DNA from: a virus
DNA length: 64,000 bases
IMG/VR virus record: IMGVR_UViG_3300033143_003083
Location: 1-64,000 of that record
Strand: one strand, 5' to 3'
Shown here: piece by piece, positions 1 through 64,000 of the stretch
Layout of the letters: each line of letters starts with the position of its first letter
Numbering within the stretch: the stretch's first letter is position 1
The notes under the pieces: model-generated
The model's database searches: none
Told to the model about the DNA's origin: nothing
The model's input: only the letters and a program-made list of their open reading frames with translations
Made by a program: the position numbers and the translations under genes

Positions 1-1702
1 CTTTTGCAGATGCTGTACCACTCGGCAACGTTATCCCATATATGTTTGAAATGTCTGGTTTGTAATCAACATGGTGGATAAGGATATCAACTGATGCACC
101 CCCACCATGAGAATACGTTACCTGATATTTTCCATTACCATCAGATGTGGATGCATTCTCTACTGTATACAACACAGTAGACGTGTCAGCAGTGACATAA
201 GTGACTTCTGTATTAAGTTCTAGTCCTGTTACGGTATGAGGAAAAGATGCGACAACATTCACGGTTGCCCCTGCACTACGAATAGAAGGAGTTGTGCCAC
301 CAGTAACAACATTAATAGTTAATGTTCCTGTGCCAACGTTTACATAAATTGATTCATTCCCTGTACTTGTGGGGGTAACAGGAGAACCAACAGTCCCTGC
401 ATCATAACTCGAAGTATTATTACCCCAATCCATTGAACCACCACCAATAGAAGTTAATTCTACTGCATGGTTAGACCCATCGGATGTAAATGAACAACCC
501 GACACATCTGTTAATGATGCAGCGATACATGAAGCAGTCGCAGAACTGTTTATTATTAATGAATCGGTTAGCTTACCTGAAGCGTTTAAATCAATTAAAC
601 CTGATGTAACAAACCCTACGTTCTTAACTTCAGAACTGTTTGCTATAGATACACCGGAGCAACCAGAAAAATTATTACCGTTAAAGTCATGAACACCATC
701 TAAACTTAATACACCTGTTAGATTTTCAAATGAACACCCATATAGATCGGCAGATTCAACAGCACCGTCATCACGGTCAAATCCAATATCATAAGTGGGA
801 TTACCAACAATAGAAATACCATTACGTCCACGTATCGTTCCTACTGGTTGACCTAATACAACATCGGTAGCACCTGTACCATTACCAACAACATTCACCG
901 ACATAAAAGTTAATGGACATGATGCTTGTAAAGTTGTTTCGTAGTATTGCGGTTCAGCAGCAAAAAGTTTTGCGTCTTCATCTGTGATATTTGCAGCGTT
1001 AGTGCCTACATCATCACCTAATGTTATTTTTCCTAATAGTTCTGCTGCTGTACCAGAATCATTTAATGGAGTAACAATTCCATGACGATTAGATATTTCG
1101 TCTGCAATTAATTCTTCAGTTAACCCTAATGTGGATGTGCCTGTAACAATTAAACCCTTACCATGAGCGCATTGATCAACAACGAAGTTATCATATTTAG
1201 CTGCGGCAACATTGTTATGAGCAAATGCCCCAAAATAACGAACTGATGTAGGATCAAAAGTGTCGTTATCTATGCTGGGAGTTTTGTTTGGATCAAGAGC
1301 TAATCGAATCCAACCACCTGTGTAAGTGTCCCTGCCATGAAAATACCACAAGGCATAGTTAGATGCTGACGGTGTATTGGTACTCATAAAGACACCCAGA
1401 CCACCATCAGCTTGTAATGCTAATAAAGGTGAGGGTAAGAAGTTTACCCAGATATAAAACATGTCACCATCGGCGTTACCACCACCAGTGAAATCTAATT
1501 CATTACCTGCACCAATGTCGGTGTACATATATACGCGCTTGTTATCAGAACGACATGTTACGTTATTAGTACCTTCATATGCAGCATCAGCAGCAATTGC
1601 TGTAGGTGCTTGACCACCAGAAGTTATCTTAATAGCTGTCCAATTACCTGCTGTATCCGCAGTATCAATTACTGTTCCATCAAATGCTACACTGACTGTC
1701 AT
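1..1702 (-). CDS. Virion protein, tail-fibre/spike-like, 3' end outside window
   Basis: Open reading frame entering from the window edge; it begins with ATG at 1702, preceded by an AGGAA Shine-Dalgarno, and has no stop inside the window. About 567 residues are visible. The protein is rich in G, T, S, N and D, with short beta-strand-like repeats typical of phage fibre, spike or adsorption proteins. The middle part (about residues 230-420) has beta-helix-like alternation of hydrophobic and small residues. No enzyme motif was seen. A TAAATA late box lies just upstream at 1737-1744, which fits a virion role. The exact structure it belongs to is not established. Confidence 0.6.
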   Translation of the reverse strand, partial: MTVSVAFDGTVIDTADTAGNWTAIKITSGGQAPTAIAADAAYEGTNNVTCRSDNKRVYMYTDIGAGNELDFTGGGNADGDMFYIWVNFLPSPLLALQADGGLGVFMSTNTPSASNYALWYFHGRDTYTGGWIRLALDPNKTPSIDNDTFDPTSVRYFGAFAHNNVAAAKYDNFVVDQCAHGKGLIVTGTSTLGLTEELIADEISNRHGIVTPLNDSGTAAELLGKITLGDDVGTNAANITDEDAKLFAAEPQYYETTLQASCPLTFMSVNVVGNGTGATDVVLGQPVGTIRGRNGISIVGNPTYDIGFDRDDGAVESADLYGCSFENLTGVLSLDGVHDFNGNNFSGCSGVSIANSSEVKNVGFVTSGLIDLNASGKLTDSLIINSSATASCIAASLTDVSGCSFTSDGSNHAVELTSIGGGSMDWGNNTSSYDAGTVGSPVTPTSTGNESIYVNVGTGTLTINVVTGGTTPSIRSAGATVNVVASFPHTVTGLELNTEVTYVTADTSTVLYTVENASTSDGNGKYQVTYSHGGGASVDILIHHVDYKPDISNIYGITLPSGTASAK

Positions 1703-1735
1703 TTATATTCCTGATAATGTATTATTGCCATAACA

Positions 1736-2218
1736 CTATTTATGGGTATAACGATTGCTGAAATACTTAAGCATTTCACAAGGTGAAGGTGGATGTTCGT
1801 CTTTATGCCAAGGGGATGTCCACTTAGAATCTATCATGTCGTTGTTTACTTGCTCTGAGCATATCAGTCCATGAGGGTTAAAAAGTTTCATGGTGGGGAA
1901 TATTCGTTTCAGTGGTTTGATCAGATACAAAACATAATCTAAGAAACCATAATGTACGTTATAATTGTCTATTTGGTCTATGAGGAAGTATTCAATTATA
2001 TCAACTGGTGCATCAAAAATTACATGTTGATCATGTTTGTAATGAATAGGTTCATATTTTTTAACACGTCTGCCTGTGAATGGACTCACATCATAAAATT
2101 TATCATCTATGAGAATCCCCACATGATAACAATAACAACCTGTGAAAAGTCTGGTTAGTTTCCCGTTGAATATCCGTCTGTTGATGACGAATACAATTTT
2201 TGCATTAGTTTTAATCAT
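1736..2218 (-). CDS. Permuted papain-like small protein (candidate peptidase/amidase)
   Basis: 160 residues. An early histidine in CYHVGILIDD (about residues 30-39) is followed by a distant cysteine in LICSEQV (about 118-124). This His-first, Cys-later order with HVGI and CSE motifs is typical of circularly permuted papain-fold enzymes (YiiX/YebB-like, NlpC/P60 superfamily). In phages such proteins can cut peptidoglycan peptides or ester/amide bonds, but the substrate here is unknown. No signal peptide is evident. The start ATG sits exactly 5 nt after a TATAAATA box with no Shine-Dalgarno. Family-level call only. Confidence 0.45.
   Translation of the reverse strand: MIKTNAKIVFVINRRIFNGKLTRLFTGCYCYHVGILIDDKFYDVSPFTGRRVKKYEPIHYKHDQHVIFDAPVDIIEYFLIDQIDNYNVHYGFLDYVLYLIKPLKRIFPTMKLFNPHGLICSEQVNNDMIDSKWTSPWHKDEHPPSPCEMLKYFSNRYTHK
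1737..1744 (-). promoter_or_regulatory. Late-type promoter box CATAAATA
   Basis: The minus strand reads CATAAATA about 35 nt before the ATG at 1702. It matches the T4 late -10 consensus TATAAATA in 7 of 8 positions and overlaps the end of the preceding gene. Confidence 0.45.
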
Positions 2219-2223
2219 GCTGC

Positions 2224-2231
2224 TATTTATA
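2224..2231 (-). promoter_or_regulatory. Late promoter box TATAAATA, 5 nt before ATG
   Basis: Exact TATAAATA on the minus strand, followed by GCAGC and then ATG at 2218. Transcription would begin at or next to the start codon, so the mRNA would be leaderless. It lies across the last codons of the upstream 1157-residue gene. Confidence 0.5.
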
Positions 2232-5200
2232 CAGCATCAAGTTTAGGGAACTCATAACATAATTTGTTGTATGTTATTGTCACAGAGATTGTACTGATGG
2301 TTGAATCCAAGTAAGTACTTTCAGTCTGAGTAATCGCTTGTATATGGCAATCATTCAGTGTGAATTTTTCAGCAACATTGCTATTGTATGTAAATATTTT
2401 TGTGCTGATTGAGAATTTGAAATTATCACTGTCTAATTCGTATGACTGTTTTCTTAATTGTTCAGTCAGTGCATTATTAACTAATGACTTGTCATCATCA
2501 AAGAATATAATAGTCAATGGTTGGTATTCGATACGAGCACCATTAGTCCAACGTTTACCTTTGTTATGGATTGAAAATTCATTGAAGGTTAAGTTCGGAC
2601 GTTCCAGACTCATAACTTCTCTGCCTAAAATATTAGATATGTTTTCTGACATGTCAAAGAAAGACACATAGAATTTTTCTACAGTTTTTGCTAATAGTGG
2701 ACGTGTTATTTCACATGTGCTTTTTTCATTCGTTGGCAGATTGATAACATTACCGACACCATTAGGACGCATGACATCATCTTGTTCAGTAATATTTGCC
2801 CCACCAATTGCATCAGTGAAACCAAATGTGATTGTGGTATCATTATCATCAGTGGTGTCAAGAGTACCAACAACAACACCAACAATAATACCTGCACTCT
2901 CTGATGTATCATCTTCATCAGTTGTATTGAGTGTACCCGCTATAGGTAAATTACCGACACCTGCAAGCGCATCGTCTGTATCAGTTACATTTAAAGTACC
3001 AGCATTAATATCTGCGGAATTACCCACACCTGCTAATGTGTCATCTATATCAGTTTCGTTTAACGTACCGGCTATAGTTAGCTCACCAGCAGATGAAGTT
3101 GTATCGTCTGTGTCTGTTTCAGCTAATGCACCAACAATAGTTTCTGTGCCATTTGCTGCAATGGTGTCATCAACATCAGTTTCATTAAGAGTGCCGAAAA
3201 TTACATCACCAATAGCACCAACACCAGCTAACGTATCATCAACATCAGAAGTATTAAGAGTACCAGTAAAAATTTCAGTACCTGCTGAAGCAGTTGTATC
3301 ATCAACATCAGTAATATCAATTGTGCCGATGGGGAAATTAACTACGTTGCCAGCAGTACTTGATGTGTCATCAACATCAGCAGTGTTTAATGTGCCACCT
3401 ACAGCATCTGAACCATCTGAACCTACAGCAGCAAGCGTATCATTTTCGTCTGTTATATTTAAAGTACCAGCTATAGATAACTCACCATTTGCCGCAATAG
3501 TATCATCGGCATCAGTAGTATTAGACGTTCCAACAAAAGTTTGAGTACCAGCAGAGGAAGTTGTATCGTCTACATCGGTTTCGTTTAAAGTACCAACGAA
3601 AGTTTGTTGACCGGAAGTACTTGATGTATCATCTACATCAATAGTGTTAGATGTACCAACAAAAGTTTGTTCACCTAAACCGGCAATTATGTCATCTGTG
3701 TCCGTTACATTTATAGTACCGATGGTGTTTAGCTCACCACTTGCAGACATTACATCATCAACATCGGTTTCAACTAGTGTACCTTCATAAGTTGATTTGC
3801 CGGTTGCTGCAATGGTATCATCTGTGTCAGAAGTATTAAGAGTACCAGTAAAAATTTCAGTACCTGCTGAAGCAGTTGTATCATCAACATCGGTTTCGTT
3901 TAAAGTACCAATATAAATTTGTGTACCAGCAGAGGAAGTTGTATCGTCTACATCGGTTACATCAATTGTTCCTGTTGCATTTTCAAATGATGTACCATTT
4001 GCTGCAATGGTGTCATTAATATCAGTTTCATTTAACGTACCAACAAAAATTTGTGTACCGGCAGATGAAGTTGTATCATCAACATCAGTAGTATCAATTG
4101 TACCAGTAGTCGCACCTGCTACAACCTCATATACACCTACTGATGGGGTAGTCTCCCAATCAATACCATCTAAATCTGTACTTAACCAGTTAGAATCACC
4201 ACTTATATCTGTGCCGCCACCATTCAGGTTTGATCCTGTTTTGATATGTAAATCTTCTGATCCTGCTGTAACGTTTTCGAAATTAACTGTGCTGAATGCT
4301 ACACTGTCTAATGCTCCACTTGAACCTGTTGTATCACTTGCGGCACAAGTAATATAATTTGTTTGTACGTTTGATCCATAACTTCCGTTAGTTGCACCAT
4401 TATCATGAGCATAACAATTTTTTGCTGTTAAATAGGCAGCAGCAAATGTACCAATTGCTTCGGTTGTTCCAGAGTTAATAACTGTTGCATGACGTAATAC
4501 TGTTCCAGTTGGATCAGATGAATTATAAGTTGAGAAGAAACCATAAACACCATCACAATCTTCAATCAGAACATTACTGTATATACCGACACCACCAGCA
4601 TGTATAATACCTTCTCTGGCAGCACCTAATATGTGGGTGTTTGTGAATCGTACATCTGAACTTGCGCCGCCATCAGGATCAACATAAAGTACTGAGTCAT
4701 TATTAGAAGTATTTCCAGTTGTAGATAAATGTTCACCAATGAAACCATCTTCACGATAGTAGTTAATATTAACCTGATACATTTTGGCAAAGTTTCGTGC
4801 TGCTCTTAATTGGTATCCAATAACATTAGTAACAGACACATAATAGTTTGCACTAGTATTCCATGATGCTGATGTGGTGAAACCTACAGTATCATCACCA
4901 CCTGTGCCATCACATTCTAAATAATGAATTTCTCCTGCGGCAACAAGATCTTTTGCTTCGTTTGTATTCCATTCATCACGACTTGCATATGCTCTATTTG
5001 CGCCTGTAGTTGCATTGGTAGTACCATCACCACCAGCAGTAGAATTTGTATTAACATAACTGAAAACATTAATAACACCACCAATACCAGCAGCAGCTAA
5101 TGTATCATCTACATCGGTAGTATCAATTGTTCCTGTGGCATTAGGTGAACTATGGGTGATTGTTAATTTTGGTGGATTTGTGCCGCCATCATAACTAACA

Positions 5201-5700
5201 TCTGCTCTGTTTATGTTTGCGTCCTGTTCCGTATCAGTCTGTAATGCAATAATAAATATTGTGCCAGCATCCCTTGCCACCTCAACATCACTATTTGCAC
5301 CCGACCCCAATGCAGTTATACTTTTTATTCCGGTTGTTTGAAATGCACTACTCGACACATAATGATCTGCTGCTACATCTAAATTTGCGTATGCGGTTAC
5401 AGCAGTATCACCCGTTAAATCACCTTGACCATCACCACCATATCCACCGATATACATAAGTGAACTGGTAAAAGCTATTAAAGCAGTGACCTCAATCTCA
5501 AAGTCAACTTGAGAAACAGTATCGGTTGCAGGTAAAGTTGAGATAGTAAATTCAGCACCAGTACGATATGTACACGAACCGCCATCATCACCAACCCAAT
5601 GATCCGCACCAGTATATTTATTATGTGAACTGCCGCATTCTTCAATATCTGCTGAAAAATCTGCATTATCTGAAAAACTAGCCAATGGTAAATCCCTCAC
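2227..5700 (-). CDS. Giant virion protein: beta-helix-like region, about 20 GT..TDxDDT repeats, C-terminal tail-tube-like domain
   Basis: 1157 residues. About 1-190: beta-rich domain ending in one repeat unit. About 190-530: region resembling a parallel beta-helix. About 533-985: roughly 20 repeats of about 21 residues with core GTLNxTDxDDTxxAxG. About 990-1157: a domain clearly paralogous to the separate 165-residue gene at 6897-7394 (shared KFYVSF, ENISNILGR, EYQP, DD and SLVN signatures), which I read as the gp19/Hcp-type tail-tube fold. The frame opens with GTG at 5700. A TTG at 5685 is better placed behind GAGGGA (spacing 7) and is a likely alternative start. It overlaps the preceding gene by 23 nt. 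Probably a tail or baseplate component carrying a large decoration; the role is inferred. Confidence 0.65.
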   Translation of the reverse strand: MRDLPLASFSDNADFSADIEECGSSHNKYTGADHWVGDDGGSCTYRTGAEFTISTLPATDTVSQVDFEIEVTALIAFTSSLMYIGGYGGDGQGDLTGDTAVTAYANLDVAADHYVSSSAFQTTGIKSITALGSGANSDVEVARDAGTIFIIALQTDTEQDANINRADVSYDGGTNPPKLTITHSSPNATGTIDTTDVDDTLAAAGIGGVINVFSYVNTNSTAGGDGTTNATTGANRAYASRDEWNTNEAKDLVAAGEIHYLECDGTGGDDTVGFTTSASWNTSANYYVSVTNVIGYQLRAARNFAKMYQVNINYYREDGFIGEHLSTTGNTSNNDSVLYVDPDGGASSDVRFTNTHILGAAREGIIHAGGVGIYSNVLIEDCDGVYGFFSTYNSSDPTGTVLRHATVINSGTTEAIGTFAAAYLTAKNCYAHDNGATNGSYGSNVQTNYITCAASDTTGSSGALDSVAFSTVNFENVTAGSEDLHIKTGSNLNGGGTDISGDSNWLSTDLDGIDWETTPSVGVYEVVAGATTGTIDTTDVDDTTSSAGTQIFVGTLNETDINDTIAANGTSFENATGTIDVTDVDDTTSSAGTQIYIGTLNETDVDDTTASAGTEIFTGTLNTSDTDDTIAATGKSTYEGTLVETDVDDVMSASGELNTIGTINVTDTDDIIAGLGEQTFVGTSNTIDVDDTSSTSGQQTFVGTLNETDVDDTTSSAGTQTFVGTSNTTDADDTIAANGELSIAGTLNITDENDTLAAVGSDGSDAVGGTLNTADVDDTSSTAGNVVNFPIGTIDITDVDDTTASAGTEIFTGTLNTSDVDDTLAGVGAIGDVIFGTLNETDVDDTIAANGTETIVGALAETDTDDTTSSAGELTIAGTLNETDIDDTLAGVGNSADINAGTLNVTDTDDALAGVGNLPIAGTLNTTDEDDTSESAGIIVGVVVGTLDTTDDNDTTITFGFTDAIGGANITEQDDVMRPNGVGNVINLPTNEKSTCEITRPLLAKTVEKFYVSFFDMSENISNILGREVMSLERPNLTFNEFSIHNKGKRWTNGARIEYQPLTIIFFDDDKSLVNNALTEQLRKQSYELDSDNFKFSISTKIFTYNSNVAEKFTLNDCHIQAITQTESTYLDSTISTISVTITYNKLCYEFPKLDAV
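3245..3309 (-). repeat. 65-bp exact repeat, copy 1
   Basis: Identical over 65 bases to 3827-3891, about 580 bp away, while neighbouring units are diverged. This indicates a recent duplication or gene conversion within the repeat array. Confidence 0.8.
3827..3891 (-). repeat. 65-bp exact repeat, copy 2
   Basis: Second copy of the 65-base identical segment (see 3245-3309), covering about one repeat unit. Confidence 0.8.
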
Positions 5701-6379
5701 CAGCTAATAATGTGAAATCTGAAGAATATAAAAATAGAGTGTTGCCGATTAAACTTGTATCGACTTCGTTTATCTGCCCACGCATATTTGGCACGTTGAA
5801 GGATAAAATTTGTCCGGTATCTAGTAACCAATCCGCACCATATACAGCACCTTGCTTATCATACTTTAATTGACTTGAAACTATATTTCCAATAACAGGA
5901 GTTATCTGTAAAAATAAATTGTATGTATCAGAGAGTGGTGCGGTAAATTGAAATTGGAAATCGCCATTATTTAAAATAGTCTTAAATACAGAAGGGTAAG
6001 TTGTCGCACCTTCTTTATGAGAATACGACCATTCGATATTGATGGTGTCAGCATCAGGATTAGTTATAACACTACCTTCACTGACAAGTGAATAATTATT
6101 GGTTGTTTCCATCATAACATCCATGTTAAAACGGGTATCTAAACCATTACCTATTAAGTATCGTGCCTGAGTTCTCTTACTCTCAATCCAATGACCACTT
6201 GGTAAATCAATACGGGTATCTTCACCAGCTAAATCATTACGTTTGTGTGTGACAAAACTCCCACCATCATTCAGCCACTTATTTCTGACAAAAAATGTTG
6301 AACGTTTTAAAGTTGGGTTAACAGAGTCAACTTCTTGCTCTGAATTTTCTGATACTCGTTGTTTGGGCAACCAAGCCAT
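5678..6379 (-). CDS. Probable virion protein, unknown
   Basis: 233 residues starting MAWLPKQRV behind a GGGGAG ribosome site. No recognised family. The C-terminal two-thirds is beta-rich and hydrophobic/polar alternating, as in decoration or fibre-attachment domains. It lies inside the minus-strand virion block, and its last codons overlap the start of the giant repeat protein by 23 nt, which suggests translational coupling. Structural role inferred from position only. Confidence 0.5.
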   Translation of the reverse strand: MAWLPKQRVSENSEQEVDSVNPTLKRSTFFVRNKWLNDGGSFVTHKRNDLAGEDTRIDLPSGHWIESKRTQARYLIGNGLDTRFNMDVMMETTNNYSLVSEGSVITNPDADTINIEWSYSHKEGATTYPSVFKTILNNGDFQFQFTAPLSDTYNLFLQITPVIGNIVSSQLKYDKQGAVYGADWLLDTGQILSFNVPNMRGQINEVDTSLIGNTLFLYSSDFTLLAGEGFTIG

Positions 6380-6434
6380 TTTAACTCCCCATATTCATAA
6401 ATTATAGGGTTATGTTTATACCCTAGTTATTTTA

Positions 6435-6851
6435 TTAAGCATTCCCAACAGAAATATCAAACTGTGTGATTGAAATTGTTGCGCCTGAAACGATAGACAC
6501 TGTATTCAAGTTAAGGTCAGAACCAGAAGTACCTACGTCACCATCCATAAGGTGAGTTCCTGCTGATTGAGTCAGTACTCTGAACCATGTTGCAGTTCCA
6601 GTTGCGTCTGCTGAAGTATCATCAGTAATTGTATTACCAACGATAGTCCCAGTTGCTGCTGCTGCAAATGATGTTGCAGACATAGTTAATGTTGCAAGTA
6701 AAACTTGAGTTGTTACTGCACCACCCGTAGCAGGTCTGCCTGTACCAGTACTGTCGTAAATTTCGATTATTGCTGCTGTGCCGCCATCAACTTCAGTAGT
6801 GATTGCGTCTGCTTTAGCGTTTCGTATTGCTGTGCTGTATCCTAATGCCAT
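6435..6851 (-). CDS. Small virion/decoration-type protein
   Basis: 138 residues beginning MALGYSTAIRNAKADAITTE. The pattern of an N-terminal helix (MALxxSTxxRNAxxDA), a strand EIYDSTGTGRP, then LLATLTM and AAATGT is familiar from a widespread family of small phage structural proteins encoded near head and tail genes. The exact role in particles is uncertain. It has its own late box at 6885-6892 and a good AGGAG ribosome site, so strong late expression is likely. A weak inverted repeat lies between it and the next gene. Confidence 0.55.
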   Translation of the reverse strand: MALGYSTAIRNAKADAITTEVDGGTAAIIEIYDSTGTGRPATGGAVTTQVLLATLTMSATSFAAAATGTIVGNTITDDTSADATGTATWFRVLTQSAGTHLMDGDVGTSGSDLNLNTVSIVSGATISITQFDISVGNA

Positions 6852-6884
6852 TTTTTATCTCCTAATAAGACTTTGTTATACATC

Positions 6885-6892
6885 TATTTATA
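6885..6892 (-). promoter_or_regulatory. Late promoter box TATAAATA
   Basis: Exact T4-type late -10 box on the minus strand, 33 nt before the ATG at 6851. Between them lies a normal leader with AGGAG. It sits at the end of the tail-tube-like gene. Confidence 0.6.
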
Positions 6893-6896
6893 GATA

Positions 6897-7394
6897 TTAA
6901 AGATTAGGGAAAGCATAATCGACTTCGTTAAAGGCAATGGATACTGTTGTGATGTTGTTTGTGCTGTCTGCATAAATTTGTTCTGAGTGATTAATCGTCT
7001 GAATTCTGCAATATCTGATTGTTATTATTTCGGTCAGTACTGAGTCAGCAGAAAATACTTTGATGGTCATTTCAAATAGTGAATCATTGAATGCCTGTGG
7101 TGATACCTTAGTCTGTCTTTTTATCTGTTCATACAATGCATAATTCACTAATGAATTGGTATCATCAAGAAACGTCAGATCAATAGGTTGGTATTCGATA
7201 ACACTCGAACCTGTGACCTTCACCCCCTTATTATAGATTGAGTATTCATTGAATGAATATATTGGTCTGCTTGCAGCCTGTACATCCCTACCCAGAATAT
7301 TAGATATGTTTTCCGGTAACTTATAAAAACTCACATAGAATTTTTCGGAAGACTTAGGATGTAACGCCCGATTGATTCGTGATTTGGTAGTCAT
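6897..7394 (-). CDS. Tail-tube-like protein (gp19/Hcp-type fold)
   Basis: 165 residues. The pattern KFYVSFYKLPENI, a basic/Pro segment around residue 45, EYQPIDLTFLDD, a helix SLVNYALYEQIKRQ, and paired C-terminal strands ending TTVSIAFNEVDYAF matches the strand-helix-strand order of T4 gp19-type tube subunits (length about 160). It is strongly similar to the C-terminal domain of the 1157-residue gene downstream. It begins exactly at the end of the gp15-like gene, consistent with a tail-assembly operon. It could be the main tube protein or a specialised tube/baseplate-junction paralogue; another gp19 may lie outside the window. Confidence 0.55.
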   Translation of the reverse strand: MTTKSRINRALHPKSSEKFYVSFYKLPENISNILGRDVQAASRPIYSFNEYSIYNKGVKVTGSSVIEYQPIDLTFLDDTNSLVNYALYEQIKRQTKVSPQAFNDSLFEMTIKVFSADSVLTEIITIRYCRIQTINHSEQIYADSTNNITTVSIAFNEVDYAFPNL

Positions 7395-8104
7395 TAGGTA
7401 TTCTGATCAACAACAAACGTGTCAAGATCGATACCAGCATTATCAAAGGTATTATCCTTTATGGTTGTGATGATTTGCTCAATGACACCTGCACTTTCTT
7501 TCATTGGGTAATCTAACCATACATCCATCAGGAACGATAACGTCCACATGACCATACGTTCATCTACTGCTGCCGGTATATTTGTTTCTTGTGTTACTGC
7601 AACCAGTTCTATCTCAGTCAGATACGACCAATCAATGATGTTATCTGATTTCTGAATTGTTAATTTTGGATTGAACATCATCATGATCTGTTCAAGTAAC
7701 TGAAACATCTGTGTTGTGTTAGATGCATATATAGACAGATCCATAGAAAATCTATAGGGGACACCTATGACTTTTTGGTTGACCACCCGTTCACCATCAG
7801 AACCTCTTACTCTGGTAACATTTTCTTCATGGTAATTGGTACGTCTGTTTTCTGGATTTAACTCAATGGCAGTAAGAACAGTAGACATAAGAGGGAGTGA
7901 CGTGTTATATGACACACCTTCTTTGTGTAATACATTCGCAACTATCCTATCAGGTGAACCATAATATACTGGTGCAGTCTTCTGATCATTGTTGTTGTCA
8001 CCGTCACGATCAACACCATACTCAACTGAGAATCCTGAGAAGACTCTCATGAATTGTGTGATGTAATCTTTAAATGCGCCCTGATAATAAAAGTTATATG
8101 CCAT
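7394..8104 (-). CDS. gp15: gp15-like tail sheath stabiliser/completion protein
   Basis: 236 residues, close to the T4 gp15 length of 272. It keeps the gp15 pattern: N-terminal aromatic YNFYYQGAFKDYITQFMRVF, the VPxxY-type strand (APVYYGSPDRI), a LPLM segment, a middle YRFSMDLSIYA strand, then MFQLLEQIMMMFNPKL, and a C-terminal WTLSFLMDVWLDYP. In T4, gp15 caps the top of the contracted or extended sheath and joins the tail to the neck proteins gp13 and gp14. The adjacency to a gp14-like gene is the T4 gene order. Confidence 0.75.
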   Translation of the reverse strand: MAYNFYYQGAFKDYITQFMRVFSGFSVEYGVDRDGDNNNDQKTAPVYYGSPDRIVANVLHKEGVSYNTSLPLMSTVLTAIELNPENRRTNYHEENVTRVRGSDGERVVNQKVIGVPYRFSMDLSIYASNTTQMFQLLEQIMMMFNPKLTIQKSDNIIDWSYLTEIELVAVTQETNIPAAVDERMVMWTLSFLMDVWLDYPMKESAGVIEQIITTIKDNTFDNAGIDLDTFVVDQNT

Positions 8105-8121
8105 AGTGATTATTTACTTCT

Positions 8122-8892
8122 TTAAAATATTGTTGCGTTTGGATCATCAAGAAAATCTTCGTTTGGTCGTGGACTGTAATCTTCCCTGACTGTTTCATCT
8201 GTGTAATCAGCAACAACAGGTGTTGCATCCCAGAATTCATCTTCGACAAAATCACGTTCAGCAAACAACGAAGGTTCACTTTGTAATCCACTTTCAGTGA
8301 ATGTTGCATCATATGCTTCATCAAGTGATGCTTGTAATTCATCGAGTGCATCAGAATTAGTTGGTAATCCTTCTATTTCTTCCATTTCTTGTGAATCTTT
8401 AACACGTGTTGTGGTAATGGTCACATAGAAATTTTCGAATGAAGGTTTCTCGTCTGTATCAGTAACTTCATAGAACATATTGTTACCATTACGGTCAGAG
8501 AAGAACGGTACTTCGATTACATCACCGACTGTTATGTATCTGCCGAGTCCATCAGCTTCAAAACTGTTTATGTGTACTCTGAAGATTTGTGTGTCACCCA
8601 GTGGACTGATAATTCCAAATGCACTTAAGTCATATGGTTGATCATCTACTTGTTCCACATGTGCATTTATGATAATTCCATTAGGATCATAACGTCTATC
8701 CCTATTTTCCATGAATATGTTATCTTGAATATCCGTGATGGAACTACCTGCACCCAGAGTACTATCCCCAAGATATTTATATATAGTAATTGGATGCCAT
8801 GACAATGACACCTTCTCAAATGATAATGTTTTTTGTAACAGACGATCCTTATCACCGTATACGCCAATCTTAGGTTGTTTAAATACACTCAT
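8122..8892 (-). CDS. gp14: gp14-like neck protein
   Basis: 256 residues when started at the ATG at 8892 (MSVFKQPKIGVYG), the same length as T4 gp14. A longer frame reaches 8967 but runs through the divergent promoter region. A central segment GRYITVGDVIEVPFFSD followed by MFYEVT resembles the gp14 core, and the acidic tail ends with RPNEDFLDDPN, like the SSPFDNDF tail of T4 gp14. Expected role: head-tail connector neck ring. A TAAATA box ends 5 nt before the ATG. An AGGA is present but would be lost from a transcript starting at the usual distance. Confidence 0.6.
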   Translation of the reverse strand: MSVFKQPKIGVYGDKDRLLQKTLSFEKVSLSWHPITIYKYLGDSTLGAGSSITDIQDNIFMENRDRRYDPNGIIINAHVEQVDDQPYDLSAFGIISPLGDTQIFRVHINSFEADGLGRYITVGDVIEVPFFSDRNGNNMFYEVTDTDEKPSFENFYVTITTTRVKDSQEMEEIEGLPTNSDALDELQASLDEAYDATFTESGLQSEPSLFAERDFVEDEFWDATPVVADYTDETVREDYSPRPNEDFLDDPNATIF

Positions 8893-8897
8893 AATCT

Positions 8898-8903
8898 TAT
8901 TTA
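8898..8903 (-). promoter_or_regulatory. Late box TAAATA for the neck/tail operon
   Basis: Minus-strand GATAAATA, with TAAATA ending 5 nt before the ATG at 8892. It is back-to-back with the plus-strand box at 8907-8912; only 3 bp separate them. Confidence 0.45.
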
Positions 8904-8906
8904 TCC

Positions 8907-8912
8907 TAAATA
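8907..8912 (+). promoter_or_regulatory. Late box TAAATA for cargo operon 1
   Basis: Plus-strand CCTAAATACTC, 27 nt before the TTG start at 8940, with CGGAG in the leader. The same TAAATAC form precedes the genes at 17930 and 29852. Confidence 0.45.
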
Positions 8913-8939
8913 CTCTATATACAAAATCGGAGTATTCAG

Positions 8940-10730
8940 TTGAAATTAATAGAAGTTTTTGCAGCAAAAGATGAAACCCTCACAGAAGGACTCAAATTTG
9001 GCAGAAAAGAAATTGCACTTGTTAACAGGGAAGCAAAAAATGTGAATGTGGGTATCGAATGGGAATACCATGTAAATTCTGAACTTCTTGAAAAAGACAA
9101 AGAAGATTTTGATGAACATGACATTAACGTTCTTGCTGATGAAAAAATGCATAGAGATATGGCACGTCAGAAAGTTGAATGGACTGACAATTTCATTAAT
9201 GATTACATGGAAGCATATCAGGTGGAGAGTAACACCACTGGTCTTAATTACATAAAACGTGTCAGCAGTGAATTTTCAAAACACGTTGATACTATTGTGA
9301 CATATGAAGACGATTTCGAAAGAATAATGGGTACTTATGAATCTGGTGATGATTTAGACGAAGAAGACAAAACTGTTATCAGAGAATACCTATATAGTGC
9401 TGTGACAGTAGGTGACAAGTTCAATACTATACAAGTAACCATGAATAACATTAACAGGGACAAAGAAGAAGAATTATCACAATGGATTCATCTTATCTCT
9501 GGTGGTAGCAGGAACATAGTCACTGAGTTAGATGAAGCTACTGACAACATGAATGAATTTCTGCAATGGGTAAAACGTTTAACAACTCTTGAAAAAACAC
9601 GTAGTGGTTTCACTAACTATGACGGACTAATTCAAAAATATGATCAAAAAGGTAAAGGATTCTTTGTTGAATTTTATACATCACAACAATGGTTAGAACA
9701 AGTACAAGTATTGGTAGGTGATGATGACACATGGACATTCAAAGTTCGCGCCCATTACACTATGGATGCAGTCGAAGCATGGGATGATCAATTAGCAACT
9801 AACCCAGAATTGTTATTAGGTTATGATCCAAAAAATCTTGATGAAACTCCTTTCTGGTCACAAGCAGAACAAGAACTCTCTGGCGAAGGTGATCCAATTC
9901 ACTCACAAGATTATGTTGATTACATTACCGAGATATTACAGAAACGTAATCCTTGGAATATTGATTTTAATGATATTGAACGTGTATTAATTGAAGCTGG
10001 TGTGACTGACGGTGTAGAAACTGTCTCTAAGCCTCTGAAGCTGAATGACTCATTAGCATTAAACGAACAGATGCTGACGCATATACGGGATGTTGGTTGG
10101 ACAGACGAAGGTACAGGACTTCATGTTAACGTTTCGTTAAGGGGTATGAACTTCAAACGAGATAACTTTAATCCTGCTAAATTAATATTACTGCTTAACC
10201 CTAAAATGTTACAGGAATTCTTCCAATTACGTGGGTATGTCGGTGATCAATTCGATGGACTCACTGATATGAAATTAAGTGATATGGCATGGGGTGTTGC
10301 CAAGTATGGTAGGGGGTCACTCATAGAACATTTCGAGAAGTCAGCATTTGACCACGACAAACACAGACAAGTTAATTTTAATAATTTCCATACTAAATCT
10401 TTTGATATGGATCTCAGTCTTGACAGAATTGAATTTCGTTATATTGGTGGTAAGGACTACGAACATCGTCAAAAAACGATTGAATGGCATATTTACCGCA
10501 TGGTTTACCTTACTATGGTCGCTTTTAACGAAGGATTTGCCGAAAAAGAGTATCTTAAGGAAATGCAAAAGGTATTAGACCGCGAATCTAAAGAGAAATT
10601 TGCTGGTATGTCGTTTTTTGAACTGGTTGAATGGTGGAAACGTAATCCTGATGGATCTTATAATGATTTGAACGTACATGCAACGATGGGTAAACGTAAT
10701 ACACTACATAAGAAGATAAGTGGAAGATGA
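8940..10730 (+). CDS. Capsid-targeted candidate cargo, amidoligase-like
   Basis: 596 residues with a TTG start at 8940 behind GGAG (spacing 7); no in-frame ATG gives the shared N-terminus. It begins MKLIEVFAAK and has LTE followed by G at residues 14-17, fitting a gp21-type prohead protease site (L/I-x-E before a small residue). The core shows NVGIEWEYHV (about 35-45), GTGLHVNVSLRG (about 388-400) and RIEFRYIGGKDYEHR (about 500-515). This order of a GxExE-type strand, HVN and ExR is that of the COOH-NH2 amidoligase branch of the glutamine-synthetase fold. Substrate unknown. First gene of a plus-strand operon with ATGA overlaps. Confidence 0.5.
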   Translation: MKLIEVFAAKDETLTEGLKFGRKEIALVNREAKNVNVGIEWEYHVNSELLEKDKEDFDEHDINVLADEKMHRDMARQKVEWTDNFINDYMEAYQVESNTTGLNYIKRVSSEFSKHVDTIVTYEDDFERIMGTYESGDDLDEEDKTVIREYLYSAVTVGDKFNTIQVTMNNINRDKEEELSQWIHLISGGSRNIVTELDEATDNMNEFLQWVKRLTTLEKTRSGFTNYDGLIQKYDQKGKGFFVEFYTSQQWLEQVQVLVGDDDTWTFKVRAHYTMDAVEAWDDQLATNPELLLGYDPKNLDETPFWSQAEQELSGEGDPIHSQDYVDYITEILQKRNPWNIDFNDIERVLIEAGVTDGVETVSKPLKLNDSLALNEQMLTHIRDVGWTDEGTGLHVNVSLRGMNFKRDNFNPAKLILLLNPKMLQEFFQLRGYVGDQFDGLTDMKLSDMAWGVAKYGRGSLIEHFEKSAFDHDKHRQVNFNNFHTKSFDMDLSLDRIEFRYIGGKDYEHRQKTIEWHIYRMVYLTMVAFNEGFAEKEYLKEMQKVLDRESKEKFAGMSFFELVEWWKRNPDGSYNDLNVHATMGKRNTLHKKISGR

Positions 10731-12244
10731 AGTTAACTAAATTATTTGAGTATTACGAACAAATTTTGCTTGAAGGTAAGATTGAACTGATTGCCAAGAA
10801 ACAAGGTAAGAAGATTAAGAAAGCATTATATAAAGACAAACCCAGAATGAATACATTAGGGCATTTTCATCATGCAGGTGGTAAATGGGATGGCAAGAGT
10901 AACATCAAAGACATATCTGACCAAGATGTTATTGGGGTACTCACATTATTTCAATCTAAAATTCATAAGAAGTATGTTCAATGGTTAGCTAATCGTTATG
11001 CCAACTATGAATTTAAACTTGAAGATTGGTCACAGGTACGAAGCGAATTAAAAGAATTTGATAAAGTTAAATCCAGATTAGCTATTAAAGATATCAATCA
11101 ATACAAGTCATTAACATCATTGTATTCAGCATTAGATGAATTCAAAGACAAAGATGTTAGGTCTAATACACAAAAAAGCAAAGATGAACGTAAGGCATTG
11201 TTTGATGATGGTGAAGCAGAATTGTTCTATAAAGATTCCCTTATAACCATTACAGTTCCTAAAACAGCGAACGCCGCATGTGAATTAGGTAAGGGTACTC
11301 GCTGGTGTACATCTGCCAGAACTCATAACGCATTTCATCAATACAGCAGACAAGGTGATCTGTATATTGTTGATACCAAGAAAGAAAAATTTCAATTGCA
11401 TTTTGAATCAGGTCAATTTATGGATGAAGAAGATGTTGAACTTGATTTCCCTGAATTATTTGAAAAATATCCGACAATGTATAAGTCATTAAAAAAAGCA
11501 TTTGGTAAAGATAAAGTTAAACAATTTTTGACACCTAAACAGGTATTAGAAGAAGATGGTTATAAGGGTTTAGTTGATGTACTCAAAAAACAAGAATTAA
11601 AGTTTGATGGTGACAACAATCTTATTATAACTGAACACCCAAATGTAGAAGATTTGATTGATGATTATGGTGATGATAGTGCCAAATGGGTAATAAAGGT
11701 ATTACAGGGAGAGGAAGAAGCATTTGGTAGTGATTATGTTCCTACTAGCAGTGATTTTGATTACCTCCTGTCTGCCGAACAAGAAAAAATATTAAACAAG
11801 TATGCTGCTGAAAAATATCCAGATGAATGGGAAGATGATGAAGATTGGTACGATGTATTAGAATCTAGTGGTGATGAAACACTGGACGAACTACGACAAC
11901 TTTACTGGCAAGCATCAGAAAGTGGTGCTCAATCTGAAATGTCTAAATTATTAGAGTCATCCCTAGAAGATTTTCATGAAGAATTTGAACTTGATCCTGA
12001 TGGACTTGAGTGGGACAAAAAATATAATGTTATCCTTCCTAAAGCTACCCTGATAGATTATGTTGAGAATCCCAAAAAATACGATTTACATATACCCACA
12101 ATAGATGCTTTGGTTGAGGCACATGGGGACACATTCTATTTTGATATAAGCATATCTTTGGTACATCCTCGTTATGGATATACTGATATGGATGATGAAT
12201 ATTTCAAATCTGAAGCAGACGCATTACTTAAGGATATCAAATGA
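10727..12244 (+). CDS. Capsid-targeted candidate cargo, WCTS-family paralogue 1
   Basis: 505 residues, with an ATGA overlap to the previous gene. The N-terminus MKLTKLFEYYEQILLEGK carries both LFE and an LLE-G cleavage-like site. About residues 80-130 contain IHKKYVQWLANRY and a charged helical region. About 180-240 contain a distinctive GKGTRWCTSART motif followed by an aromatic/basic beta segment. The first 250 residues are closely paralogous to the 534-residue protein at 20360; the acidic C-terminal halves diverge. The GTRWCT domain is familiar from phage proteins of unknown function, and I make no enzymatic claim. Confidence 0.6.
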   Translation: MKLTKLFEYYEQILLEGKIELIAKKQGKKIKKALYKDKPRMNTLGHFHHAGGKWDGKSNIKDISDQDVIGVLTLFQSKIHKKYVQWLANRYANYEFKLEDWSQVRSELKEFDKVKSRLAIKDINQYKSLTSLYSALDEFKDKDVRSNTQKSKDERKALFDDGEAELFYKDSLITITVPKTANAACELGKGTRWCTSARTHNAFHQYSRQGDLYIVDTKKEKFQLHFESGQFMDEEDVELDFPELFEKYPTMYKSLKKAFGKDKVKQFLTPKQVLEEDGYKGLVDVLKKQELKFDGDNNLIITEHPNVEDLIDDYGDDSAKWVIKVLQGEEEAFGSDYVPTSSDFDYLLSAEQEKILNKYAAEKYPDEWEDDEDWYDVLESSGDETLDELRQLYWQASESGAQSEMSKLLESSLEDFHEEFELDPDGLEWDKKYNVILPKATLIDYVENPKKYDLHIPTIDALVEAHGDTFYFDISISLVHPRYGYTDMDDEYFKSEADALLKDIK

Positions 12245-12831
12245 AACTTGACATACTATTCGAACGGACTATCTCTGATATCCGGTTAAAGAAAATTATC
12301 ACCAAGGGATTCATTGATAACCTTGATAATTACACAAATCATTTTCTTGATTATTTCAAAGTTTATAATAATGAATATGCAGATATGGATGATGGTGACA
12401 TCAAAGAATTACCTGCATATAAAGAATACTTACAGGATGAATTACGTAATAAGTTTGATGATGCATTCGAAGAAATTTTTAATAACATTCATCAGGGTAA
12501 GATCACATTGTATCGTGACATGACAGTGCGTAAGGATTGGGTGGAGCATCTTGCAAAACATCCTAACTCACGCATAGGTAAGTACTGGTCATGGGACGAA
12601 GCAGCAGCAGACGCTCACTGGGGTACGTTTGGTGACAAGGTGGCATCCATTGTCATTGAGATACCAGAAAAGTTTATTGATTGGGAAGAAACGTTTCAGG
12701 CGAATCTTCAGATTCAGGAAGAAAAAGAAATTACACTATTCAAGAATACTCCGATTAAGATTAAGGCAATCCTGAACAAAGGTAAACCTGAAGATATATC
12801 TTCAATTGAAAATAACAGGTACAAAGCATAA
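12241..12831 (+). CDS. Capsid-targeted ADP-ribosyltransferase-like protein (Alt analogue)
   Basis: 196 residues starting MKLDILFERT. The C-terminal half carries an ADP-ribosyltransferase-like signature: ITLYRDM (Arg of motif 1, about residue 97), RIGKYWSWDEAAADAHWG (the aromatic-Ser motif with a following Ala-rich helix, about 118-135) and EEKEITLF near residue 165 (candidate ExE motif). T4 Alt is an injected head-borne ADP-ribosyltransferase beginning MELITELFDE, so targeting peptide and fold agree. The target protein is unknown. ATGA-coupled to its neighbours. Confidence 0.55.
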   Translation: MKLDILFERTISDIRLKKIITKGFIDNLDNYTNHFLDYFKVYNNEYADMDDGDIKELPAYKEYLQDELRNKFDDAFEEIFNNIHQGKITLYRDMTVRKDWVEHLAKHPNSRIGKYWSWDEAAADAHWGTFGDKVASIVIEIPEKFIDWEETFQANLQIQEEKEITLFKNTPIKIKAILNKGKPEDISSIENNRYKA

Positions 12832-13235
12832 TGAAACTCAATACATTATTTGAGAGCGAACTGAATGATAATAAGGATTATGTCCGTAAAATTTATGCAG
12901 CAGGACACCCGAACCCAATAGGTCGTGGTGTAATATTCGTCAAAGGAACTCAAGAAGAAAATGGGTATATCGTTGTTGAATTGAAACCGATGGTTAACTT
13001 TGTACACATAACCGAAATACGTGTTCTTGAGGGTAAGTACAAAGAAGGTTATGGTGATACTGTAATGAAGATACTTACTAAAGAAGCAGACAAGATGAAT
13101 GTCACCTTGCATTTAGCAGCAGTTCCATTGAAGGGCGAAGGTAAGACAATACCAAAAGGTAAGTTGAAATCATTCTATAAGAAGCATGGGTTCGTGTCTG
13201 AAGGTGGTGATGTTATGCGTAGAGAACCTAAATGA
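12831..13235 (+). CDS. Capsid-targeted GNAT acetyltransferase-like protein 1
   Basis: 134 residues beginning MKLNTLFES, with an E-S cleavage-like bond at 8-9. The body fits a compact GNAT fold: strand ITEIRVLEGKYKEGYGD with a degenerate acetyl-CoA loop, helix TVMKILTKEADKM, then a terminal LKSFYKKHGFVSEGG, the usual last helix-strand of N-acetyltransferases. It overlaps the next gene by four bases. Substrate unknown; protein or small-molecule acetylation in the newly infected cell is a plausible role. Confidence 0.6.
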   Translation: MKLNTLFESELNDNKDYVRKIYAAGHPNPIGRGVIFVKGTQEENGYIVVELKPMVNFVHITEIRVLEGKYKEGYGDTVMKILTKEADKMNVTLHLAAVPLKGEGKTIPKGKLKSFYKKHGFVSEGGDVMRREPK

Positions 13236-13597
13236 AACTCAATCTATTATTTGAGAATGTTGAATACCAAGCATTCAGTAAGTACATCACAAAGAAGTAC
13301 AATGTAAGAACATTCTTCATCAATCAATCAGGGAATGACATTGAACTCAACAGCATAATCATAGCAAAAGAAAATCAGAAAGAAGGTATCGGGTCTGATG
13401 TGATGAAAGAACTCATTAAGTTTGCTGATAGTAAGGGTAAGAGAATCATATTGGGTGTTGGTGTAAAGGATAGCATTCATGGTACTACGTCCAGATCGCG
13501 TCTGGTTAAGTTCTATAAGCGGTTCGGATTCAAAGAGAACAAAGGGCGTAAGAAAGATTTCAGTGTATCTGCCGGTATGATACGCAATCCAAAGTAA
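13232..13597 (+). CDS. Capsid-targeted GNAT acetyltransferase-like protein 2
   Basis: 121 residues beginning MKLNLLFENV. It has a clear GNAT core: a strand ending IIIAKENQ, the Q/R-x-x-G-x-G-like loop QKEGIGSDVM, helix KELIKFADSKG, and C-terminal LVKFYKRFGFKENKG. Related in layout to the previous gene, so probably an old tandem duplication. Last gene of the first cargo operon; its stop abuts the stop of the convergent gene at 13598 with no terminator hairpin between them. Confidence 0.65.
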   Translation: MKLNLLFENVEYQAFSKYITKKYNVRTFFINQSGNDIELNSIIIAKENQKEGIGSDVMKELIKFADSKGKRIILGVGVKDSIHGTTSRSRLVKFYKRFGFKENKGRKKDFSVSAGMIRNPK

Positions 13598-13852
13598 TTA
13601 TAATTTATTCATCAGCATAAGACTTTCACCCAGTTCAGATATCTTTATATGATTACGTTCAGAGCATAGTTGTTGGGTGATAACCTGTGTTGAATCACCT
13701 AACGTCATTCCAATATCATCAGCAGTAACATAAACGATATACCCTGACTCCAAATGACTATACCATAACAAAACATTAGTTTTATAAGAATTACCAAGGT
13801 CAAACGCTTTGTTCAGATCAACAGTACTCCAAAAATCTAAGAAGTCTTTCAT
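13598..13852 (-). CDS. Family H small protein (wing-like C-terminus)
   Basis: 84 residues from the ATG at 13852 (MKDFLDFW), which overlaps the upstream TGA as ATGA. A further ATG 12 nt upstream lies inside the conserved WWML coding tail of the previous gene and is less likely. The C-terminus reads HIKISELGESLMLMNKL, the same ISExGxxLxxxxKL ending as other family H members, which resembles the last helix and wing of a mini winged-helix. Function unknown. Confidence 0.6.
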   Translation of the reverse strand: MKDFLDFWSTVDLNKAFDLGNSYKTNVLLWYSHLESGYIVYVTADDIGMTLGDSTQVITQQLCSERNHIKISELGESLMLMNKL

Positions 13853-14085
13853 AACATCCACCACTCATGCAAGTGTTCATTCTCAACAATGTAATTCCAT
13901 GCGTCTTCATACGTAGTATAACTTCTGCGGCCTGATGGTGGTATCTTATGTTCCCTTATGAATTCAACTAAAATAGCTGCCCCACCATGATAATTTAGTT
14001 TACTAAAAACATTAGGGAACAGGTGCTCATTAAGTTTGGGGTATTGCCTCTCCACTTTTTCATGAAAATCTATACTCTTATTCAC
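13849..14085 (-). CDS. Family W small protein (WWML tail)
   Basis: 78 residues, with a probable GTG start at 14085 in a GTGA overlap with the preceding stop. Pattern: N-terminal helix, QYPKLNEHLF, an aliphatic middle, then a terminal YTTYEDAWNYIVENEHLHEWWML. Member of a family of small acidic proteins repeated through 13.8-16.8 kb. Function unknown. Confidence 0.65.
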   Translation of the reverse strand: MNKSIDFHEKVERQYPKLNEHLFPNVFSKLNYHGGAAILVEFIREHKIPPSGRRSYTTYEDAWNYIVENEHLHEWWML

Positions 14086-14318
14086 AACATCCACCAGATA
14101 TGTTTGTCTTCGTTGTCACAGATGTATTTCCATATAATTTCATACGTTAAATTATCTTTGGTTGGACAATTGCATTGGTGATTCACAAAATCAAGTACTA
14201 ACGACAAGTTTTCAAAGGTATCATCTAATACATAAGAGTACCCTGCAAAAATGTGGTCATGCAATTCAGGGTAATAATCATACACTAATGATTTAAAATG
14301 GTCTAAATCTTTAATCAA
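14082..14318 (-). CDS. Family W small protein, TTG start
   Basis: 78 residues with a TTG start at 14318 behind AGGTAAG. It shares YYPELHDHIF near residue 17 and ends IWKYICDNEDKHIWWML. Its stop region TGGTGGATGTTGTGA also contains the next gene's start. Function unknown. Confidence 0.6.
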   Translation of the reverse strand: MIKDLDHFKSLVYDYYPELHDHIFAGYSYVLDDTFENLSLVLDFVNHQCNCPTKDNLTYEIIWKYICDNEDKHIWWML

Positions 14319-14319
14319 C

Positions 14320-14484
14320 TTACTTACCTGTTATTTTCTCATACTGGTCAACAACATCAAAGAATAAATCATATGCGGCATCACCGGACGTGTCAGCAGC
14401 TTCACGTGCTTCTTTCGAACTCCCCCATTGATCTACCCATTCCATAGTTTTATCAAACCATTCAATTTTTTCTTCGTCTGTCAT
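14320..14484 (-). CDS. Small acidic hypothetical protein, 54 aa
   Basis: Begins MTDEEKIEWFDKTMEWV and ends YEKITGK with TAA at 14320. Predicted all-helical and acidic. An ATAGGTG element lies just upstream (GGTG, spacing about 6). It fills the otherwise empty 170-bp gap between two family genes in the same direction. Confidence 0.55.
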   Translation of the reverse strand: MTDEEKIEWFDKTMEWVDQWGSSKEAREAADTSGDAAYDLFFDVVDQYEKITGK

Positions 14485-14491
14485 ATATCAC

Positions 14492-14722
14492 CTATAATTC
14501 ATCAAATAATTGTATACTGAGTTCAGCTTCAACCCTGTCATGAATTTCTTGTGCAGTACCTGCAATCGTCTTAAAGATCATTGTATTTTTTGCATATGAG
14601 TACACAGTACCCCCAACCCCACGAGTAAATTCAATGATGTTATAATTGCTGCCACCCACACTGTCAGTAATAATATACTTTTTGTGCTGGTCATCTATAA
14701 TTATTGGTTTGCCCAGACTCAT
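14492..14722 (-). CDS. Small hypothetical protein, pairs with its upstream neighbour
   Basis: 76 residues; shares KxYxxxDSxxGxxYxIxE (KKYIITDSVGGSNYNIIEF) with the upstream gene at 14722-14982, so the two look like tandem paralogues. It ends with an acidic SIQLFDEL. One-base stop/start overlap (TAATG). Function unknown. Confidence 0.6.
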   Translation of the reverse strand: MSLGKPIIIDDQHKKYIITDSVGGSNYNIIEFTRGVGGTVYSYAKNTMIFKTIAGTAQEIHDRVEAELSIQLFDEL

Positions 14723-14982
14723 TATAATTTTCTCATTAGACGTTTAGCATAAGTTTTTTCTATTTCATCATGTAGGAATTGTGCTGAATCATTACATTGT
14801 CTCATATAATTACCTTTGAGATCATATGCAACCCAATAATTATAAGGTAATATTAAAGGTGTTATCTTAAAATTACCTTTATACTCACGTTCGACAATTT
14901 CATAATCATGACCGGCAAAACTATCTGTTACCTTATGATAGATTTTGCCCTTACGATGTTTAATTCGTCTGCCTAACATCAT
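14722..14982 (-). CDS. Small basic hypothetical protein, tandem paralogue
   Basis: 86 residues from the ATG at 14982 (MMLGRRIKHRKG), which overlaps the upstream TGA; a longer frame from 15042 would run deep into that gene. It contains KIYHKVTDSFAGHDYEIVE, aligning with the downstream gene. Basic, with a helical C-terminus. Function unknown. Confidence 0.55.
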   Translation of the reverse strand: MMLGRRIKHRKGKIYHKVTDSFAGHDYEIVEREYKGNFKITPLILPYNYWVAYDLKGNYMRQCNDSAQFLHDEIEKTYAKRLMRKL

Positions 14983-15209
14983 AACTCCAATGTGATAAAA
15001 ACTGATGTGGGGGCAAATATTACCTTGCCACAATTTGACCATGTTGCTAATTCTCTTACGACTGATACCGGACGGTCTTCAGCAACATTCTTCCTGAAAT
15101 GATTACAGTATGATAACCATATGTCCCACACACAAAATGTAGCAGACATACTGGAATCACTGACTATACCACACATACCCAGACCATTAACTGAGATTGA
15201 ATTTCTCAT
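14979..15209 (-). CDS. Small hypothetical protein
   Basis: 76 residues from the ATG at 15209, chosen because GAGAGGAAGGA lies directly upstream. A TTG at 15224 is an alternative. Contains GLGMCGIVSDS and a CVWDIWLSYCNHF helix with several cysteines. It overlaps the end of the 51-residue gene by 23 bases. Not recognised. Confidence 0.5.
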   Translation of the reverse strand: MRNSISVNGLGMCGIVSDSSMSATFCVWDIWLSYCNHFRKNVAEDRPVSVVRELATWSNCGKVIFAPTSVFITLEL

Positions 15210-15342
15210 TATCCTTCCTCTCAATTTCGTCTAAACGGTCAGCAATACACTTCATCAGTACCGATTTGGTCACAGGGTTCTGAGTATAGTGGTAATCGCG
15301 GAATAAGTCACCTAATGTTGCTGGATTTGCGTCCTTACTCAT
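15187..15342 (-). CDS. Small hypothetical protein, 51 aa
   Basis: Starts MSKDANPATLGDLFRDY in an ATGA overlap with the previous stop, and ends NEKFNLS with TAA at 15187. Helical with charged ends. Its 3' end supplies the Shine-Dalgarno of the next gene. Function unknown. Confidence 0.55.
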   Translation of the reverse strand: MSKDANPATLGDLFRDYHYTQNPVTKSVLMKCIADRLDEIERKDNEKFNLS

Positions 15343-15683
15343 AACTCACCCCATTCTTCATAAGCATCATAAAAAGCATATGCAAGTTCTGTAAATTTGA
15401 ATTCAACAAAATAAACGGTTCTTTTAGGTTTAAGTTTTCTCCCACCGACACACTCAAATCTACCCTTAGTAGTTCTTTCATAGACATGAACATCAGACAA
15501 ACACGAACCTGTACTAATATGAATAATTTCATCTGTGTGATTCATTTTAACGTTGTTTTCAAAACCATTTGCATTAGTTTTCGTCATATAGATTCTGAAC
15601 TTATTAGGTTCAATGACTGTGACACTCTTAGATGCATCACGGTCATGCATGAATTCACATAATTTACCAAGATAATTACTCAT
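15339..15683 (-). CDS. Small hypothetical protein in the W array
   Basis: 114 residues from the ATG at 15683 (MSNYLGKLCEF), directly at the TGGTGGATGTTATGA junction of the preceding family W gene. Beta-rich middle (KFRIYMTK, CLSDVHVYERTTKGRF) and C-terminal aromatic helix AYAFYDAYEEWGEL. Not a W-family member itself. Function unknown. Confidence 0.55.
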   Translation of the reverse strand: MSNYLGKLCEFMHDRDASKSVTVIEPNKFRIYMTKTNANGFENNVKMNHTDEIIHISTGSCLSDVHVYERTTKGRFECVGGRKLKPKRTVYFVEFKFTELAYAFYDAYEEWGEL

Positions 15684-15904
15684 AACATCCACCATTCATG
15701 TAGATCTTCATTGTCATTAATATACTGCCAGATAGTTTCGGGTGTGGTAAGATGCATCATATTGTTTTTCTTCAAAAATATTCTGAGTGCTGTGAATTCT
15801 AATACATTATTATCAAATATATGATTATAAAGTTCAGGATAATAGCGGCGCATATTAATCATTATATCACCGACACCAATAACATGTTTACCCTTATATC
15901 TCAT
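15680..15904 (-). CDS. Family W small protein
   Basis: 74 residues (MRYKGKHVIGV start). RRYYPELYNHIF, then ALRIFLKKNN, then TIWQYINDNEDLHEWWML. The YYPELY...ALRIFLKKNN block is nearly identical in the gene at 16140, so the two are recent paralogues. Confidence 0.65.
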   Translation of the reverse strand: MRYKGKHVIGVGDIMINMRRYYPELYNHIFDNNVLEFTALRIFLKKNNMMHLTTPETIWQYINDNEDLHEWWML

Positions 15905-16143
15905 AACATCCACCATGCATGTAAGTCTTCGTTATCTCTAATATATTGCCATATCTCAACATACTCGTTACCTGAATGTAGTGAGATACCTGATTTTAAT
16001 CTTGTCTTCTTCATAAAGATTGTAAGTGATGTATATGGGGTACGACCTTCACCATATACATATATATAAAGTTCTGGATAATAATGTTTCATATTATTCA
16101 GTAAAGAAGTCATGGTAAGAACGGAGCCATCATCAAATGTCAT
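15901..16143 (-). CDS. Family W small protein
   Basis: 80 residues from the ATG at 16143 (MTFDDGSVL), in an ATGA overlap. KHYYPELYIYVY near residue 20, SLTIFMKKT in the middle, ends IRDNEDLHAWWML. Same architecture as its neighbours. Confidence 0.65.
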   Translation of the reverse strand: MTFDDGSVLTMTSLLNNMKHYYPELYIYVYGEGRTPYTSLTIFMKKTRLKSGISLHSGNEYVEIWQYIRDNEDLHAWWML

Positions 16144-16361
16144 AACATCCACCAATCGTGTAATTCTCTGTTGCACCTGATATGATCCCATATAGCTTCA
16201 ACTGAGGTAAGATGTATTATATTGTTTTTCTTCAAAAAAATTCTGAGTGCAGTATGAGGCAGATCATCATTATCGAATATATGAGTATAAAGTTCAGGAT
16301 AAAATGATTTTATACTATCCATTAACCCTCTTAGATGTATCACATGTTCGCCATTACTCAT
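16140..16361 (-). CDS. Family W small protein
   Basis: 73 residues from the ATG at 16361 (MSNGEHVIHL). Contains KSFYPELYTHIF, ALRIFLKKNNIIHLTS and a final HIRCNRELHDWWML. Closest paralogue is the gene at 15680. Confidence 0.65.
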   Translation of the reverse strand: MSNGEHVIHLRGLMDSIKSFYPELYTHIFDNDDLPHTALRIFLKKNNIIHLTSVEAIWDHIRCNRELHDWWML

Positions 16362-16591
16362 AACATCCACCAATCATGCTTATCTTTATTCACAACAATG
16401 AAATCCCAGATTTCTTGGTAATCCCATACCGACACCTTACCATCACCATGACTACTGATAAAGATGATAAGCGAGTCGTAAGGGTCATTACGACCACCAA
16501 ATATGTATTTGTAAAGTTCTGGGTAATAATATTTCATACTATGTTTCAGTTCATCCATAATACGGACTGAAGATGATGGTATTCTACTCAT
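16358..16591 (-). CDS. Family W small protein
   Basis: 77 residues from the ATG at 16591 (MSRIPSSSV). KYYYPELYKYIF near residue 20, aliphatic LIIFISSHG, ends EIWDFIVVNKDKHDWWML. Junctions on both sides carry TGGTGGATGTTATGA. Confidence 0.65.
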   Translation of the reverse strand: MSRIPSSSVRIMDELKHSMKYYYPELYKYIFGGRNDPYDSLIIFISSHGDGKVSVWDYQEIWDFIVVNKDKHDWWML

Positions 16592-16821
16592 AACATCCAC
16601 CAATCATGCATATCTTCCTTTGCAACAATGTACGCCCATATTTCATTATAAGACAACCTATTAATATCATATGATATCTTATTCATAAAGATATCAAGTG
16701 CTTCATATGAGGCAGCATACCCAAAGAACACATGAGCATGAAGGTCAGGATAATAACGTGCCATATTATGCTTCAGGGCATTCACTGAGAAAATAGGCGC
16801 AGGATGCTTCGTATCATTCAT
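16588..16821 (-). CDS. Family W small protein, first of the array
   Basis: 77 residues, MNDTKHPAPIF start placed directly after the stop of the upstream gene. ARYYPDLHAHVF, ALDIFMNKI, EIWAYIVAKEDMHDWWML. Function unknown. Confidence 0.65.
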   Translation of the reverse strand: MNDTKHPAPIFSVNALKHNMARYYPDLHAHVFFGYAASYEALDIFMNKISYDINRLSYNEIWAYIVAKEDMHDWWML

Positions 16822-17193
16822 TTAATCGACTGCTTCCAGTACTTCTATGTTCCAGAAGCGACACCCATGTAAGTCCCTGTCAAGCATCACAGCACCCTCA
16901 CCATAATCTTTTATGTATGACACTATATGTGCAGTACGATGGTTGTCACGACCTTCAGGACAGCTATGGTTTAATTTAGACGGTGGTTGATTTAACTTAA
17001 CCTTTGTTCCCACTGGGGTACGTTTAGCTCTTTCTGCCAGTTCCGCAATTTCAATTGCATAATTCAAAGCCCATCGTAACTTTTTAGCTTCCTTAATGGA
17101 AACTCTAGTCTGAGAATTACCCCTGCTGAGAAGAATAGGTTTGTCAGGTCTGCTTTCTCGTGGTTTATGCTTTGCTGTGAATTCTTCTGGCAT
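16822..17193 (-). CDS. Hypothetical protein, 123 aa
   Basis: Starts MPEEFTAKHKPRES behind TTAGGAG. Basic N-terminal third, a helix RWALNYAIEIAELAERAKR around residues 41-59, and a C-terminal beta/aromatic part ending CRFWNIEVLEAVD. A lone CPEG and other cysteines do not form an obvious zinc site. Not recognised. It lies just downstream of tRNA-Cys in the same direction. Confidence 0.55.
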   Translation of the reverse strand: MPEEFTAKHKPRESRPDKPILLSRGNSQTRVSIKEAKKLRWALNYAIEIAELAERAKRTPVGTKVKLNQPPSKLNHSCPEGRDNHRTAHIVSYIKDYGEGAVMLDRDLHGCRFWNIEVLEAVD

Positions 17194-17209
17194 CAGATTA
17201 CTCCTAAGT

Positions 17210-17284
17210 TGGAAGGTGTGGGGGGATTCGAACCCCCATGCAACGGATTTGCAATCCGCGACCTAGCCGTTCGGTCACACACCT
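17210..17284 (-). tRNA. tRNA-Cys (GCA)
   Basis: Full cloverleaf of 75 nt with encoded CCA: 7-bp acceptor AGGTGTG/CACACCT, anticodon loop TTGCAAA giving anticodon GCA, T-arm GGGGG-TTCGAAT-CCCCC, and discriminator U73, which is the usual identity base for tRNA-Cys. Its 5' end overlaps the stop of the upstream membrane-protein gene by 2 nt, so it is probably cut out of a longer transcript. Confidence 0.95.
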
Positions 17285-17474
17285 ATAATTTTATAATAAT
17301 TAGTAACATAATAAAAAATGACATTCCGAATATTAATGATCCAATCATTGCTAATGTTGTCATACTATTATCATTTTTGATTAGTTTGTATACTACCGCA
17401 AGTCCAATTCCATAGACAGTACCACTGAATAATCCAGCTAATACCATTGATTGAAATATTATTAATAAAATCAT
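17283..17474 (-). CDS. Small membrane protein, two TM helices
   Basis: 63 residues from the ATG at 17474 (MILLIIFQSM), chosen because GGAG lies 7 nt upstream; the longer frame would need a TTG. Hydrophobic segments at about 1-26 and 38-61 with a short charged loop KLIKNDNS. Stop TAG overlaps the tRNA-Cys 5' end. Function unknown. Confidence 0.6.
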   Translation of the reverse strand: MILLIIFQSMVLAGLFSGTVYGIGLAVVYKLIKNDNSMTTLAMIGSLIFGMSFFIMLLIIIKL

Positions 17475-17489
17475 ACTATTCTCCAATAA

Positions 17490-17840
17490 TTATAATAATT
17501 TAGCAATACTGTCAGAGAACACTTTCATTGCTTTCAATACAACATCACGTTCTTCTTCGTCTGGCATTGCTGCTGTTGGGTCTTCCATGAATTCACGCAC
17601 ACCCTGTGCAATTGTAGTCAGTGGTGAATCGAATAATGATTTTGTCTCAGCAGCACTTATTGCTTCATTGAAGCATTTAACGCGGGTAGCTGCCACACTT
17701 AATTTATGATGCACTTCAGGTAAATTATCAGTCCAATTACCCGTTACGTGTGATGCTGCATCTTGTACTTTAATAACAAGAGCATCACGTTCAGCAGCAG
17801 CCTCATTACGCATTTTTGTAAGCAAAGTTAAAGTTGTCAT
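17490..17840 (-). CDS. Helical small protein, first gene after an early promoter
   Basis: 116 residues, MTTLTLLTKMRNEAAAERDA start behind GGGAGAA. Predicted mostly alpha-helical with possible coiled coil at 8-30 and 47-65. Encoded directly downstream of the consensus sigma70 promoter at 17867-17895, so likely expressed immediately after infection. Not recognised. Confidence 0.6.
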   Translation of the reverse strand: MTTLTLLTKMRNEAAAERDALVIKVQDAASHVTGNWTDNLPEVHHKLSVAATRVKCFNEAISAAETKSLFDSPLTTIAQGVREFMEDPTAAMPDEEERDVVLKAMKVFSDSIAKLL

Positions 17841-17866
17841 ATTTGTTCTCCCAGTTGATGAAGGGA

Positions 17867-17895
17867 ATTATAGATTGAAAACTTCCCTGTGTCAA
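17867..17895 (-). promoter_or_regulatory. Early sigma70-type promoter
   Basis: Minus strand: TTGACA, 17-nt spacer, TATAAT, both hexamers perfect. The spacer end shares TTTTCAATC with the promoters at 28358 and 35306. It drives the leftward operon beginning at 17840. Confidence 0.85.
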
Positions 17896-17918
17896 ATCTT
17901 ATTTCAATTGATATTAAC

Positions 17919-17924
17919 TAAATA
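17919..17924 (+). promoter_or_regulatory. Late box TAAATA, 5 nt before ATG
   Basis: Plus strand ACTAAATACCACTATG: the box ends 5 nt before the ATG at 17930 and no Shine-Dalgarno is present, implying a leaderless late mRNA for cargo operon 2. Confidence 0.45.
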
Positions 17925-17929
17925 CCACT

Positions 17930-18640
17930 ATGAATTTACTACAATTATTCGAAAATGTCCAAAATGTCAATCTGGATCAGCTATACCGGAAATTTAACCA
18001 GAAATACTTCAATGGTCAGTTACCAGTGGTCAAAACAAAATGGTCTAATAAGCGTAGGTCAATGGGGGCAGTAGTTGCCAACAGAGTCAAAGCAACTGGG
18101 GTAATATCAATCAAACATCTGGAAATTTCCAAGCATCTTGATATTGACGAAGAAAAATTGAGTGCATTAATGTTACATGAAATGATTCATGTGTATGTGT
18201 TATTCGTATTACAACTGAGTGAACGTAGTGGGGGTCACGGTACAGAGTTCCATAAGAAACGGGGAGAACTTAATCGTAAGACTCCATTTGTGATTCCTGC
18301 ATCTGAAGATTATAATGAGTTTGAGGTATCACCCCATATAAAAATTAAACCTACTGTGATCATTCTCAGAACAGGTAGTGGTGGTACATGGGTACATGCC
18401 ATATCAGAAAAAGGATTCCAGAAAGATTTCGAAAAGATTATTGGACGATTTGTTCAAGAACATGAATATGAAGTTTTTGTGTCTGCTGCAAGTAATATTA
18501 CTAAGATACCTGTTGCACGTGTGCTCACAAAAAAAGGTATGCCGTATTATAGAATGAATGATAAAGAAATACAGTTAATCAGGGACGGTATGACCAAGAT
18601 GATTGTTAAAATAGACAAGAACGGAAATATATCATCATGA
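17930..18640 (+). CDS. Capsid-targeted SprT-like zinc metalloprotease
   Basis: 236 residues beginning MNLLQLFENV. Residues 17-35 (LYRKFNQKYFNGQLPVVK) match the SprT-type N-terminal entry. LMLHEMIHVYV (about 82-92) is the HExxH zinc motif, and GGHGTEFHKK about 20 residues later supplies the third zinc ligand, as in SprT/Spartan proteases. The C-terminal 90 residues are beta-rich and unassigned. The targeting-like N-terminus suggests packaging and injection. First gene of the second cargo operon. Confidence 0.7.
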   Translation: MNLLQLFENVQNVNLDQLYRKFNQKYFNGQLPVVKTKWSNKRRSMGAVVANRVKATGVISIKHLEISKHLDIDEEKLSALMLHEMIHVYVLFVLQLSERSGGHGTEFHKKRGELNRKTPFVIPASEDYNEFEVSPHIKIKPTVIILRTGSGGTWVHAISEKGFQKDFEKIIGRFVQEHEYEVFVSAASNITKIPVARVLTKKGMPYYRMNDKEIQLIRDGMTKMIVKIDKNGNISS

Positions 18641-19032
18641 AACTTAGTCATATAAAACAACCGGATCTGTTCGGTATTCAGACAAAACCTATGTCAATAG
18701 TAGGGGTATATGACCGGATGATCCTGAGAGTCATCGAACCAACGAATAAGAGCGCATTTAAGCAAGATTGCACATGTCATAAGCTGAGTATCAACTATAT
18801 CGTTAAACACGCCAAACCTTCTGACAGACTCGTTATGGTGGGGGTAGGTAATACTGTTACTCATAGCTTCGTGGTAAATATAAGTGGGAAGATAATTGCT
18901 GATACTAATATAAGTAATGATCCGACTTATGATGGAAAGACTTATACAGTGGGTAAGGATAAGTTTAAGCACATGTGGAATAAAACAGCACGTGATATCG
19001 CCAGAGATATTAAAGAGATATTAGTTAAATGA
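18637..19032 (+). CDS. Capsid-operon protein, unknown (possible Cys/His hydrolase)
   Basis: 131 residues starting MKLSHIKQPDLFG, a divergent form of the shared N-terminus. CTCHKLSINYIVKHA (about 46-60) followed by THSFVVNISGKIIADTN (about 76-92) gives a Cys, then His, then Asp order compatible with a papain- or transglutaminase-like fold, but the match is weak. ATGA overlaps on both sides. Confidence 0.4.
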   Translation: MKLSHIKQPDLFGIQTKPMSIVGVYDRMILRVIEPTNKSAFKQDCTCHKLSINYIVKHAKPSDRLVMVGVGNTVTHSFVVNISGKIIADTNISNDPTYDGKTYTVGKDKFKHMWNKTARDIARDIKEILVK

Positions 19033-19448
19033 AGTTAGAACAATTATTAGAAAGTGCAAGTAAAAATATGATTAAGGCTGCGGCAAACGTCACTGAAAAA
19101 TTATTAAAGATTGGTGGTGAGCGTGTTGTCAGGCCAGAAGAAGATGAAGACATCGTATTAATGTCCCAGAAAGGAAAGTTGTGGAAGCATAAGGCAACTA
19201 AATTGGATGGTGTACCATATAACGACTGCCACCGTGTTACCGCAAATGTATGTCAGGTAAATAAAAGATTTAGCGCAATAACGGGTTTTGCATTATCAAA
19301 GGATGGGTTATGGAGGCCACATTCTTTTATGTTTGATACTGTTGATAAATCAATACTAGAACCTACTCCAATCATACGTGTTAAATATTGGGGGGTCTTA
19401 ATGAGTGGTAAAGATGCTGAACGATTTATAAAGAGTAACGCCAGATGA
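19029..19448 (+). CDS. Capsid-targeted unknown, conserved CHR...HSF motif
   Basis: 139 residues, MKLEQLLESASKN start with an E-S cleavage-like bond. Body: NDCHRVTANVC (about 64-74), GFALSKDGLWRPHSFMFD (about 85-102), then EPTPIIRVKYWGV (about 110-122). The C-H-...-H-D arrangement with a terminal Tyr-Trp/Phe-Gly strand recalls papain-like amidases of unknown substrate seen in bacteria and phages. No specific function claimed. Confidence 0.45.
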   Translation: MKLEQLLESASKNMIKAAANVTEKLLKIGGERVVRPEEDEDIVLMSQKGKLWKHKATKLDGVPYNDCHRVTANVCQVNKRFSAITGFALSKDGLWRPHSFMFDTVDKSILEPTPIIRVKYWGVLMSGKDAERFIKSNAR

Positions 19449-19765
19449 AGTTAGAACAATTATTTGAATCCCGCCAGAAACAATACGGCAGACCATTACC
19501 GGAAACTGGATATCAATATAAGAAGGTAGAAATTTTCAGAGCACTTGATGCTAATGAAGATTACTTCCTGCCAGAAGATTATGTGACCCGTCTGAAGAAG
19601 TTTGCAGTGGGTCATGCTGATCATAACGTTGTTGTACTGGAAACCCCTCAGAAAGTTATCAGGGCAATTGTGAATGCGTCTGATGTATATGAAGCAACGA
19701 ATGCAGGTGAATACTTTTATGATGGTAAGAAAGTAAAGGGACGAGTAATTTATGAAACTGATTAA
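19445..19765 (+). CDS. Capsid-targeted ART-fold-like small protein
   Basis: 106 residues starting MKLEQLFES. The segment VEIFRALDA (about 28-36), PEDYVTRLKKFAVGHAD (about 43-59), VIRAIVNASDVYEATNAGE (about 71-89) and YFYDGKKVKG follows the order of small ADP-ribosyltransferase-like domains found at the ends of phage head-associated proteins. The catalytic Glu is not certain. It overlaps the next gene by 14 nt. Confidence 0.4.
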   Translation: MKLEQLFESRQKQYGRPLPETGYQYKKVEIFRALDANEDYFLPEDYVTRLKKFAVGHADHNVVVLETPQKVIRAIVNASDVYEATNAGEYFYDGKKVKGRVIYETD

Positions 19766-20363
19766 CCTATTCGAAAGTGCAAGTAAAAATCGTGACATGA
19801 TTGTAATTGATGTACAACCATTCTATCACAACCATCACAAACATATCGTCCCAAGATTAATCGAACATGTGAATCAGATGACAGGTGATGTCTTATGGTT
19901 TCATAATGGTTGTAATGTGGGGATTGAAGATACGGTACATGAACAAAAAATGTACCTGCTTGAAAATGGAATGGACGAAGATAGATTAGACGAAATAACA
20001 TTTGTAGAAAAAGATTATGCATTTTTCAGAGGTTGGATGGATAATGGTATTGATGAAGATATTATTATTGCTGCTGGTAAATACATGTACAAGAATCGTA
20101 TTAATGACAGTCGTGATTTGGAAGTAGAAGATTTTGTGAAATTCTTACCCAGACCCGAACGTGATACATTCACAGACGAAGATGAATTATATAAAAATGA
20201 AGATGCATTACATTGGCCTGACATTGATATTAATAAATTGAAAAGATACAACAACGCTTACTTAGTAGGTGGTGGCAGGGATGAATGTCTTGAAGAAATG
20301 AGATTACTTCTGGAAATGGTTGGGATGAAGTACAAATTATTAAATGAGTTTATATACGGATGA
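19752..20363 (+). CDS. Capsid-targeted isochorismatase-like hydrolase
   Basis: 203 residues, MKLINLFESASKN start (the ESASKN tail is shared with the gene at 19029). MIVIDVQPF (Asp near residue 20), EITFVEKDYAFFRGW (Lys near 83) and YLVGGGRDECLEEM (Cys near 182) reproduce the Asp-Lys-Cys order of cysteine hydrolases of the isochorismatase/nicotinamidase superfamily. Substrate unknown. NAD-related compounds would be an attractive target beside ADP-ribosyltransferase-like cargo, but this is inference. Confidence 0.5.
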   Translation: MKLINLFESASKNRDMIVIDVQPFYHNHHKHIVPRLIEHVNQMTGDVLWFHNGCNVGIEDTVHEQKMYLLENGMDEDRLDEITFVEKDYAFFRGWMDNGIDEDIIIAAGKYMYKNRINDSRDLEVEDFVKFLPRPERDTFTDEDELYKNEDALHWPDIDINKLKRYNNAYLVGGGRDECLEEMRLLLEMVGMKYKLLNEFIYG

Positions 20364-21964
20364 AGTTAATACAATTATTAGAGCAACTTGAATGGTTATT
20401 TGAAAATCGTAAGATTGAACTGATTGCCAAGAAGCAAGGCCAGAAGATTATGAAAGCGCATGGACGTGATCGTACTCATGATCAGCGACTTATTGATTCT
20501 ATCTTTGGTATGACTCCCATTGTACATCGTGGTGGGGCGAAAGGTGGTGATGAATTAGTACAAGACAGTGCCAAGAAAATTATTGAATTCTTCCAAACTA
20601 AAATTCATAAGAAGTATGTCCAATGGATTGCCAACCGTTACATGAACCGAGAATTCCAATTGGAAGATTGGAAAACTATTAAGGACAACCTGAAAGATTT
20701 CGACCGTATTAAAAATAAATTATCTGTTAAAGATATCAATCAATACGACTCTATGGTTGCCTTGGATAACGCCATTGATTCCCTGAAAGATAAAGATGTC
20801 AGATCCAACAAACAAAAAGATAAAGAAGAACGTGCTCAATTATTCAAAGATAAAGAAGCTATCCTTTTCTATAAAGATTCTGATATTAAGATTGAGATAC
20901 CCAAGACTGAAGAAGCTGCATGTGTTCTGGGTAAGGGTACTCGCTGGTGTACATCAGCACGTAATCATAATCAGTTCGCCAATTATAACAGAGAGGGTGA
21001 TCTATATATCATCACCACCAAAGACGGCAAGAAGTTCCAATTCCATTTACATACTAAGCAGTTCATGGATGAAGCAGACCACGAAATTAAGATGACTGAA
21101 GTACTTGAAGAATATCCTTCAATCCTTAAAGCAATACCAAAACTTGTTGACAGTTTGTCTATGTTCGACAGGGCAAATATAAATGATATGAGTCAGAATG
21201 AAGTTGAAGGTATGATTAAGGAATGGATTGATGACGGATTACACCAGATTGATATGCATGATGATACCACTGTAGTCATTGAATCATACCAAGACTTAGA
21301 TAAATTCTTTCGCCAATATGATTTCATGGAATTGTCCAGTATGCTTTATTACATAGATGACCCAAGTACGTTAGAAGAAGAAATGGATACTGACAAAGCT
21401 AGAATGGACATTTCGAAATATCTTAATCAATCTATTATTGATTTGATACATGACCGATTATTAGATCAACCTCAACATGAATTATTTGATATTAACACCA
21501 ATGACAAGGTATTCAATGCATTAAACAATTATACAACACTATCAAGACAGATCCTGAATGAAATTGTTGAAAATATGACTGAGGAATCAGCAGAAGCAAT
21601 GGAAAAATATCTTAAGGATGGTATGGAAGGTGAAGGATTCGATCATGGTGTCATGGGATTCTTATTTGATACTGAACGTTCCCACTCAAGCGGATATTTA
21701 CTTGTAACTGACGAGGCCAGAAATTTTTACGACAGTACTTATTCGATGTCAATGGAGTTATACGAACTTGCAACTAACTTAACTGAAACTGGATGGGATG
21801 ATATATCAGATGATGAATTTGAACATGAAATGAGAAGATTCTTCGGTGAAGAATTTGACCATAACCCAGATTTAAAATCCCCAAGTGATTTCTATCATAC
21901 TCAGAACATGGATAATCTTGAAAATAGAATAGAAAGGGTTATGAAAGAGTGGAAAGGGTTATGA
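20360..21964 (+). CDS. Capsid-targeted candidate cargo, WCTS-family paralogue 2
   Basis: 534 residues, MKLIQLLEQLEWLFENRK start. Shares with the 505-residue protein at 10727 the segments KIELIAKKQGxKI, IHKKYVQWxANRY, VRSNxQKxKxER and LGKGTRWCTSARxHN with following GDLYI. The C-terminal half (from about residue 270) is acidic and unrelated in sequence. The duplication probably predates separation of the two cargo operons. Function unknown. Confidence 0.6.
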   Translation: MKLIQLLEQLEWLFENRKIELIAKKQGQKIMKAHGRDRTHDQRLIDSIFGMTPIVHRGGAKGGDELVQDSAKKIIEFFQTKIHKKYVQWIANRYMNREFQLEDWKTIKDNLKDFDRIKNKLSVKDINQYDSMVALDNAIDSLKDKDVRSNKQKDKEERAQLFKDKEAILFYKDSDIKIEIPKTEEAACVLGKGTRWCTSARNHNQFANYNREGDLYIITTKDGKKFQFHLHTKQFMDEADHEIKMTEVLEEYPSILKAIPKLVDSLSMFDRANINDMSQNEVEGMIKEWIDDGLHQIDMHDDTTVVIESYQDLDKFFRQYDFMELSSMLYYIDDPSTLEEEMDTDKARMDISKYLNQSIIDLIHDRLLDQPQHELFDINTNDKVFNALNNYTTLSRQILNEIVENMTEESAEAMEKYLKDGMEGEGFDHGVMGFLFDTERSHSSGYLLVTDEARNFYDSTYSMSMELYELATNLTETGWDDISDDEFEHEMRRFFGEEFDHNPDLKSPSDFYHTQNMDNLENRIERVMKEWKGL

Positions 21965-22437
21965 AATTATCCCAATTCTTACAAGAAGCTATAAGAAATC
22001 GTACCCTAATCAAAGGACAGCCCCTCTCAGGCGATTACTCCCATTACATACGTAGTATTACCGAGTTAAAAGACCTTCTTAAAGAGCATTACGGCAATTC
22101 TAAGATGACTTTAGACAATATTATCAAACTTTATGCTGAACATGACATGAAACTCACTGATAATTTGCTTGAATTTGAGTTTACCGTTAAGGAACTTGAT
22201 AAGTACAAGGAATGGAAGCGTACCAGAAACGATTCTAACCTTTCCACTGACGAATGGGATGAAATGAAAGCGGATATTAAGAAAAACGGTATACGGGATT
22301 ACGGTGTGCTTGGTATGTATCAGAAAAGGAACGGTGATGTCCTTACTTATATCGGTGAAGGTAATCACAGGTTGGCAATCGCAAAAGAACTTGGCATTAA
22401 GAAGATGAAAATGCGTCTTTTTTACGGGAAAGCCTAA
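21961..22437 (+). CDS. Capsid-targeted ParB/Srx-like domain protein
   Basis: 158 residues from the ATG at 21961 (MKLSQFLQEAIRN; L-Q-E before A fits the protease-site pattern). An in-frame ATG four codons upstream lies inside the previous gene. The C-terminal part has a KKNGIRDYGVLGMY strand-turn and YIGEGNHRLAIAKELGI, the GxGxHR motif of ParB/Srx-type nucleotide-binding domains. Possible nuclease or CTP/ATP-binding role; no second domain visible. Confidence 0.55.
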   Translation: MKLSQFLQEAIRNRTLIKGQPLSGDYSHYIRSITELKDLLKEHYGNSKMTLDNIIKLYAEHDMKLTDNLLEFEFTVKELDKYKEWKRTRNDSNLSTDEWDEMKADIKKNGIRDYGVLGMYQKRNGDVLTYIGEGNHRLAIAKELGIKKMKMRLFYGKA

Positions 22438-22788
22438 ATGAAACTTGATGAACTGTTTGCATGTCATGAAGAAGTCTTACTGGAAGGTAAGATTGAACGA
22501 ATAATTGAAAAACATCAGGTGGCAATCCTTAAAGCGTTCAGTAAAGAGTCACCGGATGTCGTTGGCAATGTAAATCATATAATGAATGAATTTAAAGAGA
22601 CACATCCAAAATATATCCAATGGATCACCAATCGTTACATCAAAGGTGAGTTCATAATGGAAAATTTACCTGAACTTAAGATGAAATTAGAAGAATTTGA
22701 TAAAATTAAAGACAAACTTCAGTCTAATGAGAAGGATATCAACCGTCACAAAACATTAGAGTCGTTTTATAAGGTTATCACAGGGTAA
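22438..22788 (+). CDS. Capsid-targeted truncated paralogue of the WCTS family
   Basis: 116 residues: MKLDELFACHEEVLLEGKIE start, then HPKYIQWITNRYIKGEF and LEEFDKIKDKL, aligning with roughly the first 150 residues of the proteins at 10727 and 20360. The GTRWCT domain and acidic half are absent. Last gene of the operon; its 3' end overlaps the convergent gene at 22778 by 11 bp, so the tail may have been lost by recombination there. Confidence 0.6.
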   Translation: MKLDELFACHEEVLLEGKIERIIEKHQVAILKAFSKESPDVVGNVNHIMNEFKETHPKYIQWITNRYIKGEFIMENLPELKMKLEEFDKIKDKLQSNEKDINRHKTLESFYKVITG

Positions 22789-23029
22789 TCAATACCGTCT
22801 TATGGTTATCTGGTAATTTATCATCAATAAAGGGTAAGTATTCACCACTCAATCTATATTTCCCTCCCCTCCACAGAATTTTACCAGTTTCATTATTCCT
22901 TTTGGTTAATATTACGTCTGTGCCAAACACAATTTCACCGTCAAACTCAACTGCAACATATCGTACACCAGTAAGATCAACATCCATTAAGTAAAACCAT
23001 ATCATTTCTATGAATTCATCGTCAGTCAT
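22778..23029 (-). CDS. Family D small protein
   Basis: 83 residues: MTDDEFIEMIWFYLMDVDL start, GVRYVAVEFDGEIV, a central beta/loop with an ILWRGG element, and a terminal hydrophobic TVLITL. Same plan as the next three genes upstream. Function unknown. Confidence 0.6.
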   Translation of the reverse strand: MTDDEFIEMIWFYLMDVDLTGVRYVAVEFDGEIVFGTDVILTKRNNETGKILWRGGKYRLSGEYLPFIDDKLPDNHKTVLITL

Positions 23030-23307
23030 AATTTTATCATCACATTCTTATAATTTGGGGGGGTGTCATCTGGTGATCTGGTGAGATACGTACCAGTAAG
23101 AACCGATTCTGCATCATTTGAACGCCAAATGAAATGATGAGTGTTCTTATTATAACTGTTTGTCGTATTATGAATACCTCTTACTAATCTGTCACCATGT
23201 GATACTACAATCTCACCATCAAAATCTACTGCAAGATACTTTGCACCAGTTAAGTTGTAGTCAATTAGTTTGAATAATATTAATTGTTCGAAATCATCAT
23301 CAGTCAT
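23026..23307 (-). CDS. Family D small protein
   Basis: 93 residues: MTDDDFEQLILFKLIDYNL, GAKYLAVDFDGEIVV, IWRSND in the middle, terminal NVMIKL. ATGA junctions on both sides. Closest to the gene at 22778. Confidence 0.6.
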   Translation of the reverse strand: MTDDDFEQLILFKLIDYNLTGAKYLAVDFDGEIVVSHGDRLVRGIHNTTNSYNKNTHHFIWRSNDAESVLTGTYLTRSPDDTPPNYKNVMIKL

Positions 23308-23579
23308 AATTTTATTAGCGTATCTTTCCAGTTAAGTGGTCTGGTCATTGTTGTTATCAATTGAAAGTTTGCTGCTGATGTCAACGCATCAGCTACTTCT
23401 TCTGCTGGCGTCCATTGACTTCTGAATGAGTTATTTTTTAGTTTTTGATTAATAGGTTCTAATCCGTACACATACAAATTACCATCACTATCAACCGCAG
23501 CATAATTAAACCTGTCGATGTTATAATCACATAACAACAGATGAAATTTCATTAACTCTTTGTATTCAATGGTTGTCAT
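23304..23579 (-). CDS. Family D small protein
   Basis: 91 residues: MTTIEYKELMKFHLLLCDYN, FNYAAVDSDGNLYVYGLEP, then WTPAEEV and terminal LNWKDTLIKL. Subgroup with the genes at 24516, 25048 and 27613, which share MKFHLL and the WKxTLIKL-type end. Confidence 0.6.
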   Translation of the reverse strand: MTTIEYKELMKFHLLLCDYNIDRFNYAAVDSDGNLYVYGLEPINQKLKNNSFRSQWTPAEEVADALTSAANFQLITTMTRPLNWKDTLIKL

Positions 23580-23839
23580 AATTTAAAAAGCATTTCAGCG
23601 TAATTATCCATAACCGGATTCAAATATACATCAGTACAAAAAGGAATCATATGATCCGGTGGTGGTTTCCCACCCCAAACCTTCTGACCGTTAGGGGGAA
23701 TTGTGTTATCTTCAATTGTCATCAGATAACTACTTGTCACAATCTCACCATCATAATCAATACCAATGTATTTCACATTAGTTAAATCATAATCTATTAA
23801 CTTATACATGATAAGTTCAAACCAATCATCCTTAGTCAT
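23576..23839 (-). CDS. Family D small protein
   Basis: 87 residues: MTKDDWFELIMYKLIDYDL, VKYIGIDYDGEIV, KVWGGK in the middle, terminal YAEMLFKL. Function unknown. Confidence 0.6.
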   Translation of the reverse strand: MTKDDWFELIMYKLIDYDLTNVKYIGIDYDGEIVTSSYLMTIEDNTIPPNGQKVWGGKPPPDHMIPFCTDVYLNPVMDNYAEMLFKL

Positions 23840-23840
23840 T

Positions 23841-24098
23841 CTATAATTTCCTGAACTTCAGCATTTCTATACCTGCCTCGGTTATATAAATTTCAGCGTA
23901 TTTCTGTGTGACTACATTAGGTACTAATTCCTTGCCACCAAACACATGATCAAGAATTATCCATCCTAATTCATCCCATTCTTCCATGTACTCAGTATAA
24001 GTAAGAACAATCTTAGTGGTATGTGCAGGAGCATGGTAATAATGAATGACATGACGTGTCCTCAGATAAAATTCGTCTAATGAAGTAATCATTTTCAT
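23841..24098 (-). CDS. Family H small protein
   Basis: 85 residues. N-terminal helices, then WDELGWIIL and YITEAGIEMLKFRKL. The G-W-I strand followed by an ITExG turn and final helix resembles a winged-helix wing. It could be a small regulator, but DNA binding is not shown. Confidence 0.6.
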   Translation of the reverse strand: MKMITSLDEFYLRTRHVIHYYHAPAHTTKIVLTYTEYMEEWDELGWIILDHVFGGKELVPNVVTQKYAEIYITEAGIEMLKFRKL

Positions 24099-24295
24099 AA
24101 TTCCCTGAATTCCAATACTGTCATACCCAGTTCAGTAATAGAATAAGTTTTTTCTTGGTTGTCAATAAATTCGATATAACCTAAACTCATATATGCCTTA
24201 TACAATGGAGTATCAAAGTATACAAATTTTACGTAAGATGAATTGAGTGAATGCATCCTACCAAACCATTCATCTATTGGTGTTGCCCTACTCAT
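24095..24295 (-). CDS. Family H small protein
   Basis: 66 residues, the shortest of the family: MSRATPIDEWF start, SLGYIEFID, YSITELGMTVLEFREL end. ATGA junctions on both sides. Confidence 0.6.
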   Translation of the reverse strand: MSRATPIDEWFGRMHSLNSSYVKFVYFDTPLYKAYMSLGYIEFIDNQEKTYSITELGMTVLEFREL

Positions 24296-24519
24296 AATTC
24301 ATCGAACGCCAATACGTCCAATCCAGTTTCTGTTATCTGTATATGATAAGCATCCCTACCATATATCGTTTTAAATGGGTTCGAAGCAACAATCCATCCT
24401 AATTCAACCCATGTTGGTATATCAACCGCAGCACAATTAAACTTACATTCAATTCTGCTTTTGGCTATTCTGTTTTCTCTGAATAAGAAACAGAATGTTT
24501 GTAAGTATTTTGAATTCAT
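24292..24519 (-). CDS. Family H small protein
   Basis: 75 residues: MNSKYLQTFCFLFRE start, WVELGWIVASNPF, IQITETGLDVLAFDEL end. Function unknown. Confidence 0.6.
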   Translation of the reverse strand: MNSKYLQTFCFLFRENRIAKSRIECKFNCAAVDIPTWVELGWIVASNPFKTIYGRDAYHIQITETGLDVLAFDEL

Positions 24520-24788
24520 AATTTTATTAATGTCTTAGTCCAATCTTCTGGGTCAAGCATCCATATTATAAATTTATAATTGGAAGATGACCATGCTTCT
24601 TTAGTTTCTTCTAATGGTGTCCATCCAGATGGGTGTGTCAGGGGGTCATATTGGTAAATACGTGGTTCAAACTCATAGGTATGCAAAGCACCACCTTCAT
24701 CAACCGCAGCATAATTCATACCAATTAAATTTTCATCACATAACAACAGATGGAATTTCATTAACTCTTTGTATTCATCAAGATTCAT
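24516..24788 (-). CDS. Family D small protein
   Basis: 90 residues: MNLDEYKELMKFHLLLCDENL, MNYAAVDEGGALHTYEFEP, WTPLEET, terminal DWTKTLIKL. Very close in plan to the gene at 23304. Confidence 0.6.
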   Translation of the reverse strand: MNLDEYKELMKFHLLLCDENLIGMNYAAVDEGGALHTYEFEPRIYQYDPLTHPSGWTPLEETKEAWSSSNYKFIIWMLDPEDWTKTLIKL

Positions 24789-25048
24789 AATTCATCAAAT
24801 GCCAGTAAACTTTCACCATGTTCAGTTATACGAATATACAACTTACTCTCAACCATAGAATTAGTAATACGTCTTCTTAGGTTAAGGTAATCCCTGCCAA
24901 TACAAGTACCGATATCATCCACTGTTATAAATTCAATAAGACCTTTCTCAAGGTATTGTTCATATCGTTTAGAAATTTCTCTGCGCCATATACCATTGGC
25001 ATCTTCAAGGTCAAACATAAGAATGAAATATTTGTTTACATCATCCAT
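24785..25048 (-). CDS. Family H small protein
   Basis: 87 residues from the ATG at 25048 (MDDVNKYFILMF), which overlaps the upstream TAA as TAATG. An upstream in-frame start would lie inside the preceding gene. LEKGLIEFITVDDIG, a basic RRRITNS element, then IRITEHGESLLAFDEL. Similar to the gene at 13598 in its VDDIGxxxG segment. Confidence 0.55.
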   Translation of the reverse strand: MDDVNKYFILMFDLEDANGIWRREISKRYEQYLEKGLIEFITVDDIGTCIGRDYLNLRRRITNSMVESKLYIRITEHGESLLAFDEL

Positions 25049-25320
25049 TATAATTTCACCAACGATTCTTTCCAATAAGGTTGTGGTATAAGGCATGTTA
25101 CTAATTCGTACCCACAACTATGAATTTCATCATGGGCAAAATTATTATACCACATTCTAATTTTATTAATTTCGATATCAACATGTTTTATTGTAGGTTT
25201 ATCTATATAAATATACAGTTCTCCATTCTTGTCAACAGCAGCATAATTAAATAACGTTAAGTCCATGCTTGTCATCAGTAAATGGAATTTCATTAAGGTT
25301 ATGTATTCTTCTCGTGTCAT
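25048..25320 (-). CDS. Family D small protein, first of the array
   Basis: 90 residues from the ATG at 25320 (MTREEYITLMKFHLLM), chosen by alignment with its paralogues; an ATG at 25341 is also in frame. FNYAAVDKNGELYIYIDKP and terminal YWKESLVKL. Function unknown. Confidence 0.55.
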   Translation of the reverse strand: MTREEYITLMKFHLLMTSMDLTLFNYAAVDKNGELYIYIDKPTIKHVDIEINKIRMWYNNFAHDEIHSCGYELVTCLIPQPYWKESLVKL

Positions 25321-25345
25321 AATAATACCCAAAGTGTTCATAGTC

Positions 25346-25353
25346 CATAAATA
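25346..25353 (+). promoter_or_regulatory. Late box CATAAATA
   Basis: Plus strand CATAAATA 31 nt before the ATG at 25385, with AGAGGA in the leader. It serves a single plus-strand virion-type gene inside the minus-strand arrays. Confidence 0.5.
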
Positions 25354-25384
25354 GTATTATAAACACTCAGAGGAAAATATCAAG

Positions 25385-26251
25385 ATGCCAGTATCATTAA
25401 CACTACCTTCAGTCAAAGGTTCATTACTTGACCATCAGGAAATGGAAGATAACTTAACCGATCTTCAGGATGCGGTTAATATAGCACGAGTCGAAACAGT
25501 CACTGAAACGTCCGTATCAATCACTGCCAGTAATAAACGTGTAATCCTTTGTGATGCTACTGCCAACAATATGACTGTCACACTGCCTCCTGCTGCGTCC
25601 TCATTAGACGAAATTTACTACATTAAGAAAGTAGACAGTACTACCAATACCATTACAATAACAGGTGACGGATCTGAAGTTATTGATGATGAACTCACTC
25701 AGGTTATCCGTGATCAATATGAAGGTCTGGCAATGATATCAGATGGTGGTGAATGGTTCGTCATCACAAAGAAATCTAATGCCCCATTAACTGTCGGTGT
25801 TAAAACATCCACAACAACTGTTGCTAATACTGCCGCAGAAACATTAATCTATTCTTATAATTTTACTGCTGATGCGTTTCTCCCCCATGAGAAAGTTATT
25901 GCTGAAGCATCTGGGTCTTATTCTAATGCAAGTCCAAATGATGATTTTCAAATTATCGTTAAGATGAATGGGGTGTTGATGCATTCACTTAGTCGTATCG
26001 GCACAGGTAAAACTGATGCAGGTTGGAAACTTAAAGTGGATGGCACAATCAGAACCATTGGTGCAGCAGGAACATACGTTGATATCTCTGGACTGTCAGA
26101 TGGTGACACCACATTCACTGAAGCACTCTCAACCGAAGTCGTAATTGATACTACCGTACCGATAACATATGAAGTATTTGTCAAATGGGATAATGCAGAT
26201 GTCGGTAATATTTTTGCATGTACCCAAGGCAGAATCACACTGATCGTTTAA
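25385..26251 (+). CDS. Virion protein, fibre/adsorption-like
   Basis: 288 residues. MPVSLTLPSVKGSLLDHQEM start, then a beta-strand-rich region around NKRVILCDATANNMTVTLPP (about 47-70) as found in phage fibre shaft/neck domains, and a C-terminal beta-sandwich-like part (about 135-288). An isolated late gene with its own TAAATA box. Its stop overlaps the stop of the convergent 51-residue gene. Tail-fibre or decoration role inferred. Confidence 0.55.
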   Translation: MPVSLTLPSVKGSLLDHQEMEDNLTDLQDAVNIARVETVTETSVSITASNKRVILCDATANNMTVTLPPAASSLDEIYYIKKVDSTTNTITITGDGSEVIDDELTQVIRDQYEGLAMISDGGEWFVITKKSNAPLTVGVKTSTTTVANTAAETLIYSYNFTADAFLPHEKVIAEASGSYSNASPNDDFQIIVKMNGVLMHSLSRIGTGKTDAGWKLKVDGTIRTIGAAGTYVDISGLSDGDTTFTEALSTEVVIDTTVPITYEVFVKWDNADVGNIFACTQGRITLIV

Positions 26252-26403
26252 AGATTGTCAAAATCATTGAAGTCATTTATTATAGATTGAATTTCTTCAG
26301 GTGTTTTTCCTTCTGCTTCTAATTGGTCGAACATATGATATCGTTCAGACGAAGTACATATCATAATGTGTTCTTCTTGATAGTACCTACATAAATATTT
26401 CAT
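26248..26403 (-). CDS. Family G small protein, 51 aa
   Basis: MKYLCRYYQEEHIM start and terminal EAEGKTPEEIQSIINDF, a G-type tail (G-x-T/S-x-E-E-I). TAA at 26248 overlaps the convergent virion gene's stop. Start is an ATGA-type overlap with the upstream family H gene. Confidence 0.55.
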   Translation of the reverse strand: MKYLCRYYQEEHIMICTSSERYHMFDQLEAEGKTPEEIQSIINDFNDFDNL

Positions 26404-26624
26404 AACTTACTGAATGCCTTTAATGTCTTCCCTTCTTCAGTCAACTTCATTACTGCTGATGGGGGATGATCTTTTACTTCTACTACTGTTACCCAACCAC
26501 GCTCAATCCAATTAAGTGTTATTGGGGATTGAGCAACATGAATGTCAGTCTCGTCATTATAATGGTTTACTATTCTGATGAATGTTCTCATTGCATCAAC
26601 ATCATCTTCATAAAATTTCTTCAT
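26400..26624 (-). CDS. Family H small protein
   Basis: 74 residues: MKKFYEDDVDAMRTFIRIV start, WIERGWVTVVEV, MKLTEEGKTLKAFSKL end. Wing-like C-terminus. Function unknown. Confidence 0.6.
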   Translation of the reverse strand: MKKFYEDDVDAMRTFIRIVNHYNDETDIHVAQSPITLNWIERGWVTVVEVKDHPPSAVMKLTEEGKTLKAFSKL

Positions 26625-26836
26625 AATAACTCACCGTATATTGTCGCTCTCCCCAAATCAGTTAATTCCACTTGGACAAATGAATACTCTGACATTGGCA
26701 TATCTATATTAACTTTGATATAACCTTTTTGTACCCACATATCACTAAAAAAATCTTGTCTGATGACAAAAATATCTTTGTTCCACTTGATTGCAGTCTC
26801 AATGAATTTTTTTTCGATAGTTGTTGAATAAATCAT
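26621..26836 (-). CDS. Family H small protein
   Basis: 71 residues: MIYSTTIEKKFIETAIKW start, MWVQKGYIKVNI, VELTDLGRATIYGELL end. ATGA junctions. Confidence 0.6.
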   Translation of the reverse strand: MIYSTTIEKKFIETAIKWNKDIFVIRQDFFSDMWVQKGYIKVNIDMPMSEYSFVQVELTDLGRATIYGELL

Positions 26837-27060
26837 AAGTTTGCAAAGACTATTACCGATCTGCCAAGGTCAGTAATACGAAGGTTAAGATGAAATTCTA
26901 ACGATGGTTCTACAATTTCCAACCACCCAAGAGTAACAAACTCTCTGGTTGTACTTGTGTCATACAATACCATAGATTCTTTCATGTCTCTGCCCCATAA
27001 CATAGAGAAGAATGAAGATAAGGCAGTGTCGGTTATAGGGGAGTCATCATTAATCATCAT
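26833..27060 (-). CDS. Family H small protein
   Basis: 75 residues: MMINDDSPITDTALSSFF start, FVTLGWLEIVEP, LRITDLGRSVIVFANL end. Paralogue of the two genes downstream. Confidence 0.6.
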   Translation of the reverse strand: MMINDDSPITDTALSSFFSMLWGRDMKESMVLYDTSTTREFVTLGWLEIVEPSLEFHLNLRITDLGRSVIVFANL

Positions 27061-27440
27061 AACAATAAGTAACTTGCTACCATTTCAGGAGTCATACCTT
27101 CACCCACCAGAAGAATAATGTGTTTTTGTAAACCAGTTATTACTGGATTAAGATTAATAAATTCATCATGGTCATGAGTCATACAAAAATTGTACGAGGT
27201 AAATGTGGTATTCCGATCAGCCGTATAAAATTTAATAAGTTCATATGCATGTGTTGCATCATGAGAATACTTCTCACCTGAAGCACGAAATCCTTTCTGT
27301 GATAATTTGTAATAGATGAAACCATCACCATACTCAGTTTCTTGTTTGCCAAACACACTAAGACCGCACCCCACCTTAAACATATGGTTTGGTACATTGG
27401 TCAACATCAGTCCTGAATACTCTTTGTATAAAATTGTCAT
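27057..27440 (-). CDS. Family G-tailed protein, 127 aa
   Basis: Begins MTILYKEYSGLML. Beta-rich body containing KVGCGLSVF and FIYYKLSQKGF, and a C-terminal LVGEGMTPEMVASYLLL matching the family G tail (G-M-S/T-x-E-x-I/V-x-x-Y). Larger than its relatives. Function unknown. Confidence 0.55.
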   Translation of the reverse strand: MTILYKEYSGLMLTNVPNHMFKVGCGLSVFGKQETEYGDGFIYYKLSQKGFRASGEKYSHDATHAYELIKFYTADRNTTFTSYNFCMTHDHDEFINLNPVITGLQKHIILLVGEGMTPEMVASYLLL

Positions 27441-27616
27441 AAGTTTATGTAATCTTGTATTTCTTCTTCAGACATACCTTCCAAAACCATTTTTGCAATG
27501 ACTTCCAATTTAGTATCATCCCTAAATGTAACAGACATCACATCTTCGTCCCCTATATAGAACGTGTGCTCTTTTCCACCCAATCCCCACTTCACATATG
27601 ATATTTTTTTATTCAT
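27437..27616 (-). CDS. Family G small protein, 59 aa
   Basis: Starts MNKKISYVKWGLGGKEHTF at 27616 and ends LEGMSEEEIQDYINL with TGA at 27437. Overlaps both neighbours by four bases (ATGA). Beta N-terminal half and helical G tail. Confidence 0.6.
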   Translation of the reverse strand: MNKKISYVKWGLGGKEHTFYIGDEDVMSVTFRDDTKLEVIAKMVLEGMSEEEIQDYINL

Positions 27617-27843
27617 ATTTTTATCAATGTATCTTTCCAGTTAAGTGGCACAGGTAATTTAACAATGCTGTCAGCAGCAATCCCATCATTATTATCCCAT
27701 ATTTCAATTCCGACTGTGGGTTCGTCACTGTACCCCCACATGCTCCCATCAGAATCAACAGCAAAATGTGTGAATACACTTAAATCCTTATCTGATAACA
27801 ACAGATGAAATTTCATTAACTCTTTGTAATCATCAAGTGTCAT
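27613..27843 (-). CDS. Family D small protein
   Basis: 76 residues: MTLDDYKELMKFHLLLSDKDL, THFAVDSDGSMWGYSDEP, terminal LNWKDTLIKI. Member of the MKFHLL subgroup but with a shorter middle. Confidence 0.6.
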   Translation of the reverse strand: MTLDDYKELMKFHLLLSDKDLSVFTHFAVDSDGSMWGYSDEPTVGIEIWDNNDGIAADSIVKLPVPLNWKDTLIKI

Positions 27844-28118
27844 AATTTCAGCATTGCCATGTATTCTCTGTACCCATCAAGTAACGTCACATCAATATAC
27901 GATCTGACAATACCTGTCATACGTGATTCTGTTATACCCCTTCCGACAACGGAAAAAAAGTAATTATCCTTATCCTTATTGTCGTTCATTCGATATATCA
28001 ATTTATCCTGCACAAAAACCCTGTATGAGTTTTTGTACAGATACTCAGTCGAAGGATCGTGTTCAATTTTGTTGAATATCTCACGTTGAACAGATTCGTT
28101 CGGTGGTTGCTTCCTCAT
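27840..28118 (-). CDS. Small hypothetical protein
   Basis: 92 residues, MRKQPPNESVQREIFNKI start. Beta-rich middle (YRVFVQDKLIYRM) and a GITESRMTG turn; ends YREYMAMLKL. Loosely G-like at its C-terminus. Not recognised. Confidence 0.5.
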   Translation of the reverse strand: MRKQPPNESVQREIFNKIEHDPSTEYLYKNSYRVFVQDKLIYRMNDNKDKDNYFFSVVGRGITESRMTGIVRSYIDVTLLDGYREYMAMLKL

Positions 28119-28330
28119 TAAGTACGTTCTTTCATATGTGAAGGAAATCCAGAAAACGAACCAGAAGTAGGGAAAGTATTGTCATTCTTACTGCGACAGT
28201 CACACCCTGTACGACCCTCTACCGGAACGTTAGTGTTGGTGAATTGTGACATACCACCGCAACTAGTCCAACCACCACAAATACCACAGGCAGCAACAGG
28301 AACGTTATTCATATCATTTTTATGGGTCAT
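28118..28330 (-). CDS. Cys-rich small protein, first gene after an early promoter
   Basis: 70 residues: MTHKNDMNNVPVAACGICGG start with CGICGGWTSCGG and later TGCDCRSK, giving five cysteines in two clusters that could bind a metal. Low complexity Gly/Ser/Thr tail. Directly downstream of the promoter at 28358, so likely immediate-early. Function unknown. Confidence 0.55.
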   Translation of the reverse strand: MTHKNDMNNVPVAACGICGGWTSCGGMSQFTNTNVPVEGRTGCDCRSKNDNTFPTSGSFSGFPSHMKERT

Positions 28331-28357
28331 AATCTTTCTCCTAAGTTGATGTAGGGA

Positions 28358-28386
28358 ATTATAGATTGAAAACTTTCCATTGTCAA
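28358..28386 (-). promoter_or_regulatory. Early sigma70-type promoter
   Basis: Minus strand TTGACA-17-TATAAT, both hexamers perfect. The region from TTTTCAATC through TATAATTCCC is identical to the promoter at 17867. It reads into the small-gene array from 28330 leftward. Confidence 0.85.
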
Positions 28387-28392
28387 ATTTAT

Positions 28393-28623
28393 TTACAATT
28401 TGTAGTAGGCGTCAATGGCCTCAATGGACATCCCTGCATCCCACATATCACATATCTTCATATACAGGTACTCTTTGTGACCCTCCCACGAGATATCGAA
28501 TCTTAATTCACCCATTTCATCACCGTTATTATACCAGATGACCACACATGACTTTTCAGGCGTGGCACGATGTTCCACACCGTACCCACAGAATTTTTCA
28601 TGATGTAAATCAGGTTTACTCAT
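28393..28623 (-). CDS. Family G small protein
   Basis: 76 residues: MSKPDLHHEKFCGYGVEH start, beta-rich middle with CVVIWYNNGDEM, tail MWDAGMSIEAIDAYYKL. Function unknown. Confidence 0.6.
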   Translation of the reverse strand: MSKPDLHHEKFCGYGVEHRATPEKSCVVIWYNNGDEMGELRFDISWEGHKEYLYMKICDMWDAGMSIEAIDAYYKL

Positions 28624-28889
28624 AATCTGGCGTAAGCAACTCTCATACTTATGAAATCCCTTATTCGATTTAATCCCTTACCATCTTCTGCCAGCATATT
28701 ACAATCTCTGCATATTTCACTCACTTCAACATTGTTTACAAAATGAGGAAGGTAGATTGTTTTAACTTTGTGTGTGTCGGTATATTGAAAATGATATATC
28801 TCAGGATCATACTGGTAGACTATTATGGCAGGTCTTCCATCTGGACGATCACCAACAGATCTTACTGTAAATTTGTATATGTATTTCAT
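28620..28889 (-). CDS. Family G-like small protein
   Basis: 89 residues: MKYIYKFTVRSVGDRPDGRP start, IIVYQYDPEIYHF, then a helical end CRDCNMLAEDGKGLNRIRDF. The G tail is extended by VAYARL. ATGA junctions. Confidence 0.55.
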   Translation of the reverse strand: MKYIYKFTVRSVGDRPDGRPAIIVYQYDPEIYHFQYTDTHKVKTIYLPHFVNNVEVSEICRDCNMLAEDGKGLNRIRDFISMRVAYARL

Positions 28890-29131
28890 AGTTCCATATA
28901 GTCCTTAATCATATCAAGTGGCATACCTTCATCATAAAGTTTTTTTACAGTATTAAAAATCTTTAAACCAGACATTACCCCAAGATCAAGTTGTATCGTT
29001 AGTGTGCTGTCTGCTATCCTGTAAGCACCATCCCTCATACTATAAGGGATACTGACATAATCGCATAGTACATCATCAATATAACCACGATATACATGGT
29101 ATCCAAACTTGAAAACATCACCAGAGTTCAT
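28886..29131 (-). CDS. Family G small protein
   Basis: 81 residues: MNSGDVFKFGYHVYRGYID start, LTIQLDLGVMSGL strand-turn, tail LYDEGMPLDMIKDYMEL. Confidence 0.6.
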   Translation of the reverse strand: MNSGDVFKFGYHVYRGYIDDVLCDYVSIPYSMRDGAYRIADSTLTIQLDLGVMSGLKIFNTVKKLYDEGMPLDMIKDYMEL

Positions 29132-29367
29132 AGTAACACATACGCCGCAACATCATCTATATCCATCTCAACATTATCATCATGCATTTGTTGAACATCC
29201 CTACAAAGTTGAGCAATTTCCTCGTATTCTAAACTGCCAGACACACTGATTCTTTTGACAAATGCACCTTGTGCGCCATTCCCCCCAATCCTAATTATTA
29301 ACGATGACTTAGCACCAGCAATCGCATGATGATGACTAAACATTATGTAATACTTACTACAACTCAT
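29128..29367 (-). CDS. Family G small protein
   Basis: 79 residues: MSCSKYYIMFSHHHAIAGAK start, AFVKRISVSGSLEYEE, tail MHDDNVEMDIDDVAAYVLL. Overlaps the upstream gene by 11 nt rather than the usual four. Confidence 0.55.
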   Translation of the reverse strand: MSCSKYYIMFSHHHAIAGAKSSLIIRIGGNGAQGAFVKRISVSGSLEYEEIAQLCRDVQQMHDDNVEMDIDDVAAYVLL

Positions 29368-29614
29368 AATAATCCCTGAGCATTTCCCAACTCATACCAT
29401 CTTTGTGTAGTTGTTCCATCCGTTGCAAAAGCATAATACCTTCTTCACTGGGACTTCTTTTCAGGTTATCAAGAAACTTATAATTGGTCACATCAACACT
29501 CAGACTATAACCTGCCTTATGAATTACCACCTTGCCGTAATCAACTACCTTACCATAAGTGGCATGATCGGTCACTGTTGGAAACTGAAGATTATATCCG
29601 TCATACGTAATCAT
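29357..29614 (-). CDS. Family G small protein
   Basis: 85 residues: MITYDGYNLQFPTVTD start, KVVIHKAGYSLSVDVTNYKF (compare SLxxxVxNYxxL in the next gene), tail LHKDGMSWEMLRDYYEL. Confidence 0.6.
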   Translation of the reverse strand: MITYDGYNLQFPTVTDHATYGKVVDYGKVVIHKAGYSLSVDVTNYKFLDNLKRSPSEEGIMLLQRMEQLHKDGMSWEMLRDYYEL

Positions 29615-29838
29615 AATTCAAGATACGCCTTGATTTCTTCCCAACTCATTCCCTTGTGTACCATCCTTATCAGTAATTTTTCAAGACCATTAAGATCTTG
29701 GTAATTACCAATATTAATTGTCAATTGAATATTATCATCAACAGACACATACAACGTATAATTAGGTGGCGCACTCAAATCATTGCGGTCTTGTTCGCCA
29801 AAAACTTCAAGACTGAATTCATTAATCTTAACTGACAT
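29611..29838 (-). CDS. Family G small protein, first of the array
   Basis: 75 residues from the ATG at 29838 (MSVKINEFSLEVFG), preceded by AGGAG. NIQLTINIGNYQDLNGLEKL middle, tail MVHKGMSWEEIKAYLEL. Its leader overlaps the start of the divergent head-completion gene. Close paralogue of the gene at 29357. Confidence 0.6.
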   Translation of the reverse strand: MSVKINEFSLEVFGEQDRNDLSAPPNYTLYVSVDDNIQLTINIGNYQDLNGLEKLLIRMVHKGMSWEEIKAYLEL

Positions 29839-29840
29839 TC

Positions 29841-29846
29841 TAAATA
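29841..29846 (+). promoter_or_regulatory. Late box TAAATA, 5 nt before ATG
   Basis: Plus strand TCTAAATACTCCTATG: the box ends 5 nt before the ATG at 29852 and lacks room for a ribosome site. Same geometry as at 17919 and, on the minus strand, at 2224 and 8898. Confidence 0.5.
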
Positions 29847-29851
29847 CTCCT

Positions 29852-30295
29852 ATGGGCAAATTTGCACAAGGTGATTACACCGTAATCAACAAAGAAAAAT
29901 ATATGGGTAATATTCATAAGGTTCGCTATTTGTCCTCATGGGAACTTGTCTTGTTAAAATTCTTTGACATGAATACTAGCATACTGGAATGGAATAGTGA
30001 AGATGTTATCGTCCCATACTATTCAAATGCTGATCAGAAGAAACGTAGGTACATGGTAGATTTCTATATCAAGTACAAGACGAAAGATGGAGTCATAAAA
30101 AAAGAGTTACTGGAAGTAAAACCGTATGCTCAAACATTACCCCCAACAAAAAGAGGAAGGAAGAAACAATCAACCTTCCTCAAAGAAGTTTACACATACC
30201 AAGTGAATATTGATAAATGGAAAGCGGCAACTGCATTTGCAAAAGCACGTGGTATGGAATTCAGACTTATCACTGAGCACGACATTTTTAAGTAG
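29852..30295 (+). CDS. gp4: gp4-like head completion protein (TnsA-type fold)
   Basis: 147 residues (MGKFAQGDYTVINKEKY start). SSWELVLLKFFDMN, EDVIVPYYSNADQKKRRYMVDFYIKYK, LLEVKPYAQTLPP, VYTYQVNIDKWKAATAF and EFRLITEHDIF match the T4 gp4 head-completion family, which is related to TnsA-type nucleases: Glu in WEL, Asp in VDF, then E-V-K (E-x-K). In T4 the protein acts on filled heads before neck attachment. Isolated plus-strand late gene with a leaderless-type promoter. Confidence 0.7.
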   Translation: MGKFAQGDYTVINKEKYMGNIHKVRYLSSWELVLLKFFDMNTSILEWNSEDVIVPYYSNADQKKRRYMVDFYIKYKTKDGVIKKELLEVKPYAQTLPPTKRGRKKQSTFLKEVYTYQVNIDKWKAATAFAKARGMEFRLITEHDIFK

Positions 30296-30782
30296 ATTGT
30301 CTGTGTTCTACTAACTCACCCCATAACATTTTCATTTGATTGTTGTACTTGCTAATCATACTTTCGTTAATTGCTCTCATTACCAACCACACCATACCAA
30401 TGATGAACATATCACCCCATAAAACGATAACAACTGATTCAGTGACATGTGTTAGGGAAGTCATACGTTCATTAAATTTGGAACGATTCATTTCACAATA
30501 GGTAGCTTTGATTGTATTATCATTATACTTACGTTTTGTTATGTAATCTTTAATCTGATTTGGGTTACACATGTACCCCAACATATTTTTTAAACCTGTG
30601 TATGCAATCAGATTAAAGACAATTAACACACCAATCAACCAATCAAGGTGGGCAATTGATAAGAATGTTACCCCAGCCAAACTTAGTAACATGCCGATCA
30701 CAGCCTTGAACGTTACTTGCTTTGACTCAGCAAACAGTTCAAACATTACCTCTAAGTTTTTGAAGTACATTTCAGATTTCAT
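30288..30782 (-). CDS. Integral membrane protein, unknown
   Basis: 164 residues with hydrophobic segments at about 24-42, 45-66 and 113-134, separated by a charged region IKDYITKRKYNDNT. Its end overlaps the convergent gp4-like gene by 8 bp. ATGA-coupled to the exported protein upstream. No holin or superinfection-exclusion family was recognised. Confidence 0.55.
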   Translation of the reverse strand: MKSEMYFKNLEVMFELFAESKQVTFKAVIGMLLSLAGVTFLSIAHLDWLIGVLIVFNLIAYTGLKNMLGYMCNPNQIKDYITKRKYNDNTIKATYCEMNRSKFNERMTSLTHVTESVVIVLWGDMFIIGMVWLVMRAINESMISKYNNQMKMLWGELVEHRQST

Positions 30783-31111
30783 AGATACACATTTACCATA
30801 TCTACTTGTTTTTTCATATTCTCAAGTTGTTTAATGTATGCTGGGTTATATGCAAAGCAATGTTTCTGGATGGCTATATTCATCATAATAAGACCAATAA
30901 CTACTTCATCTTTATTGTCAGTATACGCTTTGCAATGTTCATTAGTTTTAACCCAAGTTTTAGCCAGATCGTCACCAACTGCGTACAGAATGTTTGCACA
31001 ATTCTCAGCAGTCTTACCTAAACTAATTGCGTTATCAATTGGTGTACACAAAGTGGTTGCATACGCAGATCCAAAGGAAAGGGTTAATATTAATATCAAT
31101 ATGTTTTTCAT
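30779..31111 (-). CDS. Exported small Cys-containing protein
   Basis: 110 residues from the ATG at 31111 (MKNILILILTLSFGSAYA), supported by GGAG six bases upstream; an ATG 12 nt earlier is less likely. Clear signal peptide with a probable cut after SAYA. The mature part has cysteines at about 22, 38, 60 and 84, which could form periplasmic disulfides. Function unknown. Confidence 0.6.
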   Translation of the reverse strand: MKNILILILTLSFGSAYATTLCTPIDNAISLGKTAENCANILYAVGDDLAKTWVKTNEHCKAYTDNKDEVVIGLIMMNIAIQKHCFAYNPAYIKQLENMKKQVDMVNVYL

Positions 31112-31130
31112 GGGTTTCTCCATTAGTTAG

Positions 31131-31535
31131 TTAGAATTCAATTCCAGCAGTAAGATCACTGTCTTCAATCATTTTTGCAATCTCAACTTCAGCAAACGCT
31201 TCATCAAGTTGCCTGATAAGACGAATTGCAGGATCTTTTGATGATTCATCCCTGCCAGCAATCATTTTGGTGATTGACATGACGTTTTCAACAAGGGTTT
31301 GTTCACGGTCAAATCTGCCAGTGTATATTTCACCATTTGCCATACGCTTATCAGTAATTTCTCTGGCGGTCTTACGGCAGAAGTTATCTTCGTCTGAGCA
31401 GATAGCACAAGAGAAAGTGATAACGTTGTTATCCTGATTCACATCAATTTTCAGTGCAATTTTTTTGACGTAGTGATACTTAGGTTTGTAATATCGGTAG
31501 TCGATAAAACCTTTTTCAGTGTCTTCATATGCCAT
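31131..31535 (-). CDS. Hypothetical protein, 134 aa
   Basis: MAYEDTEKGFIDYRYYKPKY start behind AAAGGAG. A beta-rich N-terminal half with FSCAICSDEDNFCRK (three Cys, metal site possible) and a helical acidic C-terminal half from about residue 75. Not recognised. Confidence 0.55.
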   Translation of the reverse strand: MAYEDTEKGFIDYRYYKPKYHYVKKIALKIDVNQDNNVITFSCAICSDEDNFCRKTAREITDKRMANGEIYTGRFDREQTLVENVMSITKMIAGRDESSKDPAIRLIRQLDEAFAEVEIAKMIEDSDLTAGIEF

Positions 31536-31572
31536 TAGAATGTCTCCTTTTAAACGTTCTAACTAAGTTAAA

Positions 31573-31800
31573 TTACTTTTTATCTTCGTCTTCAACTTCT
31601 TCGTCTTCTTCGTCTTTTTCCATATCAGACTTGTCAGATTTCTTTTTCTTTTTGTCTTTGCAATCACAGTTTTCTTTGTCTTTGCAATCACAATCAGACT
31701 CAGTTTTTTCATCAGATTCATCTTTTTCCATTTCTTTTTCAGATGCGTCCATTTCTGCCAATCTACTCATTTCTTCTTCTACTAATTGTTCAAAATTCAT
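31573..31800 (-). CDS. Highly charged late protein (possible prohead core component)
   Basis: 75 residues: MNFEQLVEEEMSRLAEMD start, then almost only D, E, K and S, with a duplicated CDCKDKxN/K element and a terminal acidic run. T4 gp67, a short acidic prohead core protein, has similar size and composition, and the N-terminus LVEE fits a prohead-protease site. A late box lies 25 bp upstream. Composition-based guess; a Cys-rich metal binder is an alternative. Confidence 0.4.
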   Translation of the reverse strand: MNFEQLVEEEMSRLAEMDASEKEMEKDESDEKTESDCDCKDKENCDCKDKKKKKSDKSDMEKDEEDEEVEDEDKK

Positions 31801-31814
31801 TTCAATACCCTCGG

Positions 31815-32213
31815 TTATACAGAGTATTTATGGTATTGTATTGATTGCTTGATGTACAGGATTTCAGAATAGTCAACATACCGCAAAGATTGGTTGTATT
31901 TCGCACCAAACTCAACGTCATTAAGTGTTTCGTTGTCTGATGATTCGATTATTGTTCGGTAATTCACAATACGACCACCACCATCCAGCTTAACTTTTAA
32001 TTTTACCCCACCAAACTTGTAGACTTCTCCATTTTTGAACACAACTTCATAACTATGATATGGTTCATCAAGAATATCACTGACAGCAGGACGTTTCGCC
32101 ACCCCAGCATTGTATCCTTGGACTTCTGCTATTTTTTTGGTGGCATAGTATGTCACAATTAAGAATGCTATGAATGCACCTGTACCAATGATCATGATTG
32201 GGGTATATTCCAT
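31815..32213 (-). CDS. Membrane-anchored protein, one TM helix
   Basis: 132 residues. N-terminal TM helix at about 5-22 (IMIIGTGAFIAFLIVTYYA), then a soluble beta-rich domain with VVFKNGEVYKFGGVKLKVK. Its start overlaps the stop of the two-TM gene by one base. Function unknown. Confidence 0.55.
   Translation of the reverse strand: MEYTPIMIIGTGAFIAFLIVTYYATKKIAEVQGYNAGVAKRPAVSDILDEPYHSYEVVFKNGEVYKFGGVKLKVKLDGGGRIVNYRTIIESSDNETLNDVEFGAKYNQSLRYVDYSEILYIKQSIQYHKYSV
31825..31832 (-). promoter_or_regulatory. Late box CATAAATA
   Basis: Minus strand CATAAATAC, about 24 nt before the ATG at 31800, with GAGGG in the leader. Confidence 0.5.
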
Positions 32214-32401
32214 TATGCCTCCAAATACTTAATAAACGCCATTGCCGCTAATACAACCATACCAACAGAACCAACAAGAATCATGGTGGTAACTATGCTG
32301 GTTTTGATGGCAACCCCAATAATAAACAGATCTAAAAAGATACTGAATGCTGCAATCTTTGGATTGGCAATCGCATACGCTTTAATTTTGCCCCACATCA
32401 T
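32213..32401 (-). CDS. Small two-TM membrane protein, tandem paralogue A
   Basis: 62 residues from the ATG at 32401 (MMWGKIKAYAIANPKIAAF). Hydrophobic segments at about 17-33 and 38-57. Aligns with the next gene upstream: MWxKIKxYAxxNP start, IxxxTMIxxGxVG middle. Tandem duplication in an ATGA overlap. Confidence 0.6.
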   Translation of the reverse strand: MMWGKIKAYAIANPKIAAFSIFLDLFIIGVAIKTSIVTTMILVGSVGMVVLAAMAFIKYLEA

Positions 32402-32574
32402 AGGTCTATCAACCATTTAACGAAGACCACACATAATCCAACTACACCAGTAATAATCATGGTTGATAATATGCCTATTTTAAACAGCAGACCAAAAAAA
32501 ACCATACCACCTGATACTGCTGCTACTGCTAACATTGGATTTTCACCAGCGTACTTCTTAATTTTTTCCCACAT
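32398..32574 (-). CDS. Small two-TM membrane protein, tandem paralogue B, 58 aa
   Basis: Starts MWEKIKKYAGENPMLAVA at 32574 and ends VVFVKWLIDL with TGA at 32398. Two TM segments as in its neighbour. It overlaps the upstream zinc-ribbon-like gene by 17 bp. Function unknown. Confidence 0.6.
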   Translation of the reverse strand: MWEKIKKYAGENPMLAVAAVSGGMVFFGLLFKIGILSTMIITGVVGLCVVFVKWLIDL

Positions 32575-32755
32575 TTTTATTTTCCTCTATTAAATCATCA
32601 ATAATTTTTTCAACACTTAGTTTACCATTGCCACCCTGACACCAACAAGTAGTGCAGGTGAATTGGTCATCGTAAATACATCCACAATCAGGACAATCAA
32701 CAGTGACCCCATCAAAGCAATCTTCTTCTTTTAACCTGTCGATTAATGAACCCAT
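32558..32755 (-). CDS. Zinc-ribbon-like small protein
   Basis: 65 residues. CPDCGC (about 21-26) and CTTCWC (about 34-39) give two CxxC knuckles of a zinc ribbon, flanked by acidic helices. Possible nucleic-acid or protein binder. Starts right after the cupin gene's stop. Confidence 0.6.
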   Translation of the reverse strand: MGSLIDRLKEEDCFDGVTVDCPDCGCIYDDQFTCTTCWCQGGNGKLSVEKIIDDLIEENKNVGKN

Positions 32756-33214
32756 TTACCTTTCCTCACAACTTGGATGACCATATCGACTAAAGAATCT
32801 TAATGGTCGCATAAATTTACCTTTGACAAAAAATCCCCAGTTCTGAATCTTCCGTCCACAGAACAAGAGTGTAATCGTACCATGCTTCGGGTTCCCCACA
32901 TAATGTGTATGATCTGCCTTACGGTATCTCACTGAACCAGTTGGCAGCAGTTCACAGTGTATGCCACCGTATTCGCCTATTGATGCCACATCAGTGTAAC
33001 CACCCCACAAAACGACTGTCAGGAAGTTAAACGCATGGTTGTGCATGTAACGCTTATCATCAGACCGATACCACTGATGTATTCTTATTGAGAAGAAGTA
33101 AAAGTTAAATACCCATCTTCTCATATAGGGACATTCTTTATTCCCTAACTTTTCATTCCATCTGATACCAAATGGCTTGATTCGTTTCTTGTCTGTATCA
33201 GCAGGATTAGACAT
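32756..33214 (-). CDS. Cupin-fold protein
   Basis: 152 residues. HNHAFNFLTVVLWGGYTDV (about 59-77), a beta region ending in RKADHTHYV (about 98-107), then TITLLFCGRKIQNWGFFV. The HxHxxxFxxxxLxGxY and H...TLxxxG spacing fits a small metal-binding cupin seen in phages and bacteria. Substrate unknown. The histidines remain intact, so an active site is likely. Confidence 0.55.
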   Translation of the reverse strand: MSNPADTDKKRIKPFGIRWNEKLGNKECPYMRRWVFNFYFFSIRIHQWYRSDDKRYMHNHAFNFLTVVLWGGYTDVASIGEYGGIHCELLPTGSVRYRKADHTHYVGNPKHGTITLLFCGRKIQNWGFFVKGKFMRPLRFFSRYGHPSCEER

Positions 33215-33217
33215 GAT

Positions 33218-33361
33218 TTATTTCTTACGTTTCTTAAAATACAGACCAGTAAGATAACCAGCAATGCCGATCACTATCATCAACACAACAAACAAATCTG
33301 TTGCCATACTGAAATCAATACCGAAAATTGTTTTACCTATTTCTGTTTTACTTTCCATCAT
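33218..33361 (-). CDS. Short single-TM protein
   Basis: 47 residues from the tandem ATGs at 33361/33358 behind GAGGAAAG; upstream in-frame codons run into the tRNA-like gene. Acidic/polar N-terminus, one TM helix at about 19-40 (TDLFVVLMIVIGIAGYLTG) and a KKRKK cytoplasmic tail. Function unknown. Confidence 0.5.
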   Translation of the reverse strand: MMESKTEIGKTIFGIDFSMATDLFVVLMIVIGIAGYLTGLYFKKRKK

Positions 33362-33378
33362 ACTTTCCTCTTTAAATT

Positions 33379-33503
33379 TGGTCGCGGGGGGTCGCATCGA
33401 ACAACCAACCTTCCTCATGTTAAACTCAGGTACACGTCTGCACTAACAGTACTAGCAACCGTCTGAGTCCTCAAGGACGCTCTGCCAATTGAGCTACCCC
33501 GCG
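33379..33503 (-). tRNA. tRNA-like gene with 56-nt anticodon loop (possible intron)
   Basis: 125 nt with encoded CCA. Canonical parts: acceptor CGCGGGG/CCCCGCG (7 bp), positions 8-9 TA, D-arm GCTC-AATTGGCA-GAGC, T-arm GGTTG-TTCGATG-CGACC (one wobble), 5-nt variable region AGGTT, and a 5-bp anticodon stem TCCTT/GAGGA. The loop closed by that stem spans 33417-33472 (56 nt, against the normal 7). It contains an internal GACTCAG/CTGAGTT helix. No anticodon can be assigned; the loop does not begin with a U33-compatible sequence. It is either an interrupted tRNA or a tRNA-like RNA with another role. Confidence 0.65.
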
Positions 33504-33522
33504 TTATCAATAGTGTAACACA

Positions 33523-33897
33523 TCAATCAGAATTTTGCCACATCATCATATCACGTATAACCGTAATGTTGTTTGGATTATGTCGGTAATCTTCAGGATG
33601 CATAATGAAATACAACCATGCAGGTTCATCTACATCAACCAATGAAATTTCTTTACGTTCATAGAAACTACCATTACTTTCAATCAAATCAAGTGTGGCT
33701 AATACATTATCATTAACTTCATATACTTCACCAAAGATATGTCCGGTGTCTATAGATTCAACCACAGCAGGAAAAGCACCCAATGAAAACATATGATACT
33801 TTTCTCTGGTGATAGTTTTTACAATCAGCTTACTATCATACAAATGATGATGATTAGGAAATCCCTTCATCAAAGAACCATATACAAAAATTTTCAT
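33523..33897 (-). CDS. Gamma-glutamylcyclotransferase-like protein
   Basis: 124 residues from the ATG at 33897 (MKIFVYGSLMKGFPNHHHL). YGSL at residues 6-9 is the substrate-binding loop of the GGCT/AIG2-like family, and LDLIESNGSFYERKEI (about 77-92) supplies the catalytic Glu and closing strand. Expected reaction: release of 5-oxoproline from gamma-glutamyl compounds or a related cyclotransfer. Follows the upstream stop by one base. Confidence 0.65.
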   Translation of the reverse strand: MKIFVYGSLMKGFPNHHHLYDSKLIVKTITREKYHMFSLGAFPAVVESIDTGHIFGEVYEVNDNVLATLDLIESNGSFYERKEISLVDVDEPAWLYFIMHPEDYRHNPNNITVIRDMMMWQNSD

Positions 33898-33898
33898 A

Positions 33899-34291
33899 TC
33901 ATAACTCCACGAATGCTTGGTATTCTTCACTGAAGAAGTGTTGATGGTTTCTTACAATAACAGATCCAAGACTGTACAAGTTAATCAGAAATTCAGTCAT
34001 ATCATCTTCTTTCAATCTACTCTGTGAATAACCTATTCTTTGATTAAATTCTATGCTATGACCAAAACGAGTTTTTATATAATTAGCTAAACAGAATTCT
34101 GATAACTCTTTAAACAGGGGTCTGTTATCAGCATATGTAATAGTCTGTGATATCACCACATACATTAAAGTTCTGAAACCATAATCATCACTATAACTTA
34201 AACGCTTGTGAAGTTTTTCAAACAAATCTTTGCTGCCATGCTTATCAGCCAGAACAATTATTTGTTTGATTTCTAATTCAATGAATGGCAT
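33899..34291 (-). CDS. Helical hypothetical protein
   Basis: 130 residues from the ATG at 34291 (MPFIELEIKQII), in a TAATG overlap with the upstream gene. All-helical pattern: LFEKLHKRLSYSDDYGFRT, LFKELSEFCLANYIKTRFG. Not recognised. Confidence 0.5.
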   Translation of the reverse strand: MPFIELEIKQIIVLADKHGSKDLFEKLHKRLSYSDDYGFRTLMYVVISQTITYADNRPLFKELSEFCLANYIKTRFGHSIEFNQRIGYSQSRLKEDDMTEFLINLYSLGSVIVRNHQHFFSEEYQAFVEL

Positions 34292-34905
34292 TAAAGAAGT
34301 ACCCAATCAAAGGTTGGGAATATACATTTACTATTCCATACAAGTACATCCCACATATGACATTGTGGTTCATATAACCCATGTGCATAATCACTGCGTG
34401 AATCAGAAGAATCATATCCACCACTCACATATATTTCGTCAATGTTATAACCTGCTTTTAAATTTGTTTCAATGATGCTGAGTAAATCAGATTTCGTTCC
34501 TTCCCAATTTGTCTCACCACAACGTTCACCCTCAAACATAAAGATCACTTCAGTTTCGCGTCTGAAAATAAAGCTGCTGATAGTTTCGAATGCACGTTCT
34601 TTTTTTATCTTATCGTTTAATTCTTTCATTGTGTTGTAGAACGGAAGGAAAGGTTTTTTGTTACCAAGTTGAACCACCTGAACATTAACAACAGCCTGTC
34701 CGGTAAATCCTTTCCAATGTGCAATAAGACGTTCGCGGGGGGTGTCAGTAGGATTACCTATCAGTTTATGAGTTGATCCAGTTTCCTGATCGGACAACAC
34801 ATATTCAACCACACGTTTGTTGTCTTCAACTACTGCAACAAGAATAGAACTTCCTTCTTGTGCTAATACTTGAGTATCAAGCACACGTGAGTTCAAAGTC
34901 TTCAT
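34291..34905 (-). CDS. Hypothetical protein, 204 aa
   Basis: MKTLNSRVLDTQVLAQEG start. Beta-rich N-terminal half and alpha/beta C-terminal half with IYVSGGYDSSDSRSD. No catalytic motif identified. Four-base overlap with the gene at 34902. Confidence 0.5.
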   Translation of the reverse strand: MKTLNSRVLDTQVLAQEGSSILVAVVEDNKRVVEYVLSDQETGSTHKLIGNPTDTPRERLIAHWKGFTGQAVVNVQVVQLGNKKPFLPFYNTMKELNDKIKKERAFETISSFIFRRETEVIFMFEGERCGETNWEGTKSDLLSIIETNLKAGYNIDEIYVSGGYDSSDSRSDYAHGLYEPQCHMWDVLVWNSKCIFPTFDWVLL

Positions 34906-35282
34906 AATGCATTCCTCGCAACAATGTCATCTTTGATCATTTGAATTTGACCTGCTTTAGTGGCAGGATATCCACGTGTCTTCATTTCGCGTTTGATTAA
35001 TGCAGAAGGATGAAACCAACCTTTAGATTCCATAGCAGCTAATGGAGAAGATTCTTTTTCTAACTTGAAGTATTCTTCTTGAGTGAAATTTTTAACCATG
35101 AAGTTAACCCAAGTCTTCCAAGGTTTACTACCATACTTAAAACGTGCTATGAATTTCATATCAGTATTTGAAAGGTAACGGTATCCAGACTCAGATTCAG
35201 TGAACCCGTTTGGTTGATACATCAGATACATACCATCCCAATTGAAGTGTTCTTTTACAAAAGATGTTGCTTGGTTTTCCAT
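34902..35282 (-). CDS. Hypothetical protein downstream of an early promoter
   Basis: 126 residues: MENQATSFVKEHFNWDGM start. Aromatic-rich middle (FKYGSKPWKTWVNFMVKNF) and basic C-terminal helix. First gene after the promoter at 35306, so probably immediate-early. Function unknown. Confidence 0.55.
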   Translation of the reverse strand: MENQATSFVKEHFNWDGMYLMYQPNGFTESESGYRYLSNTDMKFIARFKYGSKPWKTWVNFMVKNFTQEEYFKLEKESSPLAAMESKGWFHPSALIKREMKTRGYPATKAGQIQMIKDDIVARNAL

Positions 35283-35305
35283 GACTTTTCCCCTAAGTTT
35301 TCAGT

Positions 35306-35334
35306 ATTATAGATTGAAAACTTAGGGATGTCAA
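35306..35334 (-). promoter_or_regulatory. Early sigma70-type promoter
   Basis: Minus strand TTGACA-17-TATAAT, both hexamers perfect, with AAGTTTTCAATC before the -10 as in the promoters at 17867 and 28358. Confidence 0.85.
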
Positions 35335-35343
35335 GTTATCAAT

Positions 35344-35586
35344 CTATTTCTTTGGATAGCAAGCCACACCACTACTTTTAGTACCTGCGACAAATACACA
35401 TGTGATGTTTTTGTTGTCTTTTGGTGTCCATTCGTAGACACGTGGACTGTTGCCACTGGTGTTCAACTTATATTCGTGTTTTGGTTCAACTGACTCTTTA
35501 CCCATTCCAGATAAAGTGTTCCAACCAAGTGCTGATGCGCTTAAGGGTAGCATCATTATTGCCCCAATTACTAATAACTTTTTCAT
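35344..35586 (-). CDS. Exported small protein
   Basis: 80 residues. Signal peptide MKKLLVIGAIMMLPLSASA with probable cleavage before LGW. The mature domain of about 61 residues has two cysteines (TCVFV, VACYPKK) likely to form a periplasmic disulfide. Starts at the stop of thyX. Function unknown. Confidence 0.6.
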   Translation of the reverse strand: MKKLLVIGAIMMLPLSASALGWNTLSGMGKESVEPKHEYKLNTSGNSPRVYEWTPKDNKNITCVFVAGTKSSGVACYPKK

Positions 35587-36305
35587 TACTTAAACTCCTT
35601 ATAACTATCTTTAAGAACTTTCCACGAGGTAGGCCATATCTCACTGAGCATTTCGTCAATGGCATTAGCATACACCCGTATTTCGTATTGTGCGTCCTGA
35701 GACTCCCTGAGAACCCAGAATCCGAACCAATTGCGTAATGATGCAGTTGCATACATTTCAGAGTAATTGCCCACAGGGATTACTACACGAGCCTGTTCAC
35801 GACACACTCCCAGCGATTGCAGGTCATGATATGATTTCAGTGCATGTTCATATGCAGATTTAAGACATGCATTTGCTTTCCACTTAAGATGTTCTTCTAT
35901 ATTACCGGAACTTGATTGCTTGTCTCTGGATGCCTGTTGTCTCCATTCTTCCGGTACAAAAAATTTACCTACAGGATCATCAGTGTATCGCATACTCATT
36001 TCATTGTATGCTTGTGTACGGTGTCTATGCCATTCTCTGAATACGAATAGTGGAGCAACAACCCTGAAGGTTGCCGATTGATGTTCGAATGGGGTCATGT
36101 GTCGATGGTCTGCTAAGAAACGCATCAGCTTTGTGTCAGCAGATTCCGTATCACCTGTCTTACCGGATTGTGCATGACTTACTCTGGCAGCAAGTGCTGG
36201 CATTTGATCTGCTGAAAACTTCTCACTGTGTACTTGTGTACTGGCAATTAGTTCAATTACTGAATATGGATCTTGTTCTCCATATGGTTTTAAAATTTTA
36301 CTCAC
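35586..36305 (-). CDS. thyX: Flavin-dependent thymidylate synthase ThyX
   Basis: 239 residues with a GTG start at 36305 behind AAGGAG. The ThyX signature RHRTQAYNEMSMRY (about 94-107) is intact (RHRxxxxNExSxRY, with Ala at the usual Ser). ACLKSAYEHALKSYHDL and REQARVVIPVG are the usual following helices. It makes dTMP from dUMP using methylene-tetrahydrofolate, FAD and NADPH, complementing the nrdAB genes at 44-48 kb. An intrinsic terminator precedes it, so it probably has its own promoter or read-through control. Confidence 0.95.
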   Translation of the reverse strand: MSKILKPYGEQDPYSVIELIASTQVHSEKFSADQMPALAARVSHAQSGKTGDTESADTKLMRFLADHRHMTPFEHQSATFRVVAPLFVFREWHRHRTQAYNEMSMRYTDDPVGKFFVPEEWRQQASRDKQSSSGNIEEHLKWKANACLKSAYEHALKSYHDLQSLGVCREQARVVIPVGNYSEMYATASLRNWFGFWVLRESQDAQYEIRVYANAIDEMLSEIWPTSWKVLKDSYKEFK

Positions 36306-36320
36306 TTAGTATATCTCCTT

Positions 36321-36358
36321 AAAAAATCGTTCTACCACCATAAAAAGCATGATAGAAC
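36321..36358 (-). terminator. Intrinsic terminator upstream of thyX
   Basis: Minus strand: GTTCTATCA and TGGTAGAAC arms (9 bp with one wobble) around a 12-nt loop, then CGATTTTTT. It follows the 85-residue gene. Confidence 0.65.
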
Positions 36359-36382
36359 TATTCATTAACCGTCAGCTTTATT

Positions 36383-36640
36383 CTAGTCTGACCGTTCAAT
36401 CATCCATACACGATAACCACCATCAAGTGTTCGTGTTGCTATGGTATGTTTTTTTGTTGCGGCATATGCTAATAGACCTGCACGATAAGCAGTGGTGTCT
36501 GCTCGATTGCCATTATTAACCTTAATAAAAAATGAGTCTCCATTTTTCATATCATCAATAATACCATAACGATCTTTTGCTATGGTTTTTCTTGGTGGCA
36601 TTGCCACGTTTTGCTCTAGCTGTATTTGCTCTTGGTACAT
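36383..36640 (-). CDS. Small hypothetical protein
   Basis: 85 residues behind AAAGGAGAG. Pattern of a compact alpha/beta domain: GDSFFIKVNNGNRADTTAYR, LLAYAATKKHTIATRTLDGG, VWMIERSD. A CTAAATAA element about 30 nt upstream may be a weak late box. Not recognised. Confidence 0.55.
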   Translation of the reverse strand: MYQEQIQLEQNVAMPPRKTIAKDRYGIIDDMKNGDSFFIKVNNGNRADTTAYRAGLLAYAATKKHTIATRTLDGGYRVWMIERSD

Positions 36641-36670
36641 TTTACTACTCTCCTTTGTTAAAAATTTTAT

Positions 36671-37144
36671 TTAGTGTATCTCTTTACCCGTAGTATAAAA
36701 CACATTTTTCATTTCATCAACCATCATTGACATGGAACGAGTCATATCATCATACACCAATTCATCAACAAAATAAACATCATCTTTCGCCACTTCAAAA
36801 TATATATCATATGGTACATCAATGTATATGATTTCTTGGAAGAAATCTGGATCATGATGGAGTACATCATTCCATAATGAGAAATCATTGTGTAGTCCAT
36901 ATAACATGGGGTTAATGAATGTACCCCCCTTCCTTATCATGGTGTATTGATGTGTTGACACCCCATTGAAAAATTCTTCGTTGAGTGATTCAGGATCATT
37001 CTTTAATATCTCTGGTATAACAATATCTCCAAAAAATTCCCAACTCTTATGACCAACTTTGGCATTGATAAACTTCTTCATAATTGGTTTATCTAAATGG
37101 TGTGCAATGTGACTGTTAACATATATCAAAATTTTAGGTTTCAT
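36671..37144 (-). CDS. Hypothetical protein, 157 aa
   Basis: MKPKILIYVNSHIAHHLDKP start, overlapping the helicase stop by four bases. Acidic C-terminal half with aromatic strands. Not recognised; position after the helicase suggests early/middle expression. Confidence 0.5.
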   Translation of the reverse strand: MKPKILIYVNSHIAHHLDKPIMKKFINAKVGHKSWEFFGDIVIPEILKNDPESLNEEFFNGVSTHQYTMIRKGGTFINPMLYGLHNDFSLWNDVLHHDPDFFQEIIYIDVPYDIYFEVAKDDVYFVDELVYDDMTRSMSMMVDEMKNVFYTTGKEIH

Positions 37145-38454
37145 TTTTTCTTCTTTTTATCGAGTATATCTTTAAGTTTCTCACTGCTTCCACTTTTGCT
37201 AACTGGATTAGTTTTACTTAATTTCTTGTGTCCATGTAACTCACTTATCTTAAGTGTTTTACTGTCCCAATGCAACACAACAGGTTTAGTTGAAAATTCA
37301 CTGTTACGCATCTTCAATGCCTGAAGATGTATTTCGTTATTATCAATCTGTTCTTCATTACGGATGATTGCCCAGACAACATCACTTACATTAATCTTTG
37401 ATAGACCCCCTGCAATATGTGCATGACTCTTATGCTCTGTGTCAACGGAATCCCTGTTCAACTGACTTGCGCTAAACAAGAAAGCATTATAATCAACACC
37501 AATCTCTCTGAGTTCTTCGGTCTTTGCATCATCAACATCAAACGCATTACCGTTAACCTTTTCGTTAGTACCCATCCTATCAAGATAATCAACACAAATG
37601 AAATCAGGTTTGTAACCAAATTGTATTTCGTATTCTGTTAGGTATGCTCTGATGTCATTCGAATTACTTTTAACTGGCATCTTCTTAACATACAACTCAC
37701 CATATGTTGTTTCTTTGGTTGATAATATTTTAACGATGTCATCTATGGAATCATATACTTCTTTGGTGTTGACACCTGTTATGATGGAGTCCATACGTTT
37801 TGAGATCAGATCATCACCTAACTCCAATGATATAACAATACCATTTTTACCTACTTCTAACATGTTCTGTGCAACGTTCGCAAGCATAACAGACTTACCT
37901 GAACCGGATGCACCTGCAAACAACACAAGTTCACCACGTCTACATCCTTCAGTTATCATATCAATACTTGGATAACCGATGGGTGTGGTATCAACATGTA
38001 ATTGCATCTGCATCAGACGCATTGCAGGATCACCAAAATAATTGATACCCATATCCTTATCAATGGATATCATCAATGCATCACGTACCAAATTATTAAT
38101 CTTACCAAAGTCAGAACTATCTTCATTTTCACTGATGATATCTGACCCTTTGATTATTGCCATTCGCATAGCAGAAATCTGACAATGACTTTCAATTTCG
38201 TCAGTGATGTAATCCATTTCTGCACTGGTCAGTTCATGTTCGTCAATTTTAAATTCTGTTTCGGCATATACAATCTTAGCATCAGGTAAATCGTGATACT
38301 TGTGTACATAGTCCAAAGTAAATTTTATAACTGAATCAAGTGGTGTATCAAAGTACTCAGGCTTTAAAATACTACCACATTTGATGAAAAGTTCTTTACT
38401 GCATAATAGAAGTTCGACTAATAATTTTTCTTTTGCGTCTACTGTTTCTGACAA
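37141..38454 (-). CDS. gp41: Replicative DNA helicase, gp41/DnaB-like
   Basis: 437 residues with a TTG start at 38454 behind AAGGGG. Walker A GASGSGKS (about 180), GKNGIVISLELGDDL, Walker B PDFICVDYLDRM, sensor SASQLNRD, and an arginine-finger region near the C-terminus, as in hexameric DnaB/gp41 helicases. The N-terminal domain (about 1-150) is the primase-interaction collar. Works with the gp61-like primase at 40069. A lysine-rich tail (DILDKKKKK) ends the protein. Confidence 0.9.
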   Translation of the reverse strand: MSETVDAKEKLLVELLLCSKELFIKCGSILKPEYFDTPLDSVIKFTLDYVHKYHDLPDAKIVYAETEFKIDEHELTSAEMDYITDEIESHCQISAMRMAIIKGSDIISENEDSSDFGKINNLVRDALMISIDKDMGINYFGDPAMRLMQMQLHVDTTPIGYPSIDMITEGCRRGELVLFAGASGSGKSVMLANVAQNMLEVGKNGIVISLELGDDLISKRMDSIITGVNTKEVYDSIDDIVKILSTKETTYGELYVKKMPVKSNSNDIRAYLTEYEIQFGYKPDFICVDYLDRMGTNEKVNGNAFDVDDAKTEELREIGVDYNAFLFSASQLNRDSVDTEHKSHAHIAGGLSKINVSDVVWAIIRNEEQIDNNEIHLQALKMRNSEFSTKPVVLHWDSKTLKISELHGHKKLSKTNPVSKSGSSEKLKDILDKKKKK

Positions 38455-38464
38455 CCTTAACCCC

Positions 38465-38710
38465 TTATAATAATAATTTGAATCTTACATAATCTGTGTG
38501 TTCACTGATAGTTCGATGTGCATACATTCTCAATACATGTTTTGACAATTTACCACTGGTTGAACCATAATGTTCCAACGTATTTATATAGTAACGAGTT
38601 TTCATTTCATCTTCGAAGAACTTAACACATCTGTATTGTTCATCCCTAACGACATCAATGAACTCTGGATAGTCTCTATCTATAAAACGTTTTAATTTTT
38701 CTACTCTCAT
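38465..38710 (-). CDS. Small hypothetical protein
   Basis: 81 residues from the ATG at 38710 (MRVEKLKRFIDRDYPEF), an ATGA overlap with the WWML-like gene upstream. DRDYPEFIDVV recalls the YPEL motif of family W, and the end is RFKLLL. Possibly a divergent W relative. Confidence 0.5.
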   Translation of the reverse strand: MRVEKLKRFIDRDYPEFIDVVRDEQYRCVKFFEDEMKTRYYINTLEHYGSTSGKLSKHVLRMYAHRTISEHTDYVRFKLLL

Positions 38711-38979
38711 AATAACCAAAACTCCAACATGATTCCACCATTCTTTTGTATGTGCTTAAGTAACTCATTTAAAAATCCAAAATATGTATCATCATTCATA
38801 GATATTATATATTGGTTTGTGATTGGCGTATCAGAACGAAACCCGACTACTGTTGATAAATCAACAAGACTAACATTATGTTCCATATACATGTTATGGC
38901 TACCACATCGTTCGGTTAATGATGGGTACTCCCTGTACAACCTATCATTAAACTCCATCTTGGATTCAATTCGTTCCAT
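38707..38979 (-). CDS. Divergent family W small protein
   Basis: 90 residues from the ATG at 38979 (MERIESKMEFNDRLY) in a TAATG overlap. REYPSLTERCG near the N-terminus and a terminal KHIQKNGGIMLEFWLL parallel the YPEL and HxWWML landmarks of family W. Confidence 0.5.
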   Translation of the reverse strand: MERIESKMEFNDRLYREYPSLTERCGSHNMYMEHNVSLVDLSTVVGFRSDTPITNQYIISMNDDTYFGFLNELLKHIQKNGGIMLEFWLL

Positions 38980-39251
38980 TATAATAACCAAAAATCTATC
39001 ATATCTTCGTGTTCTTCTATATATGCGATCACACTCTTAAACCACTCAGAGGTTTCTTCGTCTGTGCGGGATAATATTTCTGTTGCAGTGACAGGAGGGA
39101 AATTGATAAATTTTAAGAACGAATATGTATACAATGCTCTGTATGTTACCCCCTTGTATACTTCACTGTTAGTAAAAATTTGAGCATCATATAAACGTTT
39201 CCACCTGCGCTCTATGGTTCTATTAAATTCAAATCCATCCATTTTGCCCAT
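38979..39251 (-). CDS. Divergent family W small protein
   Basis: 90 residues: MGKMDGFEFNRTIERRWKRL start and terminal WFKSVIAYIEEHEDMIDFWLL (last residues paralogous to family W). One-base overlap with Dam upstream. Function unknown. Confidence 0.5.
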   Translation of the reverse strand: MGKMDGFEFNRTIERRWKRLYDAQIFTNSEVYKGVTYRALYTYSFLKFINFPPVTATEILSRTDEETSEWFKSVIAYIEEHEDMIDFWLL

Positions 39252-40084
39252 CAGAAGTTAGTCAATAATACTTCCGTAACAGGGTAACGATTCTTTTTAG
39301 TTTGCCCGACACTATACCTGTGTTCTTTTGTGTGCATGTTTAAATCACCCCACAGTGTGTTAACATACTCATTAGTTTCACCATTCGCTTTATACCATGT
39401 CGATAACACCACACGTGCTTTTGTGTACTTTACAAATTCGTGGAGTTCACGTTCATCAGCGTCTGTCCAACTACCATAATAACCAGACTCACGATCAATG
39501 TATGGCGGATCAAGATATATTAGGTCTGATCCATTAACATTTTCAAACGCTTCTCTATAGTCCCCAGAACGGAATCCCCACATTTTGGTGATCTCTTTTG
39601 CGTCAACTATTTTCTTAACAAGTTGTTCACGATAAGATTCAGTTAATTTATTATCATTCTTACCATAGGGTACATTGAACTTGCCTTTCTTATTGAAACG
39701 CATCACACCATTGAAGCATGTATGATTAAGAAACAGTAATGTGTTTGGGTGGAAATTATCATTGAAATGATCTCTCATTTTATAATAGTATGCTTCACCA
39801 TATCTTTGAAGTTGTTCGTCATGACTTTTTAGTGTTGCAACAATACCTTCAACGAAATAAGAATTTTCATTCATCATTTCAAACATACGAATAACATGAG
39901 GGTTGATATCATTTACAACTGCCCACTTAGGTACAAGGTTAAGTGCAACAACACCACTACCCAAGAATGGTTCAATCCATTGTTGTACCGCAGGGTCAAA
40001 TTGTGCAACTTCCTTTATCCAAGGAATAAGTTTCAGTTTACTACCCTGATACTTTAGTGGTGATCTGATTACTTTGTCTTCCAT
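39251..40084 (-). CDS. dam: DNA adenine methylase, D12 class
   Basis: 277 residues. SPLKYQGSKLKLIPWI (AdoMet motif I), PFLGSGVVALNL, NDINPHVI (acidic AdoMet ligand), and DLIYLDPPYIDR, the DPPY catalytic motif of N6-adenine methyltransferases. Similar in length and order to T4 Dam. Probably modifies GATC-like sites in phage DNA against host restriction. Overlaps the primase gene by 16 bp. Confidence 0.9.
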   Translation of the reverse strand: MEDKVIRSPLKYQGSKLKLIPWIKEVAQFDPAVQQWIEPFLGSGVVALNLVPKWAVVNDINPHVIRMFEMMNENSYFVEGIVATLKSHDEQLQRYGEAYYYKMRDHFNDNFHPNTLLFLNHTCFNGVMRFNKKGKFNVPYGKNDNKLTESYREQLVKKIVDAKEITKMWGFRSGDYREAFENVNGSDLIYLDPPYIDRESGYYGSWTDADERELHEFVKYTKARVVLSTWYKANGETNEYVNTLWGDLNMHTKEHRYSVGQTKKNRYPVTEVLLTNF

Positions 40085-40998
40085 AAGTTTAACTTAACCT
40101 CTGCTTTTAACATGTTATCTTGTATGCCGTCATGAATCATCTTCATTGTAACAAATTTCCCATACGTTTGTATAGCGGCATTCGCATCTTTAACTTTCCA
40201 TTCTGGTATAGATATTCTCCATCCATACCGCTTGGCAATTTTTATAAAATCAGAATCCTTTCTGTCTGGTAGTAGTATTGGGTCATGACCTTTTAACAGG
40301 TATGCTTGCTTCTTGCTGACACTGTTACCAAGTATGGCAATGGCATCCGGTATGCTTGCCGCATCCATTATACCTTCAACAACAATAGGGTTCTTCTTGA
40401 TGTACCCATTGTGGTTATTTATGAACATAAGATCTGTGTTGTCACCACTAGTAAGATAAAATGTCTTGCCATCAAATACACTGACCCCCTGCCACCCGAT
40501 TAACTTACCATGATAGTAGAATGGAATTATCAATTTATTTTTCCATGTATCTTCTTTGCCCACATACAAATCTTGAGTGAAGGTTACATGACGGCTTTTC
40601 AGAAAATCGTCAAACCAATAATGATAATCAGGGTGATACTGAACAAAGTCGCTGGGTATTTCGATAGTGCTATACGAATGTTTTTCATAAATGTCCTCGT
40701 TTAGTTTATCAAATATTTTTGGTTTCTTATTGTATACCTTTAATTCTATTGGGACATCAACACCCAGTACATCCATAAGATGTCTGAAACGTTTAGGCAT
40801 GTATGCATCATACTTGTATTCAGTGGATGCATCACACTTACCCCTGAAACAATTGTATGCAATACGATCAGGGAAGAACGCGAATCCACCACGTACTTTT
40901 GTGTCGTTACACACAGGGCATTTCATGGTGTGAAATCCACTGGCAGTAACCTCGTGAAAGGTCACTGAAGATTTTATGATATCTTCTATTTCTGACAT
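40069..40998 (-). CDS. gp61: DNA primase, gp61-like
   Basis: 309 residues. N-terminal zinc finger CPVC...CFRGKC (about 25-55), then a Toprim-type core: VVEGIMDAASIPDAIAILG (catalytic Glu) and PILLPDRKDSD (metal-binding Asp pair). Length and order match T4 gp61, which primes lagging-strand synthesis together with gp41. Confidence 0.85.
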   Translation of the reverse strand: MSEIEDIIKSSVTFHEVTASGFHTMKCPVCNDTKVRGGFAFFPDRIAYNCFRGKCDASTEYKYDAYMPKRFRHLMDVLGVDVPIELKVYNKKPKIFDKLNEDIYEKHSYSTIEIPSDFVQYHPDYHYWFDDFLKSRHVTFTQDLYVGKEDTWKNKLIIPFYYHGKLIGWQGVSVFDGKTFYLTSGDNTDLMFINNHNGYIKKNPIVVEGIMDAASIPDAIAILGNSVSKKQAYLLKGHDPILLPDRKDSDFIKIAKRYGWRISIPEWKVKDANAAIQTYGKFVTMKMIHDGIQDNMLKAEVKLNLWKTK

Positions 40999-41005
40999 GT
41001 TAATT

Positions 41006-41311
41006 CTAAAGTTGTAGAAATTTTATATAGTTTGTTATTTTGTCTGCGGTCTTTAAGTCTCGCATCTGGTTTATAAAATTATCAGTATCGACAATTATCT
41101 CTAATACTCGGTCATCAATTTGTATGACATAATCATCATCGGTTATCCAGACAAAATCTCTGTCTGGGGACATAGCATATTCATCAAGGAAGTATAAACG
41201 ATTCCTATACGTTTTACGATCTATTTTTATCAATTTATTGGTGGAAGTATACGTCAACCTGAAACGCTGTTGTGTTGATATATCATATACATTCTCTTTG
41301 ATAATTTTCAT
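41006..41311 (-). CDS. Small hypothetical protein
   Basis: 101 residues: MKIIKENVYDISTQQRFRLTY start; RLYFLDEYAM, DYVIQIDDRVLEI, and C-terminal INQMRDLKTADKITNYIKFL. Shares a weak frame (strand, IQID, MRDL...) with the next gene, so possibly tandem paralogues. Confidence 0.5.
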   Translation of the reverse strand: MKIIKENVYDISTQQRFRLTYTSTNKLIKIDRKTYRNRLYFLDEYAMSPDRDFVWITDDDYVIQIDDRVLEIIVDTDNFINQMRDLKTADKITNYIKFLQL

Positions 41312-41628
41312 AAGTATGCAAACGCTTTGATTAACTCTATATCGTCCAGATCCCTTATCATATGATAGCTGTCACATAGGAATTTGCACAGAGGGTAATC
41401 ACTACCATCAATCTGTATTATCTTATTTGGTTTGATGATAATATAGAATGAGTGTATTCCATCTTTCCAGCATATCAATAACCTGCCATATAAATCAGTG
41501 AAGATACCACTATAGACAGTAGTTCCATTGAATGTCAAGACGAAGTGATTGGATGGGTCAGCAACGTAGTTGCATGAATCCCCTAAACTTTCTATATTTT
41601 CCACAATGGAAAAACTGGAAGTAATCAT
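41308..41628 (-). CDS. Small hypothetical protein
   Basis: 106 residues from the ATG at 41628 (MITSSFSIVENIESL); the longer frame would need a TTG at 41655 inside the divergent gene. FVLTFNGTTVYSG, KIIQIDGSDYPL and a final MIRDLDDIELIKAFAYL. ATGA overlap downstream. Confidence 0.5.
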   Translation of the reverse strand: MITSSFSIVENIESLGDSCNYVADPSNHFVLTFNGTTVYSGIFTDLYGRLLICWKDGIHSFYIIIKPNKIIQIDGSDYPLCKFLCDSYHMIRDLDDIELIKAFAYL

Positions 41629-41631
41629 CAA

Positions 41632-41637
41632 TAAATA
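41632..41637 (+). promoter_or_regulatory. Late box TAAATA, 7 nt before ATG
   Basis: Plus strand AATAAATAACCGTATATG. Near-leaderless arrangement for the single plus-strand gene at 41645; no Shine-Dalgarno. Confidence 0.35.
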
Positions 41638-41644
41638 ACCGTAT

Positions 41645-41971
41645 ATGTCATACAATTATTTATTAAACACAATAACACTAAAGGATGGACGAAAGTTACT
41701 GGGGATTGTAGATTTTGTTACAACAAAGCAATTATACTTCTTTGACTTCACCAATGAACACACAATAGACTATGTTACGCTGTCTATCTTATGGAAGGGG
41801 AATCATGCTGAAATGCGGTTCTCGGTATTTTGTACTGTGGAGTATCCCGATATCAGACTGCCGAAGGTGATACTGATACCACAGACTAATGTGGAAGATA
41901 TTACAGGGAAGTTACCAAATCATAAGAAACCGAAGCAAAAGAAGCGACTGATAAAAATTATAGATTTATAA
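41645..41971 (+). CDS. Late-type hypothetical protein on the plus strand
   Basis: 108 residues: MSYNYLLNTITLKDGRKLLG start, beta-rich, with KQLYFFDFTNEHTIDY and RFSVFCTVEYPDIRLPKVIL, and a lysine-rich tail. Isolated plus-strand gene between minus-strand genes, with a TAAATA box. Its end overlaps the convergent family H gene by 6 bp. Not recognised; a virion or late-regulatory role is possible. Confidence 0.5.
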   Translation: MSYNYLLNTITLKDGRKLLGIVDFVTTKQLYFFDFTNEHTIDYVTLSILWKGNHAEMRFSVFCTVEYPDIRLPKVILIPQTNVEDITGKLPNHKKPKQKKRLIKIIDL

Positions 41972-42169
41972 TTCACTAAACTCTAAATACTGTTTGCCTA
42001 ACTCAGTTACTCTGAAATATCCCTTGACATCTTTTGCTATAAAAGAAACTCGTTCACCAGATATATAACCAAGGGTTATCATCTTTTTGATTTTTCCATC
42101 AGGATCAAAATAGCTTGTATAAGTGTAGTCACTTAACAAAAGTCTGTTAAGGGCATCAGCATAATCCAT
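41966..42169 (-). CDS. Family H small protein
   Basis: 67 residues: MDYADALNRLLLSDY start, ITLGYISGERV, YFRVTELGKQYLEFSEL end. Orphan member of the family concentrated at 23.8-27 kb. Confidence 0.6.
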   Translation of the reverse strand: MDYADALNRLLLSDYTYTSYFDPDGKIKKMITLGYISGERVSFIAKDVKGYFRVTELGKQYLEFSEL

Positions 42170-42170
42170 T

Positions 42171-42377
42171 TTACAACATTGCCATCTTAACTTTTGCGTG
42201 TAGTTCTTCTACACACTCGTCACATATTGATACTTTGAGTCCACCACCCCTTTCATTTTGGAGTGTTGATACCATTTTATATGGATAGTTTAAATCTGTA
42301 CCAGTAGGGGTCATTTGACTCTTATCGCAGAAGTTACATGACCCTAATACACGTCTTAACCCTCGTTCTACTTTCAT
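42171..42377 (-). CDS. Zinc-finger-like small protein
   Basis: 68 residues. SCNFCDK (about 13-19) and SICDECVEEL (about 51-60) give a CxxC...CxxC pair resembling a treble-clef or ClpX-type zinc-binding domain. Basic N-terminus. Function unknown. Confidence 0.6.
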   Translation of the reverse strand: MKVERGLRRVLGSCNFCDKSQMTPTGTDLNYPYKMVSTLQNERGGGLKVSICDECVEELHAKVKMAML

Positions 42378-42378
42378 A

Positions 42379-42978
42379 TCAGTACACCAATAATCCCATT
42401 ACGTCACGCTTGTTCATCAGGCACACTATCTGATGGGCGTAAGCAATTGCATGTGCTTTTTTAAACATGTACCCACCTTTACCCTTACGGTAGAGGTTAG
42501 GTCTTACCCTGACCCTGTTGGTAATGTAGTTCTCAATAAGATGTTTCTTATCAGGACGTATCAATGCTAACACATCAGCAAGTTCCTGTATACTTTGTGG
42601 TTTTATTAATTCAACCAAGTCGAAGTGCTTCCCTACTTGTGGTAACTTCATGACGAAAGATTCATCCCTTAGTAATTTCCAATCAGGATTCTTCAGAGCA
42701 TCCAGAACCTCTTGTTTGGTCTTGAATGAGTCGTATGCAGTTGCAGTCAGTAAATCTATCTTACTGAATCCCAGTTCCTCTGAGTTCTTGTACTCGATTG
42801 CTGCCATACCTGTCTCATTATCAACTGGTATGTTTGTGTCAACATAGTAACCGGATGGGTGTGGTTTTATTCTGTGCTTGTCATCATCATAGATTATTGC
42901 TCTGACACCATATACACTTTTGTCTGTACGAGACTGTACATCAATATCAATGTCACCAATAGATTTGTTATTGGACAC
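42379..42978 (-). CDS. DnaE/PolC-like mini-protein
   Basis: 199 residues. SIGDIDIDVQSRTD (about 6-19) matches the acidic DIDID motif of bacterial replicative polymerase III alpha. RIKPHPSGYYVDTNIPVD, then NSEELGFSKIDLL, IQELADVLALIRPDKKHLI and AHAIAYAHQIVCLMN follow the same order as in DnaE/PolC palms, but the rest of the polymerase is missing. Too short to be a polymerase; it may be a remnant or a regulatory/assembly factor. Overlaps the next gene by 11 bp. Confidence 0.55.
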   Translation of the reverse strand: MSNNKSIGDIDIDVQSRTDKSVYGVRAIIYDDDKHRIKPHPSGYYVDTNIPVDNETGMAAIEYKNSEELGFSKIDLLTATAYDSFKTKQEVLDALKNPDWKLLRDESFVMKLPQVGKHFDLVELIKPQSIQELADVLALIRPDKKHLIENYITNRVRVRPNLYRKGKGGYMFKKAHAIAYAHQIVCLMNKRDVMGLLVY

Positions 42979-43615
42979 TTTCTAAGAACCGTTCGAATCT
43001 GTCATATTCTAATGGTGATAACTTCCCGACAAATTCATCAAAACTAATTTCTTCAAAAAGTGATGTGTAGCTGATGTCACCTTTCTCAAGTGAACGTAAT
43101 GCAAACACCGTATCTCTGTGTAACTGTCTCAGATGCTTACTTAAGAATATTGCACTCTTATGTTCGTCTACGTACTTGCCAACGTTTCTTCTGTAACGGG
43201 CAAACATTAACTCAGTCTTACCATGATTGAGTGCTGAGTTTAATGGTTCAAATCTGAATTCATGAATTATAAATTTGAAGTAATCTGTCATATCACTTAT
43301 GTTATGATCCATGCAAAAATTATAGAATGTGACAATGCCTGAATACTGTGATGATGTTCTGAACTTCTTCATGGTGTACCCACGTGATCCACTTAATGCA
43401 GCAGATAACGTGTACCACTTATAAAATAATTCTTCTGTTGGAGTATTACCAAACACATGGTGATATTTGAAACAGTCTTGTTTATCAAAATGATCATTGA
43501 TGTTTTTTTCTTTCTTGTACTTTTTATCGCACACAGAACACACATAGTATTCTTCATCACGCAGAATACCTTTGCTGTAAATTTCTTCTATTGTATTAAA
43601 GCGTTTTAGTTTCAT
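42968..43615 (-). CDS. Hypothetical protein with N-terminal zinc finger
   Basis: 215 residues from the ATG at 43615 (MKLKRFNTIEEIYSKG), chosen because upstream in-frame codons run through another small gene. YYVCSVCDKKYKKEKNINDH...C (about 24-50) is a C2H2-like finger. The rest is helical with FYNFCMDHNISDM and RYRRNVGKYVDEH. Function unknown; DNA binding likely. Confidence 0.6.
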   Translation of the reverse strand: MKLKRFNTIEEIYSKGILRDEEYYVCSVCDKKYKKEKNINDHFDKQDCFKYHHVFGNTPTEELFYKWYTLSAALSGSRGYTMKKFRTSSQYSGIVTFYNFCMDHNISDMTDYFKFIIHEFRFEPLNSALNHGKTELMFARYRRNVGKYVDEHKSAIFLSKHLRQLHRDTVFALRSLEKGDISYTSLFEEISFDEFVGKLSPLEYDRFERFLESVQ

Positions 43616-43748
43616 TCTTCGTGTCTTCTTTCTTGTATTTGTAATGAACCATTTGACCATGCAACACCAAATTGTTAGCCTTTTCATAAAAAAAAGAATC
43701 TTGTAGTGAGTCAATCATTTTAATTAGGTTAAATCGTTTTAGTTTCAT
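43596..43748 (-). CDS. Small hypothetical protein, 50 aa, flanked by repeats
   Basis: Starts MKLKRFNLIKMIDSLQDSFF at 43748 and ends EDTKNETKTL with TAA at 43596. Its start overlaps the upstream gene's end, and its end overlaps the downstream gene's start, in the same relative frames. Both junctions lie in a duplicated 19-bp sequence (43602-43620 and 43735-43753). Confidence 0.55.
   Translation of the reverse strand: MKLKRFNLIKMIDSLQDSFFYEKANNLVLHGQMVHYKYKKEDTKNETKTL
43602..43620. repeat. 19-bp direct repeat, left copy
   Basis: CGTTTTAGTTTCATTCTTC, identical to 43735-43753. In both places it encodes a gene end (NETKT-) in one frame and a gene start (MKLKRFN) in another. Confidence 0.85.
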
Positions 43749-44196
43749 TCTTCAACTTCTTCATGTCTTCTTTTTCGTAACCGAGTTCTTCACCGATGGT
43801 CAGGATAGCTTCTGCTGTCAGTAATGGAATTATATCAGATGCGTGTCGTTCATCATACTCATAATATTTCATTAAAGTTTTCAATGTAAAATTATTGGTA
43901 CTCGTTTTAGTTTTCTTCTGGTAATAGAATCTGGTGTCTCGACCAAACCCATTCGAATAACATAACAATCTATAAAGTAGTTTTGGGTGATCACCTAATG
44001 AAAACATATAAGGATTGGCAAACTCATTAGTCAGCACCAATCTGTTCTCAAGATTATTGTCTGCACCCTTAACCCACATCTGTAAGACGTAAGGGGATAC
44101 CGACTTAAGTTCTACTTCTGACAGGTTATCTAATGCATCCATCTTATTAGATGCCATGTCACTCAACAGTTTAAATATGTCTACTTTATAATTCAT
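43729..44196 (-). CDS. Possible clamp-loader small subunit (gp62-like)
   Basis: 155 residues, helical. VSPYVLQMWVKGADN (about 34-48), NEFANPYMFSLGDHPKLLYRLL and later YQKKTKT resemble the order of the small clamp-loader subunit of T4-type phages (helices around a conserved N..N and basic patch), but the similarity is faint. Replication-gene surroundings agree. Treat as tentative; otherwise unknown. Confidence 0.3.
   Translation of the reverse strand: MNYKVDIFKLLSDMASNKMDALDNLSEVELKSVSPYVLQMWVKGADNNLENRLVLTNEFANPYMFSLGDHPKLLYRLLCYSNGFGRDTRFYYQKKTKTSTNNFTLKTLMKYYEYDERHASDIIPLLTAEAILTIGEELGYEKEDMKKLKNETKTI
43735..43753. repeat. 19-bp direct repeat, right copy
   Basis: Second copy of CGTTTTAGTTTCATTCTTC; similarity continues outward with TGTCTTCTTT after a short gap, so the duplicated unit was longer. 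Confidence 0.85.
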
Positions 44197-44440
44197 ATTT
44201 GAACTTGTATGCTTCTTTCACAGTATCAGAAGGATTGATTATCATATGATAAATATCTTTGTCTTTTAGTATTTCCCTGATAATTTCTTCATCGGTGATG
44301 TCACCCATATTCAGTTTGATGGCTAACAATATCCTACGATCTATTTCCAGACGCATTTGGGTAGACAGTTCGTTTTCTAATGTATTCCCAACAGGTTTGA
44401 TAGTAGTCGTGTATGTACCCGCGTTGTTGATGATTGCCAT
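44186..44440 (-). CDS. Small hypothetical protein
   Basis: 84 residues: MAIINNAGTYTTTIKPVG start, a helix LSTQMRLEIDRRILLAIKL, then EEIIREILKDKDIYHMI. Overlaps the next gene by 11 bp. Function unknown. Confidence 0.5.
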   Translation of the reverse strand: MAIINNAGTYTTTIKPVGNTLENELSTQMRLEIDRRILLAIKLNMGDITDEEIIREILKDKDIYHMIINPSDTVKEAYKFKYEL

Positions 44441-44443
44441 AAT

Positions 44444-44626
44444 TTATTCTGCTAATTTAGTAAGTCTTATATCCCCAACGTGTAAAGCGTTAGTGGGGAA
44501 AATTATATCACCGTCAATCGTATTCTTCAACGTGTACTTTGCTGTGGCATTCACTTCATCTGCAATGATGTTCTGAACTTCAGATAAACTAGCTGCTTCT
44601 TCGTAACCGATATATGCAACACTCAT
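44444..44626 (-). CDS. Small hypothetical protein
   Basis: 60 residues from the ATG at 44626 (MSVAYIGYEEAASLSEV); a TTG-initiated longer form would overlap nrdB. Alpha/beta pattern ending DIRLTKLAE. Follows nrdB closely. Confidence 0.45.
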   Translation of the reverse strand: MSVAYIGYEEAASLSEVQNIIADEVNATAKYTLKNTIDGDIIFPTNALHVGDIRLTKLAE

Positions 44627-44646
44627 GAATGTTATATGCACTTTGA

Positions 44647-45651
44647 TCAAAAATCCCAACCTTCAATTGATTCACTTCTGTCATATGATGTAACAGTTGT
44701 CTCAAAAAAGTTTTCACGCTTAACCTGTTCCAGATGTTTGTATGGGTTTTTTACTACTTCTGGATATAACGGGTCAATACCGATACGACCCAATCTGTCA
44801 TTCGCCAGAAACTTAACATATTGTTCTGATGATTTTTGATTGATGCCAAGGATCTTGTCACCGTATACATGATTAGCCCATTCAATTTCTTGTTGGACTG
44901 CAACATCAAACATATACCGGATCATATCATGATCTTCCTCAGTGAATAACTCTTTGATGATGTTGGTGAAGATACCAATATGAGTCATTTCATCTGTGCG
45001 AATGTAATCAATAATCTTTGATGATTGTACTAACTTATTACGTGATGCCAGTTGATCAAAGAACATAAACCCCTGATAAAAATAGATAGACTCCAATAAT
45101 AGATTCATAATAATGATCTTCTTGAAGTTGTCTAACGTTGGTTCATCTTTAAACTCCTGACCGATATCAGCAACATACTTAATGCGCTTCAGTAACTCAG
45201 GATTTTCACGCCATTTGTTATAGATACTTTCTCTGGTCATCAATGGATAGAGCGCATCTAACATATACTGATAACTTTGTGAGTGTATAACTTCCTGATA
45301 CTGCTGGATGATAATTAAGTTAGCGACATTAGGTGCAGTGATATACTCGTGGATGTTACCAAGATTGTTACACTGAAAACTATCCAAAAAAATAAGGAAC
45401 GATAATGTATTTTTTGTTGCTTCATCTTCTGCATCCGTAAGTTCGTTAATGGTTGTTTTATCATCTGCCATAGATACCTTTTCTGGAATCCAAAAGTTTG
45501 AGGTCATGATACGATAGAGTGAATTACTCCATTTGTATTTGTTCTCATTCAGATTACTGATGCCAGTAGGTGATCCATTAATCAGTTGTTGTTGTTCTGG
45601 TGAGTCATCACCACGTTCGTCAAAAAGTGTTATTGTTTTTAAGTCTGTCAT
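44647..45651 (-). CDS. nrdB: Ribonucleotide reductase class I, beta subunit
   Basis: 334 residues. Diiron ligand helices are visible: DSFQCNNLGNIHEYI (first Asp/Glu), QYQEVIHSQSYQYM (E..H), NLLLESIYFYQGF (E) and RTDEMTHIGIF (E..H). The C-terminus ESIEGWDF is the usual acidic/aromatic tail that docks on NrdA. Generates the tyrosyl-type radical for NrdA. 12 bp downstream of nrdA in the same operon. Confidence 0.9.
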   Translation of the reverse strand: MTDLKTITLFDERGDDSPEQQQLINGSPTGISNLNENKYKWSNSLYRIMTSNFWIPEKVSMADDKTTINELTDAEDEATKNTLSFLIFLDSFQCNNLGNIHEYITAPNVANLIIIQQYQEVIHSQSYQYMLDALYPLMTRESIYNKWRENPELLKRIKYVADIGQEFKDEPTLDNFKKIIIMNLLLESIYFYQGFMFFDQLASRNKLVQSSKIIDYIRTDEMTHIGIFTNIIKELFTEEDHDMIRYMFDVAVQQEIEWANHVYGDKILGINQKSSEQYVKFLANDRLGRIGIDPLYPEVVKNPYKHLEQVKRENFFETTVTSYDRSESIEGWDF

Positions 45652-45663
45652 TATTATTTTCTC

Positions 45664-47856
45664 CTATCCACTACATCCAGCACATACTGCTTCACCACCA
45701 GTAATCACATCAATGTTCTCGCCTTTCTTAATTGACCTGATGTAATACACCGCTTTTGTTTTTTCTTTCCATGCTGTCACAATCAAATCAAACAGATCCT
45801 TTGCTTCAAATCCTTCTTGATTCAAATCAAAAAGATACTCGGCACTGATACCAGTGTCAACAAATTTTTGTAGACCGCCTACCATCTTGGCAAGTATCTT
45901 CTGATCTATTCTTGATTGAGTTCTTTCATATGCCATCGGAAATTCTTTCAGGTACATTCCATACACCGAGAATTTACCTGTCTTGTTATCTTCATTAAAG
46001 AATGCACTGTACACTGGCATGACACCAGCAGCAGCATCCATAAAAATAGAAGTACTTGTGTTGGGTGCAGGTGATGTCAATTGAGAATTACGGATACCAT
46101 TTTTGTTCATATCCTTTTGTAATGCATCCCAGTTAAGATTTGATTTTGAATTCTTCTTGAACATATCAATCATTTCACCAGTGTCCCATTTAGAACCTTC
46201 AAACGCTGGATACTTGCCACGTATTTTTGCAAGTTCAATTGATTTTCTGACTGCACCATACTCAATGAGTTCAGCAACATGAGCAATTGCAGTGGTGTCT
46301 TCCCATTGGATACCATACTTTGCAAGGTAATCATGCAGACCCTGAATACCTACTCCAACCGTTCTATAACGTTCATTATGTGCTTTGCTTTCTTTGATTG
46401 GGGGATTAGTCAATGCAATACCATTATCAAGTATATGAGTTGCTAATTCAGCAAGGGATATCATTTCTTCGTCTGACTCCACACGCCCTGCAACGATGCT
46501 TAAGAGGTTACAGGTGTGAGCATACAAGTCTGCTATCAAGTTACTGAACGACTCTGTACAGAGGTTAGCACACGGTATGCTACCATCATGTGCATTAGGG
46601 TTCGTTGCATTGATATGGTCAATAAAAGTTAAGTATGGAAGACCAGTTTCAAATTGAGTCTTCATACTAATCTTAATTAAATCTCTGGCGTTATACGTCC
46701 CCACATTAGTAAGTGTACCTGCCTTAAATGCATTGACACATGTTTTGTAAGCGGCGTTAAATTCTTTGTTGTACTTACCATGAAGTTCAACATTCAACAC
46801 AGACTTAACTTCGTGTGGGCAGAATGTGTACCATGTCCCACCATCGTCTTTAAGTGCTTCTTTCATGAATAGATCATGCAGACTTATCTGTGGGAAGATA
46901 TCAAATGCTTTCTTGCGGAAGTCACCATTCTCACTTTGTATTTCAAGGAAGTCTTCAATGTCTCTGTGCCAGATAGGAAGATGTACTGTGAATGCCCCTG
47001 CACGTTTCCCACCTTGATCAACTGCAACTGCAATATCATTAAACACTTTAGTCCATGATGGTGTGCCTTTAGATGCATTTCGTACACCATTAACTGCTGC
47101 ACCTTTGGCGCGAATCTTTGACATATCAATACCAAGACCCCCACCAAACTTAGAAATCATTGCAGCATTTTTCCAGTTATCTGCAATAGATTCCATAGAG
47201 TCGTTGACACCGATAATGAAACAACTAGAAATGTTTTTATTCGCACGAAGGTTTGATAACCAAGGCGTAGCAAGTGATAACTTGCGTAATGACAAAGCAT
47301 CATATATTGATTTAGCGAACTCAAGTCGTTCTCCTTTGGGATCAACAGATGCAATAATCATGGCGTTAACCATGTGCATTTGTTGTATACACTCACCATC
47401 AGAAAGATATTTTTTGGTTGCGGTAAGTACTGAACCATATGAGTGATCCAGATCACGGTTCTGAACAATATGTTCACCCAGATCGATTAGTTCACGCTTA
47501 GTCCATTTCTTAATGGCAGTATGTTTATACGTGCCTTTGCTTAATTGTTCTTGTATGTAGTACTGGAAAGTTTTTTCAAAGATTTGAGTGTTCTTCCATC
47601 GAAGCATAGTCTCAAGTCTTCCTGCAACGATAGACCATTCAGGTTCTTCTGGGACACATAATATTCTGGCATGGTATATCAGATTCTTTTGAATGTCATT
47701 CGTTGAGATATCTTCTTTTATGAATTCATCGAACTTTGATTCGAGTACTAATGGGTTTACGTCTAACCCTTCTGTGCCCCAACCAATCACATTCTTAATT
47801 TTTTCTACATCGAAATTTTCTTTTCTGCCGTCACGTTTCTCTACAAAACCTGTCAT
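45664..47856 (-). CDS. nrdA: Ribonucleotide reductase class I, alpha subunit
   Basis: 730 residues. N-terminal ATP-cone-type region (VEKRDGRKENFDVEKIKNVIG), catalytic-site NISSCFIIGVNDSMES, KFGGGLGIDMSKIRAKG, CANLCTESFSN with the active-site Cys, and a C-terminal AVCAGCSG CxxC tail that is re-reduced by thioredoxin/glutaredoxin. Converts NDPs to dNDPs. A TATAAATA box lies about 45 bp upstream. Confidence 0.95.
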   Translation of the reverse strand: MTGFVEKRDGRKENFDVEKIKNVIGWGTEGLDVNPLVLESKFDEFIKEDISTNDIQKNLIYHARILCVPEEPEWSIVAGRLETMLRWKNTQIFEKTFQYYIQEQLSKGTYKHTAIKKWTKRELIDLGEHIVQNRDLDHSYGSVLTATKKYLSDGECIQQMHMVNAMIIASVDPKGERLEFAKSIYDALSLRKLSLATPWLSNLRANKNISSCFIIGVNDSMESIADNWKNAAMISKFGGGLGIDMSKIRAKGAAVNGVRNASKGTPSWTKVFNDIAVAVDQGGKRAGAFTVHLPIWHRDIEDFLEIQSENGDFRKKAFDIFPQISLHDLFMKEALKDDGGTWYTFCPHEVKSVLNVELHGKYNKEFNAAYKTCVNAFKAGTLTNVGTYNARDLIKISMKTQFETGLPYLTFIDHINATNPNAHDGSIPCANLCTESFSNLIADLYAHTCNLLSIVAGRVESDEEMISLAELATHILDNGIALTNPPIKESKAHNERYRTVGVGIQGLHDYLAKYGIQWEDTTAIAHVAELIEYGAVRKSIELAKIRGKYPAFEGSKWDTGEMIDMFKKNSKSNLNWDALQKDMNKNGIRNSQLTSPAPNTSTSIFMDAAAGVMPVYSAFFNEDNKTGKFSVYGMYLKEFPMAYERTQSRIDQKILAKMVGGLQKFVDTGISAEYLFDLNQEGFEAKDLFDLIVTAWKEKTKAVYYIRSIKKGENIDVITGGEAVCAGCSG

Positions 47857-47898
47857 TGTCGTTCCTTATTATTATTATTATTTTTGTACTGGTCAACA

Positions 47899-47906
47899 TA
47901 TTTATA
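47899..47906 (-). promoter_or_regulatory. TATAAATA box upstream of nrdA
   Basis: Exact late-type box on the minus strand, formed by the last codons of the family H gene, 42 nt before the nrdA ATG. A late box for an nrd gene would be unusual, so it may be coincidental. Confidence 0.3.
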
Positions 47907-48150
47907 ACTTGTCGAATTCCAGCATTTGTTCACCAAGTTCTGTCAAGGTAAAATCTATCCTTGTTCCATCCACTCTTTCTGTTATATCTGTTATTTTTAT
48001 CCAACCACTAGTATCAAACATTTGCATCCATATTGCAATATATGATCCGAGATATAATGAATATGGGTTCCCTTCTGGTTTTATTTTATGCAGATCGCAT
48101 ATTCTGGCGAATGTTTTTACTTCGCTGAAGCTGACATTTTTTTGTCTCAT
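47902..48150 (-). CDS. Family H small protein
   Basis: 82 residues: MRQKNVSFSEVKTFARICDL start, SGWIKITDITERVDG, FTLTELGEQMLEFDKL end. Orphan family H member between nrdA and the kinase-phosphatase; one-base overlap upstream. Confidence 0.6.
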   Translation of the reverse strand: MRQKNVSFSEVKTFARICDLHKIKPEGNPYSLYLGSYIAIWMQMFDTSGWIKITDITERVDGTRIDFTLTELGEQMLEFDKL

Positions 48151-49397
48151 TAGTCAATCTTCATGAACTCAGGGATATTATCAATTGAAACTTTGCCAAG
48201 TCCGATGTCGTGTTCTACAATCCATCGTGTGCCATCTTTATTAGGGTGGAACGTGATATCATCACTGTTGTATTCATGCCCTACATGCACGTGTACGTCC
48301 TCCTGAACGTGCTTAAAGATGTCAGTTAACTTATCAGGATGATCCATACTTTCATAGATAACCCCATTCAGGTCACGCTTAGACATCTTCTGTCCGGTGG
48401 CAACGCCTGATGTGACCCCAGCATGAACAAAATAGTGCAGACCATTAGATTTTTCAACCATCAGGTAAGGATGTGAAGTTTCATAATAGTTGACGAATCT
48501 CAAACAGTAATGATCCATATCATCAGGATTCAATGAATAGAATTCAGCAATCGTTTTGTCTAAACCATGTGCAACACTCATTCCATATTTGGCATCATGA
48601 CCTTCCGTCCAATAAAATGTATTATACTTATAGTCTGCTTCATCAGCATTCCACTTTTTCAACCAGCGATAGAACTTATTGTCGTGGTTACTGATGACGT
48701 TATCCATCTTGCCATCGGCAATCAAATCAAAAACTAGATTGAAAGTTTTGTATGATGATTCACCCCTGTCAACGATGTCACCCAGACTAATGAATTTTAC
48801 ATTGTCATCATCTTTATACATTTCAACATATCGTTCAAGCACACGATACTCCCCATGCAGATCTGGAATCACCACATAAGAATATTGTGAGTCGAGCGTA
48901 TGTGCATCAGAATATTTTTCGTAATTGATATAAACACCGTCATCAGCGTTTAAATTGTACACAGTGTATTCATCAGGAATCGTTTGGTTACTGATACGCT
49001 CAACCTGTCGTTTGTAAATGTTCTTGTACTTCCAACGATGTGCCAGACGTTCTTCTGTGAACTCAGATGAAAGTAATTCAGGGAACACAATGGCAACCAA
49101 CGGTCTGTTATATTTCTTGGCAATAACCCTTGTCTGATCCAGAACATTCTGATTACCAGTAGAATCCAATACAGTAAGGATACCGGCCTTTGCCCTTGCT
49201 TCAATTGTTGCATAGAAAATTTCAAATGTGGCAGAGTTGTAATCTTGATTTTCAAAATCACCAGACAACTGTTCACGAATGAAATCACTTTCAACAACAT
49301 GGTGTTTTGCAAAATGGTGTTTTGCAAACGTAGACTTACCTGTTGCCATTGCCCCAATGAATACAATCAATGCATCTTGTTCAATTTTAATTTTCAT
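48150..49397 (-). CDS. Polynucleotide kinase-phosphatase (RNA repair)
   Basis: 415 residues. Kinase module about 1-150: P-loop GAMATGKSTFAKHH, DFIREQLSGDF, and LDSTGNQN. C-terminal metallophosphatase module from about 165: VVIPDLHGEYRVLE (DxH), LGDIVDRGESS (GDxxDRG), ISNHDNKF (GNHD-like), VHAG and VGHEYNS. The same two modules occur in bacterial Pnkp. It would heal 2',3'-cyclic phosphate and 5'-OH RNA ends for the ligase encoded at 50404. A 15-bp tandem duplication repeats FAKHH right after the P-loop. Confidence 0.8.
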   Translation of the reverse strand: MKIKIEQDALIVFIGAMATGKSTFAKHHFAKHHVVESDFIREQLSGDFENQDYNSATFEIFYATIEARAKAGILTVLDSTGNQNVLDQTRVIAKKYNRPLVAIVFPELLSSEFTEERLAHRWKYKNIYKRQVERISNQTIPDEYTVYNLNADDGVYINYEKYSDAHTLDSQYSYVVIPDLHGEYRVLERYVEMYKDDDNVKFISLGDIVDRGESSYKTFNLVFDLIADGKMDNVISNHDNKFYRWLKKWNADEADYKYNTFYWTEGHDAKYGMSVAHGLDKTIAEFYSLNPDDMDHYCLRFVNYYETSHPYLMVEKSNGLHYFVHAGVTSGVATGQKMSKRDLNGVIYESMDHPDKLTDIFKHVQEDVHVHVGHEYNSDDITFHPNKDGTRWIVEHDIGLGKVSIDNIPEFMKID

Positions 49398-49815
49398 TCA
49401 ATTCACCTAAATATTTTAACCGTTTAGCTTCTAACTTATCACTGTCAACTTCTGAACATGCACTGTCATAAGTTATGTCGATGTCTGTTTTATCAAAGAA
49501 CACCATAGGTTTATCAAAATCATATGTCACGATACACTGGAATTTTTTATGTTCTGTTGTTGTCCTGACACCGTTCTCTGTTACCTTTGATATTTCCTCA
49601 TGCCAACCTTTTTCTCTGGCATAAACCGAAACATCATATTTACCGAAGTATTCAATACATAAGTACATTGACAAAAATGCAATGGCGGCAGCAATCATTG
49701 TACCAATTGGAATTATCTCACCCAGTATACCAGATGATGTGTTACTGGCATCAGCAAATAACACCGCAGCAATGATCAAGAAAACTATAAACAAAAATAT
49801 CAGTATTATGTCCAC
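49387..49815 (-). CDS. Membrane protein, two N-terminal TM helices
   Basis: 142 residues with a GTG start at 49815. TM helices at about 3-21 and 36-57, then a soluble beta-rich domain (FQCIVTYDFDKPMVFF). 11-bp overlap with the kinase-phosphatase gene. Function unknown. Confidence 0.55.
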   Translation of the reverse strand: MDIILIFLFIVFLIIAAVLFADASNTSSGILGEIIPIGTMIAAAIAFLSMYLCIEYFGKYDVSVYAREKGWHEEISKVTENGVRTTTEHKKFQCIVTYDFDKPMVFFDKTDIDITYDSACSEVDSDKLEAKRLKYLGELNEN

Positions 49816-49823
49816 ATCAGTAC

Positions 49824-50264
49824 CTATAATTTATGAATGAAATCATGTAACGCTTTTGCTTCTTCGCTTATGTCATGAATATATATATGAGCATCAACAA
49901 ATCGTCTTACTAAATTTAGCTCTTGTTCTTTTGGTACAACAATATCAGAGTAAGAATAATGGGTAAGCATCGCCATACCAGATCTATCAGAACTTATCAC
50001 CGCATCACATACCGCATCATTCCAACATCTTAGAATATCCGTAATCTTGAACAATGAAATAAAATCATCATGGTATTCCTGTAATAGTACATCAATTGCG
50101 TCATCATGTAAAAATCTTGTTATGTATTTCACTGAACTAATATTATACTTTACAATACGAACATCATATTTGGTTGGTATGGAATTCATGTATTCACACA
50201 TGTATTCACGTGAGACAAACACCGCAACCATTGGCGAAAAAGAAATCTTTAAGTAGCTAATCAT
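49824..50264 (-). CDS. Hypothetical protein, 146 aa
   Basis: MISYLKISFSPMVAVFVSR start. Alpha/beta with YDVRIVKYNISSVKYITRF and a terminal helical segment EEAKALHDFIHKL. Start in an ATGA overlap with the 48-residue gene. Not recognised. Confidence 0.5.
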   Translation of the reverse strand: MISYLKISFSPMVAVFVSREYMCEYMNSIPTKYDVRIVKYNISSVKYITRFLHDDAIDVLLQEYHDDFISLFKITDILRCWNDAVCDAVISSDRSGMAMLTHYSYSDIVVPKEQELNLVRRFVDAHIYIHDISEEAKALHDFIHKL

Positions 50265-50407
50265 AGTTCAATGTTACGCTCACATAACATATGCATCAAC
50301 ACGAAATAATTAGACCATGCACCACGCTGTGCTAATTTCCCTAATTCCTTTTCAACACTTCGTAAGAAATTCTTTTTATCTATTTCATTGGCATCACTAG
50401 TATTCAT
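50261..50407 (-). CDS. Small hypothetical protein, 48 aa
   Basis: MNTSDANEIDKKNFLRSVEK start at 50407, ends LCERNIEL with TGA at 50261; both ends are four-base overlaps with neighbours. Helical and charged. Function unknown. Confidence 0.6.
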   Translation of the reverse strand: MNTSDANEIDKKNFLRSVEKELGKLAQRGAWSNYFVLMHMLCERNIEL

Positions 50408-51510
50408 TCATCTTGCTCCCCTATAAACATTTCAAAATGTTTTTTGGCAAATGCTTTGTAGTCATTTACTTTACCAGTATACATGTTCATGTACAACCCC
50501 ATAAGACCATCATCCAAGTCTCTTGCCTTAATCGCATAATCTTTGCGGGTAAGATGCTTATTGGTTTCATGATACAACTCAACCGTTGCAATCATATGGT
50601 TGAATATAGGATTTACCAGTGCAATCATATCATTGATGATCTTGACTGCAACCTTATCTTCTTCGAACATTACAATGATGTCATCAATTTCTTCACCGAT
50701 AATTGCCCTGAACAATCTCTTGGGGGAATTGATTGAGTCCTTTGCTCTGTGTCGTGCCAAATACCAATCAGTCTTAATCTTAATCATCTGATCATCATCA
50801 AGTCGCAGGACATAACCTTCTATACCATTTATCTGAGGAATCTGATCAACATATCGTCCAATGTCTACTATGCCACTGATACAATCCACCACAGCATACT
50901 TTTGTATCACCGATGGATAAAGATCATGAGGCATGTACTCCCCAGTGAAGTTGTTCCTGACGTTCAGCACAACAAGACCATCATCTTCATATCCTAATAC
51001 AATACGATTGTTCGGTGATGTCCATTCAAAATTAACTGTCCAACCCTGCAACCCTAATATATAAGACTCACCACGTAACCTCTTATGATCTTCTTCTGCT
51101 AACCATTTCATAGCAGCAACTGCCTGATCAGAATCCAGACTACCTTTGGTCTTGAGTCTTACATCATTCATATGTAAATAAGTTGAGATTAAGCTACCAT
51201 CTTCCTTAACCATACAATGAGTTATTTTTGAAAAATCCACATTCTCGGTGAATGGGTTTTCTTTGTAATTGAAAAACTTAGTCATTGGTCGTGACGCAAT
51301 ATCAACGACATACCCATCACCATGAACTTCAAACATGATACCCCTACATTCAAGCGCAGAAGGTAACAAGAAATCTGAATAAGAACATAGTCGATAATTG
51401 AAGATACGAAAAATCGTACCCATCAGTACGACATCTTTAAAGAAAAATGATTCTGAACTTTCAACCAGTGCCATTAAGTCTGCGTAAATTTCAGTAAAAT
51501 GTTTACTCAT
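50404..51510 (-). CDS. rnlA: RNA ligase 1-like (tRNA repair)
   Basis: 368 residues, close to T4 Rnl1 (374). LECRGIMFE, RPMTKFFNYKEN, and the nucleotidyl-transfer motif VKEDGSLIS (KxDG; Lys near residue 98) are followed by the downstream motifs LGLQGWTVNFEWTSP, GIEGYVLRL and KIKTDWYLA. The C-terminal helical part fits the Rnl1 tRNA-specificity domain. Expected to reseal tRNAs cut in the anticodon loop by host anticodon nucleases, together with the kinase-phosphatase. Confidence 0.9.
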   Translation of the reverse strand: MSKHFTEIYADLMALVESSESFFFKDVVLMGTIFRIFNYRLCSYSDFLLPSALECRGIMFEVHGDGYVVDIASRPMTKFFNYKENPFTENVDFSKITHCMVKEDGSLISTYLHMNDVRLKTKGSLDSDQAVAAMKWLAEEDHKRLRGESYILGLQGWTVNFEWTSPNNRIVLGYEDDGLVVLNVRNNFTGEYMPHDLYPSVIQKYAVVDCISGIVDIGRYVDQIPQINGIEGYVLRLDDDQMIKIKTDWYLARHRAKDSINSPKRLFRAIIGEEIDDIIVMFEEDKVAVKIINDMIALVNPIFNHMIATVELYHETNKHLTRKDYAIKARDLDDGLMGLYMNMYTGKVNDYKAFAKKHFEMFIGEQDE

Positions 51511-51778
51511 TGATATCTCTCCAAAAAAGTATCAAACCTAAGTCTGGTACTTTTTTTATTGTCCATAACGGATTGCCACCAGCAGATTTTTCAACATCAT
51601 AATTTTTTTCAACATAACGCCATAGTGCTTGTTGGGTATATTTTTTATGCTGGTCTAATCGCTTATACCCTTTAGACTTAAATAATTGACACCATGTACC
51701 GTCCAACTTATGAGCAGCAAAAAATCTACGAGTATACTTGTCCAGTATCTTATCGTTCTTCAATCTTATACATTTCAT
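51503..51778 (-). CDS. Small hypothetical protein
   Basis: 91 residues from the ATG at 51778 (TGATG junction; a GTG at 51781 is an alternative). Basic N-terminus, aromatic middle WCQLFKSKGYKRL and terminal LGLILFWRDINE. Function unknown. Confidence 0.5.
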   Translation of the reverse strand: MKCIRLKNDKILDKYTRRFFAAHKLDGTWCQLFKSKGYKRLDQHKKYTQQALWRYVEKNYDVEKSAGGNPLWTIKKVPDLGLILFWRDINE

Positions 51779-52005
51779 CACTTGTGCCCTTCTGTGTTTT
51801 TGATGCGGGTATGTTTACAAAACAATTTTTGTGTAAGTGCAGCACATGTTTGTGCTGTAGAATTACTATTCTTTAAACAACCTTCAAATGATTCTTTTAT
51901 CAATTGCTTATTAGCGGCATCACCACAATCAATATTTGTGTGATAATTAGCTGCGTCACATGCAGTCAAGAGTAGTAATGATAATGCCAGTAGTATAGTT
52001 TTCAT
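51778..52005 (-). CDS. Small lipoprotein
   Basis: 75 residues from the ATG at 52005 (MKTILLALSLLLLTACDAAN). LLTAC is a lipobox, so the mature protein would be lipidated at Cys16 with Asp at +2, favouring inner-membrane retention. The mature part has four more cysteines. It may belong to the lysis or superinfection-exclusion set; not established. Confidence 0.6.
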   Translation of the reverse strand: MKTILLALSLLLLTACDAANYHTNIDCGDAANKQLIKESFEGCLKNSNSTAQTCAALTQKLFCKHTRIKNTEGHK

Positions 52006-52006
52006 T

Positions 52007-52369
52007 TTATAACATCCAGAATTCATGTAAGTGTTCGTTATCAATAATGTGATTCTTTAAATCGGCTTGCCATTTTTTAAAATTATCATGGGCAAGTTCA
52101 TTCCCACCAAACCCAAAAAAGAAATCATCAGCTTTGTATTTTTCTTTACCTGCTAAAACAGAAGCAATGTAAGGATAGTATCTTTGACGATTTTCTTCTT
52201 GGGTTTCAGTAACAATATTTTTTATACCATTGTATAGATATGGATAGGATTTTATCACACCAAACAAAGACATGACTCGCCTTAGACCATTATGAATATT
52301 ATCATCTTTCATGATAGCTTCATAAGTTTCGATGGTGATTTCTTGTGGGGGATTTTGTATAATACCCAT
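52007..52369 (-). CDS. Family W-tailed protein, 120 aa
   Basis: ATG at 52369 (MGIIQNPPQEITIETYE), in a TAATG overlap. Longer than the array members: an added N-terminal helical domain, YKADDFFFGFGGNELAH, then IIDNEHLHEFWML. Orphan W relative. Confidence 0.55.
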   Translation of the reverse strand: MGIIQNPPQEITIETYEAIMKDDNIHNGLRRVMSLFGVIKSYPYLYNGIKNIVTETQEENRQRYYPYIASVLAGKEKYKADDFFFGFGGNELAHDNFKKWQADLKNHIIDNEHLHEFWML

Positions 52370-52611
52370 TACAGTATCCACCATGCTAACATATGTTCAT
52401 TTTTTTGAATGTGTTTGATGATACCATCAAAGGTATTAACACCATCATACCCAATAGTTTTTTTCAAAAAGGTACGTATTGATCTAGACCCTTTAGGTCT
52501 TGATTTATCGTTAATAATATACACGTACAATGTAGGCCAACGTAATTCTATATGGTCAAAGATGTGCCAAATGTAATCGGCATCATCCATAATTTTATCT
52601 GCTTCACTCAC
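52369..52611 (-). CDS. Family W small protein
   Basis: 80 residues: MSEADKIMDDADYIWHIFDH start, RWPTLYVYII (YPELY-like), SIRTFLKKTIGYDG, ends HIQKNEHMLAWWIL. The RTFLKKT block matches the xxIFLKK block of the array at 15.7-16.4 kb. Confidence 0.6.
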   Translation of the reverse strand: MSEADKIMDDADYIWHIFDHIELRWPTLYVYIINDKSRPKGSRSIRTFLKKTIGYDGVNTFDGIIKHIQKNEHMLAWWIL

Positions 52612-52627
52612 GGCACACCCCCAAGTT

Positions 52628-52650
52628 AAAAAATGGAACGTCCTTGTTCC
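52628..52650 (-). terminator. Intrinsic terminator after the VWA gene
   Basis: Minus strand GGAAC-6-GTTCC hairpin followed by ATTTTTT, just after the stop at 52666. Confidence 0.7.
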
Positions 52651-52665
52651 CCTTAACGTACTCTT

Positions 52666-53952
52666 TTATGCAGCTTCTTTCTCAGTCATGAATAACACTT
52701 CACCGTTATCCAACTTAAGATCCTGATTACCAGAAGATGTCACGATGACAATACATTGAACGTCCTCTACTTCATCATCAAGTGCTGCTTCTGGGATATA
52801 CCCATCAGTAATGATAATGCATACAGCAGGTTCTTCTTCCTTCTCGTTAGCATATTCAAGCATCGGTGACATTTCAGTACCACCACCACCAACCAAGTCA
52901 GTATTAATAGAACCAAATTCATCACCTTCTTCTGAACTGTACTCACCAATCAGGTGAGCATTAGTATCACATGAGATAAGATCAACGTTCCAGTTATCAA
53001 ATTCTTCACAGATGCTGTGTAACTCAGTTAACGCTTCTGCTAAGTCTGTGTTAGACATTGAACCTGATGTGTCCACACCAAATACCAATTCAATGTTATC
53101 GCCTGTCATAGTAGGGAAGATGATACGTGAATGGTAAGACTTACGCGAAGGACGGTTATATGTATAACGGTTCTTTGAAGTCTGTGTGATGAATTCACGT
53201 AACACAGTCTGCCAAGGAATCTTACTGTCAAGCAAGTCTTCGAACTGGCGAATCAAATCAGCATAACCTTCGCCCATGTTCTTCATTTTTTCCATGTCGT
53301 TCTGACCCATAGCAGATGCAATCTTCTGACGATTCTCAGTACGTTGAGCATCAGTCATTGATTCGCGGCTTAATGCATCATAAGGACATTGACCATCTTT
53401 GTTTGGTTCACCGGCACTACCAAATTTACTTGCTGCCTTTTTAGCATCATTATCATTTTCTTTAAGTAAGATATGATAGATTTGATCGGCACTCATTTTT
53501 TTGTACTTTTCCTCATACAAACCAATCTTGGGCATAGCAATACGTGATTCTTTTAACTCTGTTAAATATGAGTTAATACAGAAGTCAGTACAAACATTCC
53601 ACAACTCATGGTTGTAATTATGGTCTGTCTGTCTGCCGATATGTTCAAGGAAGATATGAAGCATTTCATGTGCAATAACAAACGCACGTTCTTTACGATT
53701 CATACCATTAAGGAATTCTTCATTCACATAAATTTTGTTTCCACCAACAGTAGTTGCTGCCATTGTCGGAAGATCTTTTGTGAAGTAATATTCAGTTGAC
53801 ATAATTAAGAAACTGAAGAATGGGAAGATTCTTACTAAGTCAATTTTAGAAGTGGTAAGGTTAGATTTACTTTTGGCAGAAAAGTTTTTAACTGTACTCG
53901 GCAATCTGCCGCGTAACTGTTCTGACATTTCATTTTTCGTTTCTTCTGACAT
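52666..53952 (-). CDS. VWA-domain metallopeptidase-like protein
   Basis: 428 residues. VIAHEMLHIFLEHIGR (about 91-106) is an HExxH zinc motif with a following His. The C-terminal half carries a von Willebrand A-like domain with MIDAS residues (VFGVDTSGSMS, about 285-295; GGGGTEMSP) and CIIITDGYIP. The pairing with the adjacent MoxR-type ATPase is typical of AAA+/VWA chaperone pairs. Function in phages unknown; protein-complex activation is a reasonable guess. Confidence 0.75.
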   Translation of the reverse strand: MSEETKNEMSEQLRGRLPSTVKNFSAKSKSNLTTSKIDLVRIFPFFSFLIMSTEYYFTKDLPTMAATTVGGNKIYVNEEFLNGMNRKERAFVIAHEMLHIFLEHIGRQTDHNYNHELWNVCTDFCINSYLTELKESRIAMPKIGLYEEKYKKMSADQIYHILLKENDNDAKKAASKFGSAGEPNKDGQCPYDALSRESMTDAQRTENRQKIASAMGQNDMEKMKNMGEGYADLIRQFEDLLDSKIPWQTVLREFITQTSKNRYTYNRPSRKSYHSRIIFPTMTGDNIELVFGVDTSGSMSNTDLAEALTELHSICEEFDNWNVDLISCDTNAHLIGEYSSEEGDEFGSINTDLVGGGGTEMSPMLEYANEKEEEPAVCIIITDGYIPEAALDDEVEDVQCIVIVTSSGNQDLKLDNGEVLFMTEKEAA

Positions 53953-53979
53953 GTTATTCTCCTAAGTTTTCAATTGAGA

Positions 53980-54007
53980 ATTATACACTATCCACCAGAG
54001 TTGTCCA
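53980..54007 (-). promoter_or_regulatory. sigma70-like promoter within a hairpin region
   Basis: Minus strand TGGACA-16-TATAAT upstream of the VWA gene. The -35 lies in and next to the loop of the 12-bp hairpin at 53984-54019, and the -10 begins at its foot. Confidence 0.5.
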
Positions 54008-54019
54008 GTGGATAGTGTA
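53984..54019 (-). terminator. 12-bp perfect hairpin between MoxR and VWA genes
   Basis: TACACTATCCAC and GTGGATAGTGTA arms with a 12-nt loop. No T-run follows on either strand, so it may be an attenuator, an RNA-processing site or a protein operator rather than a simple terminator. It overlaps the promoter of the next gene. Confidence 0.5.
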
Positions 54020-54024
54020 ATTAA

Positions 54025-55164
54025 TTACGCCTCAACGTCACCTTGTTTGATGTAATCAGAAACTTTCTTGAAAGTAGTCATAGTATTCATAAGGATACTA
54101 GTGATTGCCTTATCAGACTGTTCATTCTTACGACCATCAAAAAGAGTCTTAACAGTTTTGTAAGTCATGATTAAGAAATCATCTTCAAGTTGAACCATGA
54201 TTTTTTCAAGGTTCTTAACTTTCTTAACATCAGTTGCATTCTCAACAAGGTTAACAATCAAACTTGAAACCAATGCGAATACTACACCGTTGTCATGTTG
54301 TGGAACTTTATAGTCTAGTTCACCTGACATGATTTTCTGGAAGTCTGGTAATACACCATAGAACTTACGGAAAGACATGAATGAAGATGCAACTTTATCA
54401 CCGACACAACCACCAATAACATGTGCTAATTCTTCGTCATTGTAACCAACCTCAAGAAGATTACCGACTTGTTCCCATGAACGTGGTGTAGCAAAAGATA
54501 CATCATTACGTTTAGGGTCGAAGTTATAAAGCATTGATGCATCAAAGTTTAAGAAACCAATAACTTGTTTATTCAAACCAGTGTCAAATGCATAGACAGT
54601 GAAATCAGTTAAGTTAGATTTGATTTCAAGATGCATTGCATAACGATTAGCCAATGCAGGTGCAACACCTTTAGCACCTGTTTTATCTGATTTCATGTTA
54701 CCAGCAGATACGATTGCCCAACCTTCAGCAAGTTCAACACCACGATGGATTTCACGATCAAGTACTATACGGTATGCTGAATGTTGTACTGGAACTGGTG
54801 CGTTACTCATTTCGTCCATAAACAAGATACCCTGTTCAGGGAACAGACCTGCTTTAACACGTTCTTTTGAAGGAAACCATTCTGGCACAGAAACTTTCAT
54901 CGTTTCATGTTCATCATTTTCAGAACGTCCCACGTATGGAATACCAGCAACATCTGCTTGTTCCATTTGTGCCAGACGAACATCTTCAAAACCAATATTA
55001 AGTTCCTTGGTTACTTGTCTGATGATTGCTGATTTGCCGATACCCGGCGAACTATGCATATAGATAGGCATATGAACGCCATGTTCGAGTTCGTGTAGAA
55101 CTGCTTTGATTACATACTGCTTTGCTGCACTAATTGTAGTAGTAGGCATTTTTGGTACTCCCAA
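54025..55164 (-). CDS. MoxR/CbbQ-type AAA+ ATPase
   Basis: 379 residues. SSPGIGKSAIIRQV (Walker A, about 43-56), GILFMDEMSNAP (Walker B, about 110-121), AIVSAGNMKSD (sensor 1) and ANRYAMHLEIK (arginine-finger region). The C-terminal 120 residues are helical. Forms a pair with the VWA protein downstream, as in MoxR-VWA systems that remodel or load cofactors into protein complexes. Located just downstream of the SSB region. Confidence 0.8.
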   Translation of the reverse strand: MGVPKMPTTTISAAKQYVIKAVLHELEHGVHMPIYMHSSPGIGKSAIIRQVTKELNIGFEDVRLAQMEQADVAGIPYVGRSENDEHETMKVSVPEWFPSKERVKAGLFPEQGILFMDEMSNAPVPVQHSAYRIVLDREIHRGVELAEGWAIVSAGNMKSDKTGAKGVAPALANRYAMHLEIKSNLTDFTVYAFDTGLNKQVIGFLNFDASMLYNFDPKRNDVSFATPRSWEQVGNLLEVGYNDEELAHVIGGCVGDKVASSFMSFRKFYGVLPDFQKIMSGELDYKVPQHDNGVVFALVSSLIVNLVENATDVKKVKNLEKIMVQLEDDFLIMTYKTVKTLFDGRKNEQSDKAITSILMNTMTTFKKVSDYIKQGDVEA

Positions 55165-55214
55165 AATTGTTAGAGTTAAGGTTAAGGATCATTCCCAATC
55201 CATAGGCATATAGT

Positions 55215-55238
55215 ATTATAGATTGAGTATTCTGTCAA
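55215..55238 (-). promoter_or_regulatory. Promoter-like TATAAT with TCAATC core
   Basis: TCAATCTATAAT is present as in the early promoters, but the nearest TTGACA is only 12 nt from the -10. Either a degenerate promoter or one using another -35. The region 55165-55288 otherwise holds no gene. Confidence 0.35.
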
Positions 55239-55288
55239 CTCTATAAGTCATTGATTTCATTGGATTATGGAAATTGGTTAAAAAAGCA

Positions 55289-55477
55289 TCAGAAGATTTC
55301 ACGCTTTTGCATATAATCTTCTAATATTTCTAGGACATCTGTTATTGATTTGGTTACAGCAGGTGATCCTGTTGTAAGATTGATCTTGGTTACTAATGTA
55401 TCTTGAAGCGCAATAAGTTCTTTGTCAGTCAGTGACTTCCAAATGTTAATGTAATCTGTTTGTAATAAATAATTCAT
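55289..55477 (-). CDS. Small helical hypothetical protein
   Basis: 62 residues from the ATG at 55477 (MNYLLQTDYINIWKSL); an upstream start would lie inside the terminator. Helical: DKELIALQDTLVTKINL and TDVLEILEDYMQKREIF. Placed after the gp32 terminator with no clear ribosome site. Confidence 0.45.
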   Translation of the reverse strand: MNYLLQTDYINIWKSLTDKELIALQDTLVTKINLTTGSPAVTKSITDVLEILEDYMQKREIF

Positions 55478-55481
55478 AGTT

Positions 55482-55508
55482 AAAAAAGGAGGGATCATTT
55501 CTGATCCC
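55482..55508 (-). terminator. Intrinsic terminator after gp32
   Basis: Minus strand GGGATC-6-GATCCC hairpin followed by TCCTTTTTT. Confidence 0.85.
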
Positions 55509-55529
55509 TATCCCCCCTATCAAATCGTC

Positions 55530-56414
55530 TTACTCTTTGTTTTTATCTTTATTTTTCAAACGATTCAACAACGAACTTGCTGACGATTTTTTCTTTTCTG
55601 GCGAACCATCAGCTTCGTTACTGCTATCACCATCACTGCTATCATCTGCATCACCACTTGATGAATCATCAGAACGACTCGTAGAACGTCTTGACGCTTT
55701 GGTATCAACTTCAATTGCTTTGTCTAACCATTTGTCCATATCTTCAGTCGTAGTTACGTCTGGTGATTCTGCAAACAAATCAAACAACACAAGTTCACCA
55801 CTGTCGAATGCTTCAAAAATTTCATCACTCAATGGTTCTTCTTTTCTTGCAAAGTAAGATTTATCATATGCTGGATAACCATTACTACCAATGGTACGTT
55901 TGATAATGAAATCAGTATCCATTATTTCATCGACTTGTTGTTCAATGACAGCTTCTTTTAAAATTTCATAAACAGCATACGGAAGGTTAATCAATTTGAT
56001 TGGATTACCATCATCTGTTTCGTTAACTTCAATTGGTGAATCCATCACAATGCACTGGGCAAGATGTTTTGAATTACTTCTCCAACGTTTTGCTTCTTCT
56101 TTGTTGCCATCATTGTGATAACCCCAAGAATGTTGGCACACCGGACAATCTTCACCGCTAGAACTATAAGAACAATTGATGTTATCAAGCCCACGTAGTT
56201 TCAGACCACCACCATGAATTTCGTACTCTGACCAGTACTCACCTGTATCACCAGCATCAGGTAATAAACGAATAGTCATTTTGCCATTTTCTTTAAGGTC
56301 AAAGTAATTTAGGAAACGTTTGTCCCCACCACCTTTCTTGCTTTTCTTTTCTTCATCGTCCTTCAGTAATTTCTCACGAAGTTTTGCCGAACTTGCTCTA
56401 TCTTTAAGACTCAT
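55530..56414 (-). CDS. gp32: Single-stranded DNA-binding protein, gp32-like
   Basis: 294 residues, similar to T4 gp32 (301). Basic N-terminal LAST-like region (SAKLREKLLKDDEEKKSK), OB-fold core with MTIRLLPD, zinc site CPVCQHSWGYH with a preceding Cys, RWRSNSKHLAQCIV, and an acidic Ser/Asp-rich tail from about 240 that would contact replication partners, ending in a basic LLNRLKNKDKNKE. Confidence 0.9.
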   Translation of the reverse strand: MSLKDRASSAKLREKLLKDDEEKKSKKGGGDKRFLNYFDLKENGKMTIRLLPDAGDTGEYWSEYEIHGGGLKLRGLDNINCSYSSSGEDCPVCQHSWGYHNDGNKEEAKRWRSNSKHLAQCIVMDSPIEVNETDDGNPIKLINLPYAVYEILKEAVIEQQVDEIMDTDFIIKRTIGSNGYPAYDKSYFARKEEPLSDEIFEAFDSGELVLFDLFAESPDVTTTEDMDKWLDKAIEVDTKASRRSTSRSDDSSSGDADDSSDGDSSNEADGSPEKKKSSASSLLNRLKNKDKNKE

Positions 56415-56488
56415 AATATTTTTTCTCCTGTAATTATCTGTTATCTTATTTTTTTATTGTAGTCTTTTTATTAAGAAGACTTAAAAAC

Positions 56489-57190
56489 TTATTGTACTTG
56501 AGGCATTACCATGAATATGAGTTCATTTACTTCGATGTAAAGGATACCCATATCACCAACTCCAAGTTCAACCGAGTCATTGTTTTTGATAGCATGACGA
56601 AGTAATCTCATTACGCTATCTGTTCGCCAATCGTAAGACCATTCACCACTACATTGATCAGCGATCACATCGGTAAATGAATCAGAACCATCATCAAACA
56701 TTTCAATGACTGTTTCGTTATTTATGCCTGTTATAGAAAGTATGTTTGAGTTCATTGCCTGATTAGCTTTGATTAAGTTTGTGATGTATTCTTTTGTTAA
56801 TGTTATAACATTATTAACAGCATCATCAATAGTACCAGACGGAACATTTATAGTTTGTGGATTGGCAAAGGTGAATGAAACTTTCTTTCTGCTTTCTTTG
56901 AATGTCACAGACTTGACATAATCTTCTACTTCAACCTGTGACACTTTTGTTTTACTCAAATCAAATAGATTCATTCTGCCGAGCATCACTGGTACACGTG
57001 TGATACCCATAGTGGTGTCAACTATGTTACTGTCAACTTCTGATACTAAAACGATGGACGGTCTTTCTTCATCACTGGTACTGTCAGCACCACGAATCAC
57101 TACCCCGTCTTCTTTCTTTTCAATAATAATTTCTTTGATGCCAGCAACATTAATAGTTTCTAACACGCTATGTAAACGTTCGATGTTCAT
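56489..57190 (-). CDS. gp45: Sliding clamp, gp45-like (probable)
   Basis: 233 residues, close to T4 gp45 (228). Two similar halves: ITRVPVMLGRMNLFDLSKT with following strands, then ECSGEWSYDW-like and SVMRLLRHAIKNNDSVELG, ending VGDMGILYIEVNELIFMVMP, the typical terminal strand pair of processivity clamps. Context is replication (gp32, polymerase). Sequence similarity is weak, so the fold call rests on length, pattern and position. Confidence 0.5.
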   Translation of the reverse strand: MNIERLHSVLETINVAGIKEIIIEKKEDGVVIRGADSTSDEERPSIVLVSEVDSNIVDTTMGITRVPVMLGRMNLFDLSKTKVSQVEVEDYVKSVTFKESRKKVSFTFANPQTINVPSGTIDDAVNNVITLTKEYITNLIKANQAMNSNILSITGINNETVIEMFDDGSDSFTDVIADQCSGEWSYDWRTDSVMRLLRHAIKNNDSVELGVGDMGILYIEVNELIFMVMPQVQ

Positions 57191-57204
57191 TGTGGTTTCC
57201 TCTT

Positions 57205-57660
57205 TTATAACTTCTTAAATTCTTCGTGTGCTTCTAACAGTTGAAGAATGTTATTATAACTTTTTCTATTACATGCATCAACATTATTGGTTTCATCTGT
57301 AGAATATATTAACTGCCTAAGACAACGTAAATCTTTTTTTACAATAGTTGAGTCTTGGTTGTTATATCTGTCCAACCAATCTTGTGCCTCATTGTATACA
57401 TTTATAATAGTTGATGCATTTTCATCATTGAACTTACATCCTTCTATATATTCTGCTATGTCTCTCCATGAACTACCTGAATTCAATCTATCACATATGA
57501 TGCAATCTTTTAAAACTTCATCATCAAGAAATTTACTAAAATCGTTTACGTATTCAATCACCATTTTATAATGAAAAAACTTATCGACATGAGAATCATA
57601 TGGCATACTTATATACCACGATCCATCACGTCTGTGCCGTACACTAAAGTTATAACTCAC
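57205..57660 (-). CDS. Hypothetical protein, 151 aa
   Basis: MSYNFSVRHRRDGSWYISM start with a beta N-terminus; helical remainder with SGSSWRDIAEYIEG, similar to the family G tail but internal, and LQLLEAHEEFKKL at the end. 11-bp overlap with the HD hydrolase gene. Function unknown. Confidence 0.5.
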   Translation of the reverse strand: MSYNFSVRHRRDGSWYISMPYDSHVDKFFHYKMVIEYVNDFSKFLDDEVLKDCIICDRLNSGSSWRDIAEYIEGCKFNDENASTIINVYNEAQDWLDRYNNQDSTIVKKDLRCLRQLIYSTDETNNVDACNRKSYNNILQLLEAHEEFKKL

Positions 57661-58198
57661 CAGTAGTTAACTCATAAAACTTTTCCAGAAATTTCATTTC
57701 TGCGTCTTGGGGTGTCATACATTCAAGTTCGATGTCAGGTAACGGTGTTGTTATTATTTTGTTTATTGCCCAACCCTCACCTTTAGAATGCATCAACCGT
57801 TTTATCTCAATTCGTAATGCATTCATATCAGCAAGATGAACTTCTTCTGGGAAGGGTTCGGTTAACTCATATTTGGTGTAGATGGCATTCATCACTTTAC
57901 ATTCCATCATTTTATAATTTTGAAGGAATGGTTTGATTGGGCTTGCCACATCAGTCAGATATGCTTCACTTGCATCATGTAGTAACCCATACAACTTAAA
58001 TTCATCTGGGCATAACTCAGTGACTAACAAGCAATGTTCTGCTATAGAATAAAACTCAGAACAATGTCCTGTATAACGGCATTGCATTGATAACGAATGT
58101 GCAATGTCAGTTATGTTAATTTGTTCAGAAATTGGGTTCAAAAAATCAAACTTGATGCCACTGTATGTTTCAATGTAATTATCTATTTTGTTGTCCAT
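57650..58198 (-). CDS. HD-domain phosphohydrolase
   Basis: 182 residues. TDIAHSLSMQCRYTGH, FYSIAEHCLLV (first His), YGLLHDASEAYLTDV (HD pair) and a later HLADMNALRIE (final Asp) give the H...HD...D metal-site order of YfbR-type 5'-nucleotidases, which hydrolyse dNMPs. Likely to serve nucleotide pools next to the polymerase genes. Confidence 0.75.
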   Translation of the reverse strand: MDNKIDNYIETYSGIKFDFLNPISEQINITDIAHSLSMQCRYTGHCSEFYSIAEHCLLVTELCPDEFKLYGLLHDASEAYLTDVASPIKPFLQNYKMMECKVMNAIYTKYELTEPFPEEVHLADMNALRIEIKRLMHSKGEGWAINKIITTPLPDIELECMTPQDAEMKFLEKFYELTTGEL

Positions 58199-58205
58199 AA
58201 TATAC

Positions 58206-59087
58206 CTAATATTTTAGTAAAGATGAAGTTAATGCATTCTGTCTGGACTTCCGGTCATAACCGATAGGAGTCAAAAATATATTAACTTTCTTCAACACGG
58301 TGTTCCATTGTGATTTCCAATCAACTTCAAGTTGGTCTATGAAGTCGGGTAACACTTCTGCATCAACAGGAACAGCAATATACTTAAACGTTGGATGGTT
58401 AAGGTACACAATACGCACCTTGTCACCAGACATAATTTTAGTATCACTTGAACCACACAAAGAGTTATAATTCATAGACGCTCTTACGTGGTAGGGGAAT
58501 CCTTTCATATTCTTGGCACTTTCGTACTTCACTTCATACTTCTTCAAACTCTTAACTGCTTTTGGATTTCCAATATCAAGGAAAGACATATCATGATATT
58601 CTTCTTCAAAGGTGTCAACAAATATTTTCACTTCTTCGTAACTTTTTTTATCCATTAACAATTCAACAAGATCCGTCAACATACTTTGTATAATTTTAGG
58701 TGTGTCTGATTTCTTAATGGCAACACCCATGATCTTCAGCTTATCAACTTCAACACCTTCCATGTCAACCAGATGCATCACATACATCTTCTTACCAAGG
58801 AAGTATGCTTTGTCTGCTACTGCTTCTCTGTCTGTTTGTATCACACGTGAACGATTCCAATCAGAGTTAAACACGTCCTTCATGAATTGGGGGAATGCAT
58901 CATTTGCTTCCTTACCAATCATATCAGCAAACTCAATAACTTCTTTCTTGTCTGCATCTTTATCAAACTTACACGATAGATCTATGTAAGCTGAATCGGT
59001 ATCACCTGCTATGATGTGTTTAGGGTGGTATTTGATATACTCATTGATAACCCCCGTAAACACAAATGTATTAAAATTCTTACTCAT
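58206..59087 (-). CDS. 43B: DNA polymerase B-family, C-terminal part (split gene)
   Basis: 293 residues. IAGDTDSAYIDLS (about 27-39) is polymerase motif C with the catalytic Asp pair. GKKMYVMHLVDMEG and KLKIMGVAIKKSDTPKIIQ follow as in T4 gp43, and the thumb ends with KSRQNALTSSLLKY. It has its own ATG and lacks everything upstream of motif C, which lies in the ORF at 59470. A functional enzyme would need both chains. Confidence 0.85.
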   Translation of the reverse strand: MSKNFNTFVFTGVINEYIKYHPKHIIAGDTDSAYIDLSCKFDKDADKKEVIEFADMIGKEANDAFPQFMKDVFNSDWNRSRVIQTDREAVADKAYFLGKKMYVMHLVDMEGVEVDKLKIMGVAIKKSDTPKIIQSMLTDLVELLMDKKSYEEVKIFVDTFEEEYHDMSFLDIGNPKAVKSLKKYEVKYESAKNMKGFPYHVRASMNYNSLCGSSDTKIMSGDKVRIVYLNHPTFKYIAVPVDAEVLPDFIDQLEVDWKSQWNTVLKKVNIFLTPIGYDRKSRQNALTSSLLKY

Positions 59088-59247
59088 TCTTATCCACTAT
59101 TAATTGTATTTCTTCTGCTAACGTATCAGCATGATTCACTAAGTCTATCATATCAGAATTACTTTCAGTCAGATCAAGATTTCGATGCATCTTAATAAAC
59201 ACTCTGCGTAAATTTTTGATATGAGCACTTATCGTAATTTTACTCAA
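59080..59247 (-). CDS. Small protein between polymerase halves, TTG start
   Basis: 55 residues if started at the TTG at 59247 behind AAGGA (LSKITISAHIKNL read with initiator Met). A longer frame from the TTG at 59271 overlaps the previous gene. Helical: RRVFIKMHRNLDLTE and LVNHADTLAEEIQLIV. Overlaps polymerase part B by 8 bp. No homing-endonuclease motif. Confidence 0.45.
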   Translation of the reverse strand: MSKITISAHIKNLRRVFIKMHRNLDLTESNSDMIDLVNHADTLAEEIQLIVDKNE

Positions 59248-59248
59248 T

Positions 59249-59473
59249 CTATAATTCCTTATAACTATCAATCATAGTTATTATGTCATGACCTGCTTCG
59301 GTCAACTCATACAGTCCATCATTGAATACCACTAACCCATCTTCCATCAGTACCATCATGTATTCCAGATCAGATGATGCCAACATAAAATCACCAAAAT
59401 ATAATTTAGAATGTGGTTGTGTCATTGCTTTATGACATTTGTACAACCACACATGTGAGTTGTTAAAAATCAT
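59249..59473 (-). CDS. Family H small protein between polymerase halves
   Basis: 74 residues from the ATG at 59473 (MIFNNSHVWLYK), ATGA-overlapping the stop of polymerase part A. MEDGLVVFND, LYELTEAGHDIITMI and DSYKEL end match the wing-like family H C-terminus. A cassette-type gene inserted in the polymerase locus. Confidence 0.6.
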   Translation of the reverse strand: MIFNNSHVWLYKCHKAMTQPHSKLYFGDFMLASSDLEYMMVLMEDGLVVFNDGLYELTEAGHDIITMIDSYKEL

Positions 59474-61185
59474 GCTGCTTCCACTATCTGATCTGCTTTC
59501 CACATCTGGAACTTTTCAATCTGTTGTCCTGTGTGAGTTACACTTGATGCTAATGATATTGAATAGAACCTACTGTATTGATTACTGATTGCTCCGTACA
59601 GACTGTTCAGGTAAAGTTTCCTGATGTTCTGCATCATATCATAGTAATCACCTTCAGCTTTGTTACCTGCCTTATAGAACTTTTTAGATTTAGCTTTAAG
59701 TGCTTTACGTTCATCAAACCATAATCCGAGTACTTCAGGTATGATACCCAGTTCTTGATTGAAAATACTTCCGTATGCAGATATTGTATAATTCATATCT
59801 CGTAACATTTCGAATACTTCAAATCCTTTCATGGTGATCACTTCACCAGTTGATACGAATACCAAATCTATATCATCAGTACTTTGTTCAACCACCTTAA
59901 CAAAATCATGTTCATTACCATCACACTGAAACATATGTGTCTCTGGTGAAATGTTAATTGCTCTGATGACTGATGGGTACAATGCAGTTAAATCAATGCT
60001 GCTACACCACCCGTATGCTGATGCTGTTGTATCAAGTACATAACCACCTTCAAATTCTTCTTTGGTGTTGTCACCCTTATCAGGCATTATCAATTTATCT
60101 TCTCTGTCGAAATGACAGTAGTTGATAATGGTGTGTTCCAGATTCTTAATTGAACCAAACACATCAGTAAATTTGGTTGTTGCACGTGCCGTTACAGTCA
60201 CACACAATTCCATAAAATGCAACTTGTCATCTAACATCTTAAGCAGACGTGAATCATGCAAACTGTATTCAAAGAATGTCTTAGGATCTGAACGATAGAG
60301 ATCACCTAAGTCACCTCTGTATGCAAGTTTCTTAGATTTCAATTCATATTCTGCTATGGCATCCAATGCATACGATTCTCTTTCACCAAATGTAAACTTC
60401 TTATAGAGTTGCATGTAATCAACATGGGAACGTCCCACAAGAGTGTAGTGTACATATTTGTTACCGAAGTCATCCAGCTTCTCATAAAATCTGACAGAGT
60501 GACCATTACGACACATCTTTCTCAGACCTTCTGTCTCACCATAAATTTTGATACACCTTTCATAGATGTAACCAACATCGTACTTGTCACCGTTCCATGC
60601 TGAAAGTATATCTATGTCCTTTATCAACTTCAGGAATGTGTCTATGACCTGACGTTCGGTTACACAGTGATGTACGGTTAAGTTCTCACCTTCTTCACAA
60701 TCAATTTCAACTGAGTCATGAAGTACAACCATATGAAATTCATCTTTGTATCTGTCGTAAAGTGATACTGAATTGATTTCACCATAAGGATTCTCAGGTG
60801 TTGGATATCCGATACCATCAGATAAATCATAATCAACTTCAATATCGTACAACCCAACGTTAACAGTAAGGTCATCGTCCTGATAGAAATTGTTAGATAG
60901 GTATTTGTAAACGGGACTGATATCAGATTCAAATATATTCTTATGTGACTTTGTGTAGTTATTAAATTTCAACCTGTTGTCAAATTCTTGTTTGGATAAA
61001 CTGTCACCAAATAGTGACGTATGTGTACAGTTGTTCTCATTACGTCTGTAGCAATAATACGGTGCATTTTCTTCGATGTAATGTAACTCATTACTACCGT
61101 CACGATACCAACACCGGATCATGTTATTACGTTCTATTGCATCTATATAAATCTTAATTCTCCTTTTGATTATAATTATAGGCAT
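59470..61185 (-). CDS. 43A: DNA polymerase B-family, N-terminal part (split gene)
   Basis: Open frame of 571 codons. Exonuclease motifs: YDIEVDYDLSDG (Exo I, DxE), AWNGDKYDVGY (Exo II), YSLHDSRLL (Exo III). Polymerase motif A SSIDLTALYPSVIR and motif B IRKLYLNSLYGAIS are intact. It stops about 30 residues after motif B, before motif C. The N-terminus homologous to T4 gp43 begins KIYIDAIERNN, where the only codon behind the strong AAAAGGAG (spacing 7) is ATT at 61152. The ATG at 61185 lies inside a 12-bp hairpin. So the true start may be a non-ATG codon. Confidence 0.85.
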   Translation of the reverse strand: MPIIIIKRRIKIYIDAIERNNMIRCWYRDGSNELHYIEENAPYYCYRRNENNCTHTSLFGDSLSKQEFDNRLKFNNYTKSHKNIFESDISPVYKYLSNNFYQDDDLTVNVGLYDIEVDYDLSDGIGYPTPENPYGEINSVSLYDRYKDEFHMVVLHDSVEIDCEEGENLTVHHCVTERQVIDTFLKLIKDIDILSAWNGDKYDVGYIYERCIKIYGETEGLRKMCRNGHSVRFYEKLDDFGNKYVHYTLVGRSHVDYMQLYKKFTFGERESYALDAIAEYELKSKKLAYRGDLGDLYRSDPKTFFEYSLHDSRLLKMLDDKLHFMELCVTVTARATTKFTDVFGSIKNLEHTIINYCHFDREDKLIMPDKGDNTKEEFEGGYVLDTTASAYGWCSSIDLTALYPSVIRAINISPETHMFQCDGNEHDFVKVVEQSTDDIDLVFVSTGEVITMKGFEVFEMLRDMNYTISAYGSIFNQELGIIPEVLGLWFDERKALKAKSKKFYKAGNKAEGDYYDMMQNIRKLYLNSLYGAISNQYSRFYSISLASSVTHTGQQIEKFQMWKADQIVEAA

Positions 61186-61207
61186 ACCATAGTGATATGC
61201 CTATAAT
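61175..61207 (-). promoter_or_regulatory. 12-bp hairpin just upstream of the polymerase ribosome site
   Basis: Perfect inverted repeat ATTATAGGCATA / TATGCCTATAAT with a 9-nt loop, ending about 8 nt before AAAAGGAG on the minus strand. T4 and RB69 gp43 repress their own translation by binding a hairpin at this position, so an autogenous operator is the natural reading; sequence similarity to those operators was not tested. Confidence 0.5.
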
Positions 61208-61216
61208 CTTGGTCAT

Positions 61217-61234
61217 TGACTCATATATGAGTCA
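61217..61234. repeat. 18-bp perfect palindrome TGACTCATATATGAGTCA
   Basis: Located between the DsbA-like gene and the polymerase. Its right half TATATGAGTCA recurs at 61255-61265, with a short ACGG...CCGT inverted repeat between them. Could be a regulator-binding site or part of a transcription terminator. Confidence 0.6.
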
Positions 61235-61274
61235 TAACACGGCGTTATGCACCGTATATGAGTCAGTTCTTAAA

Positions 61275-61553
61275 CTATGCTTCTGGGTTGTGTGAGTATA
61301 TCCCAAGTTCTTCTGCAAGATCCAGTAACTCAGTAACATCAGCATTAACTTTATCAGCATTGTTCTTGTATGCCAGTTTAGATAACTTCTTAAAAGTTAC
61401 AGGCATCATTTCAAGTTGTGCTTTTACGTTTTCGCAAATGGTTTTTTGAAGGTCGTGTTCTGCTTGCACACGGTAATGGGAGTTAACCATTTCCTGTACG
61501 TTTTCTTTTAACTTTTGTGTTTTCTCCGTTGGAGACATTGTTTCGCTTGACAT
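61275..61553 (-). CDS. DsbA-like dsDNA-binding protein (T4-type)
   Basis: 92 residues, all-helical. The C-terminal FKKLSKLAYKNNADKVNADVTELLDL region parallels T4 DsbA (FNRLLALYHKDN with a following acidic helix), a small late-promoter dsDNA-binding protein. An N-terminal helix with QKLKENVQEMVNSHYRV precedes it. Confidence 0.55.
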   Translation of the reverse strand: MSSETMSPTEKTQKLKENVQEMVNSHYRVQAEHDLQKTICENVKAQLEMMPVTFKKLSKLAYKNNADKVNADVTELLDLAEELGIYSHNPEA

Positions 61554-61577
61554 GGTACTATTTCCTTTTTGTTGTTG

Positions 61578-61940
61578 TTATTTTGTTAACATTTTAGATG
61601 CATACATGTTGTTGATTGAATTCGTCATTCCTGCCCAATGCCATTCATCATTAACATACTGATCATATTCACCAGAATTCAATTCAATTTCAGTTTCAGT
61701 AGCAAGTTCAAGCATACCGATAATTCTGTCATAATCTTTGATGTTGTGTTGTGGCACTGACATATCAAGATTGGTAATGTACTTTTCACCACATGATGCT
61801 TTACGTAATGCATCTTCAAGTTTTTCACGCACTTCTGCATGATAACCAAGGATTGCTTCGTTATAAAGTTCTTCGTGTTTAGTTTTGTTTTCTTTTAATA
61901 TTTTGATAAGTTCATTCTTATCCACATTGATACTATGCAT
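61578..61940 (-). CDS. Conserved phage protein of unknown function
   Basis: 120 residues: VDKNELIKILKENKTKHEEL start, a helix GYHAEVREKLEDALRKA, then NIKDYDRIIGMLELATETEIEL and YVNDEWHWAG. This DYDRxIxMLExxTxxEIEL...YxxDxWxW pattern is widespread in phage hypothetical proteins. Helical; no known activity. Confidence 0.6.
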   Translation of the reverse strand: MHSINVDKNELIKILKENKTKHEELYNEAILGYHAEVREKLEDALRKASCGEKYITNLDMSVPQHNIKDYDRIIGMLELATETEIELNSGEYDQYVNDEWHWAGMTNSINNMYASKMLTK

Positions 61941-61959
61941 TTCGTTTCCCCTTTGTGTT

Positions 61960-62036
61960 TGGTTGCAGGGGGTGGATTTGAACCACCGACCTTCGGGTTA
62001 TGAACCCGACAAGCTACCTGACTGCTCCACCCTGCT
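61960..62036 (-). tRNA. tRNA-Met (CAT), initiator type (fMet)
   Basis: 77 nt with encoded CCA. Anticodon loop TTCATAA. Initiator marks: 1-72 mismatch (A1:A72) with an otherwise paired acceptor GCAGGG/CCCTGC, and three consecutive G-C pairs closing the anticodon stem (TCGGG/CCCGA). D-arm GAGC...GCTT includes a G-T pair; T-arm GGTGG-TTCAAAT-CCACC. Confidence 0.9.
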
Positions 62037-62041
62037 ATTGT

Positions 62042-62338
62042 TTACCTACGCTTAACACGTTTCAACTTACGTCTTTGGCGTAACCTTGTTGAACGTTTGA
62101 AGTTCCTGCGTCTTGCTGATTTGCCTTTTCTGGCAGCTTTGCGACCTGCACGTTTTCTTCGTATCCGTTCTTTAGAACCTTGTTTCTTACATCTTGTTCC
62201 AGACAATGTGTAACCATGAGGGCATTTCCGCTTACGTACTACCTTACCCTTACGTACTCGCCTGACTCGTCTTGCTGTAACTTCAACGATAAGGTCAAGT
62301 TCTACCTGCTCTGATTCCAATATGTCTGTGAAACTCAT
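62042..62338 (-). CDS. Arg/Lys-rich late protein, possible internal head protein
   Basis: 98 residues: MSFTDILESEQVELDLIVE start, then VTARRVRRVRKGKVVRKRK, CPHGYTLSGTRCKKQG (paired Cys) and a tail that is almost only R, K, A and G. The ILE-S near the N-terminus fits a prohead-protease or capsid-targeting site. Highly basic DNA-binding protein; a DNA-condensing internal head protein is plausible. Late box at 62363 and CGGAG in the leader. Confidence 0.5.
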   Translation of the reverse strand: MSFTDILESEQVELDLIVEVTARRVRRVRKGKVVRKRKCPHGYTLSGTRCKKQGSKERIRRKRAGRKAARKGKSARRRNFKRSTRLRQRRKLKRVKRR

Positions 62339-62362
62339 GTAATAAATTCTCCGTGTTAGAAG

Positions 62363-62370
62363 TATTTATC
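62363..62370 (-). promoter_or_regulatory. Late box GATAAATA
   Basis: Minus strand GATAAATAC, about 25 nt before the ATG at 62338; overlaps the end of the previous gene. Confidence 0.45.
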
Positions 62371-62623
62371 GCATTTGTCTTGCTAATGCTTCGAGTTCGA
62401 TCATCTTGTCATTCAGATAATGTGCTGCGAAGAATTTGAATCCATAATCTTCTATATTCTTGATTAAATGGATACCATCAGTCTCCAATTTCTTATCATT
62501 GTCAGATTGATGGTTGTGATTGTATCGGTGTTTTCTCAGTATTGAGTATTTAAGTCTGTTGAATTTTACTTCAATCCAATGGAGTTCAGTTGGATCGTAC
62601 TTCTTCTTATGCTGAAAAGACAT
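62366..62623 (-). CDS. Small basic hypothetical protein
   Basis: 85 residues: MSFQHKKKYDPTELHWIEVK start; LRKHRYNHNHQSDNDKKL His/Asn-rich middle; EDYGFKFFAAHYLNDKMI. Not recognised. Confidence 0.5.
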   Translation of the reverse strand: MSFQHKKKYDPTELHWIEVKFNRLKYSILRKHRYNHNHQSDNDKKLETDGIHLIKNIEDYGFKFFAAHYLNDKMIELEALARQMR

Positions 62624-62655
62624 ATCGACTTTCCCCTTTTTTTATTATTATTATT

Positions 62656-62684
62656 AAAAAACCCCTCCCTCTATGGGGAGGGGG
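62656..62684 (-). terminator. Strong intrinsic terminator after the SPFH gene
   Basis: Minus strand CCCCTCCC-6-GGGAGGGG hairpin (8 bp, all but one G-C) followed by TTTTTT. Confidence 0.9.
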
Positions 62685-62713
62685 TACGCCTATACTACTT
62701 CGGTGTTACTTTA

Positions 62714-63955
62714 CTACTTTGTACCCATCTTCATATCTAACGACAAATCTTTTGCAGCTTTGATACTTAAAAGGTCAATCATATCTTGAGCACCATTCTG
62801 ACCTGATGATCCTTTAGCACCACCCATTTGGATTCGTGATACCCAATCGCCTTTGTAATCAGCTATAGCATCTGCGTACTTCGCATTAACTTGAACATAT
62901 GCTGCAAGTTTTTGCTTTAACGCGCCATCAGCTTGGAAGATTAAACGTTTCTTTTCAGCAAGACCCTGACCACGTGCAATATCACGTTTCTTGATTTCAA
63001 ACGCTGCAAGTTTCTTTTCTACTGCTTCAAGTTTAACTTGTTTGGCAACACTAACCTTTTGCTTTGCAGCAATGACTGCCACTTCCGCTTTACGTTGAGC
63101 AATAACCACTTGTTTAATCTTGACAACTTCTTCTTTGTACTGGGCTTTCTTCACATCAGCCTTACCTTGTTCTTCTGCGGTAATAGCATCTTGTTTAGCA
63201 CGTAATGCGTTTGCTTTAGATGTGATAACTGCCATCGTTGCTTCACGCTTCAATGAAATCTGCTTCAATGTTTTCTTTTCAAATGTCCAGTTAGTAATCT
63301 GTGCAGTTGAAATAGCCACACCGTAATCATCAAGTGGGTTCTTAGCATGAAGTGGCATACCCTTAACCACTTTGATTTTAGGCACATTCTTAGTCACTTT
63401 CTTACCAGTAGCAATGTCGATATCAGTTACTTTTTCCAGTACCGTTATGAAACGACCATTAGAAATTTGCGACTGAACCCATTCAATATACGTTGAACGT
63501 TTTTCTGCATATGCTGCTTCAGAAGTCATAAGACCAGCAGTAAGATTATGAGACTGTTTTACTAAAGGACGAATCAGACGATTTGCAAATCCAGCATTAG
63601 AACGGAATTCACGATGTAACGCCAGTTGTTGTTTAGGATCTAACGGTAAACGGAAACGATCTTTACCGAATACAGTACCAGTACCACCATCTTGATAACG
63701 AACTTTAACACCATTATCTGCGATTGTACCTTCTGCTTCACCACCGTCATAATCATATGTGATTACATCGTTGTACGTGGTAGTTTTGCCAAACCATTTC
63801 ATATACCAACCCGCATCAAACTTAACACGCATTGTACCATTTGGATATTGGATAACGGTACGATAACCTGCATCATTAATACCAAAACCACCCATGATAA
63901 CAATAACCACACCAATAATTAATGCACCTAATGTACCTGTTGTTTTATTTAACAT
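62714..63955 (-). CDS. SPFH/band-7 (stomatin/flotillin-like) membrane protein
   Basis: 413 residues. N-terminal TM helix at about 7-25 (TLGALIIGVVIVIMGGFGI), a beta-rich SPFH core (GYRTVIQYPNGTMRVKFDAG..., then DNGVKVRYQDGG), and a long charged coiled coil from about 220 to 370 (AEEQGKADVKKAQYKEEVVK and similar). Such proteins multimerise on membranes and guard or organise proteases and channels. In a phage it may rebuild the host envelope; the role is unknown. Confidence 0.75.
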   Translation of the reverse strand: MLNKTTGTLGALIIGVVIVIMGGFGINDAGYRTVIQYPNGTMRVKFDAGWYMKWFGKTTTYNDVITYDYDGGEAEGTIADNGVKVRYQDGGTGTVFGKDRFRLPLDPKQQLALHREFRSNAGFANRLIRPLVKQSHNLTAGLMTSEAAYAEKRSTYIEWVQSQISNGRFITVLEKVTDIDIATGKKVTKNVPKIKVVKGMPLHAKNPLDDYGVAISTAQITNWTFEKKTLKQISLKREATMAVITSKANALRAKQDAITAEEQGKADVKKAQYKEEVVKIKQVVIAQRKAEVAVIAAKQKVSVAKQVKLEAVEKKLAAFEIKKRDIARGQGLAEKKRLIFQADGALKQKLAAYVQVNAKYADAIADYKGDWVSRIQMGGAKGSSGQNGAQDMIDLLSIKAAKDLSLDMKMGTK

Positions 63956-64000
63956 CTTTTACTTTCTCCTGTTTAGATTTAAGTTCTTTCTTACGTTCTT
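63945..64000 (-). CDS. C-terminal end of a Lys-rich gene, 5' part outside window
   Basis: The minus strand gives an open frame ending ERKKELKSKQEKVKDVK with TAA at 63945, overlapping the SPFH start by 11 bp; it supplies the CAGGAGAAAG ribosome site. Only 18 codons are visible, so this is tentative. Confidence 0.4.
   Translation of the reverse strand, partial: ERKKELKSKQEKVKDVK

What the first reader, a model, noticed from the sequence alone, without database searches (positions are those of the whole stretch)
8940..22788. Thirteen plus-strand proteins share a capsid-targeting-like N-terminus: a candidate injected effector arsenal
Genes at 8940, 10727, 12241, 12831, 13232, 17930, 18637, 19029, 19445, 19752, 20360, 21961 and 22438 encode unrelated bodies, yet nearly all begin M(K/N)LxxLFE or a near variant, many with a small residue after the Glu (LFES, LLES, LLEG, LQEA, LTEG). 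T4 Alt begins MELITELFDE and the T4 internal proteins begin MKTYQEFIAE; these peptides target proteins into the prohead and are cut by the gp21 protease at L/I-x-E. Here a tag on so many enzyme-like proteins, all late-promoted and co-oriented, suggests a large cargo delivered with the DNA. The gene at 18637 is the weakest member.
Basis: partly seen in the sequence, partly recalled or inferred. Interest (0 to 1): 0.92.

Follow-up and report, generated by a model that had tools for sequence, protein, structure and literature searches.

The report
Phage head-packed enzyme arsenal sharing tag
Thirteen neighbouring genes of an uncultured T4-like phage make mostly unrelated proteins that all begin with the same short peptide, almost certainly an address label that sends them into the phage head for delivery with the DNA, and related phages use the same scheme with their own versions of the label.

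Summary
All 13 named plus-strand ORFs start M(K/N)L; none of the other 133 predicted ORFs of the 77,172-bp record does (Fisher 8e-19). Tag codons vary synonymously, so selection acts on the peptide. In 11 of 13 the leader contains a gp21-type site, hydrophobic-x-E before S/A/G/T/N (12% of other ORFs).

Comparison supports a T4-type capsid-targeting sequence. Homologues of the tagged proteins in other T4-like phages are tagged too, with phage-specific 'dialects': MKIxxLYESMITES (Alishewanella phage Slicko01), M(R/K)WxQLTES (Atu_ph07), MKIxxLLxEN or MKVKHITQYLFES (SCTP-2), MRAxEFLxE, MSILNE. The same site motif ends the capsid-protein and protease propeptides of relatives, and opens four scaffold proteins as LFE or LLE. 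Slicko01, SCTP-2, Atu_ph07 and three uncultured relatives encode the S77 prohead protease. Twelve of Atu_ph07's 18 tagged genes lie in a cluster rich in mass-spectrometry-detected virion proteins.

Corrections: the bodies are not all unrelated (10727, 20360 and 22438 are paralogues; two GNATs); late promotion is only suggested; this fragment lacks the head module, so its protease, packaging and injection are inferred. Concept known from T4; scale, cargo and dialects are the new part.

The parts
8940..10730 (+). Tagged gene 1, 596 aa, amidoligase-like; 16-aa leader MKLIEVFAAKDETLTE|GLKFG (leader 8940-8987)
   Evidence: Homologues in L088, L090 and SCTP-2; E16-G17 invariant in alignment; hhalign 94.8% to the PF12224 amidoligase of G001
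10727..12244 (+). Tagged gene 2, 505 aa, family with GKGTRWCTSA core; leader MKLTKLFEYYEQILLE|GKIEL
   Evidence: Tagged homologues in G001, L005, SCTP-2 and, by iterated profile, G003 and Atu_ph07; paralogue of 20360 and 22438
12241..12831 (+). Tagged gene 3, 196 aa, MKLDILFER; function not established (LYR...EKE hints at ADP-ribosyltransferase)
   Evidence: No relative found; hhalign against Atu_ph07 YRG proteins negative; single-sequence model poor
12831..13235 (+). Tagged gene 4, 134 aa, GNAT-like, MKLNTLFE|S
   Evidence: Weak PF13508 match; similar to 13232 (E 4e-5)
13232..13597 (+). Tagged gene 5, 121 aa, GNAT, MKLNLLFE|N
   Evidence: PF13508 over cut-off; phrog_10691, 3925-position profile, E 8e-30; homologue Atu_ph07 49504 tagged MRLFQLLET
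17930..18640 (+). Tagged gene 6, 236 aa, SprT-like metalloprotease, MNLLQLFE|N
   Evidence: PF10263 E 1e-12 from residue 16; homologues tagged MSIFNVLNLLLETS, MKTFKQLYLEAS, MKTFKELYLKEAS
18637..19032 (+). Gene 7, 131 aa, MKLSHIKQPDLF: weakest tag, no h-x-E site; body unassigned
19029..19448 (+). Tagged gene 8, 139 aa, MKLEQLLE|S; body unassigned
19445..19765 (+). Tagged gene 9, 106 aa, MKLEQLFE|S; matches C-terminal part of phrog_2579
   Evidence: phrog_2579 'ParB C-terminal domain' E 4e-8
19752..20363 (+). Tagged gene 10, 203 aa, MKLINLFE|S; VIDVQP body, hydrolase-like by eye only
   Evidence: Homologue in G003 tagged MSMSILNEVEQVIDES; no Pfam or PDB match
20360..21964 (+). Tagged gene 11, 534 aa, paralogue of 10727; leader MKLIQLLEQLEWLFE|NRKIEL
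21961..22437 (+). Tagged gene 12, 158 aa, MKLSQFLQE|A; ParB/Srx-like by weak match
   Evidence: Weak PHROG matches including phrog_26377 ParB-like, E 0.04
22438..22788 (+). Tagged gene 13, 116 aa, short paralogue of the 10727 N-terminal region; MKLDELFACHEEVLLE|GKIER
8906..8913 (+). CTAAATAC upstream of run 1: possible late-promoter-like element (about 27 bp before the start codon)
   Evidence: total count in window not above chance
17918..17925 (+). CTAAATAC upstream of run 2 (4 bp before ATG): possible late-promoter-like element
62042..62338 (-). Candidate prohead core (gp68-like) protein of the same phage, MSFTDILE|SEQVELDLIVE|VTARRVRR
   Evidence: phrog_3503 'head scaffolding protein' E 9e-4, to which T4 gp68 also matches weakly; composition bias possible

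Best explanation
The shared N-terminus is a prohead- (capsid-) targeting sequence of the T4 internal-protein type. Made with the virion parts, the 13 proteins are drawn through the tag into the scaffold core of the prohead. A gp21-type (S77) protease cuts after the Glu of an h-x-E|S/G/N/A site: after residue 8-9 in most, and after residue 15-16 in 8940, 10727, 20360 and 22438. The mature bodies stay in the DNA-filled head and are ejected with the genome, where they act at once on host proteins or defences. Shown: the tag, its protein-level conservation, its cleavage-site character, its replacement by other phage-specific tags on homologous bodies, and its likeness to the head propeptides and scaffold N-termini of relatives. 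Inferred: packaging, cleavage, ejection and the targets in the new host.
For: 13/13 against 0/133 ORFs carry M(K/N)L; 11/13 against 12% have an h-x-E|small site. Tag-blind motif search ranks the tag first. Leu3 uses four codons. 26 of 29 members of five tagged families in the window and its relatives have the site, against 11-20% of all ORFs in genomes with more than 100 genes. The leader/body junction E16-G17 of 8940 is kept in SCTP-2 although the leader has diverged. SprT homologues carry four different tags, including T4-like MKTFKQLYLEA. MCP cut sites are LTE|S, LSE|S, LKE|S, ISE|S; protease propeptides end IVE|S, ITE|S, VVE|G; scaffolds begin LKQLFE|S, LKSLFE|T, LKQLFE|N, FEKLLE|G. T4 controls ipI-III, Alt, gp22 and gp23 recovered. 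S77 protease in G001, SCTP-2, Slicko01, Atu_ph07, XacN1, G003, G004, T4. Tagged ART-PolyVal and amidoligase in relatives. A gp68-like core candidate in the same record. In T4 a 10-aa CTS suffices to package foreign proteins and is cut by gp21 (PMC10229621).
Against: No protease, MCP or gp22-type scaffold on this 77-kb fragment. No virion data for this phage; the Atu_ph07 per-gene list could not be read, so the link there is at cluster level only. The consensus differs from T4's MKTYQEF. 18637 lacks a site. XacN1, CM1, ACP17, nt-1, Cr30 and Microcystis phage Mel-JY01 have the protease but few or no tags, so protease presence alone does not predict an arsenal. The site motif occurs in 11-20% of all N-termini by chance.
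Confidence: 0.82

Rival explanations
1. The tag is a head-targeting signal, but the proteins are prohead core or maturation helpers lost or kept in the head, not injected effectors.
For: The tag resembles gp22-type scaffold N-termini; core proteins are cut at the same kind of site in T4.
Against: Bodies are enzyme-like (GNAT, SprT, amidoligase-like), vary between phages, and recall known injected or polyvalent domains (PMC5512222; PMC9503650).
Confidence: 0.09
2. The tag is a short binding motif for another phage or host protein (for instance hxxLF for a sliding clamp or a polymerase), unrelated to heads.
For: Short hydrophobic motifs of this look occur as clamp-binding peptides (own knowledge).
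Against: Strictly N-terminal; coincides with h-x-E|small sites; swaps dialect between phages; the same motif is in MCP, protease and scaffold leaders.
Confidence: 0.04
3. The tag is a by-product of translation coupling (ATGA overlaps) or of recent duplication of gene starts.
For: Most genes overlap by 1-4 bp, which forces A as the first base of codon 2; three genes are paralogues.
Against: L3, L6 and E8 are not forced; four Leu codons at position 3; overlapping minus-strand genes show no such start (0/133); homologues in distant phages keep a tag in another spelling.
Confidence: 0.02
4. Chance, or selection by the first reader.
For: The genes were listed because they matched; a loose pattern has a null mean of 3.2.
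Against: Every gene of both runs matches, none outside; Fisher 8e-19.
Confidence: 0.01

Closest known systems
T4 internal proteins IpI, IpII, IpIII with 10-aa capsid targeting sequence
   Same: Unrelated small proteins sharing a short N-terminal peptide that ends in a gp21-type site; T-even phages carry variable sets (PMC12373910, PMC3012670). T4 sequences recovered here as controls, including the long leader of ipI (MKTFKEF...TITE|A), which resembles the 16-aa leaders of 8940 and 10727.
   Different: Another consensus (MKLxxLFES, not MKTYQEFIAEA), 13 genes in two runs, and enzyme-like bodies instead of restriction inhibitors.
T4 Alt (injected ADP-ribosyltransferase, MELITELFDE)
   Same: Tagged, injected enzyme; tag of similar look; tagged ART-PolyVal in Slicko01 and tagged proteins with YRG/YHG motifs in Atu_ph07.
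   Different: No Alt homologue found in the window; the ART reading of 12241 failed its test.
Polyvalent proteins (DarB/DdrB, N4-type; PMC5512222)
   Same: Overlapping domain menu: GNAT, ParB-like, ART in relatives; 13232 matches a 3925-position profile.
   Different: There the domains are fused in giant polypeptides; here each is a separate short protein with its own address tag.
Phage P1 DarB capsid targeting (PMC9024508)
   Same: N-terminal signal sufficient for head packaging.
   Different: P1 Dar proteins show no common N-terminal consensus and a different protease and scaffold system.

Membership tests
T4-type CTS-tagged internal proteins | Short N-terminal peptide common to otherwise unrelated proteins of one phage | tested here: met
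   13/13 against 0/133 ORFs; about 10 body families
T4-type CTS-tagged internal proteins | Peptide ends at a gp21-type site (hydrophobic-x-E before a small residue) | tested here: met
   11 of 13 against 12% background; site only, cleavage not observed
T4-type CTS-tagged internal proteins | T4 consensus MKTYQEFIxEA | tested here: not met
   Window dialect is MKLxxLFES; T4-like spelling seen in L106, L107, Cr30 and nt-1
T4-type CTS-tagged internal proteins | Phage encodes an S77 (gp21) prohead protease | tested here: inconclusive
   Not on the 77-kb fragment, which lacks the head module; present in G001, G003, G004, SCTP-2, Slicko01 and Atu_ph07
T4-type CTS-tagged internal proteins | T4-type scaffold core in the same phage | tested here: inconclusive
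   gp68-like candidate at 62042-62338, E 9e-4, basic composition
T4-type CTS-tagged internal proteins | Proteins present and processed in virions | not testable with these tools
   Needs mass spectrometry; only cluster-level support from Atu_ph07
T4-type CTS-tagged internal proteins | Injected into the host with DNA | not testable with these tools
   Inference from T4
T4-type CTS-tagged internal proteins | Late expression | tested here: inconclusive
   TATAAATA at chance level; CTAAATAC before both runs but not enriched overall
Polyvalent proteins | Several effector domains fused in one large polypeptide | tested here: not met
   Proteins are 106-596 aa, each with at most one recognised domain

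The most novel reading that the evidence does not exclude
T4-like phages run a head-loading address system whose code differs by lineage: each phage's cargo tag matches its own scaffold and protease, and cargo families (SprT, GNAT, amidoligase-like, the GKGTRWCTSA family) move between phages and are re-tagged in the local dialect. Reading the dialect from a genome would then list its injected proteins. The window is one instance with 13 cargos.
Probability: 0.55. Interest if true: 0.8.

Novelty: new variant of a known kind. Interest (0 to 1): 0.66.

Why it matters
Injected phage proteins are the first phage proteins a cell meets and counter its defences, yet outside T-even phages they are mostly found one at a time by proteomics, or inferred from gene neighbourhood and fusions. 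If a lineage-specific tag marks them, whole injected arsenals, including enzymes such as amidoligase-like proteins, GNATs and SprT proteases, can be read from sequence, also in uncultured phages. It also raises a testable question: how a 9-16-residue signal co-evolves with scaffold and protease. I found no paper in the held library describing these tags outside T-even phages, but the library is incomplete.

Tried and rejected
Near-identity DNA search of the region in phage records: no match. PF03420 on the record: none, read as fragment, not absence. Relatives of 8940 by viral-contig scan: none, found later through the neighbouring tail gene. ART assignment of 12241: no homologue, hhalign negative, poor model; kept only as a hint. 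Fold of the 10727 family: mean pLDDT 55, Foldseek hits meaningless. PDB sequence searches empty. T4 late promoter TATAAATA: at chance. RaK2 'conserved N-terminal motif' is a tail-spike domain, unrelated. Atu_ph07, RaK2 and XacN1 per-protein mass-spectrometry lists are in supplements or figures not readable here; RsoM2USA is not in the collection. Iterated profile searches drift in later rounds, so only strong or single-pass matches are relied on for families.
Full report
Setting. The window is positions 1-64000 of a 77,172-bp viral record. Gene content is T4-like: tail tube and sheath-related genes at the left end, family-B DNA polymerase, SSB, clamp, RNR, RNA ligase. The head module is not on the fragment: PF03420 finds no protease. 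The closest named phages by polymerase are Alishewanella phages Slicko01/Slickus01 (37% identity) and jumbo myoviruses of the SCTP-2/XacN1 group.

Observation. The 13 ORFs were re-read. All start M(K/N)L; of the 133 other predicted ORFs none does. The two runs, 8940-13597 and 17930-22788, contain no untagged gene; the plus-strand baseplate-like gene 25385-26251 outside them is untagged. A tag-blind search over all N-terminal residue triplets ranks M.L..L.E first in this record. Overlapping ATGA junctions explain part of Lys2 but not Leu3, Leu6 or Glu8, and Leu3 is written TTA, CTT, CTC and CTG, so selection is on the peptide.

Anatomy. In 8 genes the tag is 8-9 residues, ending LFE, LLE or LQE before S, N, A or R. 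In 8940, 10727, 20360 and 22438 the first motif is followed by a second site (LTE|G, LLE|G, LFE|N, LLE|G) at residues 15-16, and similarity between paralogues, or to SCTP-2 homologues, begins just after it. T4 ipI has the same long-leader layout. 18637 has MKL but no site.

Cargo. Assigned by profile: SprT-like (17930, PF10263) and GNAT (13232, PF13508; 12831 weaker). 8940 aligns with a G001 protein that is PF12224 amidoligase; that G001 gene is also tagged and also neighbours the 10727 homologue, as in the window. 19445 matches the end of phrog_2579. 21961 (ParB-like), 19752 (hydrolase-like), 18637/19029 and 12241 remain weak or unassigned.

Relatives. Iterated comparison over the gathered genomes shows that homologues of five cargo families are tagged in other phages but in other spellings. 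SprT: MNLLQLFEN (window), MSIFNVLNLLLETS (G003), MKTFKQLYLEAS (L106), MKTFKELYLKEAS (L107). 10727 family: MRAREFLIEY (G001), MRAVEFLFEY (L005), MKVKHITQYLFES (SCTP-2), MQYTDLIEA (Atu_ph07). 19752: MSMSILNEVEQVIDES (G003). 8940: MKINNLFEDKEDIITES (L090), INEGVKFG and IQEGVRYG (SCTP-2). 26 of 29 family members have an h-x-E|small site in residues 4-26 against 11-20% of ORFs in the larger genomes. Tag counts per phage by dialect-specific pattern: SCTP-2 26 (400 of 440 kb read), Atu_ph07 18 (450 of 490 kb read), window 13 (12 by that pattern, plus 17930), Slicko01 9, G001 8, L005 6 of 11 ORFs, G004 6, G003 5; T4 6; Vibrio nt-1 3 (200 of 248 kb read); Cr30, CM1 and XacN1 2 each; ACP17 and Mel-JY01 none. 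The patterns were fitted by eye to each phage, so the counts are indicative. Large arsenals are therefore not universal, and the test is not trivially positive.

Link to head assembly. All relatives with a head module have the S77 protease. Their MCP propeptides end in LxE|S or similar just before the conserved mature start (G001 YLTE|SATVGAT, SCTP-2 MLKE|SATFGAT, Slicko01 VISE|STASG, T4 FLTE|AEIGG). Most protease propeptides end in h-x-E|small just before the conserved fold. Four gp22-type scaffolds open with xLFE or xLLE. Slicko01 tags (MKIDELYESMITES) repeat the ITE|S of its own protease propeptide and core protein. The window record has a gp68-like core candidate at 62042-62338 starting MSFTDILE|S, weak because of its basic composition.

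Virion evidence, second hand. In Atu_ph07, 131 proteins were detected in virions and CDS 31-76 holds 29 of them, only two predicted structural (PMC6102473). Counting annotated CDS, CDS 43 and 53-63 of that cluster are tagged, 12 of the 18 tagged proteins found in the 450 kb read. The per-protein list could not be read, so this is consistent, not proof; ten of the twelve are related to one another.

Known background. In T4 the 10-residue CTS packages foreign proteins into the core and is removed by gp21 (PMC10229621); T-even internal proteins are a diverse set sharing only the CTS (PMC3012670); Ip1-3 block GmrSD restriction systems (PMC12373910). ARTs and NAD-linked enzymes are thought to be packaged in many myoviruses, inferred from neighbourhood and fusions (PMC9503650). 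GNAT, ART and ParB domains are typical of polyvalent injected proteins (PMC5512222).

Conclusion. The most likely mechanism is tag-directed loading into the prohead core, cleavage after Glu by a gp21-type protease, and delivery with DNA. New relative to T4 are the scale, the enzyme cargo and the lineage-specific dialects. Late promotion is suggested by CTAAATAC before both runs, not shown. Packaging and injection need virion proteomics.

Noticed in passing
window 59470-61185 and 58206-59087, minus strand: DNA polymerase is split in two ORFs (571 and 293 aa) with small ORFs between; Slicko01 also has two polymerase ORFs next to each other.
   Followed up: partly
window 2227-5457, minus strand: 1076-aa protein whose last ~140 residues match a tail tube protein (phrog_4542), close to the ordinary tube gene at 6897-7394.
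   Followed up: no
window 13849-16821, minus strand: Tandem small paralogues with a YYPELYxHIF-like core, lying between the two tagged runs.
   Followed up: no
window 22778-24788 and 27613-27843, minus strand: A second set of small tandem paralogues (MTDDxFxELIxxxLxDxxLxxVxYxAVDxDG).
   Followed up: no
window 17836-17909 and 28326-28400: 86% identical ~75-bp repeat, each copy just upstream of a minus-strand gene start (17840 and 28330): possible shared promoter or operator.
   Followed up: no
window 52666-55149, minus strand: AAA (MoxR-like) ATPase next to a DUF2201 metallopeptidase/VWA protein.
   Followed up: no
Atu_ph07 MF403008 39484-49507 (L043): Tandem array of ten tagged, diverged paralogues with an invariant YRG motif, ADP-ribosyltransferase-like by eye; tag residues M1, W3, Q5, L6, E8 invariant in the eight aligned.
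   Followed up: partly
Salicola phage SCTP-2 208780-214398: Tandem array of six tagged paralogues (MKINDLLKEN type) of unknown function.
   Followed up: no
L005 5001-5444: Gene resembling a Dps/ferritin by eye, directly before a run of six tagged genes.
   Followed up: no
window 17210-17284, minus strand: tRNA-Cys gene in the gap between the two tagged runs.
   Followed up: no
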